Below are positions 1 to 53,873 of a stretch of 53,873 nt of DNA, piece by piece (position 1 is the stretch's first letter; the number at the start of each line of letters is the position of its first letter). A model generated the notes under the pieces. That model was not told where the DNA came from, ran no database searches, and saw only the letters and a list, made by a program, of their open reading frames with translations. The DNA is from Terramyces sp. JEL0728 (lineage: Eukaryota > Chytridiomycota > Chytridiomycetes > Rhizophydiales > Terramycetaceae): positions 1-53,873 of the forward strand of contig JADIIU010000089.1 in assembly GCA_027603945.1 (NCBI GenBank), in the 5' to 3' direction. The position numbers were made by a program, and so were the translations under genes.

Positions 1-55
1 CGTACTTATATTTGAAGATATGCGAATATCGCGGGTTCGAACCCCGCCGGGAGAA
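1..55 (+). tRNA. 3' part of a type II tRNA (Leu more likely than Ser), cut by the window edge
   Basis: The T arm is perfect: stem gcggg at 31-35, loop ttcgaac, stem cccgc at 43-47. Just upstream lies a long variable arm (gatat 17-21, loop gcga, atatc 26-30), which marks a type II tRNA. The 3' acceptor strand cgggaga (48-54) is followed by A55, the discriminator expected for Leu; Ser usually has G. T runs at 59-63 and 68-74 are Pol III terminators. The anticodon lies outside the window or in its first bases, possibly with an intron, so the identity is not proven. Confidence 0.75.
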
Positions 56-410
56 TGCTTTTTCGACTTTTTTTGATTTGGCTGCCAGTGCTCTCATTTG
101 ATATCCAGTTATTGTGCGCAGTTCTTTTTCCAATAATGGCAATCGATTGCGGTAATATAATTCTCTTTTAAAACACTGACGCCGAATACACTAAAGTGCG
201 GCCCATAAACCGAGATCGGGCCAGACACACTAAAGATCTATCGCCACCAACTTGACGATTACTAGAGTGCAATTCTTTGTTGGCGTGCGTTATTCTTTGG
301 TGGTAATCAAAGAATTTTTTGACAGCCCTCAATGAACTTCTGTATAAAATTAAATTATCGCCGTTTTACTGTGATCTCACTCGGCATTGATCTCTGACAG
401 CGGATCTGGA

Positions 411-515
411 ATGTGCCTCCTCGCATTCTCTATGTACCTAATTTGCATTCGGGCCGCTTGACCGTAATTATCCCAAAATAAAAAGAAAGAAATGCCCTCC
501 TGCGCAAGCGAATGA
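411..515 (+). promoter_or_regulatory. Leader of the ABCG gene with two upstream ORFs
   Basis: Between the tRNA and the ABCG start (56-511) I see no complete gene. Two short ORFs lie in the leader. The first, 411-461, encodes MCLLAFSMYLICIRAA and then stops; it looks like a signal peptide. The second, 492-515, encodes MPSCASE and its TGA overlaps the main ATG by four bases (ATGA at 512-515), an arrangement that favours termination-reinitiation. Either may control translation, or the first may be part of an upstream coding exon whose junction I could not resolve. Confidence 0.4.
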
Positions 516-3153
516 GTTCAGCAACTCCAACTACGTTGACAGCCCCAGCCAGTGTTCCGACAATACTACAGAACCAGACGCTTCCAGTAAATCAGACAGG
601 TGTACCAGAGCAATCTGGATTACCTTTCAACGCTACTTGGGCTTGTTATTCTGCACCAAATACCAACGGGCAACCAATTACAAAAGAGTTGTCACTTACA
701 TGCCCAACTGGATTTTATTGCCCAAACACAACATCCAGCGATCCAGGTTCATTTCCCAGAATTTGTCCCCCAAGTGTTGAATGCAGTATTCTCAGACTTG
801 CTGGTAAAGAATGTGAGCCTCAAGGACCACTAGAGCCAACCGTTTGCGACCACGGGTATTACTGTCCGAATGAAAATACCAAACTAGTTTGCCCAGAGCA
901 CCATTATTGCCCAACAGGTACTGTGCAGCCATTATCATGCGGTGCTCTAAGCATCTGCAAAGAAGGTTCAAGAACTGAGTTTGTTTTGGATGGTGTTGTA
1001 ACCATTGGTATCATTGACTTGCTATTGGTTGCATTCTATTTCATAGTTACATGGAAGAAAAAAGCGGATTCGCCAGAAATGAAGCCGTTAATAGAAAAAA
1101 GCAAAGTTACTCCGTTGGAAAAGGAAAGCGACGTAAAAGTTGAGGTGGTTGAAATGGAAAAGAAAGTAGTCGAAATGGATACAGTTGAAGGAACCACTCC
1201 AGAAAAAGATGTTCTAAGCGATGTTACCACTCAGGTAGTTGAAAAAGATGTATTCAGCGATGCAGCCACAGAAGAAAAGGTAGTCTCAGTTGATATCCCT
1301 GTTGCTGAAGATTTAGATGCACTTGTCCAAGCCTTTCACAAAGGATTAAATGGACGAGAGATTGCAATGGACTTTAAATTTGAAAATATGGGCCTCACAC
1401 TGCCATCTGGAAAGACAATCTTACAAGGTGTCAGCGGAATTATCAAGTCATCCAGAATGACTGCCATTATGGGTCCTTCCGGCGCTGGGAAAACTACCTT
1501 TATGAATGTGCTTTGCGGAAAGGTATCAAGGACAGATGGTAAATTGTATGTCAGCGGTAAAGAAGCGGAAATCCATGAATTCAAAAAGATGATTGGCTAT
1601 GTTCCGCAAGAAGACGTTATGATTCGTCAATTAACAGTTCGTGATGTTTTGACTCATTCCGCAAGAATAAGATTGCCAAGATCTTGGACTGAAGTAGATA
1701 TCCGTGGCTACGTAGATGCACTGTTGGTTGCTTTAAATCTCGCCCATGTCCAAGGTAGTTTTTTATTAATGTAGATACAATTATAGGTGATGAAGTTCAT
1801 CGTGGTGTGTCTGGTGGCCAAAGAAAGAGAGTCAATATTGGTGTAGAGCTGGCTGCAGTTCCGGTTTGCATCTTTTTAGATGAACCTACCTCTGGGTTAG
1901 ACTCCACATCCGCCCTTGAAGTTTGCGAAATCTTGCGAAAAATTACCAGACTTGGGTTGACTACTGTAGCTGTCATACATCAGCCTCGTGTTGAAATCTA
2001 CGAAAAGTTTGATGACATTCTAATGATTGCACCTGGAGGAAGAACCGCTTACCTTGGACCTGTTACTTCTGTTCAACCATACTTTGAAAACCTTGGATAC
2101 GTTTTCGACCCAAGAGCAAACCCAGCCGATGTTTTGATGGACATCCTTAGTGGAAAGGGGATTAACCCGATTAAAGTACATACCAGCATTGAACTTGCAG
2201 ATATATGGGCTGCCGAATCGATAGATGTGGAAGAAAAGACTGCTGTTAAAGTTATTGATGGGAAAAGTTCATTCCACGAAGAAGTGCCCAAGCTGATCAA
2301 AGAAAGAGGTGCTTCGTTCTTTAAACAGCTGATCTTTTGCCATTACAGAGGATTGATGCAACAGATTGCAGTTCCGCAATCCTTTGTGCTTGAAGCAGGG
2401 CTATCTGTTCTTGCTGGTGTTGCGATGGGAATTTCACTGTCTTCAAATCCAAACATGTACACTGGAATGTACTTGCCCCCAGTGACTCCACTATCGCCTG
2501 CACCTTTGGAATGGGTGATGCCGTTGATGGGTTTCTTGATTGCTACTGCTGCCGCTCTTGCAGCTGGCCCAGCCGCAGTTAAAGTTTTCTCTGAAGAAAA
2601 GCCAGTTTTCTGGAGAGAAGCATCGGCAGGACATTCTACCCTGGGATACTATATTGGAAAAACAGTGTCTTCCTTCTATCGTCTCGCAATATGCAGTATG
2701 CACTTTACAGTCCCATTACATTTGATATCTAAACCATTGATTGGGTTTTGGCATTTCTATTTGCTGATTCTAGCGACATACTTTGGTATATATGGTTTAT
2801 CAGCTGTTGTGTCATTCTTTGTTGAACGTGAAGACGCGTCCCTAATGGCAGTCGTTATCTGTTTGTTCCACGGTATAACTGCCGGATTTGGGATCTCTAT
2901 CTTGGATGCAAGAAATGCACATATTGGATGGTTATTTGATATGAGTTACAACCGATGGATCACCGAAGGGATGTACAACGAAGGTGTCAAGCTATTCACT
3001 GATATTTATGATATTCAGGGAAGTGCTGGTTTGTGGGGCTATACTCTTGATAGATTCACATACGACATTCTATTGGCAATTTTGATTGGATTTGTCTGGA
3101 GAATTGTGGGATATGTTGCAATGATGATGACCAACCGCGACAAGAGAAGATAG
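512..3153 (+). CDS. ABCG-family half-transporter with Cys-rich N-terminal domain (Adp1/ABCG24-like)
   Basis: Two exons, 512-1754 and 1775-3153, joined by a 20-nt intron; 873 aa. The N-terminal part (about residues 45-150) is Cys-rich with CPxGxYCP-type repeats. One membrane segment follows (about 160-180), then a charged linker with repeated EKDVxSD units. The nucleotide-binding domain has Walker A GPSGAGKTT (321-329), a Q loop (YVPQED), signature VSGGQRKRVNIG, Walker B CIFLDEPTSGLDS and an H loop (IHQPR). The C-terminal half has about six membrane segments. The intron falls before the signature motif. The layout matches yeast Adp1 and plant ABCG24/28; the substrate is unknown. A luminal Cys-rich domain should need a signal peptide, but the ATG at 512 gives none. 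A signal-like short ORF lies upstream at 411-461. Confidence 0.9.
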
Positions 3154-3286
3154 AATAAAGACTGTATTTTGTAGCATAGTTTATCTGCAAGCTGCATATT
3201 TATGAAAAAGTATCACACTGCTGAGTTTGAATTAATACAGATATTGACAAGTGCACTATTCCAGCACTGAAATTGTGAAAAAAGAA

Positions 3287-3359
3287 TGCTCCCTGTGAGA
3301 TTCGAACTCACGACCTTAGGATTATGAGACCTACGCTCTACCAACTGAGCCAAAGGAGC
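3287..3359 (-). tRNA. tRNA-Met (CAT), elongator type
   Basis: Reading the minus strand, a 73-nt cloverleaf folds without an intron. The acceptor GCTCCTT pairs with AGGGAGC, with discriminator A. The D arm contains GGCTCAGTTGG, the anticodon loop is CTCATAA with anticodon CAT, and the T arm is GTGAG/TTCGAAT/CTCAC. A run of six T follows the 3' end and serves as Pol III terminator. A G1-C72 pair and the D-arm sequence fit elongator Met better than initiator Met. Confidence 0.95.
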
Positions 3360-3455
3360 TTGCTCTGTTTTCGCTTGAAGCATTAACGACTATGGTGGAG
3401 TTGGCATTCTGATCAATCGCTATTTAACCAAATAATACGCTATATTGCACCCAAT

Positions 3456-5117
3456 TTATTGTTTTTTGCTGATGTAGAATTCAGCGCCAATACTGACAAC
3501 AAAAAATAACGCTCCAGCAATTATTAGGTATAGCAGCTTGAAAATAAATGTGTTTAGATATAATGGGAATATTGAAATTACCACGAGTGGTGTTCCGATT
3601 AGTACCAAAGTATATAGAATGTACGGGTCAACGTCACTATCCTCTATAAATCGCAATATTTTATATACTGCAGCTAAACATACGATGTATACTCCAATTG
3701 AGCCTGTAAGTACTTGGAGATAAAATGCGGATGATAAAACTCTTGATGCTCCCAATAAGGACGAAAACTGTGCGAGATAAGGCAGTCCTGGAGTTGCTGT
3801 TATTTGTTGCATTTCTAGACCAAGAAAAGTCATGTTTAATGGCAAGGAAAAGTTTAGAAGCTGTGGTGTATTCAGATCGATTGTGGTTATTTTTAACAGG
3901 GAGACAATCAATATGAAAAGGAGGAGGATTACTACATGAATCCATTTCAGCACTACCAACGCTATTGATCCTTTGATTAACGAAACACGAGGGTTGCCAG
4001 TGTAAAGTGCAATCCCGTGCAGTATTTTCAAGCTGTAAAGCAAAGCAATTCCAAAACAAGTCCATATAAAATGAGTAAGATTGAATCTGACTGATGTATA
4101 CAATTCTGGAAAGCCCACCATCATATTATTTTCAACTAGGAGAAAAATTCCTATTCCAGTAATAGCTGCCATGGAATATTTCCAGCGCTCCAGCCAAACA
4201 AGCATATAACTTTGAGGAAATTCTCCATATAATGCTGGAATAAAGCCTAAAACCACTACATCATTCGCGATTAGTATTCCGATATCACACACTGTGCCGA
4301 TCCAATACGATGTGTAACTTTGTTTGAAATTACTCAAACATATGCAAAATGTCCATGGTACAATAGGAACTAGTGAAATTATTGAAGTAATAAAGTAGGA
4401 GTCTACAAATGAAAACTCTTTGGTAAATGTCTTGGCAAGCACTAGTCCATACATCACATAAACTATCCTTGCGGCAACAAGAAAGAACGCAAAATTGGAT
4501 AAAGTACTGTTGGCACTGCTGAAGCTTGAAGGCGCGGTCCATCCTAGCCCAAATAATATCAAGCACCGTAGAAAACTGTAGATATGATTCAGTGATGTCG
4601 TTTCAATTTCATCATAGGAATGTAATAAAGTTTGCACCGCTGCTGAAAACTCGAGGTAAATCACACAGAAATGTATGATGGAGTAAAATGAAAGATCTGC
4701 AGTCTCTGAAATTGGAATGTACGCTGTCCTTGATAATAGTAACGCAGCAATTATTTCCAGTAATTCGGAATTGCTTGAAAATGCACCGGGCTCTTTAGCA
4801 ATTGAAACGATAGATTTTCTTGGGCCAACTTGGGAATATCGCGATTGAGCGGGGGAAGATACCATTTGATCCTTTAGTAAATTTGAAGACTCTGTTGGGG
4901 TAGAGAATGTTGCAGATCGCGCTTTCTTTATTGACAGCATGGCATTACTCTTTTTGAGTATTTCATTACTGTTTGCTTTCAAGTTTGATGGCCTCTTTGC
5001 GTTTGGTCTAGATTCTGTAATGGGGGTAAGCGCCATTTCATGTGTCTCTATTATATCCGGTTCTAGTTTTACTGTAGTATTCAATTTCATGTCTTTTCCC
5101 GTTCCTTTCTCTTTCAT
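3456..5117 (-). CDS. Multi-pass membrane protein, LtrA-like (low temperature requirement A family)
   Basis: A single exon of 553 aa. Residues 1-115 are hydrophilic and Ser/Thr/Lys-rich, probably cytosolic. The rest carries about ten hydrophobic helices. Two stretches recall LtrA proteins: an acidic loop followed by a helix (SYDEIETTSLNHIYSFLRCL, like the FDTDDxxHRLL segment), and LVWLERWKYSMAAITGIGIF, at the place of the family's ERFGLF segment. The family's function is not settled; transport or membrane-stress roles have been proposed. No intron was needed, which sets this gene apart from its neighbours. It could instead belong to another polytopic family. Confidence 0.5.
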   Translation of the reverse strand: MKEKGTGKDMKLNTTVKLEPDIIETHEMALTPITESRPNAKRPSNLKANSNEILKKSNAMLSIKKARSATFSTPTESSNLLKDQMVSSPAQSRYSQVGPRKSIVSIAKEPGAFSSNSELLEIIAALLLSRTAYIPISETADLSFYSIIHFCVIYLEFSAAVQTLLHSYDEIETTSLNHIYSFLRCLILFGLGWTAPSSFSSANSTLSNFAFFLVAARIVYVMYGLVLAKTFTKEFSFVDSYFITSIISLVPIVPWTFCICLSNFKQSYTSYWIGTVCDIGILIANDVVVLGFIPALYGEFPQSYMLVWLERWKYSMAAITGIGIFLLVENNMMVGFPELYTSVRFNLTHFIWTCFGIALLYSLKILHGIALYTGNPRVSLIKGSIALVVLKWIHVVILLLFILIVSLLKITTIDLNTPQLLNFSLPLNMTFLGLEMQQITATPGLPYLAQFSSLLGASRVLSSAFYLQVLTGSIGVYIVCLAAVYKILRFIEDSDVDPYILYTLVLIGTPLVVISIFPLYLNTFIFKLLYLIIAGALFFVVSIGAEFYISKKQ

Positions 5118-5393
5118 TTTTCTGATTTCAAGTACGCGTCAGGAAATGCTGGCACAAATTAGCTTGGACTCTTGAATACACCACATTTTATAGGCATGCG
5201 CCATATTTTAGTCTGGACTTGTTATTTCCACTTGATTGTCGTGACTAATCTCTTCACAAGGGATTCCTGTTTCTTTAAGCATGATTACATCTGATTCAAT
5301 ATACATATTGGGTATAGTTTGAGCCATCTGTTCAAACCGATCTAGCCATCGCCGCTGGTCAATTCGGAAAAAGCAAAATCAAGTTCCCTAAAA

Positions 5394-6554
5394 ATGCAAG
5401 AGTGTCCAACAGAAATTGCACTAATAATCCTGCAATATTTACCCCACTATGAAGTGGTGCAGCTCTGCAGCGTTAATTCCAATTGGAATAAGATATTAAG
5501 CGATGATCGACTATGGAGGATAAAATGCAACGGATTCATGTTCAGCTGCAAAAAAAACACTGGATATCAGAGCTTCAAGGAAAATTTCACAAAATACAAG
5601 GATTGTTTATCTGAATACAGAGATATAAAGATTATTTCAAAGTAATTCATATTAATCTAGCCGGCTGCGACAGTGGTTGGAAGCCAAAGGATTAAAAGAT
5701 CTCACAAAAACGCTATTGCCTCCTGCACCGTACGAAATATTGAATCAGCTGGACTATAAATCTAGCATGGGCCAGCTATGCATGTTTTATCATTTGTTTT
5801 CGCGGGGACAGACACATGGTCCAGGATTATTTGGATCATACATGGTTTATAACGATTTCAACACTGTATTATTAGCCAGTCTTAAAACAGTTCATAATTT
5901 TACATTCTTTGGAAAATCAGTGCATGGACGGCCGAGTTATTTGCTCCAAACCAGCATGCTAGAGCCTAATTTTGATTGCACATTCTTGTACGCTAGTGGA
6001 CACTCATTTTTCAACCAAGGAAACTTTAAATTATTTATAACAAAGTATGTCGAGGATTTGGAGAATGGAAGATTTAATGTAGAAGATGGACGGATTTCCA
6101 GATTTCCAAACTATGGCCCCCATACAGCTGTTGGAGAAATCTGCAACGGTAAATTGATTGTAATCATAGGACTGCGTGTCTCTTGTTCGTCCATTCCATC
6201 TTTGGATGGCCCAGAATTAATGTATTATTATAGGATATCCATTGAATACTTTCCCGAGCTATCCAAATACAAGGCATGCCAGCTGAGGAAACGGAATTGG
6301 TTATTGACTTTCAAATCAGGGAAACAGGAAACAGTGTCCGGCGATGGTGTGGTTGGTCTTTTCCCGCAATTCTCTGGTATTATATTGCTAATGTAGAAAC
6401 TCAAAAGTCATTCGCGTATTGCTCTGCAGCTGGAAATAGAGAAGATGATGCAATTACATCCTTCGAAGGCTACCTGACCTTTGTGTCTACGAGCGAAGAG
6501 TTTAGAGTCACAGTGCCCAGATTCACCTTTGAACAAGTATCGATAGCAAACTAA
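5394..6554 (+). CDS. F-box protein with SUKH-like middle and C-terminal ApaG domain (FBXO3-like)
   Basis: Three exons, 5394-5641, 5661-6376 and 6397-6554, with introns of 19 and 20 nt; 373 aa. The start is the first ATG. Residues 3-45 form an F-box (PTEIALIILQYLPHYEVVQL). The middle matches the SMI1/KNR4-like region of FBXO3. The C-terminal part is an ApaG/DUF525 beta-sandwich: YYYRISIE, then KACQLRKRNWLLTF, then SGDGVVGLFPQFS, and finally FEGYLTFV. The second intron sits inside the ApaG domain, and splicing it restores the family pattern. FBXO3 acts as substrate adaptor of SCF ubiquitin ligases in the nucleus and cytosol. The acylaminoacyl-peptidase gene follows 99 bp downstream on the same strand. 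Confidence 0.88.
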
Positions 6555-6653
6555 TAAATTTAATGTACACACGGTTGAGCTCGCTATTACTCCTTGCATA
6601 GCAAACTTGACGTTGCTGGTGCCAGAGCATTGAAACCAACAGAGGCTATTTGG

Positions 6654-8764
6654 ATGAAATTAAATATTAGGTCAAAATCTGTTGAATTAATTTCCCAAAA
6701 TTGGAATCCAATGTTCAAAAATGAAAAAGCTGCAGACATCTACAAGAAGATCTCAACCATCCCGGTCTATTCTGGGGTAATTCAAGTAAGGGAAACAAAG
6801 AATGCACTCTTTATCTCGGCAACATTGGCAGGAAAGGACAATGCTAGGGCATCCAAAATATCATCGCTTCAATCGGTAGTTTATGATTTATCGACAAATG
6901 AAACTACAATTGGATTCCCAAGTGAAATTCCGGAATCAAATGGGTTAAATGCTATTAGTCCAAGTGGAAAATTACAAGCAATCCTCAAAACATTTGGTGA
7001 AGAGCGGTATGTTGAAATCACTGGCGCATACAAAAGGTCAATCAAAGTTACCAAATCACATGGACCGTTTTATAATGATGACTATTTTGGATGTATTAAT
7101 TGGTCGGATGACGAATCGAAAATTGTGTATGTTGCGGAAGAATTGAAACCAACAGAGGATGCACAATACGAATACTTGTATGACCCTGGCGAAGGATACA
7201 CTGGGAAAAGAACTGCTTGTCCAGTTGTTATTGATTTGCTCCAAGAAAACATCACTGTGCTGAAGATGCCGTTTTTTGGAGTATCTCAGCCGTTATTCGC
7301 ATCAAATTCTTTGTACTTTGTCGGTGTTGAATCAGAACCCGTCCAGCTAGGTATAAAATATTGTGCAAACAGACGCACTGGGCTTTACAAATGTGATTTG
7401 GAAGGAAAGGACATCGTGCGTCTTTCAAAAGAAGGGGTAAACGCAAAATATCCTTTGCTTACTCCTGATGGAAAATCGCTAGCATATTTATGTAATCCAA
7501 TTCTTGGGCCGCATGATTCGTGTTGCCAATTGATTTCGCTAGATTTGGCAAGTGAAGTTGAATCTGTGATCGTTCCTTATGTTGAGGATCCAACCACAGA
7601 ATTTACCGGGCTCTTTTCTTTGAAATTAAAGCCAAAAAGTTGGATTGTTTATGAAAACCACACGATTTTGCTCATTAACGCGATCCAAAGGTGCAGAACT
7701 GTGATTTTAGCAGTCGACTTGTCTACAAACACTGTAATGAATTTGAATCTCGGATTAGAGTCTTGGAATTTGCTATGCACAACACCATCCGGTAGAATCA
7801 TCGCCGCTAAATCATCGCCTTCTGATCCGTCAAGTTTAATGATGTTGAACTATGGAATTGATAAAGAATGGACCACCATCGATGATTCTATCGAGAAATG
7901 TACCTCTTATTAATTTAGTACCTATTGCTTTTGACCATTTTCCAATTCCTGGCGAAACTGTCAATACCAATGAAGTTATTGTGATTAAAGGAGATCAAGG
8001 ACTATTCGAAAAGTCTCCGCTGATCGTCCTTCCTCACGGCGGACCTCATTCAGCAAACACTACAGATTTCAATTCTACTGTTGCATCTTTTGCAATGCTA
8101 GGATTTACCTGTATGCTTGTCAATTACACTGGTTCAACTGGATATGGAAACAAGCCAATCCAGTATTTGTTGTTAATAATAGCGATTTAATCGGACAAAT
8201 TGGTACTTTGGATATCAATGATGTCCATTCGGCTGCAATTTGGGCAAAAGATACTCAAAACGTTGATCCTGAAAATGTTTATTTGTTTGGAGGTTCGCAC
8301 GGAGGGTTTATTTCAGCTCACCTTGTAGCAAGATTCCCTGATTTCTACAAGGCTGCATGTACACGCAATCCTGTAGTCAATGTTGGTGCGATGGTGTCTA
8401 ATTCTGATATTCCAGATTGGTGCTTTGCGGAAGCTGGTTTGCCATTTGATTCAAAGATGATGAACCCGCTTTCTCCAGAAGGTTTCGGTTTTTTAATTTA
8501 GAATATAAGATAATGTTTGATGCTAGCCCTGTAGCTCATATCAGGGACAAAGTGTCGCCAATATTGATGATGCTGGGAGAAGGGGATAGGAGAGTCCCAC
8601 CAAGCCAGGGGTTACGGTTTGTTGAAACGTTAAAAGGCAAAGGGTTTGATGCACACACGCTCATGTTCCCAAAAGTTGGTCATGCGCTGGACACTTTCGA
8701 AGCTCAGCGTTACGGTTTTGAGGCAAGCGTTGCATTTTTCTTGAAATACCACTCTAAAAAATAG
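6654..8764 (+). CDS. APEH: Acylaminoacyl-peptidase (S9C prolyl-oligopeptidase family)
   Basis: Four exons, 6654-7899, 7919-8162, 8183-8481 and 8502-8764, with introns of 19, 20 and 20 nt; 683 aa from the ATG at 6654. The frame is open upstream to 6594 but has no ATG there, so a longer protein would need another exon. The N-terminal beta-propeller holds family motifs such as HGPFYNDDYFGCINWSDDES and YCANRRTGLY. The C-terminal alpha/beta-hydrolase has the oxyanion motif PHGGPHS, the nucleophile GGSHGGF, the acid in GEGDRRVP and the histidine in KVGHALD. The enzyme removes N-acetylated residues from peptides in the cytosol. The length is close to the usual 730 aa. The gene ends 20 bp from the convergent SEN1 gene. 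Confidence 0.93.
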
Positions 8765-8784
8765 AATATGCAGTGGTAAAAGTA

Positions 8785-11700
8785 TTATGTATTTGAATTA
8801 TTCTTGAAGCAAGTTCTTGTACGATATATTTTGAGGAACATCAGAAACCTTTGCCTGTTGTTAAAGAAATCTACCTTTTGAATTAAATTTCGGTCTTGCG
8901 CATTCAATATCAGCGATTTCCACAGAGGATCAGTGTAAAGCGTTTCTCTATTCCCAAGTACAATAAGCGAATATCTGGCACGCGTTAAAGCAACGTTCTG
9001 CATCAAAACAAGATTACCATTCTTCTTCTATCACTCAAGAAACCGACCGAACTATCTCTACTTGCTCTCACACAGCTAAGGATAATAATATCTTTCTCTT
9101 GCCCTTGAAATCCGTCAACCTAAGTAAAAACAATGCTACAGTGTTGATGTCTATATAATTTAAAATTTCATCTCCAAACTGAGCTCTGAATGCTCTTTTT
9201 AGCTGATAAATTTGCTCCTTGTAAAAAGAAATAATCCCAATCTTATGTCCAAATTTTATATTTGGAAATTGCTGAGCCAACAGTTGAATAAGAGTGACAC
9301 AGACTTTGACTTCATTTCTGTTGAATGTGGACAGATACTTTGATTTTTCTTCTCTACCAGATACATCCAAGAATATAAACGGTTTGAATGCAGGTTTTTG
9401 ATGCCACAGCGCTTTTCTTTCTTCCATCATCGCCGGAGAATCTTTTAATAGGCCTTTGTAAAATTGTTTACTTGGGAATATCGATATTTCAGGGTGCATA
9501 CGATATTGGGTTTTTAATAAACACACGGTTTCGGGATTATTGGTCAGCAATCGCTGAAATAGAGATCTGTCATAGCCTAGTTTAATTGCACCTTGTGATT
9601 TGATTGTAGGTGGAAGCTGTTGCGGATCTCCAACCAGAATACATTTGCTGCAGCCATATCGGAGAGGAATTAACGTACTTAATTCTACGGCTTGACAAGC
9701 TTCATCAATAATTACGGTTTCAAAGGTGCATCCTCGTAGCTCTGCTAGGCAATCATGACCAGAGCCACTTAAGGTGCTTAGAACAATATCTGCTCGAAGC
9801 AATATACTTTGTCTGTATTTTGCTTTCTCTTTTTCAATATCTGAAGAATTGTTTCGCTGTTCTTCTGCTAGTTTCTCTTGAAGAAATCTGATTTCGCTTG
9901 TAAGTTTGCCAATATGTGTTGCAATTAATGGGTCGGGACGATCATTGACCTCCTTTTGTCTCCACACCTCACGCTGCTCTTTCGCTTTATCCAGTCTACT
10001 TGCAGTTTCAGACATTGAATCTTTTCTGTTTGCAAAATGTTTTTCAACTAAAGCATCCTATTATAAATTCACATTTACCAAACTTATTGAAATAACATCA
10101 TTATGAATTGACGAGGCGTTTCCAATTCTGACAATATTTGGTTGGTGGACTTTTCCATTATAATCCAAAATTCCATGCATCAATCTCCTCGTTATTTCGT
10201 CAATTGCAGCATTAGATGGAGCACAGATCAATAGCCGCTTGTTTACTCGACCAGGATACTGATCCATCTTTGAGTGCGCCGGGAAATTTGTGGGTATGGC
10301 AATGGCTTCCTTTGGGATTTGCAAAGCAGAAACTATAGCCAATAGAGTCCTAGTTTTCCCTAATATTACTTTCCATTACCTGTGCCTGGCGGCCCTTGAA
10401 TCAAAACGAATCCTAATTTCTGATTTACTGCACAGTACAAAGCCTCGGCTTGCGATTCATTAACTCCAAGTTTTCGAGTGTAATGGTCAATCTTTGCTCT
10501 GTCTGGCTTCATAAAATTAGATGTTTTAGAAGGGTTAATGATATTTGGAAGCATTTGATAAGAACCCATTTTTACGAGGGTATGGTATTCACGAATATAA
10601 GTGGTAAGAGACATTACAAGTTTTGCGTCCCATTTAGTTTGCGGTCGGATATTAGGTGTGTTCTTTACATTGTCTCCCGTCAAGCTAAGTTTGCAAGTAA
10701 GGCTGTAGACCTTTTGCTTCTTTTGGACACTTTTTACAAACACTAGTATGTGAACCCCGGAATGGTCCGTCAGGCAAAGAAAAGAGTTTTCATTCCAGTT
10801 TTCTTTTCTGTAATCAGTGTCTGTCATTGAAAATTTCACTTCATGCGATGTATCGATGATTTGGATATTTTCTAAATATAGGACAAAAGATTCTTTATCC
10901 TGCACATGCTTCAATTCCTGTGCAAACTGTGTTTGGCATTCAATCATAAGGAGAGGTTCAAACGCTTTAATGTACTGCAGGGGGTTTGCAAAGGTCAGTG
11001 GGATCTCTTGGGAATCTTTGATTGAAATTTGAGGTTCTAACGTATCCAATGTCCAATGAAGTATTGTATCGAAAAACTGCTCCATCTTGATTGCAGTTTT
11101 CGACTCTTTAGCCATATTATTTGGTATGCCAATAGGCTGTCCAAGTTTGAATCTTCGATCTAAAGGTACTTCAATACGCTTGATGCTACGTCTTTCCCGT
11201 TCCGGTTCTTCATCCGTTGGTTGAGGAGAAGATTCACGATATCTCTTTCGATCCAGCACAGTAGCGGTCTCGGGAATAGAGTGCTTGATTTCGTTCTTTC
11301 GCCGTTCCATTCTGACTTCTTCCTTTAGCTGCCCCAACAAAGATGATTTCTTTTCCGGTTTTCTGGGAGCTGGAACAGAAGGTTGGAATTTAGCTTGTTT
11401 GATATGGATGATTTTTTCTGGATTTGCAGATTTCGACAGCAGAGATGGTTTGGTTTCTGATTTTTGCATAATCTTCCACAGCTGTTCTGTGAACGAACTC
11501 GATGGCTCTGTTGCTTGTTTTTTGGTAGCGCGCAACATGGAATTATCAATTGAACTAAACATTGACCTCTTCAGTTCTTTACGCGGATTTAAGAGTTTCC
11601 ACAGTTCCTCTCTCTGACTATTATTGGCTTTGTCGTGTATTTTTTGAATAACTAGTCTATTAGATTCGACAAGAGTTTCAGCGCAATCAACTGTCTTGCA

Positions 11701-14025
11701 AGTATCTACAACGATTTTGGAGACCAAAAGGTTAATTTCATGATCTGTAGTTTCCAGCCAGTTGCTTAAGGAATTCAAAACATCATTTATCCAATCGGAC
11801 AAAAATCTCTGCTCATCCCCTATACGTCTGGCCATTGCCGCTACGTTGGATGAAAAGTTTTTAATAGTTAGAATTACATCCTTTGCATAGTAGTCGGCAC
11901 TATCCATTTCATTTTTCATAGTTTTTTTCCAGCTTTCTAGATTTGCGAGTATTCTATTGCATAACAAGAACACCGTTAACCAAAAAGTCTTTGCGGTGGA
12001 GTCGATCCTGATTTCCTTGTTTGGGAAGATGAGTTTGAAATAATTGGAGAGCAGCATCATAAATGGTCTTATGGAAACGTGTGGCATATATCCATATTCA
12101 ATTGCACGATCCATTTTTTGGGCAAGTTCCAATATGATTGCAGCGTCAATTTTTTGTTGACTGATAAATGTGATTAGCGACCTGTCGTTTGAATCTTGTC
12201 CTGTCACATTCTTCAGTATCCCCCTTATTTTTGAATGGATTTTACGGTCATTAAAAGAAAATAATTCCAACATGGTCTTTAAATCAAAAATACTATCATT
12301 TTCCAACAAACTGGTGATACTTGACGTAGCAATGCACAGTGAATCCCAAAACCTCGTGTCTTTAATCACTTCAACATGCTTTCCGGCAAATGCCAGTCTG
12401 CTAAAAATGCTAACCAATTCTGTTATATCCGATTTCTGAATTGGCCACTGATCTAATCCCTTCCACAAAGCTTGATGCTCCACTATTCTAATATTCTGGA
12501 AATTCTCTAATCTATTTTTGTACAGCGCTACAAGATCCTTTTTAATAATCTGATAGAATATCGGATAGAGAGAGGCCATGATCTGTTCGCAGCTTTGCTG
12601 CTGGAAAAACGCCAAAATTGCAGCCTGAGTGTCGATGGGACAGGTGTTAGATTTGGTAATGGAAACTAGCATCTCGCACAAAACCTGCTGGAATTTCCTA
12701 GACCATGTTGAAGACAACAGCAATAGCTTTTTCACAGCCCCATCAAGCCAAAAATTGTCCCTTGCGAAATTACAAATATGTGTTATCCAGGACAATGACA
12801 AAACCCTCCTTTTATACAACAATTCATCGTTTGGGTTTTCTGTTGTAATAGCTTCAAACATGGGAGAGTTATATATCATATCCACTAAATCATATCCAAT
12901 TTCAGTCGAAAATTTCTCCTTTATCCAACTGCACGGCGTTGATTGCAATATAAATTCGAAAAATGCCAGTCGTTCCCATAGATTGCTGATTTCATTTTTC
13001 AAAAACGACGTAATTATTAGCATGTCTGGACTCGTTGTACATAATTTTAAATATTCCGGAAGGTCGGTTGTACTAATACTTCTAAGGATAGTCGTCAGCT
13101 GATACCACGCAATTGATTTATCCTTGACGACATTGATTTTTAGTAACTTTTGAGCTGGTTCATCGGTTGGCAGTTTGTATAATTCTTTCACAGTATTGAA
13201 CAGGTAGCTCAAAACTGGCTCAACGTCTTTCTTGTCTGCTAAATTGTATTTTGAAGTTGTATTAGTCAAGCATGTCAATGCCCACTCTCTGATTACTTTA
13301 TCTTCATGCAAGGCAAGGTACAAGAATCCTAGTTTAAACCTCGACTACCAGTCTTGATTTGCCCCCGCATAGCAAGATTCTTGAATTGTACAGCATGGTT
13401 CATAATCTGTACAAATAATTTATCCAGCACAGCATTCGTTAGAATTGTTGGATCTATCAGTACTTCGTGGATTATTGGAAATGTGTGTCGTCGAATTTGT
13501 TTGTGCCTTTCGGGAGTTTCTGCGCTTTCAAAACTTGCAATCATCCTAAATAAATTGTAAAGTACACTTTCATAAAGTCCTGCTGTCGGTCAAGGTTGAA
13601 TTGGTTTACAAAACCCTTTCTACAGTTAACATGATATCACATTATCCCGACACTTTCTTCCCCAAATATTGGTGGATATATACTGAGAAACTGTTCCCAA
13701 CAAGCTAGGTTAAGTGATAATCAACCGTGAAAGGCAGTGATACAATCAGAACAAAGCGAAAGATTCATGCGCAAAATTGTGTACATTCGCTGTATCCCTT
13801 CATCCGGATTTTTACAGGAAAAGAATTCAAATAATTCACATACATCTGGAAATTCGTGCAGGAAATGTTGGTCTTTCAATGATAAAATATAATAAACACA
13901 GTTATGCATGAATTCTACATTATCTATGGGGTACTTAGTCGTAAACCATCATCGTATGGCTGTCTTGTGTGATGTCGCAGACTTATTTGAAATTCTTCCT
14001 TTGAAACTTTAGGAACTGTGGACAT
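8785..14025 (-). CDS. SEN1: Sen1/senataxin superfamily 1 RNA-DNA helicase
   Basis: Ten exons in transcription order: 14025-13935, 13914-13726, 13704-13641, 13619-13566, 13545-13349, 13328-10380, 10359-10079, 10057-9140, 9119-9018 and 8997-8785. The nine introns are 20-21 nt; together they give exactly 1685 aa. The first four exons are short; they join into a continuous helical Sen1 N-terminal region starting MSTVPKV. Helicase motifs: GPPGTGKT near residue 1180 (split by an intron after GTG), [48 protein letters not shown] and MNVALTRAR. The segment before the helicase is basic and probably nuclear. Sen1 terminates RNA polymerase II transcription and removes R-loops. The protein is long for the family but not unusual. 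It ends soon after the helicase, with only a short tail. Confidence 0.95.
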
Positions 14026-14271
14026 GACAGATCAGGAATTTTTTGTGAGAAATTTGAGCAGTCCAGTGTAGCGATAAAGTATATTAGAGTGAGGATATAT
14101 ATTTCAGCTATATTCTAAATCTAATGCGCGGTGTGAGGCTACTTAATTATACAGTAGTATATTAAACACCTGCAATTTCTGCAACTACTGCCTTAATTCT
14201 CCAAATCAGAGCCTATGTCCAATGGCAAGCTAATTGGCCTTGCATGAGGATTTGAAATTTTCCTTATCTAG

Positions 14272-15101
14272 ATGCTCCACTCATTGGAACCAAGAAATGA
14301 AGATGAGCGTTACCATTCGGTAGATGCATTCATGAACCAGCTGAATCCCAGCATTTCTGGGATCTCCAACGGTGGACACCCTATAACCTTACCACTCTCG
14401 AATACCCCAAATCCGCAATCCGTAGAGAATACACAAACGCAAGGGCTATTTGCAGTAAACTTGGCGAACGGATTGTCAAATAATCAAATCACTGAACCAG
14501 TTTCATCAGCTCTTAGAATGGACCAGCATGAGGAAGCAAATGTACAGAATGCTGGAAACTTGCCAATCGCAACATCAACCCAACATGGAGTGGTAGAAAA
14601 ACCACAAACGATGAATGACTTTGCCTGGTACTTGTTTGATTCTTGTCGAAACGGATGTGTAAGAATGGATTTCGACAGCTTTTATGAAGCGACTAAACGT
14701 TTCCCATCACCATCGTCAAAAAATACTGCCTGGATATTAATGGCTATTGCAGATCCAACGAGAGAAGCAGCGGATGTAGTAGGATTCGACGCGGTTTTTA
14801 CATTTGTCTCTGTTTTGTACAAATTGTTTACATATTATTGCAAGGGGAAATCTGGAATTTCCAAAGAGATGATTCCCGATGCATTACGTGGTTGGAATAT
14901 TAGTGAACATCAGGTTCGGATATTGTTGCGCAACCCAGGCTATTCAGGTAGCTGTTATTTAAACTAGATTTCTTGGATTGGGATCAATTTGTGCAAGTGT
15001 CTGCTAATTTGCGTGTGAGAAAAGAGTTTTGTCAGAAAATGATAAATAATGGAACTATAAAGTTCAAAGAGTTGGAAAAAGAAATCTGCTTCCTGCCATA
15101 A
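14272..15101 (+). CDS. Penta-EF-hand protein A (no coiled coil)
   Basis: Two exons, 14272-14947 and 14968-15101, with a 20-nt intron; 269 aa. Residues 1-110 are polar and probably disordered (Asn/Gln/Pro-rich). The C-terminal part has the helix spacing of a penta-EF-hand (ALG-2/sorcin-like) domain: DFAWYLFDSC, KNTAWILMAIA, VFTFVSVLYKLFTYY and LDWDQFVQVS. The EF loops have lost most acidic ligands, so calcium binding is doubtful. The phase-1 intron just before the LDWDQF helix is in the same place as in paralogues B and D. The next paralogue starts 33 bp downstream. The sequence just before the ATG ends in atctag, so an intron in the 5' leader or a further upstream exon is possible. Confidence 0.65.
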
Positions 15102-15134
15102 ACAATTTCAATATATTTTTCCACTTGAACTTTT

Positions 15135-16276
15135 ATGGAAGACGAATCTGACACTAACCAAAAACAATTTCTCAGTTCGTTTGAATTATTCAAACGAGGA
15201 ATGACACTCAGTCGCATGGGAAATACCCCTACTGCTAATCTGGATGGATTCAAGTTGTCATTAGAGAGAAAGTCTTCCGAAACTCCTGATAGTTTGTTCA
15301 AAAAGAAGCACCCCGAAACCAGCAGTACCGAGTGGGATAATGTAATTGCATACTATGAACATCTAGTTAAGAGTGGGGAGGTTACTCGAGGTCGCTTATA
15401 CGAGCAAATGGAGCAGGATAGATATGCCATTCGAGACCACATGAATGCAAATATTAAATTACAAGAGCAAAATGATACTTTAAAGTTGGAAAATGAAAAA
15501 TTGCGGAATCAGTTGATGGCTGCGTCCATGTTAGCAGAAGAGAGAGCAAAGGAAATTGAAAAGTTGCATTCTAGCGTGAAAACTGCGAATGATTCGAATA
15601 CCCAGCATCTACAAGATATGCAGGATCTGCAACTCGCACTAGGTAAATCCAAAGAAGGCTGTAGTATGCTACAGTCCCAACTGGATGGTATCCCAAAGTC
15701 TAACTATCATTCCAGCCCTCCATGGGATTTATCGTTAGCTGAAGGCTGTAATTATGGATATGAAGATATTAAACCAGAATATATCGAAAATGATATCTGG
15801 AATGCATTCCACAAATACCAAAAGAATGGACTGCTAGATATTCGCGGCCTGCAGGCTGCATTAACGTCAGATGTCGTTTGGCCAGCATTTTCAATGAAAA
15901 CAATGTGGATAATGTTGCATCAAGTGGACCAAACAGGGCAATACGTAGATATCAATGGATTCAACAAGCTGTGGCTATTCGTGCATTCGATGCATGTACT
16001 AGCACCAAAAACTAACGAAATCTTGATTTCAGATGCAATTAGAATCATCAAAGGCTACGGATTCAAAACTATATGGATAAATAGAGTAATCAATAGAACT
16101 ATAGGGAATCCAGGTATTTCCAATTTAAATTAGATGATCTAACGTGGGACCAATTGCTCCAAGTGTCTTCCATCTTGCTATGTTGGTGGGAGGTAATTGA
16201 TTTGAAGTTATCAGATGGACTGGCCTTGTTTGAATACGAAGAATTGATGGGGATAGCAACTAAACTACTATTCTAA
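15135..16276 (+). CDS. Coiled-coil plus penta-EF-hand protein B
   Basis: Two exons, 15135-16113 and 16134-16276, with a 20-nt intron; 373 aa. Residues about 60-190 form a heptad-rich coiled coil (EQNDTLKLENEKLRNQLMAA). The C-terminal 150 residues look like a penta-EF-hand domain: DIWNAFHKYQKNGLLDIRGL, then SMKTMWIMLHQVDQTGQYVD, then FNKLWLFVHSM and LTWDQLLQVS. The WPAFSMKTM stretch is the usual linker between EF2 and EF3. Loop residues are poor calcium ligands. Penta-EF-hand proteins dimerise through the fifth hand and act at membranes; here a coiled coil could add a second partner. The intron position is shared with paralogues A and D. Confidence 0.75.
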
Positions 16277-16629
16277 ACATTATTGTAATAATATATCCAG
16301 TACATGTAATTCCTTCAAGCACTATTGCTATCTCATGATGAATTAATTGGAACAGCCTTGTGGTTTAAGAGCACAGCCAAAGTATTAGGAAGGTGGCATC
16401 GCCTCCAAACTGGTACTAGAGGCGAAACATCAATTTCCGACTAATAGTGTAGATCGCCTCAACAAACCTCATCTGGCCAATAATACTTGCAGCGTTTCGG
16501 CTTCGGCGAGCTATTCGATTTCTTTTAACCAATTTTTTTCCGAACATAAAGACACCGAGGAAAACTTAAAGAGAGGTTATGGCGGTGTTCTGATATATAA
16601 AGGCGGGTCTGAAAGAAAATATTTAAAAT
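16277..16629 (+). promoter_or_regulatory. Intergenic region with TATA box for paralogue C
   Basis: This 353-bp gap between two same-strand paralogues holds no ORF or RNA that I recognise. TATATAA at 16594-16600 lies 30 bp before the ATG at 16630, so the transcript leader must be very short. Most other same-strand gaps here are far smaller (33-35 bp at 15102 and 22405), which points to an independent promoter for paralogue C. Confidence 0.5.
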
Positions 16630-17712
16630 ATGCAATCCACAGTAGCCGCCATGCCTGAAAATACTTTTGTGAGCAACGAAGAAGGTAAAATAATTTTGAC
16701 ATTAGTGCTCTATGAAATTCCCAAAGTCTATTCTTCAATCAAAGACATGCAAAGAAGCAAGACCCTCCAAAGAATCAGAATCAACAAGGAGCCTGCCAAC
16801 GGTGCCCCAAAAGACTCTATTGAATTCTATAAACAGGAGCTGGAAAATGAAAAAGCGAGCCATGTAGAAACGCTATTGCTCTTGCAAAAAATGAAGAACG
16901 AACTTCAAATCCTGAAAGATACCAAGGAGCCCAATACCACTTTATCAGACTCGTCTCAAGAAACTATAGTTGAGCAGCTGCAAGACCAGGTGAACGACCT
17001 GTACGATTACATTGACGAATTGGAGTTCAAACAAGAAGCATTGATTCTCGAAAACGATGGCTTGAAAGGGCAACTCGAAGAAAAGTCTATTGAAATCGCT
17101 TGTTTGGAAGAAGAATTGGAAAAAACCAAACTTTCTTTTGATCCAAATGTTTGTTCATTTATAAAGAACGAGAAACTATGTACACCAATCAAACTATTAT
17201 GTCCGGCAAAATACAACCATCAGATTTGGGAAATCTTTACAAAGAATGATACATTGGAAAATGGTAGATTGGACATTGGGGAGCTGAAATCGGCTATTTC
17301 CGAGGGTAAATGGCCGACGCTGTCTCTCTTGACTTGCAAATACTTGGCCAAACATGTGTCCAACGGAGCTGATTTTGTCAATCCAGATCAATTCCTGGAA
17401 ATCTGGAGATTTGTCTCAATTTGCAAAGCAGTATTTGCCCTTCATGATACATACAGCAAGTCAGATATCAAATGGGGGTTCGTTCCATCTTACTCTCTAA
17501 TGGATGTTTTCGAGGAGTTGGAAATTCCTATCGCGAGAACAACATTGAAGACTGCCGTAAAGAATTTTAGGTCTGAGGATCACTTGTTTACTTGGGATGA
17601 ATTCGTTCAATTTGTATCAATGGTCAGAATGTGGAATATGCAGCTGAATAACATGAAGATCAACCATTATCATGTGGAGCACTTTATGTCGGTCTTATCT
17701 TGTTCGCTTTAA
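16630..17712 (+). CDS. Coiled-coil plus penta-EF-hand protein C
   Basis: Read as one exon it gives 360 aa. Residues about 65-180 are a coiled coil (EQLQDQVNDLYDYIDELEFK and following). The C-terminal part is a clear penta-EF-hand domain: IWEIFTKNDTLENGRLDIGE, then GKWPTLSLLTCKYLAKHV, then FLEIWRFVSICKAVF, then FTWDEFVQFVSMVRMWN and a fifth hand near VEHFMSVL. It lacks the intron that paralogues A, B and D share before the WDEF helix. A 21-nt segment at 16685-16705 looks like an in-frame intron; removing it gives 353 aa. Loop ligands are mostly lost. It converges on the 7-TM gene with 12 bp between stops. Confidence 0.78.
   Translation: MQSTVAAMPENTFVSNEEGKIILTLVLYEIPKVYSSIKDMQRSKTLQRIRINKEPANGAPKDSIEFYKQELENEKASHVETLLLLQKMKNELQILKDTKEPNTTLSDSSQETIVEQLQDQVNDLYDYIDELEFKQEALILENDGLKGQLEEKSIEIACLEEELEKTKLSFDPNVCSFIKNEKLCTPIKLLCPAKYNHQIWEIFTKNDTLENGRLDIGELKSAISEGKWPTLSLLTCKYLAKHVSNGADFVNPDQFLEIWRFVSICKAVFALHDTYSKSDIKWGFVPSYSLMDVFEELEIPIARTTLKTAVKNFRSEDHLFTWDEFVQFVSMVRMWNMQLNNMKINHYHVEHFMSVLSCSL
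16685..16705 (+). other. Probable stop-free 21-nt intron in paralogue C
   Basis: The segment starts gtaaaata and ends ttgacattag, as other introns here do, and is exactly 21 nt without a stop codon, so the frame stays open with or without splicing. It would otherwise encode the odd hydrophobic insert GKIILTLV in a polar region. There is no homologue alignment to prove it. Confidence 0.5.
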
Positions 17713-17724
17713 TACATTATTTTA

Positions 17725-19122
17725 TTAGCTAGTTTGCTCAACATCACTTTTTTTGACATCAGAGATGGGAATGTCCAAAGTCACTTTGATGGTGATAATT
17801 TCCAGCATCGAATGAAAGTTCATTACGACAGAGTTTTCAAAGTAGATAAAGAACGAGAAAAATGCTTGCATTGCCATAAAGTTTATATCCGATCCTGCCA
17901 TTTCTGTCACGGAGCGAACCAAAGTCAAAACGATATTAGTGGTTGCTGTTAGTATTTGAAATATTCCGAGTGTGTATGCTCTATGTACCCATCTGCCTTC
18001 AAATTTGGGAGATTTCTTCATCTTGCTTACGAGAATTATTGGCGACAAGATATTCGTCAGCGAAACGCAAAATATCCATATGCCGGCTGTGAATGAAAGA
18101 TCAAAAGTAGCAACGGCGACTAATTTTGGGTATGAAAATTGCACGGTATACAAGTATATCCAGCCAACTAGTCCTAAATGCACCAGAATTGCACAAAAAC
18201 TACATAGAACACGCATTTGTTTGGACACATACAAGATTTTCAAAATCATCCTTACGTTTAACAAAAATGTAAAGCACTGGGTGAGGTTGAATAGCACATA
18301 GAAGGCTGCTTTGAACGAGAGTGCGGTATACTCGGAGGGAAATACAATGTACTGATATGCAAATATCAGGCTATGTAGTAGCAAGTACAGTAGCTGGGAT
18401 AGCGCTAGCGTAGCTCTCGCCCAGCTTTCCAGCGCAATTGATTCGAGGGTATATTTATACATTAGTTTTACCGTCCCAATGCATGGTATAATGAACAGAC
18501 CGAGGGCAACGAGCTGGAAGCAACTACCTAACCCCAGAACTGTCTTGGATTGGGGCACCGATGCAATCCAATGTCCGTATTCAATACTGCCGTTTAAAAA
18601 CTGTTTGGAGGAAACTGATATCGAACCCAAATCAGTCTGGTAGGTAGTGCTCGTACCTGCAATTACAGACAAATTGTACAGCCATGCATTTGAGCAATCT
18701 GACGTGTTATAAATTTGTAGCCAATTGCCGGCGCATCTATAACCGTCAAAGCATCTAGTAGAGTTTTTAAAGTACTTTGTAGTATTCTCCATTGTTAATT
18801 GACAGTATATAGATTGTTTGCTGATGGGAGGTACCAAAGTTTCGATGGTCAAACTATCAGACAAGAAATGCACGGAAATACTGGAATAGCCATGAGTGTA
18901 AATGGGGTTTACTGATGAAAAGCAACAGCCAGAGCTCCTTGGGATAGGATCCAGTCCACAAACTGGAATTGGAAATTCTTGGGTAATATCATGATATATT
19001 GCGGTAGTTTCGTTTGCAGGGAACATGTACATTGCAGATGGAGCGTTCTGGCAGTTCCTGTTTGCCCACATTGATTGGAATATTTGTCCATTAACTTGTA
19101 GCTTTAGTAGAAAAAGAAGCAT
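17725..19122 (-). CDS. Secreted-domain plus seven-transmembrane protein of unknown family
   Basis: 465 aa from the ATG at 19122. The open frame reaches 19200, but that would overlap the end of the upstream gene (19184); the inner ATG also gives a signal peptide (MLLFLLKLQVNGQ). About 200 luminal or extracellular residues follow, with at least eight cysteines, many NxS/T sites and motifs such as VCGLDPIP and GCCFSSV. Seven hydrophobic helices come next, then a short cytosolic tail. This is the layout of a 7-TM receptor, but I recognise no known GPCR class motif. Similar Cys-rich 7-TM proteins may exist in chytrids. It lies among the penta-EF-hand genes and is separated from its upstream neighbour by 61 bp. 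Confidence 0.7.
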   Translation of the reverse strand: MLLFLLKLQVNGQIFQSMWANRNCQNAPSAMYMFPANETTAIYHDITQEFPIPVCGLDPIPRSSGCCFSSVNPIYTHGYSSISVHFLSDSLTIETLVPPISKQSIYCQLTMENTTKYFKNSTRCFDGYRCAGNWLQIYNTSDCSNAWLYNLSVIAGTSTTYQTDLGSISVSSKQFLNGSIEYGHWIASVPQSKTVLGLGSCFQLVALGLFIIPCIGTVKLMYKYTLESIALESWARATLALSQLLYLLLHSLIFAYQYIVFPSEYTALSFKAAFYVLFNLTQCFTFLLNVRMILKILYVSKQMRVLCSFCAILVHLGLVGWIYLYTVQFSYPKLVAVATFDLSFTAGIWIFCVSLTNILSPIILVSKMKKSPKFEGRWVHRAYTLGIFQILTATTNIVLTLVRSVTEMAGSDINFMAMQAFFSFFIYFENSVVMNFHSMLEIITIKVTLDIPISDVKKSDVEQTS

Positions 19123-19183
19123 CCGATCCAAAATTGTCTGCAATGACGTTTTTTTGAAAACTAAAGAAACAAAAACATTTATT

Positions 19184-20673
19184 TCAAATACATTTAGCAA
19201 CCATATTCATAAATTGTTCATAGAGAATCGTGATGGCCCTGTCCCCATCAAGATCTACCCGGTCAAACTCCATCATCCAAATTCTGACATTTGCATGCAA
19301 TAGCACAAATTCATCCCATGTATACTTCATATCTAAGTAAGAATAAATGATATACCTGGTGTGGTTTTGTATTTTACCAACAGAACGTTTGCTTTTTTTG
19401 GTAACTTGATTCCTAAATCAAACAAGGACTGCGGCAAAGTATCTGGTGTGGAATATCCCCAAATTGTAGGGGAAATCCGCTTTACATCATATTTTTCAAA
19501 TACTTTTTTGCACTGTTCAATAAAATGCCACAAATTAGTAAATGCATCTGCTGGAATGTAATCCCCATTTCCGTCATAGTTTCTAATCAGCATAATACAA
19601 GCCTTGATAGACAAAGGAGGCCACTGTCCTTTAGCCAATGCTTCACAAAGCTCGCCAGCGTCTAACCGATAAGTGCCCAGTTTATCAGAAGCAAGGTAGA
19701 TTGGCCATAAATTTTGATCAAATCCTTGTGGCATGTGCAATTTCACACCATTTCCGCCGGTATTCTTGGTATAAGTAACAGGCAGACTGGCATTAGAGGC
19801 TGGGGGTGCTGTAGAATTGGTGCGTTGTCTGGTATTTGATGCTTGCAGTTCATTCTTGAGGCGCGATATTTCCTTTTCATACCTCTCTTGCAAGAATACA
19901 TTGGAGTTATCTGCTTGTAATACAGATATCTGATCTTGCAGAGTAGAGTTTTCGGATTTCAATTTTCCAACATCTTTTTGATATTTTTCTTGGAGCAAGT
20001 TCAAAGAATTGTCATTTTTGTGTACATCCAGTTCATCTTCCAAGCCCTGTACCTTGTAGCACAGCTGTTCAATCTCGGATTCCAATTTCTTTTGTAACTG
20101 TGGGTCAACAGCGGGAACTGAAGGTAGAGGTCTGGAACTCAGCTGTTTTTGCAACGACATTGCTTTTTCATCCAATAGTCTATTAGCGTATCGTTCCTGC
20201 TCTAAGATAGCGTTTAATCTGTCAATTTCTTGCTGGTTTGAGGTCAATAGTTGAGTTTGTGCGGTAAGTTCTTGAAGGTAAGCATCCATTTGCTGGTTAG
20301 CGTAACGCTCTTCTTGCAGCTGAGCTTGCAAGTCTTTAATAATACTGTCGTTGTTATTAGTAGCATTCATTAGCTGTTTCCTTTCCTTGATTCGGTCATA
20401 TTGCTCCTTCTCCAATAATTTAGATAAATCATTCTTCTTTCTCTCTAACGCACTCAAGAGAGAGTCTTTTGTAACACAAATCATTTGCAAGTCATCACAT
20501 TGCTTCTTCCAATGATTAATTTCTTGCTCCAATTTTGAAGTTTTTGTAACATGGTCAATTTCTAAATTTTGCAACCGGTTGAGAGTAGCTTGATCTAGTC
20601 CTTGATTCAAGGCTCCATACCCATACGAATTTTGGCTAGTTCTTGGAGGCACATTTGGTCTGTGGTTTGACAT
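19184..20673 (-). CDS. Coiled-coil plus penta-EF-hand protein D
   Basis: Two exons, 20673-19356 and 19332-19184, with a 23-nt intron; 488 aa. Residues about 30-290 are a long coiled coil with repeated QEERYANQQ, LEQERYANRL and LQEKYQKD units. The C-terminal penta-EF-hand domain reads GFDQNLWPIYLASDKLGTYR, then GQWPPLSIKACIMLIRNYDG, then FTNLWHFIEQCKKVFEKYD, then YTWDEFVLLHANVRIWM and FDRVDLDGDRAITILYEQF. It keeps better calcium loops than its paralogues (NYDGNGDY, DLDGDRA). The intron lies in phase 1 just before the WDEF helix, as in A and B. It is transcribed away from the LAMMER kinase gene. Confidence 0.82.
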
Positions 20674-21092
20674 AGGTAACTTGGATTAGGGAGAAAAATG
20701 GCTGATAACTGCAGGTACAGCCAACCAGGATTTAAATACCGAATTTCTTCCTGCAATAACAATTATGGAATAATTGTAAATGCCAAGAATCTCATGGTTG
20801 CTAATACCATTCATTTTAAAGCGACAGGACTTACCATTGCGCATTTGAGATTCCTGCCGTAGTCACAGTAGGGCAAATGAATGGGAATGAACGATCCGTA
20901 TATCTCGGACAGGATATAGGACTTTCTTTGGTGAAGGGATTTGATATGATCAGTTTCACTCACAGCAGGACCATTAGATAAAGCCGTCAACTGAATAAAT
21001 TATATTATTTTCAATAGCAATGCTTATTCTCGGAAATCAGTTCTTGGATTTTCCCCATTAGTTCATTTTCCAATTTTGTAAAGTTCAAAACA
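20674..21092. promoter_or_regulatory. Bidirectional promoter region between paralogue D and the LAMMER kinase gene
   Basis: This 419-bp divergent gap has no convincing ORF. On the minus strand a TATTTAAAT element (about 20732-20740) lies some 60 bp before the start of paralogue D. I see no clear TATA element before the kinase ATG at 21093. Confidence 0.35.
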
Positions 21093-22404
21093 ATGTCCAG
21101 TAAACGCAGGAGATACTCCAGCTCCCCTCCTTACTACGGAAGGAAAAAGAAACAGGATTACAACTACGCTGAGCCGAGAAGAGGCACCAGGAAAACCAGT
21201 AATTATTTGTTAATTTTGATTCCATTTACAGATACAAAGAGGAACAAGATAAAAGCTACGGCAGACAAGACAGGATTGATGATGACGATGGGCACTTGAT
21301 AATTAGGAATAGTTCCAAATTATCCTCGAGATGTAATTCATTTTAAACCAGATACAATTATTCAACTGCTGGGACAAGGAACATTTGGAAAAGTTGTTGA
21401 AGCTTACGATAACCAGACAAACACTAAATGCGCAATCAAAATAATCAAATCTGTACAGAAATATATTGACGCTTCTAAAATTGAAATTAGGGTTTTAAAG
21501 AGGATATTAGAACGAGATCCGTACGGAACAAAGTAATTCTTTTCTAAAAAGACAATGTGTAGCGCTCTTGGATAATTTTGTATATTGTAATCACGTCTGT
21601 ATGGTGTTTGGATTGCTTTCCCAAAGCCTGTTTGATTTCTTCCAACAAGTCAAATTTATGCCTTTTTCTTTGAGAGAGATCCAATCATTTGCCAAACAGC
21701 TCCTAACATCTGTTGCTTTCCTGCATGAAAACGGATTTGTCCACACCGATTTGAAACCAGGTACATGAGTTCTAACCAGAAAACTTGATGCTGGTTGATA
21801 ATGGAACAATCCAAGTTCCAGTAGCTAATTCCAAAACTAGATTTAGAAAGATGCTGAAAAGCACCAAAATAATACTAATTGACTTTGGCAGCACAGTTTT
21901 CGAAACAGATTACCACTCTCAAGTGGTGAGTACGCGGCATTATAGAGCGCCTGAAATCATACTTGGGCTAGGTTGGTCCTATCCATGCGATATTTGGTCG
22001 ATAGGATGTATTTTAGTAGAATTATACACTGGAGTAGCGCTATTTCAAACGCACGAAAATTTGGAACATTTGAAAATGATGGAGGTAGTCCTCGGACAGT
22101 TTCCAGCTTCTTTTACGAACAGTATACCGTAACTTTGGATTAACGACAGCAGTTCAGCTTCAGAGTATTTCTTCAAGGGCAGGGTGAGGTACCCGCAACA
22201 CGACACTGAAGAATCCAGCGAAGCCTTTGTCGCTGCAATGAGTTCAATAGAAGTACATGAGCTTAACGATAGGAAATAATCAGACCCAGGAACGCATTCG
22301 AAGAAATGTTTTTGGTATTTATTAAGCACCTACTTCATTATAACCCGAAAGAGCGATGTGCAGCGCAAGATGCACTGCAAATGTCTTTTATCACTTTCAA
22401 ATAA
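21093..22404 (+). CDS. KNS1: LAMMER (CLK/Kns1/Lkh1) dual-specificity kinase
   Basis: Seven exons: 21093-21208, 21232-21332, 21352-21532, 21552-21760, 21780-22128, 22150-22252 and 22273-22404. The six introns are 23, 19, 19, 19, 21 and 20 nt; the product is 396 aa. The N-terminus is basic and Tyr/Arg-rich. Kinase motifs are RYTIIQLLGQGTFGKVVEAY, CAIKIIK, HTDLKPEN (the CLK-type catalytic loop, split by a 19-nt intron), IDFGSTVFE and STRHYRAPEI. The LAMMER signature is present as EHLKMMEVVLG. The C-terminal lobe reads IIRPRNAFEEMF. These kinases phosphorylate SR-type splicing factors and act in growth signalling, which is of interest in a genome with such small introns. The first junction could be placed otherwise. 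Confidence 0.93.
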
Positions 22405-22438
22405 ATGAACTGCTGACTAATTTTTAAATTTTTCCTTC

Positions 22439-23485
22439 ATGTTCATTGCAATACATGCAGGAGCTGGATATCATTCGCCAAAGAATACTCCAAAATACAA
22501 AAAGCTGATGAATGACATTTGTTTAAAGTCCATGGAATTCCTAAAGAAAGGAAATTCAGCGCTTGACACCCTGGAATATACTATTGGATTATTGGAGCTA
22601 AGTGAATCCACAAATGCAGGGATAGCAGGATCTAACTTTTGCATTACGGGAACGATTGAATGCGATGCATCTCTAATGACTCTAGACGGCTACGCTTCCG
22701 TCGGAGCAGTCCCAATGACAGAGAGTAAAGGTACAGAGATTCATTCAAGCCCGATATCCATTGCCCATCAGTTATACAAAAACTTGGTAAAGGGGGTAGA
22801 TGTTGCTGGTAGACAACCACCAGTAATGCTTGCAGGCCAGGAAGCTCACGCATTTGCTGCAGAACAAGGAATGGAAATGATTAGCAGCGTTGCAGCTCAA
22901 CAGTTGATTACTAAAGCACAATGGAAGAGGTATGATTCTCATATGGCTATTTTAGAGAAAGCGAAAAAGAAAAAGACCAACGCAGAGTATTTGCAGGATA
23001 CAGTTGGAGCAATTATTATCGATGCAACAGGAGTCATGGCAACAGGAGTATCATCAGGAGGGATTTCGTTAAAAGTTCCAGGACGAATTGGCGAAGCTGC
23101 ATATCCTGGATCGGGAATATGGATAGTAGAAGAAAGCGATTCAACTGTTGCATGCACTCTTTCAGGAACCGGAGAGCAGATCATGAAAACAATGCTGGCC
23201 ACTACCCTTACTAATAGTCTAGCTAGTTCATCAGATTTAGCGGGGGATATGGAAAAAATACTGGTAGAGAAATTCCTTGATAGCCGTGTGCTAGCTAACG
23301 AACAAATCGAAAAGAATGTTGGTGCACTTGTGGTAAGAAAAACGGGAGACAATATTGAATGTTGGTGGGGACATACGACACCTAGTTTTTGCCTTGCGTT
23401 TATTGCAGATAATACTAAACCTGTCTTTCGAATGTCTCGCAAGTATTCTGGACGCTTAGTATCAGTAGGAGGCAACTTTATGTAG
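22439..23485 (+). CDS. TASP1: Taspase1-like threonine aspartase (Ntn hydrolase)
   Basis: A single exon of 348 aa that starts 34 bp after the kinase gene. The protein follows the asparaginase-2/Taspase1 fold: an N-terminal alpha subunit (FIAIHAGAGYHS, with ALDTLEYTIGLLE) and a beta subunit that would begin at the catalytic Thr188 in QDTVGAI. Downstream motifs GVSSGGISLKVPGRIGEAAY and LSGTGEQIM fit Taspase1 better than plain asparaginase. The enzyme cleaves itself before the Thr and then cuts nuclear regulators after Asp in animals. Fungal targets are unknown. All key residues appear intact. Confidence 0.85.
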   Translation: MFIAIHAGAGYHSPKNTPKYKKLMNDICLKSMEFLKKGNSALDTLEYTIGLLELSESTNAGIAGSNFCITGTIECDASLMTLDGYASVGAVPMTESKGTEIHSSPISIAHQLYKNLVKGVDVAGRQPPVMLAGQEAHAFAAEQGMEMISSVAAQQLITKAQWKRYDSHMAILEKAKKKKTNAEYLQDTVGAIIIDATGVMATGVSSGGISLKVPGRIGEAAYPGSGIWIVEESDSTVACTLSGTGEQIMKTMLATTLTNSLASSSDLAGDMEKILVEKFLDSRVLANEQIEKNVGALVVRKTGDNIECWWGHTTPSFCLAFIADNTKPVFRMSRKYSGRLVSVGGNFM

Positions 23486-23571
23486 GGGCTATTTTCCTTG
23501 CACATATCCTATTACAAGCTATTTAAACAGCGGTGCACATTAAATTCAGTGTATAATACAATATATTTATT

Positions 23572-24033
23572 CTAAACCTTATCCTCTTCCTGATCTTCAA
23601 TTATCCAGAGATAGTAAGCACGCACATAATAAACCGTCATCCCTTCCAAGAATGTAAAGAGTCCAAGTGTAGCATACGTAATAATCGTTGATTTGTCCCT
23701 TTCCCGTTGATCTAGAAAGTTGAAAAAGACTGACAGACCGCCTTGCGTAGAAAATGCATTTGATTGAATGAAATAAATCGAGAATCCCAAAATAACAACA
23801 GTCCATATGGCATACACATAGCCAAAGATCTTTAGTAGCGCTACACTATCTGTTCTGACTACATGCATACCGCAAATTGCAATAACAAAAGATAAAATGT
23901 AAGTCGATGTGTTGATTGAGTCTTGGATGTAAAAGAGGAGAGAGCCGAGGGAGAATACAGCTGATAGGATGAGGTAGATCCATAGCGATATGCGAATGTT
24001 TAGACAACAACAGGAGGAGGGAATTTTCTTCAT
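23572..24033 (-). CDS. Small four-helix membrane protein, unrecognised
   Basis: A single exon of 153 aa. It starts MKKIPSSCCCLNIR, a Cys cluster at the membrane edge, and has four hydrophobic helices (about residues 15-35, 45-62, 68-90 and 115-140) with an acidic tail EDQEEDKV. The Cys cluster before helix 1 recalls LAPTM or other tetraspan endomembrane proteins, but there is no firm match. It converges with the Taspase1 gene, 86 bp between stops. Confidence 0.55.
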   Translation of the reverse strand: MKKIPSSCCCLNIRISLWIYLILSAVFSLGSLLFYIQDSINTSTYILSFVIAICGMHVVRTDSVALLKIFGYVYAIWTVVILGFSIYFIQSNAFSTQGGLSVFFNFLDQRERDKSTIITYATLGLFTFLEGMTVYYVRAYYLWIIEDQEEDKV

Positions 24034-24186
24034 TTGCCCAAATCAAAGCAAAAGTCCGTTTCTCAATCCTTTATGGATGGATTCGGGTCTCAGACAACAA
24101 AATTCATCTCTGTTAGATTTCAAGTTTTGTCTGGCAAGAGTTCTTGTCTGAAAATAAAGGCATTATCATTGGCTGTACTTTTTTAT

Positions 24187-24980
24187 TTAGACTTCAAATG
24201 TTTCGTTGTTGGTATTTTCGTTTGCTTTTCTCCTTCGCCATTTCTCCTCTTCCAATGATTTAACCAGCTGATTGATATGAATGATTTTGGATCTCTGCTC
24301 CAAAAATTTCATTCGTTCTACATGGTTAATTTGCTCCTGCGGAGTCATATCGCCTTTGAATGGAAGCCTAAAATTAATTAGCTGGATATGATGATCTAAT
24401 TTCCGTTTGAGATCTTGCTGACTCTTGCCGTTAGTCCCGTATACCTTTGCTGATGACAGCGTTTCCATTTTCTTTACTAAGATTAGATTTTATTACAGCA
24501 TGTGCCGAGTTCAAACGCAGAAGTTGTGATTGGTGTGCAAGGTAAAGAAGGCGGCTCAAAAACTATCTTTGTATTATGCAGCAGCTTCCGTGGATTGACT
24601 GTTGGTTTGGTGATATTGCTTTGAGTGGATAAATTAATGACGGGCAAGGATTTTGACTTTACAGGATTGGCAGTCGATGAATTCCTTTTAATATTTGCAG
24701 TAGACACGGCCTTCTTTTTAGTCTTTCTTTTTGGCTTGCTAATTGCAAGATCATTCACGGATTTCACCAATTTTGATTCCTTCATTAATCCTGTGATAAA
24801 TTGCTTTCCTTGCATATTATCTCCCCCGATAGTATTTGATCTGTACAATCCCGCTGCACTGGGCAATCCTGCTGAAGCTGGAAGTCGTTCCCCCGAGGCA
24901 TTCGCCACCAAATTCAATTGGCTACCTTTTAATACGGAATTTAAATTATTGAGGCTCTCAATAGTGCTGTTTACAGACAT
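24187..24980 (-). CDS. Unrecognised Ser/Lys-rich protein with charged helical C-terminus
   Basis: Two exons, 24980-24497 and 24476-24187, joined by a 20-nt intron; 257 aa. The first 150 residues are low in hydrophobics and contain a basic patch KPKRKTKKK that could be a nuclear signal. The C-terminal 90 residues are helical and look conserved in style (HIQLINFRLPFKGDMTPQEQ, then FLEQRSKIIHINQLVKSLEE). I do not recognise the family. It is divergent from the insulysin gene with 93 bp between the starts. Confidence 0.55.
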
Positions 24981-25073
24981 TTAAATAATGTCGAAATTCG
25001 CTGTCAAATATAATGACGCAATGCCCGTCAATCATAGCCCTAGTCGCGCCATACCATTTTTGCAAAATATTCA

Positions 25074-28000
25074 ATGATGGCAAATACAGCAAACTACACA
25101 GTTTTAGAGACAGATATTCTCAAACCAGACAACGATGATAGAGAATATCAAGCGATAATGCTAGAGAATGAGCTGGATGTGCTGCTGATTTCTGATCCAC
25201 ATGCAGATAAATCATCGGCTGCAATGGATGTTCATGTTGGACATTTAAGCGACCCTGACGATACAGCAGGTCTGGCTCACTTTTGTGAGCATCTGCTCTT
25301 CATGGGCACAGAAAAAGTAAGTGTTTATTGATCCAAGTATCCAGAAGAAAACGAATACAGAAAAGTAAGTGGATAGTAACCATAGTTTCTAGCAGAACAT
25401 GGAGGACACTCAAACGCATTTACTTCCGGGGATCATACCAGTAAAAAGGGTTAATGTCAGATTACTATTTCGAAATATCGTCAGATTACCTTGAAGGAGC
25501 GCTGGATAGATTCTCTAGTTTCTTCAAATGTCCATTGTTTTTGGACAGCTGCAAGGAAAGGGAGATGCTGGCAGTAGATTCAGGTCTGCGAATGCTAATT
25601 CTAGAACACAAAAAAAATATTCAATCAGATACTTGGAGAGGATATCAGTTGTTGAAGGATTTGTCGTCGCCCACGCATCCGTTTCGAAAATTCGGGACTG
25701 GTATTGCCGTTCTAATTGAAGGGAATCTGGAAACTCTTCGCGATATTCCATCACGGAAGGGGCTGGATGTGAGAAAAGTCCTATTGGATTTCCATGAAAT
25801 GTATTACAGCTCAAATATAATGAAACTGGTGATTTTAGGGAAAGAATCCATTCCAGAATTGACAGAATTGGCCATTAAGATGTTTTCAGGAATCAAAAAC
25901 AAGAAAATAGAACCTCCCACATTTGGTGTACATCCATACACTAGAAATGAATTGATGGTAGTCGCTAATTGATCCAGAAACTTATAAAAATTAAGCCTGT
26001 CAAGGAAAGACGGAATTTGACTTTATTGTTTCCATGCAGAGATCACAAGGAGCATTACGAAACACACCCTCTTCAATATGTTTCTCATTTAATTGGACAT
26101 GAAGGTCCTGGATCTATTCTCTCGCTGTTGAAAGCAAAAGGATGGGCACATGGGTTGACGGCAGGAGTGTCTGGATACGGTGCCAGTGAATTTGAGTTTT
26201 TCAGGATATCAATTGATGTTACTCCATCCGGGGAGGGTGATTTTTATTAATTGTAGTAAACTTTGAACAGGTCTTGGTAATTGTTTTCCAATATATCAAC
26301 ATGATAAGAGAAAAAGGAGTAGCATCATGGATATTTAAAGAAGTAAGTTTCAATTTACTTAGTGCCAAGCAATTAACGAAATTGCATTCAGATTCAAGGA
26401 AAAGACATCTCCGTCAGCCTTTTCTTCGAAATTATCTGGAAATTTGCATGTTTATCCACCAAAAAACGTAATTTCAGGGCAATATCTGTGTAATATTTAT
26501 GATGCAGACATAATCAATGAATGCTTTTCATATTTCAAACTGGAGAACTTGTTGCTTTTTATGGAATCAACAGCATTTCAGGCAGATGATTGGATGGAAG
26601 CCAATTGGTATGGAACGAATTTCACGATTGAAGATTTCGGGCAAGATTTAATCAGCAAAATTAGCACTGCTGCAAGAAACTCCCAACTGGAATTCCCAGA
26701 AAAAAATAGCTTTATTCCTGAAAATTTCCAGGTAATTGGAAAAAGCGATACTAGTAAGCCACTAGTTCATCCTTGGATTATTTCCGAATCTCCTAAAATG
26801 AGACTGTGGCACAAAAAAGATGGTAAATGTTGATAATTCAAGATAGATTTTTCACTCCAAAAGCAAACTTGTTTTTTGAAATTAGAACTCCATTGGGATA
26901 TGAAAGTGCAAGATCATTTATGCTTACCAGACTATTTGTGGAACTCGTCAAAGATAGTTTGATTGAATATTCTTACTTTGCTGAAGTTGCTGGTCTGACA
27001 TACAATATTGATAATTCGACGGATGGGTTAATATTGACCATATATGGATATAATGACAAATTGAGCATCTTGTTGAAAAAAATTATTGAAAAGATAGTTT
27101 CTTTGTCAGCCAATGAGGATCACTTTGCACGGATAAAGGATAGCGTAGTTGTGTATTTAATCGTAGCTGTACAAAAAAACTGTGAATTGGTTCCAAGAAT
27201 CACCGCATTCCCATGCCATGTACTTTATATCTTTTGTTACCCAAGAAAAGATCTTTTCAAATGAAGAAAAGCTGAATGAGCTTCAGACAATCACACTGGA
27301 AGCAGTAATCGAATTCAGTAAACATTTGGTTGGCGCTACTTATGTTGAAGGTTTAGTCCATGGAAATGTTTCTCAAGAAGTAGCTTTCAGTTAATATCAG
27401 GATGCCTTAGAACTAGGAAATATTGTTCTAAATGGATTTAGTTCAAAGAAATTGCCAAATCGCGATGCTACAGCAATTAGAATTCATAAATTAGATTTGG
27501 CTTGCCATGTTATATTCTCGAAAGATGTATATAGTGCTGATAATCTAAATTCTGCTATTGAATATTGTATCCAGGTGGGGCCAGTATCAGATTCAAAACT
27601 GCGAAATCTACTAAATCTTCTATCCCAAATAGGACAGGAGATAGCATTCGACCAGCTTCGTACCAAAGAGCAGTTGGGTAATTCGCATTTTATTTAGGAT
27701 ACATGGTATACAGTGGCGTTAGAAAGCAATCTGAAATGATTTCTTATCGTGTAATTATTCAAAGTGAAAGAGATCCAATGTTCTTGGAAGGCAGAATTGA
27801 ATCATTTTTGCAAATGTTTAGGGTAGTTTGATCTAACATTAGACAGTATTGCAGCAGCTCTCGCAAAGTGAATTTGAAAAACACAAATCAGCATTGATTG
27901 CAAAATTAACAGAAAAGTTGAAAAATTTACAACAAGAATCATCCAGATTATGGAGTAACATTACATCTCAGTATTATGATTTCGAACAAAATGAAAGTGA

Positions 28001-28253
28001 TGCACTAACGGTTGGAAGTTTTGCAAAGGCCGAATTAATTGAATTCTTTGACACATACCTTTCTGCAGAAAATCTAAATAGACGCAAAATATCAGTTCAT
28101 ATGCGGAGTCAACGAATACCAGTAATGATAGACCACGATTTCAAAATAAAATCGCGAATAATTAAAGACGATGAAGTAATGCAATTCAAAGCGCAAATGG
28201 AACTCACTAATCTGCCCAAGCCTATTCATTCAATTAGTACATGGATAATATAA
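25074..28253 (+). CDS. STE23: Insulysin / Ste23-type M16A metallopeptidase
   Basis: Fourteen exons: 25074-25316, 25338-25364, 25386-25440, 25461-25583, 25605-25700, 25722-25957, 25978-26236, 26257-26342, 26363-26822, 26843-27144, 27167-27379, 27401-27677, 27698-27822 and 27843-28253. Thirteen introns of 20-22 nt; exactly 970 aa, the usual size. The inverted zinc motif is HFCEH (His69, Glu72, His73), and the distal glutamate is near EREMLAVDSEHKKN. Further family motifs are SGDHTNYYF, FGTGNLETLRD, EGPGSILSLLKAKGW and LRTKEQLGY. Exon 2 is only 27 nt. Two 21-nt introns contain no stop and would add false residues if left in. The enzyme degrades small peptides; the yeast homologues mature the a-factor pheromone. 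Without a peroxisomal tail it is probably cytosolic. Confidence 0.95.
25584..25604 (+). other. Stop-free 21-nt intron inside VDSEHKKN of insulysin
   Basis: The unspliced reading would place seven extra residues (GLRMLIL, with a changed flanking codon) in the middle of the VDSEHKKN motif, which is nearly invariant in this family. Removing 21 nt with GT...TAG borders and a CTAATT branch-like box restores it exactly. Confidence 0.9.
25701..25721 (+). other. Second stop-free 21-nt intron in insulysin, inside FGTGNLETL
   Basis: The open frame reads through an extra seven residues between FGTG and NLETL. Removing 21 nt (GT...CTAATTGAAG) restores the family's FGTGNLETL segment. The acceptor is AAG instead of YAG. 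Confidence 0.88.
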
Positions 28254-28312
28254 TTGTTTTTAATATGTATGGCTGCCCAATTGGATGAGCATAATGTAAT
28301 ATAAATGTGTAT

Positions 28313-31101
<2,789 letters not shown>

Positions 31102-31272
31102 ATAATTTCCCACTTTTACTTTTGTGGCAAAAAATTCCCCCCAGTTCCAAAAAGTTTAAACACCTGTAGCAATTGCAAACAGCATAGTACGACAGTGGGG
31201 CTTATTCTAGTCTAAATTATTAAAAGAGTAGATTTGTCAAGTCGAAAATACGTGGAAGCATAATATTTCCAA

Positions 31273-31786
31273 TTATTTATTTTCAACCAACTGTCCAATG
31301 CATGTGTACTTTCCAGAAAAGAATTGGAACCATTCTTCTAACGAGTTTTTTTCTTCTGTATTAAGATTGTCCAGTTTATCAATTGGTAAATTGACATCGG
31401 TAAGCACGCTGGGGTCGAAAGAATTCTTTGCTAGCCCTCTGGAAGCATCTCTACCAGCAAAGTTTTCATACATGCTTCCTGGTGTTAGTTTGGATTACCT
31501 GGGCCATAGAAATCCGGTTTTGAAGAAACATCAAATACTTTTCCGCAAACTGCAAGATAGATTGGCTTTCCGTTTTGTCCATTGAATTCTTCTAATCCTT
31601 TTGGAGTGTAGTCCTTAAGTTCAATCACTTCTGCTGTTAGACAAAGTTACTTTTATGGGGATTAGCTGGAACTTCTTTTTTGTCTGATTTTGAAGAGAAA
31701 TAATCATAGACTACATATCCAATTACTAATAAGAGAGCCAAGTTGAGCGGGGAAGTTAAATTTCCAAGATCCATTTTCTCTGTCAT
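31273..31786 (-). CDS. DAP1: Dap1/PGRMC1-type cytochrome b5-like heme protein (MAPR family)
   Basis: Three exons, 31786-31651, 31630-31499 and 31478-31273, with two 20-nt introns; 157 aa. Start chosen at the first ATG ([10 protein letters not shown]). One N-terminal membrane helix ([15 protein letters not shown]) is followed by a MAPR cytochrome b5-like domain: [20 protein letters not shown], then [13 protein letters not shown], then [19 protein letters not shown]. The tyrosines around FYGPG...YENFAGRD are the usual heme ligands. Dap1 supports cytochrome P450 (Erg11) sterol synthesis at the ER. The first intron has two in-frame acceptors, 17 or 20 nt (aacagcag); I prefer 20. Confidence 0.93.
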
Positions 31787-31964
31787 TTTTATTAGGCAAC
31801 CACATGCTGTTTCACAAAGCACAAGACTGAATACTCGCAGCTAGTTACAGTTCAATGAGTCAATGTACGTTTCTCAGCCAGATCCTTCATATCATTAATA
31901 AAATAGCGTTTAATACTACTCCTGAGCATGTTCAACTTTGCGCGAGAAAAAGTAAAATCTCGAA

Positions 31965-34900
31965 ATGAGCGACCCATTCTCATTCGACGAACAGAAAATA
32001 TTTGCTCTAGACACTCTAGAGAAGAAAGAATTATACTTGTTTCAATGGCTATCAAGTTTGGAAAAGGATTTATTAAAATTGACATTTTCTCAGCAACAGC
32101 AACAATATTTGGAATCAGTCTTAATCCAATATTTGACCAGCAACGTTCCTTTACCAAACAGACCAACTAGACACTTGATTTCGAACTGTTTGAATATTAT
32201 TTATAGAAAGGGAGATACCCGAACCTTGTTCGACACCCTTTCTAAAATCCAACAAAACATGAATTCAAAGAAACTGGACGAACCAGCGATTAAAATGTTA
32301 TCATTGCTAATGATAGAGCGTTGATTTATTGTACTGGAAGTGTAAGTTTGGAACACGGCGGAAAAGTAATGTCGCTGTTCGCCGAGACTTGCAGCATTTT
32401 TCAAAAAGTATTGAGATATGCAAAAGATGCTGATGTAAATTTACGGTACGAAACTATTGTCGCTCTCGCGAATTCTGTAAAAGGTGCTGGGCGGGGTGCC
32501 AACGATGTTACAATCAAGGAACTGGTAAAGTTGGCAAATAAAGGAATTGCAGACAAGTTGCCTATTATCAGAAAAGCTTCATGCAAGGTAATTCGACGTA
32601 AATATAGTTATTGGAAGCGATTTACTTGAATACCAGCCAATCTCCGCCAATGTCTTTGCCAGAGTTTGAAAGTACTGTTATTGGTATCATAAAATATAGC
32701 GATGTCGGAACAAAGCCATTCAGAAATTCAATTTCGTCGTTGGTTGCAAATATACTTCAGCTTTCGCAAAAAATCGTGCCAGCACCAAAGCAACCGCCAA
32801 AAAAGGGAAAAGAAGTAATTTATATTAATATAGGAAGCACCTCAGCCAGATAGACCTATCCTCACCATTGAGGAAATGCTTTCGCTATTGCCTAATTTGT
32901 ACGTGAAAGCAGCCAACCCAGAAGCAAAAATTACTGTGATCGAATCATTTACTGTGCTATTAAATCAACTGGGAATACAATTTATCGAAGCTCAATACTC
33001 GCTAATTTGCAAATACTGCTTTGAGCTGGCTGCTCATCCAAAAATAACCCAAAAGTATGATGTTTATTTGGCACAGGAAGCTTCGAGCTATATCCTTCGG
33101 CAAGTTGTTGGGAAAAATTTGACCGAATCAGGCCAGTTAAGATCATGCAAAGACCTTGCAGCAAGATTAACAAAATGGCCTGCAGAGTTTATTGCAGATA
33201 CCTCAGCAATTTTAATATTGCGCGAATTAGGTGCACTAATTGCAGATTTAGGACCTGCTGCAGTAACTAATCAAGATGAAATATTGGAGCCACTCTTGAA
33301 CCTAACATTACACAATTCATACCAGGTAAAATTGCAGCTTGCATTATGTTTGAGAGATTTCTGTTTGGCACTTCCTCAACATATCACCAAGATTATGAAC
33401 AAATTGATTGCTGCGATTCAAAAAGAACTCCCTATGATGAATTCAGACCGCATCGACACTGTAGACAGAGTCGTATCGTATGGTATCATTCTCTCTACTA
33501 TTATTGGAATTATTTCATCACGATCGCTTTACGTTGCTTACGAAGACGCTGCAATTATCTTTGGGTTAGCTACTCAACTGTTGAAATCCCATGTGATGAC
33601 AAAAGATTACACGGTAATGGCAGGCCAAGCAAAGCTAGGATGGACTTTGATCGGATCATTGATGAGTTTAGGGCCAAATTTTGTCAGAGTACATGTGTCT
33701 CAGCTCTTATTGATTTGGAAAGGGGTATTCCCAAAACAACAACCAAAGGATGCGGCCGTAACACGTACTGAGCTGGAATGGAATTACCTATTGACATCGA
33801 GAGAATCTGCTCTCGCAGCACTAGATGGTTTCCTAATTTTCAACTCTAAGGATTTGGTCACTGGGGATGTTGCCAAAAGAATTGTGGTTAGTTTGAATAA
33901 TACAATGCAATTCCTTGTTTCGGTAAATGGCGGGTATGGCCCTACTGACGATAAACCAGCAACCCCTGCACAACAAAAGCTGTACGAAAAAGAATGCCAG
34001 TTGCGGCAAAGGTTGTTCCACTGCTTCAAACTCGTAAATCCGCCTTCGATCTATGATAGTATATACACTCCTCTGGTAAAAGCTTCTATCGATGCTTTTG
34101 CTATGGATCCAGATAAACCCGACCGATTTCAAGCAACATTGGGGACAAAGGATGGCGCACTATTTGGAACTATTGGAGGGAAAGATACTGGGGCCTTAGT
34201 TATCGAATCTGTTGTCACGACCTCATTGATAAATGATGCCAGCGTACAAGTGGCAATGGATTCTGGGTCGGAAGAGCGCAATATTTCGAAAACCCGGATT
34301 AAAGACAGCAACACAAAGACACTGGACGAATTGGTAACTCAAAAATAATGTAGATTGAGAAGAAAGTTATCCCGGCAATTGAAAATGATCCTCACTGCTT
34401 ATATTTGAATTCAAAACCCTTACAAAATTCAATAATAGAGCCGCTTGCATTGCCAGTTCCAGCAAATGTAGCCTTAGTTGATGCGGCCATCGAGCTATTT
34501 TCACTATTGTTCCCGTTGCAAAATGCTCAAAGTCAAGAGACGTTGGTAGAACAGTTGATCAAGTCTGCAAACCACCAAGGAGGAAGAATTACGCCGATCA
34601 GAAAAGCTTCTTGCCAAATCAATTCGTTAGTTGCTGCTATAGGATGCCTAAAATGCATTTCGGCAAAGAAAGGAAGTGCAAGCAGCCCAAAAATCTTGGT
34701 AGGAATGCGGGATTTAGTGACAGTAACCACTTCTTAATTACAGGGGCTGATTAGGTCACCAGATCCATTAATCAGAACACTTTCCTGTGAAATAGTTGGC
34801 AGAGTAGCCAGAGTCAGTGGTAATGCCCAGTTTATTAACCCAATTATTCAAGAATATGTGGACTTGATAGTGAATAACAGGGATCCCGATGTACGTGCAG

Positions 34901-37900
34901 GTGCATCTTTGGCTCTAGGGTCAATTAATCATTTTGTGGGGGGTATGGCTGCTGGATCGCATTTACGAACAGTTGTCGGCATCCTAAATTCTCTGGCGTC
35001 CGACTCTCATCCGCTTGTACATACTTGGGCACTGCATTCGCTGTGGCTAACTATTGAAAGTGCTGGTTTGATGTATGGCCCATTTGTAAATTCCACGCTT
35101 TCTATGGTTGCCAAATTGTACATGACCGAATCTCATGAGCCGTCTGCTTCTTGTGCAAATATACCTGGAAGTGAATCAAATGAAGATGTGTATCCTGCCT
35201 TCGGGAAAATATTACATGCTCTTCTTGGAGTGCTTGGACCGGAATTGCAAGACAGCTCAAAGATTAGGGATATATGTTTCAACTTGTTTGAACAACTCAA
35301 AAATGATGAAAACCCAAGTGTTGTTATTGAAGCGATTAAATGTATACAAAACTTTATTATGTTTGCACCAAAATATGTGGATATTCCCACCATTATTCCA
35401 TATTTGCAAAATCAACTTACGTTTAACGGGAAATTCCAATCCTCCCTTATCAGAACAGCCGCAGTTACATGTCTGTATCAGTTGACAAGAAGGGATCCTG
35501 GACCTGTACTCGGAGCAGCATTAAATAACACACTGGAGGAGCAATTGTTTGCCCTCTTTGACGTTGAAAGCGACATATCCGTCAGGGATGAAATTAAGGA
35601 TATCCTCAAGGCATTATTGCTCCATGTGGCTCCGGAACAGCCTTCTCGTTGGATTGAACTTTGCAAAAATATTCTTTCAAAAAATGCGCTCGAGCAAGGA
35701 CGGAAAGAAGAAGCTGCAAAAGTTCCTAGAGCAGACGAAAATGACGATGGAGATGGAGAATCTGAGCAACCGCCTAGACCTACCCCTTCATCTCAACCAG
35801 CAGTGACGAGCCCTACCATACAGGTTGTCCTACTTCCAAGATGGCGCACTCAAGTATTTGCACTTGCCTGTTTACGAGATGTTCTCAAAGCTGTGCTAGG
35901 CAGAAATTTTGAAGAAGATACCAATTTGTTATCGGCAAGGAAGAAAAGAGCGCTCTACGGCGCTGATGTAGCGAAATCAGACTTTTTGGTGTTTAAACTT
36001 AGTGATTTGATTAGGCTTGCCTTTAATTCCTCAACTGGCTCTGTTATCTTTCTGCGTATGGTTGGATTACAATTTTTAAAGGACATACTAAAGGTTCCAA
36101 TATGACTAACTTTGATTTTTGAAAACTCTCCCGATCCTGAATTTGCCGGCCATTCGATTTTGGAGCAATACGAAGCACAGATTATATCTGCTTTAGCACC
36201 AGCTTTTTATGCTGATGCTTATCCAGAGTTAATTAGTAAGGCATGTGGTGTTTGTGCACATTTTCTAGGGAGTAAGGTTGTAGAAGAAGTATCTACTACA
36301 TCCAGGGCATTCAAGTTACTTTCGTCTCAGCTTGACCAACTCTCAGGTGAATTTATACTGATGCCAGGTGTTGAGGCAAGAAGTTATGGTAGAACCCCTA
36401 ATGCCCAAGTTATGGTTAAACTGGCTGTTCTGGCTGCATGGGCTTCATTTTACCTTGCCGTCCCACATGAAGAGAAAAGAGCTAATCTATTCTCTAAATA
36501 TCTGGATGATTTGGTAAAGCTATGGCTTGCGTCGTTGAAAGACTATGCCTTACTCGAACAAGACACTGAAGTGGCCACTGGAATATATAGTAATGCTTCA
36601 AAGGATATCACTCTCCCACTCTACCGAAAATCATCATATCTTATCTGCAATGCTGTAACAAATGCTGTGAACTTGAAATCTGAAAACGTAGAAGCATTTC
36701 CGAATAATTCCGCAATGGAGAACCCTGCGCTGACCAAAGAATTTTACACAGTGATTGGGATATGTACAGAGTTCTTGTCATCAATTCCATCTTCTACCAA
36801 TACCAATGCGAGCACTAGCGCCAGAGCAAACGACACTGACAAAACTGTTGCATTTTTGAAAAGTATCGGAAACATTTTAACACCGCGGGTGATAGGCAAT
36901 GGAAAATCAGAGGAGGCAATGGTTTTGGAAGTGTTATGCATCCTGGATAAATTGGTTCAAACAGAAGATCCAACTGTTCAAAATTCCTCTTTGGCTTTAC
37001 TATCGCAGATAATTTCACACTTTTCTGATTTGCTGTTTGTTAATGTTCAGTCACTCGAATCTGGCGCAGTTCTTAAAGTTGTTAGAATCATTTACAGCAC
37101 GTTTAGTTGCTACGTTCCTGGACTGTCCATTAATCCGGCCATTAATGGTAACTCACCACTAAATAATAGTGGCACGCAATCGTGTGATAACAAATGAAGG
37201 GATGTTTGCTTTATTGAAATCTGTAGAGCTCCTCACTTTTCTATGTACTTCGCCAAAAGTAGAATCTGAACTCAAGAAACCGATTGTTCCTCTCTTTATG
37301 ACTATTATGACATGTATATTTATGCTAAAGTAGCTCTGATTTCAACTAAAACCCTTGCAAATGTTGCTCCACAAAGCCTTCCTTACTTGAAATTAACGCT
37401 ACAGACCTTGGAAGCCAGTGGATTAGGGTCTGGCCATATAGTACAATCTGCAGTGGTAACATTAATCGGTAAACTCGAAACATTATTGGATGATGGCGCG
37501 GCTGAATATGATATCCTACCATTATTGAAAAACATTACCACGACAATTGTTTTAGCTATTACTACAGCTCCAAAGCTCTCTTATCAACCTATGCTCCAAG
37601 AGCGAGTTTACAACATATTGTGCGAAATGTACCGCTTAAAAGACAGTGAAGTATTACGTTCTAATCCCAGATCCAAACAAATGCCATCGTATCAATGAGG
37701 GCATGTGTACTCTTAAACTACTCAAGCGATCCAGATGTTTCACATATTGGTGGAATCTACACACGTCTCTTTTCCCCATGCATTTGCAAGTATCTGTATG
37801 AAAAAGGTAAAACTTTAAAATCTTCAATTACCGAGTTGGGCCCTTTGGAAGAAAGTGTTAAAACCTTGAACGTTTTGGTTACACCTAATCCCGTTGAATA

Positions 37901-38227
37901 TTCAAGTAGTTGTGTTTTAACCTAGAACATTTGTCGTTGAAATTTGTTTTGACTTTGTATCTGGAAATTCTGTTTGAAATCGGTAGTTCTACCTCAAAGG
38001 AAGCCTTGCAGCTTTCTAATTTGCTAACTTCTTCGCTCTTTCAGTTTGCTTCTGCGAGCTCCACTTCTTTCAAGAGTATTGTTCAAAAGCTAGATTCTTC
38101 AAGAAAGCTGGTTTTGGAATCAAATTTCAAGAAATTGCTTGCATCTGGGGGCCAAGTCAAAACCGATAGCCAGTCACCATCAGATGCAACTACCGCTCCG
38201 AAAATCCAGTTGAAATCTTTTGGTTAA
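31965..38227 (+). CDS. LAA1: HEAT-repeat protein HEATR5 / Laa1, AP-1 accessory factor
   Basis: Eleven exons: 31965-32296, 32317-32587, 32608-32814, 32834-34333, 34354-34722, 34744-36093, 36115-37147, 37170-37313, 37334-37650, 37671-37905 and 37926-38227. Ten introns of 19-22 nt; exactly 2019 aa, the normal length for the family. The chain is almost entirely HEAT repeats. Recognisable segments include KLPIIRKASCK, SPDPLIRTLSCEIVGRVARV, NNRDPDVRAGASLALG and DPEFAGHSILEQYEAQI. Laa1/HEATR5 supports AP-1/clathrin traffic between Golgi and endosomes. The sixth intron (36094-36114) ends in TTTG, not AG. The intron at 37314-37333 has two in-frame acceptors 3 nt apart. Confidence 0.93.
36094..36114 (+). 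other. GT-TG intron (non-AG 3' splice site) in Laa1
   Basis: The upstream exon ends GLQFLKDILK and would meet TGA 12 nt later. The downstream exon resumes at IFENSPDPEFAGHSILEQYE in a different frame. No AG lies between the donor and this conserved segment. Removing 21 nt with the normal branch box GACTAAC and ending TTTG joins the two with family spacing and keeps the frame of the whole 2019-aa protein. Confidence 0.75.
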
Positions 38228-38262
38228 ATCTAATAAACTATTTATCAAAATTATTTATTGCA

Positions 38263-41200
38263 TTAAACAATCTGCAGCTGTACTAATTCCAAAAATAATC
38301 CAGCAGAGGACACTTCCGTAGACTGGTCAATCCAGTTGCCCAAAAATTTTTCAAGGTTTTTGAAATCGGCATAAAATTGCAAATCCAATTGGGCAAGGCT
38401 CTTTTCGGTCTGAATATTTTGCATCTTTTTTGAAAATTCGATAATCGTGCTACAGATATCCTTTAACGCCTGGGCAATATGAAATTGCTGTGAATGTAAA
38501 AATAAGTTACGTTGTATATCCTGCAATATGTTGGAGTGCGATTCTAGTATTCCGTCAAGCGTAAAATAAGCAGAGTGAAGTTCAAGGGCTGCATATTCAT
38601 CAACTTTTTTGATAAACTGTTCCCACGGCTTATTGATTGCATGTTCAAATACATAAAAGAGCAGAGAGCTCAGGAAAGCGTGGCATTTGCTCATGAACTG
38701 AATAATCCGCACCTTATCCTCGCTGAACAATGTTTTATCATTTTTCCAATTCAGCGTCCGATTTATCCTGTTGAATGCTTCTTGAGCTTGAAGTATTGGC
38801 AATATACTTGAAAATATATTCGAATATTCCTTTAAAAATGGGTCAATAAATATGTTAAATGGCTTGGGAGCATTAAAACCTATCCTCAGACATCCAGCTA
38901 GTTCTAAGCCTATTGTTAATATTAGAAACCTGTCGCGGAAGGTTTGATTTGAATTTCAAACAAATCATCCATTCCATTGCCAAGGTGCTTGGTTGTAGTC
39001 GCAATAATATCTTGGAATATATATTCAAGCTGGTTAGAAGGGATTTTTGATAGCTGTCCATTTAAATTGAGGCTACTCGGAGAATCTTTGAAAAGTCTAT
39101 CAACAATCAATCTGATATATTCTCCATCACCCATCAAATAGATGCATTTCAGTACACTGAGATAAAAGCGCAAGTCGCTCTGATCTATTTCCCTGTCAAC
39201 TGTAAAAAGTTCCGCAATACTAAATCTGGACAGTAAATCCAGCTGTGTTTTCCACTGGTGTACGACGGACCTATCAATACTCTCCTGAATTGTCGTTGGT
39301 AAGTTTGATAGCTCTTTTGAAATATTAATAATCTTTTGGAATTCACTGTTGATCCAGTCGTTTGTATTCATTCGAATAACCTGTAATTGCGCTGGGGATG
39401 CTTGGGGAGATATTATCCAATTAATAAATTGTTTATCTTTGGCAAATGATGTATGTTGAGCAGAGTTGATTACAAGATCAAAAGGTCCTTCAGAAGTCGA
39501 TTTTTTTCTTTCGTCCCCTTCTAATTCAACATTAACAAGATTAGAATTTTGTGCATCAGAGTTACTTTGGTTGGAGACAGAGTGTAATATGCTTGTTGGA
39601 TACACTTTTGATATTTCTGGTTCACCAGCACCAACTTCATCTTTGCCTATTCCCGAAATCTTTTCAATTTCCGTATTTTCCGAAATTACTTTATATGAGC
39701 TGTTCGTGGCACTCTCAGCCAGTTGATTTGGAAAATTCTCGTCCTTTGAATTTACCATGCAGTAGTCAAACAGCTGCGCGGGTTCATCAAAACTGTACAA
39801 AGAACCTTTATCCCAGCGTTGAGCAATTAAAGGATTTCTAAAAGTGTTCAGCTGTATTCTCCTAGTTCTCCAATCCAATAATTCGCTTTTTTTATCCAGA
39901 ATTTTCAAATCATTTTCGTATTGCAACATCATCTTTTTCATCACTTTAGATTCTAATAATCTCTCTTGCGCAACTTTTTTAGATGTTTCCTCTTGATGCC
40001 AAAGGTTGCGTCTATTTTCCATTTCCAAGTTCAATCGCTTGAATTTTTCCTGCTCTTTTACAAATTGCTAGGTTAGCAATATATACCTCTATACTATACT
40101 TTAGTTCCGATTTCTTTTGCTGCATATTTTCCTTTTGTTTCCCAATTGCTTCTTGGATATTTTTTAGATTTTCTCTTTTCAGTACCAACTCACGAATCCT
40201 TGAAGCATATTTTTCCTCAGTTTCATTCACTTGCTGCATTTTCAGTGCAATGAAACGTTTTTGCAAGCTGTTGATGAATTGGAACTTGTATTTCGCAATT
40301 TCTTGCTGGTAACTGTCTTAGCGACGTACTTACATTTCTATTTTAGCTTCATTCATTTCCCATCTTGCTACAGGTAAAGCAATGGTTTTGTCAACTGTGC
40401 TAGGCTGTAAAACCCTCCATGTATTTCCAACAGCAAAGATTTGGTCAACAAATTTTTGGGAGAGGAAATCAGGAATATTGTAGCTGTTGCTAATAAAATA
40501 TTGATCATCTTCAGCTTTTGAAATGAAAAATTCGGTCACTGGATCGAAATTTTCCATTCCAACTTGTAATCCGATATTTAACCAATTTGAAATCCATCTG
40601 AATAATGGAGAGGATGCTTTGTCAAACAAGTATTTCAGTATTGAAAGTTGCTTTGCCTCTCCTTGTAGTTTCTCTGATTTTGAAATTTCCAAGTATAGTT
40701 TGCAAAGATATATCGACGAACTGTTCTGATTTTGAGCTGAAATCTCCATAGATTGGAAAAGGTTTCTAAAATAAGCGACAAGCTTTTCGAGAGGACGCAG
40801 AAGCAAATCCAAGTTCATCAAGTGCAGGATATTGTATTCAATATGAATTAAATTGGTTTGAATTAATTCCTTCAAAATTTGTACACCTTCTGCAAAGGCC
40901 GAGATTGTCAAATTGCTCTTCCTGCAAGTTAAATTTGACATACTTGTGATGCCTAAGATCATTGATATAGGTAGATATCCAAACCATGTTGCTCCCAAAC
41001 TGCAAGTATTTTTGAATGAATGCATTTGTAGATTTAGCTGTAGTACCATCAGTAGTTATTGATGAGTATTTGCAGTAAAAACCCTGATTAAATATAAATA
41101 AATCCGATTGAATCCCTCCGCACATCATCAATAGTTTCTAAATTAGCCGATATTACTTGAATCAATACTTTTTCGGGAACGTAAATAATATCAATGGAAC

Positions 41201-41935
41201 ATGGTAGGTTATATTCATAATATATTTGCTGGAAAGTTGAGCAGGGGGAGTCTGTAACTAGTTGGGATTTCGAAGGGCTCTTTTCTGTTTCCTGCTTTTC
41301 CCAAGAAATATATCTGTACTTTAATGGATCCAGAATGGAAATATTTTCCCACATATTGGAATCCGAGTTGTATGCAGAATCAATATTTGAAAGATCTTGA
41401 ACAGTTGTGAGCCTACAATCCAAATCTTCCTCAAACAAGTTTAACTCCCTTAGTTTGGGAATAGAGAGTACTAGATTAGTTCTAATTACAATCTGATCCA
41501 TCAATTTCGACTCCGAAAATGTTTGATTTTTCAGAAAAACACTTTTTTAAATTCGATTCAAAAATATCGCTGGAGTAGAATACATTGAATCCTTGCTTAA
41601 ACTGATTTTCATTTACAATTTGCTTTTCTTTTCTATTTCCCTTGGAGAGCTGTAATAGAAAGTATACAACCTGCAATGAAAATAAAATTACAGGTAGATC
41701 AGCTTCATCCAAGTGATTGTACAACTCCATTAGTCTTTCCGCTTCATTTCTGCGATTTAATCTGCAAGATCCCAAGAAAAACTTTCCTAGTTGTTGTGTC
41801 TGGTTAAAATAAGATTACTATCGACAACACCGCTCCCTCCGATATTCTTTTATGAGTATTTTCATAATATTGATCCAACAACTCGTAATTTCTATCCTTG
41901 GTTACAGCTTTGAACAATTGCTGAAAAGATTTCAT
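38263..41935 (-). CDS. Gamma-tubulin complex component, GCP5/GCP6-like
   Basis: Eight exons: 41935-41819, 41799-41490, 41470-41125, 41084-40944, 40921-40334, 40312-40087, 40067-38930 and 38909-38263. Introns are 19, 19, 40, 22, 21, 19 and 20 nt; 1170 aa. The N-terminal Spc97/98 (GRIP1) region contains AFAEGVQILKELIQTNLIHI, then LLRPLEKLVAYFRNLFQS, then ASSPLFRWISNWL and the family's DPxxEFFI motif as DPVTEFFI. A long charged coiled-coil insert (about residues 500-640) follows, then the GRIP2 domain with FNRINRTLNW. The long insert is typical of GCP6 (less so GCP5), which caps the gamma-tubulin ring at centrosomes or spindle poles. The start MKSFQQLF is the first ATG, but upstream coding is possible. 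Confidence 0.8.
41085..41124 (-). other. 40-nt intron in the GCP5/6-like gene, the longest found
   Basis: On the minus strand it runs from GTGCGGAGGG to TTTAATCAG and is the only GT...AG choice that joins the two open frames here (LETIDD to GFYCKYSS). It is exactly twice the modal intron length. Its donor GTGCGG is also atypical. A nested or two-step splice is conceivable. Confidence 0.6.
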
Positions 41936-42416
41936 TTCTGATTTCTGGACAAATTCAGTCAAATGAAATCTCGGAATTTCGATTAATGTTCAACTCAAAT
42001 ACATGCATCTTTGAGCACGAATATCGAATGATTGCAACGACCTAATTCGCAATCAATAGCTCTACTATTATCTTGATGGCCAAATTTTGATTACGAGTTT
42101 TGATTTTAAATGGCATTCAGACATCGTAGCTACCGATGAGCTTCACCATTCCGCATACCATTAAAAAAAGTTCTAAACACTATCTAATTTGGATATTTTC
42201 CTTGGCATTTTCGGTGATTAGCGAAAAGTGCGAATAAACTAAAAACTCAAGGACATATCTCTGGTACTTGCAACAGAGTAATTCGGAGAATGAATTTTGA
42301 AAATATATAAAATTCTGGCCTGCATCAATGGATTTTTAGCCAATTTGCAATAAACCGTTTATGAAACGACAATCCAAAAACAGCACAAAAAGAATCAACG
42401 TACCTGACTTTTTTGT
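41936..42416. promoter_or_regulatory. Divergent promoter region between the GCP-like gene and the SP-repeat gene
   Basis: This 481-bp gap is the largest divergent spacer in the gene-dense part of the window. No ORF stands out. A TATATAAAAT element near 42302-42311 lies about 110 bp before the ATG at 42417 on the plus strand. A short in-frame extension upstream of the GCP-like start is possible. Confidence 0.35.
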
Positions 42417-44072
42417 ATGCAATCCAATCATGACATGGGAGATTTCAATGAGTCTGTTGCCCACAAAGAGTCTATTCCCGATGCCAAGGAGGACTTGAAA
42501 TCCGACAAAACGCTACACAAAGAAGTCATGAAATTATACCTCAAGGCAAACCATGAAATAATTAAAGTAAAGTACAATGTAAAGAAACATGGGATTGACA
42601 AAATATTGCACAAGCTCTGGAGTAAAGAAGAAGAATCTAAAAAAAAGGAATACATTATAATGGCTAAAGAAATTATGGCAAATGGTGTCAACAAAAAAGA
42701 TGCTGTGGAAAAGAGGAAAGCAGAAGCACCAGTCACTAACGCAGCAAAGAAATTTGCTACCAGTGCAAATGTCGCCTTTCAGTTTGGTCCTTCTTCACAA
42801 ATTACATCAACTCCCATGTACACTCCTCACTTGAATACTCTTCCTCTCTCCCCCGTAACTCTGGTAGTTTCTCCCGTTTTATCGTCAATTTCACCAATAC
42901 AAACACCGATGCTTTCTCCTCAATTGAATAATTTGGCGAGCAGCCAGCCATATGGACAATCGCTATTCCAAAACGATTCGTCAACTGCTCCAATCCAAAA
43001 AGCAAAAGTTCAAACTTCAAGGGTATATCTAGAGCAACAATTGGATGGCACTTTTGTTATGATGCAACCAGAGGGGCAAACTACGTCAAATACTACTTTT
43101 ACTAGGCAACCAGATGGTTCTTACTTGATGGTATCTACTGAAATCGAAGCATCTGATAGTTTGATTGCTCCGATTGCATCTCCTGTAGCGTCACCTAAAA
43201 TACTATCCCCAGTGTTACCTGCAGCTAATTATGTATCGCCACAGGCTGGAAATATTATGGTGTCTCCAGGAATTGGTCCGAGCGATTTTGCACAAGATCT
43301 TCCCAGCCAAATTGTTTCCCCACAGAGAATTTTGTCGCCTCTCTTATCCCCACAGTTGAATGCCAAACATACATTGATGGCTCCAACAGCAAATAATGTA
43401 ATCTCACCTCTGCTTTCACCGCAACTGCAAAATTATAGTCAAAATAACGTTCTATCACCGTTGCTATCTCCTCAACTAAAAACAATGAACTCACAAGCGA
43501 TTCTCGGTTCTAATCTGAACAATGTAAATTCATTCCTAGAAAATGGGCCAGTCGATTTTAATCTTGAATCTAGCAACTCGTTTTTATTGCCAATTGTTGC
43601 TGATCAAGACCTACATCCTAGTTTCAATGCGCACAAAGAACTTGCTGCCTTATTTGCAGACAATATTCCATATAACAGTCCTGGCGCTAATACAACAGGC
43701 ATTCACGTGCATAATTCCAGTAATGTACAATCGCAAACTTATCAATCACATATGGATCACTCTAGACAGCCGTCAAACCAATCAGAACAGAATACATTTC
43801 AATCTCTAATGGGCAGTGATGCTCATGCAAGAGATAAGGATGAGTTTTTTCAAATGGATCCAGCCTTTTCCTTTGCAGCTCCAACTCACAATTACACCAG
43901 TCCATTTAGTAGTTCAAATCTGCGCAGTGGTTTTGGCTTATCTATAGGAAGCACAGAGCAAAATTCGGTCCAAAATAGCATGTTTCAAGATAGCCTGCAA
44001 AGCCCTCTAGCATCGAACACGAAAACCATTGATCAGCATATTTCTGAACAGTGGTCAACTTTAGATTTTTAA
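42417..44072 (+). CDS. SP-repeat protein with possible HMG-box-like N-terminus
   Basis: A single exon of 551 aa that I do not recognise. Residues about 35-95 are basic and helical (KVKYNVKKHGIDKILHKLWS, then EEESKKKEYIIMAKEIM) and recall the last two helices of an HMG box. The rest is low complexity, rich in Ser, Pro, Gln and Asn, with the unit LSPLLSPQL repeated perfectly three times (about residues 308, 328 and 345) and related SPV/SPQ units elsewhere. These are proline-directed kinase sites. It looks like a nuclear regulator or transcription factor with a disordered activation region; that is inference. Its stop codon overlaps the stop of the convergent MTR3 gene. Confidence 0.7.
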   Translation: MQSNHDMGDFNESVAHKESIPDAKEDLKSDKTLHKEVMKLYLKANHEIIKVKYNVKKHGIDKILHKLWSKEEESKKKEYIIMAKEIMANGVNKKDAVEKRKAEAPVTNAAKKFATSANVAFQFGPSSQITSTPMYTPHLNTLPLSPVTLVVSPVLSSISPIQTPMLSPQLNNLASSQPYGQSLFQNDSSTAPIQKAKVQTSRVYLEQQLDGTFVMMQPEGQTTSNTTFTRQPDGSYLMVSTEIEASDSLIAPIASPVASPKILSPVLPAANYVSPQAGNIMVSPGIGPSDFAQDLPSQIVSPQRILSPLLSPQLNAKHTLMAPTANNVISPLLSPQLQNYSQNNVLSPLLSPQLKTMNSQAILGSNLNNVNSFLENGPVDFNLESSNSFLLPIVADQDLHPSFNAHKELAALFADNIPYNSPGANTTGIHVHNSSNVQSQTYQSHMDHSRQPSNQSEQNTFQSLMGSDAHARDKDEFFQMDPAFSFAAPTHNYTSPFSSSNLRSGFGLSIGSTEQNSVQNSMFQDSLQSPLASNTKTIDQHISEQWSTLDF

Positions 44073-44884
44073 AATAAATTTATCAGATAATTAACCACTA
44101 TTTTGTCACCAAAACTTCTTGAACAACTGAATGGATTTGCTGGCACGCATCCACACACAATTCTATTGCCTGCATTAACAAATGTTACCTCAATAGATTG
44201 TTCGACAGATGAATTACCGGATTGGATTATATGTGTAACTTGCTTTAACGACGACATTGAACCTACAACAATAGAGCCTCGTTAGTGTGTGAATACCATT
44301 AGCTAGTGACTCTTCCTCTTCAGCCAGATCTAATCCAGATATATTATCTACAAATCCAGCAGAACATCCAGTTACTAAGTCGTACATTGATATACCAGCA
44401 TTTGCAAGAGCCAGGGAAGCGCAAGTAATCGCTCCAGCTAATGCTGCAAATGTCCCGTCACTCTCCAAAACAGTAACATACAAATCCAACTTACTTTTTG
44501 GTAGATTTTCCAACTGTATAGCGGGAGTAAGTGCTTGTTCAAGTACTAGACTAAAATCTTTCTCTTGCTCATCCTTTGCATAACCTTTTGTTAGTATATC
44601 CTACCTCTTCTTTCCATCCTACTAAATGGTGCGAATTTGAAATCACAGTTCAAAACCCCTTGATTCTTTGAGATTTGTTTTGGCCCATAGACAGCACAGA
44701 TAATTTTCAACGATCCTGATTCAATAAACGCACTTCCATTTGCTTGGGGAATTGTCCCAAGGTCAAAAAATATTGGCCTGATACTGTCTAACGGCCTCTC
44801 TCTGTTTTTGAATGATATCTGTTTCTTCTCTGTGACAATCAAGCTGGTGTTTTCCGGCCCATAAATCCTCTTTCTATCAACCAT
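44069..44884 (-). CDS. MTR3: Exosome core subunit Mtr3/EXOSC6 (RNase PH fold)
   Basis: Three exons, 44884-44605, 44584-44298 and 44278-44069, with introns of 20 and 19 nt; 258 aa. Family motifs: LDSIRPIFFDLGTIPQANGS, then CAVYGPK, then LNCDFKFAPFS, then ALANAGISMYDLVTGCSAG and SMSSLKQVTHIIQSG. The pattern ISMYDLVTGC separates Mtr3 from Rrp41/Rrp46. The protein is one of six inactive RNase PH-like subunits of the exosome ring that processes and degrades RNA in nucleus and cytosol. It shares its stop region with the SP-repeat gene (44069-44072) and its start lies 34 bp from the VPS11 start. Confidence 0.9.
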
Positions 44885-44918
44885 AAATATTTTGAAGACA
44901 AAAAAATTGGAATCCGAA
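44885..44918. promoter_or_regulatory. 34-bp divergent spacer between MTR3 and VPS11
   Basis: Only 34 bp separate the two divergent start codons. Both choices are the first ATG in frame with a strong family match, although the VPS11 frame is open to 44892. The core promoters must therefore lie at least partly inside the opposite coding sequences. Confidence 0.55.
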
Positions 44919-47900
44919 ATGAGCTGGAGGCAATTTAACTTTTTCGAAAAAGAACAGTTGGAATTCAGCATAGCCAATACATCAGCTACTTGCAACGGCG
45001 TATTTATTGGTGATTTACAAGGAAACATTCACCAGTGCAACAGATCGCTCAAGCCGATCATGTCCTTCAAAGCATATCCAAATAGAATTACGCACTTGAA
45101 GTATATCAAGAAGAAGGGGATTTTGCTTTCGATTGGCGAGGATGAAGTTAGTGTTCCAAATTTAAAAGTATGGCATATCGATAAAGACAAGGTAAATAGT
45201 TGCTCATGTCAGGTTGTAGTAATTTAATACCAGACCCAAGCTCCAGGATTAACACGATCGACCCGCATTACCCACGGCAGCAAGATATTTCCAGTATTTA
45301 ATGTTTCAATTTAGGTTACGGCATTTGCAGTGCTGGACAACTTGACGCAAGTTGCTATTGGACTGGAAAACGGTGTAGTAATCTTGATCAGGGTATCTAG
45401 TTTATAATTAAAGGGCGACGTTTCAAGGGACAGAGTAACTAAATCTCGTATTGTCCATGAAGGAACTGAAATTATTGCTGGTTTAGGGTTTCGAGAAGAT
45501 GAAAACGGAGTGTTTTTATATATTGCAACAATGGCTCGAGTATTAATATGCCCTACAACTGTATCAAAGGAGCCGGTAGTCGCTATTTAATAGAGATTCT
45601 GTTGGATGTAATTGCTTCGGAAGCTGGGAATACTGCTCTTACTCCCCAAGAGCGAAATCAAGATATGCTTATTGCAAACCAAGAAGCTGTGTACTTTTAT
45701 GGCCCAGAAGGAAAAGGGCCGTGCTTTATAATTGGAGGCAAATATACCTAACATTTAGGAGAAAAAACGCTGCTTTCATGGTACAGGGGTTACTTGATGA
45801 CCGTTTCAAAGGAAATTACCAACGTTGATGTTCGCAGTAGCGAAGTTGCCGCAAAACCACCTTCTGAGGAAGCAAATAGTGGAACCGTATTAACGATTTA
45901 CGACTTGAAAGGAAAGTATATTGCCTTCAAAGATGACTTTGGAAGGCGCATCTTTGACTCTAGGGCAGCAAAGGCGATAGGTGAAATAATCAAACACGTT
46001 ATTCCTGATTCAAACGAAATTTTTGTAATTACGGAACAAAACAATGTAACCGTATACTAAGTAATAGGCATTTAGACTAAGAGACATTGATTTGGCGACC
46101 AAATTAGACACTCTTTACACAAAACACCTGTACAACGTGGCAATGAACGTTGTTCTTCAACCTCCGTCCGATATTCAAAATGTATCAAAGTTTAAGAATT
46201 CTGAGGATCTAATTGAAAGCGCGCTGCAAAAGTCTGAAGATGCAGCCGCAACAATCATGGATATATGCAAGAGATACGGCGATAATTTGTATGCAAAAGG
46301 AGAGTTTGACTCTGCAATGAAACAATACATGCGAACTATCGGGCATTTGCAGCCATCCTATGTCATTCGAAAGTTTTTAGATGCCCAGCGATTGCACAAC
46401 CTTACCGCCTATTTACAAGCTCTGCATGACCGTGAGCTCGCAAACTCCAATCACACGACATTGCTATTAAATTGCTACACGAAATTACACGATATAGCTA
46501 AAATTGATGGATTTATAGATACTTCTATGACTTTTGATGTAGAAACCGCCATTACCGTTTGTAGACAGGCATCCTTTTTCCAACAAGCGCTCCGAATAGC
46601 AAGTAAATTTCAGCAGCACGATTGGTTTATCAAAATCCAGATCGAAGATTTAGAATTATATGATGAATCAATCGAATATATCACCGTTTTACCGGAATCA
46701 CTTTTCAGCTCAACTCTGATCAAATACGGACATTTGCTAGTTACAAAAAGACCAGAAAAGATGACTTTAATGCTTGTGGAAACCCTTAATAGAGACGATT
46801 GCCTAAACTTTAAGGATGTGATTCCATTTTATGCTACAAATATGGATTGGTGCGCCGTTTACCTGGAAGGGGCTCTGAAAACCAATTTTGAAATCCAAAT
46901 AGAGTTGAAAAAAGAAACAAAAGAGTTTAGTGGAGACGAGCATGAAGATATAGGAATAATCTGTGATACCTTACTTGACGTGTACTTGACTTTGCGGCAG
47001 AATAATCGCAATCTTCCAAACATAAAGGAAAAGAAGGCAAACTGGGACGAAAAGATTACCAGCTTTTTGGAAAACGTAAATGTGATTTTAAAATGACTTT
47101 AGGGCCTGTATGACTTGGAGAATGCACTTGTTTTATGCAAGCAATTCCAGTTCCACAAAGGAGTATTGGTTCTTTATGAAAAACTTGCACTGTACGTTGA
47201 TTTAATCTAGTTATTCTGACTGTCTGAGCTACTTTATCCAAAATAATGATTTTGAAGGAGTATTGTCCATCGCAAAAAGATATGGGTGTGTTGTAATTAA
47301 ATTAGTGGCCGGGACCCTTCCTTATGGATTAAAACCTTTGCTTTTTGTGTAGAAATGTGTTCCGAACAAGAAAATGTTGATGGTCCTAGTGATAAGCTCA
47401 TCCAAGTTTTAGAGGAAATAGATCAACGGAAACTATTAACTAGAGTCGAGGTTGTCCAACTGATCACTAAATCCCCGGGTATTACTCTTGGCATGCTACG
47501 TCCGTATCTGCTAAAGTTGTTTAACAAAGACGCCGAACAGATTGAAAAGGTATCTTATCACTAATCTCGACGCAAACCCTTATTGCAGGATATACAGCCG
47601 ACACCGAAAAAATTCAATCGGATATCAAGGAAATTCAAAACAGCCCAATAACATTTCAGGGCACAAAATGTGAGCTATGTAGACAACAGTTGGAGATGCC
47701 TACAATCCATTTCCTCTGTAAACACGCTTTTCATGGAAAGTAACTGGTATTAATGTAGATGTTTGGGAGATATGGCCCACGAGTGCCCCAGGTAATTCCC
47801 CTTAATTTAGATGTGGCCCAGAACACCACCTTATTGAAGATATGGTAAAAACACAGAAACTGAATGCTCAGAAACATGATGTATTTAAACAAAAGGTATT

Positions 47901-47979
47901 TGGCGTCTAATAGTAGCTCAAGGACAGCAACGAGCCTTACCTCGCCGTTATCGATCACGTATCAAAGAATGTGTTTTAA
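44919..47979 (+). CDS. VPS11: Vps11/Pep5, core subunit of HOPS/CORVET tethering complexes
   Basis: Fourteen exons: 44919-45212, 45234-45293, 45315-45392, 45414-45575, 45596-45737, 45759-46045, 46068-47081, 47103-47191, 47211-47285, 47306-47549, 47570-47739, 47759-47791, 47811-47895 and 47917-47979. Thirteen introns of 19-22 nt; 931 aa. The N-terminal beta-propeller has LKVWHIDKDK and GPCFIIGG. The clathrin-repeat region has TKHLYNVAMNV and DVETAITVCRQASFFQQALR. The C-terminal RING is built across three exons: TKCELC, HFLCKHAFHGKCL, HECPRCGPEHH. Vps11 links the class C core on endosomes and vacuoles and its RING binds Vps18. One intron uses a GC donor (45738) and one ends in CG (47550). Confidence 0.95.
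45738..45758 (+). other. GC-AG intron in VPS11
   Basis: The donor reads G|GCAAATATA, the branch-like box CTAAC, and the acceptor TTTAG; 21 nt. Removing it joins FIIGG to EKTLLSWYRGYLM, the expected HOPS propeller sequence. No GT donor fits the frame. Confidence 0.85.
47550..47569 (+). other. GT-CG intron (non-AG 3' splice site) in VPS11
   Basis: The sequence is gtatcttatcactaatctcg, 20 nt, with a normal donor and CTAAT box but a CG end where other introns have AG. The spliced product, EQIEK followed by TQTLIAGYTADTEKI, aligns without a gap to metazoan Vps11 before the RING as I remember it, including the Tyr and the FQxTKC start of the RING. The next real AG, 39 nt from the donor, gives a wrong frame that stops. 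Confidence 0.85.
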
Positions 47980-47989
47980 TCGTATTTTA

Positions 47990-48613
47990 TTAACTTTCCA
48001 AAATTAATTTTCTGTATTCCTTGCTGTGTTTTGAGTATATTCCCTGTATTTCAAAGGACTTTGTCAGCAACGTCTTTTGCTTTGACTTTACATAATTTCG
48101 ATCGGTCGACACTTTAAATGGTAAGGTATATAGATCATTATTGAGTACGGTAAACCTACTTTAATTTCAATTTACGTTTCCAAATCTATTACTCTTATTT
48201 GGAACATATATTCTCCAGATAACCGAATTGAGAGATTATTAAATGCAAAGAACAACTTTACTCGGCCATCAACAGGATCAGTTAGCAACATCCCCTTTAT
48301 CAGCCTTTCCCCGATTAAGTTTTCATACAAGTGGTAAGAGTAATTTACATCCAGGAATTTGAAATTCTGTCTGGTTTCTTTCCGAGAGTTTAATAGTGTT
48401 ACAAAACATCCGACGTTTAGTTTTTGCATCTAAATTAGGTACAGATATACTTCCTCCTTGCTTATTTCCTTATTAAATTTGGCTTCCAATACCAGCATTG
48501 GGTCTCTAATTTTAGTAATAGCTGTACATAAAACTATCTATTAGGGGCTTGTCAATTCCATCTGATGCTCGTGCTTTGGTAGGTTCTTGTCGTATTAATA
48601 TTTCAAATTCCAT
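47990..48613 (-). CDS. Velvet-domain protein A
   Basis: Four exons, 48613-48528, 48505-48451, 48429-48176 and 48155-47990, with introns of 22, 21 and 20 nt; 186 aa, almost all velvet domain. It starts MEFEILIRQEPTKARASDG, the family's IRQ-P-AR opening. Later it has LLTDPVDGRVKLFFAFNNLS, then GEYMFQIRVIDLET and KSFEIQGIYSKHS. Velvet factors (VeA, VelB, VosA, Ryp) are fungal DNA-binding dimers with an NF-kB-like fold that control development and secondary metabolism. This copy lacks long extensions. It ends 10 bp from the convergent VPS11 gene and is the most diverged intact copy. Confidence 0.82.
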
Positions 48614-49380
48614 TTCTCCACGAATTTTGTTCTTTTTTGGAGAGGTGAGAAAAAAACGAAAGAACCAGCTATCGAGTTTGGCGACACAATGATATATAAC
48701 TGGAAAAGGGGGGATCCAGGGCTAGAATCTTGGAAACGATTCCAAATACAGGGTAATAGTGTTGGAGCGACGCTTGAAATTCAAAAAAGTACTTTTTTTT
48801 AATTATTCCCATTATCAAAATGATTAACCTCTCCTTTGCTTGATATTTATTGGCATATTCAGCAGGAGCCATTACCCTTGGTTCGATTATTTTCCCATGC
48901 TTGTGTTGTAACCAAATTTCAATTTTTGTTCGCGTGAAAATTACAGAAAAAGATATCAACCAACACAGCAAATATGAATTATTTCCGTATGTGACTTGCT
49001 ATAATCAAAGGGTTTGGATAGTATGATCAAAGAGCACCAGATTTAATATTCGCAGCCAATTCTATGTTTGATCTCATAAATTAGTAATTCTACCTTTGAC
49101 TTGGTTTCTGACTGTTACTAATTTGAGATTAAAATTTAAGTTGATCCCATTTAGGGAGGTTGTTTGATCCAATTACCATCTTTTTTCACAATTTTTAACC
49201 ACGGAATCTGAATGTCATTTTTGGAGATTAGTTTAGGGCAACTTTTCGTAGCTGGGATTTGTGATTTATAGATATTGATACGGTACCTGACATGTGCCTG
49301 GAGTATTAGCTGAAATTTCCAATATTGCTTTGCAGAAATGTTTGCTGCAAAACAAAAAGTTTTCCACCTAAAGTTGAAAC
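48614..49380. other. AT-rich spacer with possible velvet debris
   Basis: No intact gene is visible. Minus-strand open stretches encode GGKLFVLQQ-like and YANKYQAKERL-like fragments that weakly recall the middle and tail of the neighbouring velvet genes (GKQKLFVAF and SNKYKREVL). They are broken by stops. The open frame at 48669-48971 may be part of this debris rather than a gene. Confidence 0.3.
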
Positions 49381-49615
49381 TTAATTCTTATGGCCCAGGT
49401 TTCTGAAGAGCAAGCTATGGAAGAGTTGATTTACACTATCTCTGGTATATTTTACTTTTGCTGGGTATCTTGATTCCATGAGGAATTCATTTCGATCTGT
49501 TTTTTCGGAATTACAATCTAATTGGAGGATTAGCAAACTGTACGATAGCGAGTAGTTAAATTCCAACTGATCTTGGGTCACTTGCACTTCCAAGACAGAT
49601 ATTCGAGGAACACAG
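49381..49615 (-). pseudogene. Diverged velvet fragment
   Basis: An open stretch of about 78 codons reads PRISVLEVQVTQDQLE and later ILQLDCNSEKTDRNEFLM. It resembles the second and third exons of velvet B (HPMLILEIKF, then LENYNILCHLSLVY, then DDHSNRNFVIF). No start codon or IRQ-P opening precedes it, and the region after its stop has only scraps of the remaining domain. It lies between intact copies A and B in the same direction. A diverged but living exon is also possible. Confidence 0.35.
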
Positions 49616-49666
49616 TAAATTTTTCGTAGTTAATGCATTTATTTATTATTGACTAATTAATGTTTA

Positions 49667-50304
49667 CTATGGAGAAGCTGGAGGGCTCTTGAAAGTCAGA
49701 TTTAGTACTTCTCGCTTGTATTTGTTACTGTTCTTGTCTACTATACCCTGTATTTCAAAAGATTTTTGCAGCTGGGTAACATCCTTTGGTTTTCTAAAAT
49801 CTCGCTTCGAATAGATCTGGAATTCGCTAGTTGTAATCTCTGTAACGGATAACCTTGCTATTAGACAGGGATCGCTTACTGGTCCATATCGAAAACCTTG
49901 CACACCAGACTATAGTGTCCTGGATATACTATTCCTACATCGGCAAATGCAACAAATAACTTTTGCTTCCCATCAACTGGGTCTGTCAATACTTTGGGTG
50001 ATATGCAAAGTTCTCCCAACAAATTAATATCCGTTCGCTTGGGAAAGATTACAAAATTCCTATTAGAATGATCATCGGGATATACAAGACTAAGGTGACA
50101 CAGTATGTTATAATTCTCCAGCTACCTTTATAATCGAAAGTACCTCTTTGGGAGTTTTCAGGTTTTCAAATTTTATCTCCAAAATTAGCATTGGATGGCT
50201 TGGTTAGTAACAATATTGTACAGCAATGTCGGTATTGGCGGAAATAGGATCCCCCCACAGCTTCTTCCGAACTTTGGTTCTTGTCGAATTACAATTGTGT
50301 GCAT
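49667..50304 (-). CDS. Velvet-domain protein B
   Basis: Four exons, 50304-50222, 50198-50144, 50121-49880 and 49853-49667, with introns of 23, 22 and 26 nt; 188 aa. It starts MHTIVIRQEPKFGRSCGG and continues with PPIPTLLHPMLILEIKF. Core motifs: FPKRTDINLLGELCISPKVL, then TDPVDGKQKLFVAFADVGIV, then PGHYSLVCKVFDMD, then SEFQIYSKRDFRKPKDV and SFEIQGIVDKNSNKY. Exon sizes (83, 55, 242, 187) match copy C (86, 55, 242, 190). The third intron has a nearer TAG at 22 nt that breaks the frame; the CAAG at 26 nt keeps it. Closest relative is copy C. Confidence 0.85.
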
Positions 50305-50357
50305 AAATAATAAAGTTTTTTTTGCTGAAAATACTCTTTAGTTCACTATAGGTCCTG

Positions 50358-51072
50358 ATGAAAGAATTTAGGCCAATAGCAATTCAGGGGAGTGTCGCAA
50401 ATTCTCCAAAGGTAATTAAAACTATACCGTTTGTGAAATGCAGCTATTATATAAAGTTTTCCGGTCATATTCCAACCTCGTATTATGGACCAAGAAGTAT
50501 GGGCTATTATTTCCCACGGTATCCTATTTCGGTATCTGCGAAGCTATCCGGGATATTGTAGCCAGACGAGAGAAATTCAGGTTCCATAACATCTTTTTTG
50601 TAGACCCGGCAAAGACGGATTGAAGATCAATACTGCTCACCACATGTCAAAATATGGAACTGTATGAGTTTATTTTGGTAATATTAGAATTTGCTGCTGG
50701 ATTGTTTTTCTCTATAAATTGAGCGCAGAGCTTCCAGATTTCACATATTGCTCAATAACAAACTTGATGAAAATCTATTGCGATTTGATCAATCCCGACA
50801 AGAATGTTTCTGTCTATTCAGCTGTAATTTGTCAGATATTGGTTTTGAAATGTAAAAAAATTGGAGAAAACTTTGATTTAGTACAACTATTTGGTACTGT
50901 TTAGACCGGGAGCTGGTTATAATTGATAATTCCGATTTACAAAGGTTTGGTGAATCATTGCTATTCCATACTTGTCCTGCATGGTTTATTCTTGAAGGAA
51001 ATGGTTAGTATCCAACCTGACAGTGGCAGAATGGAAGCACAACCAATCTATCGCAAATTCGCTACCATTTTA
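50358..51072 (+). CDS. Unresolved, possibly broken plus-strand gene between two velvet genes
   Basis: Several open stretches look coding but do not join cleanly. The first, from about 50358, includes LLYKVFRSYSNLVLWTKKYG and ends at a stop near 50623 in FFVDPAKTD. The same frame continues after that stop to MELYEFILVILEFAAG, then through a plausible 20-nt intron (50705-50724) to FAELPDFTYCSITNLMKIYC. A third piece reads LVIIDNSDLQRFGESLLFHT and CPAWFILEGN and may end at 51072 after another 20-nt intron (51005-51024). The join near 50890 fits no normal intron. The chain is helical, HEAT-like in style; I do not recognise it. It may be one decaying gene or two genes. Confidence 0.35.
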
Positions 51073-51288
51073 AACACAGTTAAATTTTTTATTTCCCTAG
51101 TTTAACAGTGTGAACCTCAGAGCTAACAGAATTATTAATGAATGCTTGGAACGAGCCGTCTTGAGGCAGGTGCGACCTAATCAATTGCCCTACTAGTTAA
51201 ATCTATTGAATGAACGACTAGATCAATAAGTGCAAGTTTATTTGTAACAGAAATAAATTAATGGACTGATTTACACCTTGTAATACAT

Positions 51289-51922
51289 TCAGCTATCATC
51301 CTGGGATATTAAAATGCTTGGGCAATTAAGGACATCTCGTTTGTATTTGTTGCTGTTCTTGTCCACTATACCCTGTATTTCAAACGACTCTTGCAGCTGC
51401 GTTTTTGTTTTCGGTTTCCTAAAATCTCGCTTCTTAAATATCTGAAATTCATTAGTTGTAACTTCGCTGACAGATGATCTATTTTAGCACATCATGAACT
51501 TGTCCATATCTATGATCTTGCAAACCAGTCGGTAAAATCCTGGATACACTATTCCTACATCGTTGAATACAAAAAACAGTTTTTGCTTTCCGTCTATTGG
51601 ATCAGTTAATAAGGTTGGAGCTATACATAGCTCTCCTATCAAGTTGACGTCGGTTCTTTTTGGAAATTTTGCGAAATTTCTATTAGAGAAATCTTCTGCA
51701 AATACAATACTAATATGGCACAGTAATTTAATTTGTTGAAACTGATTTAACATTTCATTACTTTTTCTTTGGTTTCTTTTTCTTTTAGTGTAATTTGCAA
51801 TATTAACATTGGATGTCTTTATAAATAATCACTTACAATAGAGTGGGGATTAATGGGAATAGTACCCCATCGCAACTTCTCCCTATTAGAGGTTCTTGTC
51901 GAATTGTAATTTCATACGACAT
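51289..51922 (-). CDS. Velvet-domain protein C
   Basis: Four exons, 51922-51837, 51816-51762, 51741-51500 and 51478-51289, with introns of 20, 20 and 21 nt; 190 aa. It starts MSYEITIRQEPLIGRSCDG, then PLIPTLLHPMLILQITLKEK. Core motifs: FPKRTDVNLIGELCIAPTLL, TDPIDGKQKLFFVFNDVGIV, PGFYRLVCKIIDMD, NEFQIFKKRDFRKPKTKTQL and SFEIQGIVDKNSNKYKRD. Intron positions and phases are those of copies A and B. Its tail differs from B after the NKYKRD block, ending SILISQDDS. It is a single-domain velvet factor like the others. Confidence 0.85.
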
Positions 51923-53492
51923 TGAATTTATTTCTGAAAAGTTTTGTTTGGGGTTTCCGAGAATAAGCATAAACTCATTCTCAGTTTATAAAGAGAGTAT
52001 TTGCTGAGACTTGAATTTGGAAGCCTGACCATTTTAATGCACTGGCAATCTTTATTCCAGCCTCACTTTCAATTCGTCAGGTTGTAATAGTATCAACCAT
52101 GTGAATAGATTATTTGATTTGTGGAGATGGCAATTGATTTGACTTTTTCAAACTACTGTGATTGCATTTGGAGTATCAAATTCAATATAATTTGCTGACA
52201 ATTACTGAACTTTTATTCGAAACTTGCTTTAAAAATTAGAATGCCATTTCTCAAGCTATTGGCTACGAAATACAATTTGACTTTGTCCAGAAAGAAGAGA
52301 CTCGTATTATGGCTAATAGCCTAGTGCATTTATTGAATTTTAAATCATCAGTAGTAAATCACTATTTTTGACTTGGACCCAATGTACCACAAAGGCTTTT
52401 CTAATGGGTATGCAATTTGGGTTTTCTTATTTTGCTTTTTGAATAAATACAATATTCTTCTGTCCTTGTGTTTGTGACGGATAAACGATTGCTAAGTTTG
52501 TGTTAATTATACATGTCTGCAAGTTGATTAGTAACGCAAAATAGTCGGGATAGAGTGTCGAGCTACTGTTACATGGAATATTTTGATTTCCATTATTAGG
52601 TCACCACACCTCCACAGCTTCTACGAAAGAAAGTTATCGTCGAATGAGTTATGGGAAAGTCTTGAAAAAATTGGAAATTTGTTTTTGATTTTTTGTGGTC
52701 CACTTCATAAAACTTAATTGGTAGATTGCTATATAATATTGCAATAAGGTTATAAGGATTTGCATTCAACCCTATGGGCTTCAGGAATGTATTGGAATAC
52801 TAAATGCATCCACGAGGATCAACCAATTCAACTGGTACTGGAATCCAAACAATCACGAAATATTAGACTGAATGCGCAATTTCATACAGCTCAGTACGAA
52901 TAATACTTGAAAATTAGCTTTTGGAGACACTGCAGCATCTTGAAATTACTTGGTAACTTTTACTTTTTGTCAACCCAGTAATTGTGTGAATTGTCTTTAT
53001 CCTAGATACTATACAATTCCATTTCCTATCGAAAAATTAATTTCTATTATCTGGCTGAATAATAATCATTTGCAATATTAGATTATTCACAATTGTTAAA
53101 TTACTACTCGGAGAATATTTCCAAATCATAGAGATATCATTACCAAGTTATAAATTTATACCCAACTTTATTCGATAATCCCTATGACCAATATGCAAAT
53201 GATAAAATAAAATATTGTTTTACAGTATTTCCCCCCAGTGAAAGAATATTCTGAATTGTCCAATTTGTAGTGGAAGAATTACAGTGCTAAAACACAATAG
53301 TAGTTGGGGTTCGTTAGTTCAATAATCCATTGTACCCATAATACTTTTTGAAAAATCGAAAATGTTGCAACCGAGCAGTATACTTTCAGCAAGGATGCTG
53401 CAATTTAATATCATACAAGTAGGTACAAATACTAGTGCATTGCAAATTAGATAGTACCCTTTGATCTTGTATTGTAGATAAAGTTGCTCGAT
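51923..53492. other. Long AT-rich region, mostly without genes
   Basis: Apart from the velvet relic at 52401-52650 I see no convincing coding sequence, tRNA or transposon in these 1.57 kb. Open frames are short on both strands. The contrast with the first 48 kb, where genes lie 10-100 bp apart, is strong and suggests a decaying or subtelomere-like zone. Confidence 0.45.
52401..52650 (-). pseudogene. Velvet relic with large internal deletion
   Basis: Two pieces of a velvet gene are visible. Near 52610-52650 the minus strand encodes RRSCGGV after a broken ATTCGACGATAA, matching the IRQEPxxGRSCGG opening of copy B. At 52401-52490 it encodes LSVTNTRTEEYCIYSKSKIR and KPK, matching LSVTEITTSEFQIYSKRDFR and KPK of copy B, then a stop. 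Only about 250 bp separate parts that span about 500 bp in intact copies, and stops interrupt the frame. Confidence 0.6.
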
Positions 53493-53873
53493 TCAACCTA
53501 CTTTGAATAGCTCGCAGTAATGTACGTGTCTGTTAAATTCTGCCTCCAACAAATCTTTCAGTACCAATAATTCCTTATACCTGGTATTCTCTGTTTCAAG
53601 TTCAATATTATCCTTTTCATTTGCTGTTCAGATATTTTATATTCGATCATACCAGTTGAGTAATAAAATGCAGTTGCCGAACAATTTGAGTATCTGCGTT
53701 TCACAATAGAATAAATAATTCAATAATTGATTGCAAATTTTATCTGCGACCTCGGTTGATGTAGTATCCATATAATGAGTTGAACATCCAATTACGCTGA
53801 CTTCATTGATATTAAATACTGTCCATAAACCATTTGATACTTTTATATCGAGTGCTGTCCATAAACCATTTGA
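53493..53873 (-). CDS. Partial gene at the right edge with coiled coil and a 12-residue repeat
   Basis: Reading the minus strand from the window edge, a frame stays open from 53873 to a stop at 53637-53639 (78 codons). It begins with two copies of a 12-residue unit, SNGLWTALDIKV and SNGLWTVFNINE, then VSVIGCSTHYMDTTSTEVAD. A second open frame, 53624-53493, encodes a charged helical stretch ANEKDNIELETENTRYKELL. The two could be exons of one gene, but I found no clean join. No family is recognised, and the 5' part lies outside the window. Confidence 0.35.
53819..53873. repeat. 36-bp direct repeat, two copies, truncated by the window edge
   Basis: The 19-bp block ctgtccataaaccatttga starts at 53819 and again at 53855, a period of 36 bp. 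The second copy ends with the window, so the array may continue. On the minus strand the period encodes a 12-residue unit in an open frame, which suggests a coding repeat. Confidence 0.7.

Follow-up and report, generated by a model that had tools for sequence, protein, structure and literature searches.

Predicted introns of about 20 nucleotides as the norm in the chytrid fungus Terramyces sp. JEL0728

In the chytrid Terramyces sp. JEL0728 (Chytridiomycota, Rhizophydiales) we find that nearly all predicted introns lie within a few nucleotides of one another, near the smallest size known in any organism. From the DNA and from protein comparisons we consider it likely (roughly 85%) that these are genuine U2-type spliceosomal introns, at the lower limit that the organism's ordinary spliceosome can process. 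The sequence-only reading that preceded this analysis had proposed spliceosomal introns of about 20 nt as the norm in a fungus, and within the reach of DNA and protein evidence that proposal is upheld, the host being a chytrid. Our window, the whole stretch of DNA analysed, is 53,873 nt long. Its intron list came from a purpose-written gene finder, was then corrected with homologues and includes hand checks, so that it is not purely automatic.

The final list contains 88 predicted introns in 19 genes, the first starting at 1755 and the last ending at 51836, the same count and limits as in the sequence-only reading. There are 17 introns of 19 nt, 42 of 20 nt, 23 of 21 nt, five of 22 nt and one of 23 nt. 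The earlier tally for these lengths (15, 40, 22, 6 and 3) had the same near-20-nt norm but differed in the individual numbers, and its single introns of 26 and 40 nt are unneeded once GC-AG, GT-TG and GT-CG introns are admitted. The shortest intron is 19 nt, outside the 15- to 17-nt class of Stentor and the mikrocytids. If retained, 65 of the 88 would shift the frame, 20 would introduce an in-frame stop and three would leave the frame open, cases of the disruptive kind being those that the gene finder prefers. Run without supervision, the gene finder called 89 introns in the window, of which 84 fell at 19-23 nt; the five outliers (15, 31, 34, 110 and 120 nt) were rechecked by eye, with homologues and in a restricted rerun that permitted non-canonical ends and confined lengths to 17-27 nt. 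Two candidates were removed before counting: 19173-19191, whose sole effect was to fuse two genes, and the ambiguous 45192-45212. The protein lengths given earlier agree for Laa1 (2019 aa) and Vps11 (931 aa) and depart for Sen1 (1674 aa, earlier 1685) and insulysin (984 aa, earlier 970; 961 aa in the deposited model), probably through differing start or splice choices.

The genes are given here with strand and, for each intron, start and length in nt. Pfam matches identify an ABC transporter gene (ABC2_membrane; 512..3153, +; PF19055/PF01061) with one intron, 1755-1774 (20); an ApaG-domain gene (5538..6554, +; PF04379) with 5642 (19), 6149 (21) and 6377 (20); an acylaminoacyl-peptidase gene (6654..8764, +; PF19283) with 7900 (19), 8163 (20) and 8482 (20); a SEN1-type helicase gene (8798..14025, -; PF23576) with ten introns, 8855 (20), 8998 (20), 9120 (20), 10058 (21), 10360 (20), 13329 (20), 13546 (20), 13620 (21), 13705 (21) and 13915 (20); a protein kinase gene (21093..22404, +; PF00069), which we take to be LAMMER-like, with six, 21199 (20, GT-TG; alternatively 21209, 23 nt, GT-AG), 21333 (19), 21533 (19), 21761 (19), 22129 (21) and 22253 (20); another kinase gene (28313..31101, -; PF00069), presumably Ire1-like, with seven, 28493 (21), 28782 (19), 29484 (21), 30350 (20), 30529 (20), 30751 (20) and 30885 (19); a cytochrome b5-domain gene (31273..31786, -; PF00173) with 31479 (20) and 31631 (20); an RNase PH-domain gene of exosome type (44098..44884, -; PF01138/PF03725) with 44170 (19), 44278 (19) and 44585 (20); and two Velvet-domain genes (both -; PF11754), at 47990..48613 with 48156 (20), 48430 (21) and 48506 (22), and at 51289..51970 with 51479 (21), 51742 (20) and 51817 (20). 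Homologue junctions and deposited models are available for the insulysin gene (25074..28253, +; model P0121), with 11 introns at 25317 (21), 25365 (21), 25441 (20), 25958 (20), 26237 (20), 26343 (20), 26823 (20), 27145 (22), 27380 (21), 27678 (20) and 27823 (20), and for the Vps11 gene (44919..47979, +; model P0241), with 13 at 45213 (21, unconfirmed), 45294 (21), 45393 (21), 45576 (20), 45738 (21, GC-AG), 46046 (22), 47082 (21), 47192 (19), 47286 (20), 47550 (20, GT-CG), 47740 (19), 47792 (19, weak) and 47896 (21). The gene finder also placed ten introns in a gene that we assume to be Laa1/HEATR5-like, a name the earlier reading also used (31965..38227, +), at 32297 (20), 32588 (20), 32815 (19), 34334 (20), 34723 (21), 36094 (21, GT-TG), 37148 (22), 37314 (20), 37651 (20) and 37906 (20), and eight in a presumably gamma-tubulin-complex-like gene (38263..41935, -), at 38910 (20), 40068 (19), 40313 (21), 40922 (22), 41138 (19), 41471 (19), 41671 (21) and 41800 (19); the exon tested from each of these two genes had no Pfam match. 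Uncharacterised genes with one intron each lie at 14272..15101 (+; 14948, 20) and 15135..16276 (+; 16114, 20), both from the gene finder and without a match in a Pfam search, at 16630..17712 (+; 16685, 21) and 24187..24980 (-; 24477, 20), both from the gene finder, and at 19190..20673 (-; 19333, 23), likewise without a Pfam match and with an approximate lower end, the gene finder having fused it with the next gene.

The length norm extends beyond the window. In 254 kb from five contigs, about 2% of the 15-Mb genome, the gene finder predicted 437 introns, 398 of them at 19-23 nt, and the norm is seen on every contig (84/89, 77/85, 114/126, 32/35 and 91/102). Predicted coding sequence makes up about 80% of this sample and carries about 2.2 introns per kb. 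On 12 loci kept out of training, 78 of 86 predicted introns fall at 19-23 nt, and 51 of 86 still do so when all lengths are equally permitted; with a flat prior over 10-200 nt the figure for the 254-kb run (iteration 3) is 246 of 362, the splice-site model of that run having been initialised from introns of 10-60 nt called under a flat penalty. Terramyces may also have a minority of longer introns: of the 39 predictions outside 19-23 nt, the individual checks covered the five in the window, all explained away, and the other 34 lie elsewhere.

Several controls address chance. The pattern GTA-N(7-12)-YTRA-N(2-4)-YAG has 246 matches on the coding strand of predicted genes, 34 on the strand opposite and 12 in 82 kb of intergenic strand; the gene labels are themselves products of the gene finder that called the introns. 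When introns were sought under a flat penalty and without a motif model, GT-AG ends yielded 22 in the window, of which ten measured 19-22 nt; for the other 255 end pairs the number of that size averaged 1.4 and never exceeded 6. In an earlier version of this end-pair control GT-AG was outside the top 15 pairs by gain and was not singled out. A whole-intron score that retains 80% of 408 called introns also admits 50 antisense and 32 uncalled sense matches in 211 kb of genes.

The splice signals are those of U2-type introns. The donor is GTA followed by a weak preference for A or T, with GTAATT the commonest form and G at position +5 rare (17%). A branch-like box of YTAAY type is present in 379 of 398 short introns; its A lies at intron nt 14-16 in 356 of the 379 and is followed by 5 or 6 nt in 336. 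The GTA donors and the CTAAC/TTAAT box with its A 4-7 nt before the end, both described in the sequence-only reading, are borne out by these frequencies. Because both the position of the branch A and its distance from the end are fixed, length varies by just one or two nt either side of the branch. In the window 84 of 88 introns are GT-AG and 85 are GT-AG or GC-AG, two being GT-TG and one GT-CG, and the branch box is complementary to the GUAGUA of U2, which carries GTGTAGTATCTG. U12-type introns have an ATATCC or GTATCC donor and a TTCCTTRAC branch; the donor and branch frequencies, with GTAATT and YTAAY, do not place the Terramyces introns in that class.

For a few introns the 3' end seems to be TG or CG, at the usual distance from the branch. 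In the GT-CG intron of Vps11 (47550..47569, +) the box is CTAAT and its A is followed by 5 nt; of 111 homologues, 107 align across the junction without a gap, and both AGs within 30 nt downstream would put the frame wrong. The predicted GT-TG intron of the Laa1/HEATR5-like gene (36094..36114, +) has CTAAC, again with 5 nt after the A; its removal recovers the open 2019-aa frame, and there is no AG within 30 nt downstream. It is a real possibility, though we regard it as somewhat improbable, that such ends are assembly base errors or unrepresentative alleles and that every real intron ends in AG. In a bare-motif test, windows ending in TG were indeed unenriched on the sense strand (15 sense against 14 antisense outside called introns). 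Against this, the frame and a gapless protein alignment are maintained at the Vps11 junction and at the GT-TG junctions of the genes for RNA polymerase III subunit 1 and for a dynamin; in a condensin subunit the alignment crosses the GT-TG junction but shows a gap of two residues, three residues ahead of the junction. When all 30 non-canonical end pairs were equally allowed, TG was picked most (7 of 29, the next pair 3), a prior that only partly corrects for the commonness of TG. We tentatively raise a further reading, which we hold to be doubtful: the 3' splice site might be set mainly by distance, with the cut 5-6 nt after the branch A, TG or CG usable at that ruler position and +5 G largely given up at the donor, so that the intron is read as one fixed-length word instead of three sites. 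The A of the terminal AG would therefore be partly dispensable.

The spliceosome itself looks ordinary where it could be compared. Homologues of Prp8, U2, U5, SF1 and Slu7 were found above cut-off in the Terramyces genome. Prp8 is 98% identical to that of Boothiomyces sp. JEL0866 and 82-85% identical to other chytrid proteins among the matches listed. The auxiliary factors searched, just SF1, a U2AF65-like protein, Slu7 and Isy1, are all encoded, the U2AF65-like match, in a gene split by introns, scoring 251.7 bits against its family's curated cut-off of 310.3. The sequence-only reading had pointed to U2, U5, U6 and Prp8 as places to look for changes: the U2 branch-pairing GUAGUA and the U5 loop GCCUUUUAC have their usual form and Prp8 is ordinary, while U1 and U6 snRNAs were not found with the searches tried, which may reflect limits of the tools or of the assembly. 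An excerpt of the Stentor report describes a non-conserved Isy1 N-terminus (PMC9505925), and by analogy with what was proposed there the Terramyces introns could be real and its spliceosome specially altered in factors that crowd the branch, the N-terminus of Isy1 among them. The alignment of the predicted Terramyces Isy1 with the best solved ISY1 chains starts no earlier than residue 38 or 39, and +5 G is rare. The usual N-terminal motifs of Isy1 are RNEEKAQ and MARN, and both were absent in a six-frame look at its locus (L043). We nevertheless judge such an alteration unlikely, given the ordinary Prp8 and an Isy1 model whose first exons are poorly resolved, the prediction using a 17-nt intron and two micro-exons just a few nt long.

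Homologues provide a test of the junctions. We aligned 30 junctions of Prp8, insulysin and Vps11 to up to 119 homologues, and 28 were gapless in at least 74% of comparisons; the two weak ones, in Vps11 at 45213 (gapless in 8/116) and 47792 (57/107), are not confirmed. Insulysin junctions were gapless in 1269/1309 comparisons against 3053/3579 for random positions, and those of Vps11 in 1239/1477 against 2195/3193; Prp8 junctions (693/699) barely beat random positions (4311/4422) because the whole protein aligns nearly without gaps. It is very improbable that the true introns are longer and that our gene finder created the short ones, as deposited models have it at a few sites. The deposited insulysin model, from the same contig, removes 10 of 11 introns as we predict and takes a longer version of the remaining one, which loses 22 residues kept in both relatives compared. 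The deposited Vps11 model departs at 3 of the 10 junctions compared, and at 45192-45233 it excises 42 nt where our list excises 21, with neither version supported (gapless in 19/116 and 8/116). Elsewhere longer alternatives truncate the protein or delete residues that relatives have, whereas the short introns are gapless in 118/119 (insulysin intron 6), 111/116 (Vps11 GC-AG), 115/117 (Vps11 47192) and 107/111 (Vps11 GT-CG) homologues. We see next to no chance that the segments are DNA-level insertions, assembly errors or eliminated sequences, in view of GT-AG ends in 84 of 88 with a branch box at fixed spacing, the strong strand bias (246 sense, 34 antisense), their occurrence on all five contigs and at unseen loci, and alignments that run gapless across the junctions.

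Most of the approximately 20-nt introns checked are already contained in deposited protein models of the same contig. Literature searches listed no description of such introns in a fungus and did not contradict the earlier statement that none was known. In practical terms, the deposited insulysin and Vps11 models mis-splice several tiny introns, and two Boothiomyces models each seem to have kept one, carrying 7 extra residues precisely where Terramyces has an intron, as many as a retained intron of 21 nt would encode; proteomes of such chytrids therefore probably hold further errors of this kind.

If these are ordinary U2-type introns at a size floor, they would be recognised by intron definition, each as a single unit, with the 5' site and branch box read jointly and the 3' site taken at a set short distance past the branch, so that a polypyrimidine tract would find no space between branch and AG. 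The genome is compact, and a deletion bias may have pushed introns down to the floor, shorter ones being eliminated because they could not be spliced. Published cases of tiny uniform introns concern ciliates, the relic nuclei of endosymbionts and reduced parasites. Their occurrence in a cellular chytrid whose genome measures 15 Mb and whose Prp8 is ordinary would suggest that such introns require neither extreme reduction nor the peculiarities of ciliates. Terramyces would share its kingdom with yeast, which has the best-known spliceosome structure and genetics, and could offer a fungal test case for minimum intron size, open to spacing mutations.

The parallels that the sequence-only reading drew with heterotrich ciliates and chlorarachniophyte nucleomorphs are borne out; we compare these and other systems as described in excerpts of the cited sources. 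In Stentor coeruleus the introns measure 15-16 nt, the branch A sits 5 nt from the end at nt 10 or 11, and the branch lacks a strong consensus; the most abundant intron, GUAAUUUUUAUAUAG, begins with GTAATT (PMC9505925), the most frequent donor in Terramyces as well. Both have near-uniform tiny GT-AG introns with a fixed branch A 5 nt from the end, but Terramyces is a fungus whose introns are 19-23 nt long, have the A at 14-16 and show a more distinct branch box. Paramecium, with median lengths of 24-25 nt and a range of 15-100 nt in P. bursaria (PMC12862383), likewise has a short intron population and a U2-type spliceosome, but is a ciliate with a broader length range. Microsporidia, fungal relatives that also have short introns, possess few per genome and a reduced spliceosome (PMC10245619), in contrast to the intron density of Terramyces. 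The mikrocytids Mikrocytos mackini and Paramikrocytos canceri, with introns of 16-17 nt and 17-19 spliceosomal proteins identified (PMC10245619), resemble it in their many conserved introns of very narrow length range, but are parasites with few spliceosomal proteins, whereas the few auxiliary factors searched in Terramyces are present. Chlorarachniophyte nucleomorphs, whose introns of 18-21 nt (PMC10245619) are likewise numerous and narrow in length range, are relic endosymbiont nuclei with highly reduced genomes, whereas Terramyces is a cellular fungus.

Short introns of about 20 nt are the predicted norm in Terramyces sp. JEL0728, a fungus of the chytrid order Rhizophydiales whose 15.0 Mb genome is assembled in 231 contigs, the window being contig C89. 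To survey intron length we built a gene finder that combines a coding score with intron candidates on both strands; five contigs with a total of 254 kb, a sample of about 2% of the genome, served for training. With an equal prior for every length between 10 and 200 nt and a site model initialised from flat-penalty introns of 10-60 nt, 246 of the 362 predicted introns were 19-23 nt long; with a learned length prior the figure was 398 of 437 (84/89, 77/85, 114/126, 32/35 and 91/102 by contig). The four contigs other than the window account for 34 gene-finder predictions outside this range, so that a minority of longer introns may exist. Twelve loci that were left out of training (59 kb) gave 78 of 86 introns of 19-23 nt, and 51 of 86 with a flat length prior.

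The final window list, which permits non-canonical ends and from which two doubtful rows were removed, holds 88 introns in 19 genes, with 17, 42, 23, 5 and 1 introns of 19, 20, 21, 22 and 23 nt, respectively; the run permitting non-canonical ends was restricted to 17-27 nt and is therefore uninformative on longer introns. The sequence-only reading had also arrived at 88 introns in 19 genes and that count was reproduced, as were its outer positions of 1755 and 51836, but its introns of 26 and 40 nt are gone. Several longer or shorter readings were discarded along the way. First-pass window introns of 99, 111, 121, 142, 157 and 195 nt disappeared or were altered after refinement of the model, and predictions of 15, 31, 34, 110 and 120 nt from the refined run were replaced on a reading of the sequence and homologues, having taken the place of GC-AG, GT-TG, GT-CG or GAG-ending introns or of an ambiguous site, or having fused two genes. 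At 47550, an intron of 39 nt would disrupt the reading frame and was not accepted.

The window contains other features of note. In a cluster of four genes at 14272-20673 the C-terminal stretches resemble one another and are reminiscent of penta-EF-hand proteins; the three genes of the cluster that were tested had no Pfam match. Two Velvet-domain genes lie near each other at 47990-48613 and 51289-51970, a complete tRNA-Met lies at 3287-3359, and positions 1-60, as judged by eye, look like the 3' portion of a tRNA gene truncated at the contig end.

The 398 predicted introns of 19-23 nt have a common anatomy. The donor is GTA, with A in 90% at +3 and in 56% at +4, T in 47% and G in 17% at +5, and T in 64% at +6, while the last three bases are TAG in 245, CAG in 99, AAG in 47 and GAG in 7. 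A branch-like box, most commonly TTAAT, TTAAC or CTAAT, is present in 379; the branch A of this box is found at intron nucleotides 14-16 in 356 of the 379, 5 or 6 nt remain after it in 336, and introns vary in length by one or two nucleotides before or after the branch. Information content is about 5.9 bits at the donor and 7.1 bits at the 3' end. In 211 kb of genes, a score for the whole intron, with its threshold set to recover 80% of 408 called introns, returned 50 antisense and 32 uncalled sense matches, and 123 and 108, respectively, at 90% recovery. Taken as a single word, the entire intron is therefore nearly enough to mark itself.

This geometry of branch and end, seen directly in the introns, leaves so little room that a polypyrimidine tract between branch and AG is absent. 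We infer a mode of intron definition in which an ordinary U2-type spliceosome would read donor and branch box together and would find the 3' site, as with a ruler, 5-6 nt past the branch. Deletion bias in a compact genome (the sample is about 80% coding, as predicted) would drive introns down to this floor.

Chance occurrence of the pattern was examined with several controls. In predicted genes the simple intron pattern matched the coding strand 246 times and the opposite strand 34 times, a sevenfold excess, the strand labels being derived from the same gene finder. Among 256 end pairs compared in the window, GT-AG gave the most introns of 19-22 nt, namely 10; the other pairs averaged 1.4 and never exceeded 6. 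This stricter version superseded a looser control, using decoy pairs and a low penalty, in which GT-AG was not singled out and A/T-rich pairs dominated because more candidates were on offer. Of the 88 window introns, 85 would shift the frame or introduce a stop if retained, a figure affected by the bias of the gene finder towards such introns. As a separate observation, 71 of 91 predicted 21-nt introns in the 254-kb sample contain an in-frame stop, against counts of 57 and 40 for the other two frames; this excess could reflect selection favouring degradation of unspliced transcripts, or a detection bias, which are inseparable here, and we do not claim it as a finding.

Protein evidence was gathered by requiring that five residues on each side of a junction align to a homolog without a gap. 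For the 6 introns of Prp8, a protein 98% identical to that of Boothiomyces sp. JEL0866 and 82-85% identical to those of the other chytrids listed, 693 of 699 junction comparisons were gapless, against 4311 of 4422 at random positions. An initial assignment of the genome to an orthonectid animal was abandoned on these Prp8 identities. The corresponding values were 1269/1309 and 3053/3579 for the 11 introns of insulysin (25074-28253, plus strand) and 1239/1477 and 2195/3193 for the 13 introns of Vps11 (44919-47979, plus strand), so that insulysin and Vps11 show a real margin over random positions and Prp8 a small one. In these three genes 28 of 30 junctions had a gapless fraction of 74% or more; the weakest Vps11 junctions were 45213 (8/116) and 47792 (57/107). 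Positions 45192-45233 consist of two back-to-back, intron-like 21-nt units, and neither a 42-nt reading (gapless in 19/116) nor a 21-nt reading (8/116) is supported; excision of all 42 nt, excision of one 21-nt intron and stepwise removal are indistinguishable at this place.

Deposited gene models allow a further comparison, and the two examined on this contig, insulysin and Vps11, are mis-spliced. The insulysin model matches our prediction at 10 of 11 introns, and at the eleventh it has a longer intron that deletes 22 residues present in Globomyces and Batrachochytrium. The Vps11 model removes 42 nt at the ambiguous place, differs at 3 of the 10 junctions under comparison and, at one of these, stops prematurely, leaving a protein truncated at 791 residues. 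Two Boothiomyces models, Prp8 and Vps11, each contain 7 extra residues at the site of a Terramyces intron, which is the size of a retained 21-nt intron, and both appear to read through one such intron. These extra residues suggest that the tiny-intron trait is shared within the family.

When any one non-canonical end was permitted, 29 of 498 introns used one (3' TG in 7, donor GC in 3, 3' CG in 1 and others in 18), and the predicted TG- and CG-ended introns keep the usual distance from the branch. Gapless protein support exists for three TG or CG ends: the GT-CG intron of Vps11 at 47550-47569 (107 of 111 homologs) and the GT-TG junctions in dynamin and RNA polymerase III subunit 1, both gapless against solved structures. 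The alignment of a condensin subunit crosses its GT-TG junction with a small gap nearby. A GT-TG candidate in the Laa1-like gene (36094-36114) restores the 2019-residue frame, and another is predicted at 21199-21218. The TG- or CG-ended introns predicted outside the window in the Terramyces assembly (G000) are at C1:33871-33891 (minus strand), C2:2840-2860, C2:8702-8721, C2:28332-28351 and C3:3468-3487 (minus strand). The bare TG-ended motif was not enriched (15 sense vs 14 antisense), thus the claim of TG ends depends on frames and proteins, and base errors may provide an alternative reading of the TG and CG ends. The GC-AG introns, all 21 nt, are in Vps11 (45738-45758; gapless in 111/116), a condensin subunit (G000 C2:9663-9683) and SF1 (locus L028:1029-1049, minus strand). 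A survey of 130 fungal genomes gives 98.7% GT-AG and 0.26% for ends other than GT-AG, GC-AG and AT-AC (PMC7072748), and human genes are known to contain some functional GT-TG sites (PMC4176328).

The genome encodes Prp8, U2, U5, SF1, Slu7 and a U2AF65-like protein that scores below the family cut-off and has RRM domains. The branch-pairing sequence of U2 and the U5 loop have the usual form. Slu7 is less important for introns with a short branch-to-AG distance; it is nevertheless encoded here. Family and pattern searches of the whole genome, which found U2 and U5, found no U1 or U6 snRNA gene. Two mutually near-identical U6 matches below the Rfam cut-off and one U6 pattern match were dismissed because, by eye, the remainder of the conserved U6 core is absent. 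The miss may stem from the tools or the assembly, or from a gene that is interrupted, and U6 is perhaps interrupted, diverged or outside the assembly. The predicted Isy1 (G000 C35:111606-112275; loci L042 and L043), whose first exons are unclear, has no recognisable standard N-terminus, and this region gave no alignment to solved ISY1 chains.

Among the matches listed, the available open literature gave no account of a norm of about 20 nt in a fungus, and the accessible part of a study of 644 fungal genomes does not mention such a case (PMC8476143). Because deposited models hold most of the introns checked, their small size is implicit in public data and has apparently drawn no comment. A 23-nt Trichomonas intron was called among the shortest known in 2025 (PMC12316389), and Paramecium has short introns with a broader range (PMC12862383). 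Introns are 18-21 nt in chlorarachniophyte nucleomorphs and 16-17 nt in mikrocytids (PMC10245619), and 15-16 nt in Stentor, where the Isy1 N-terminus is reported as non-conserved (PMC9505925), a likeness to be read with the uncertain first exons of the Terramyces gene.
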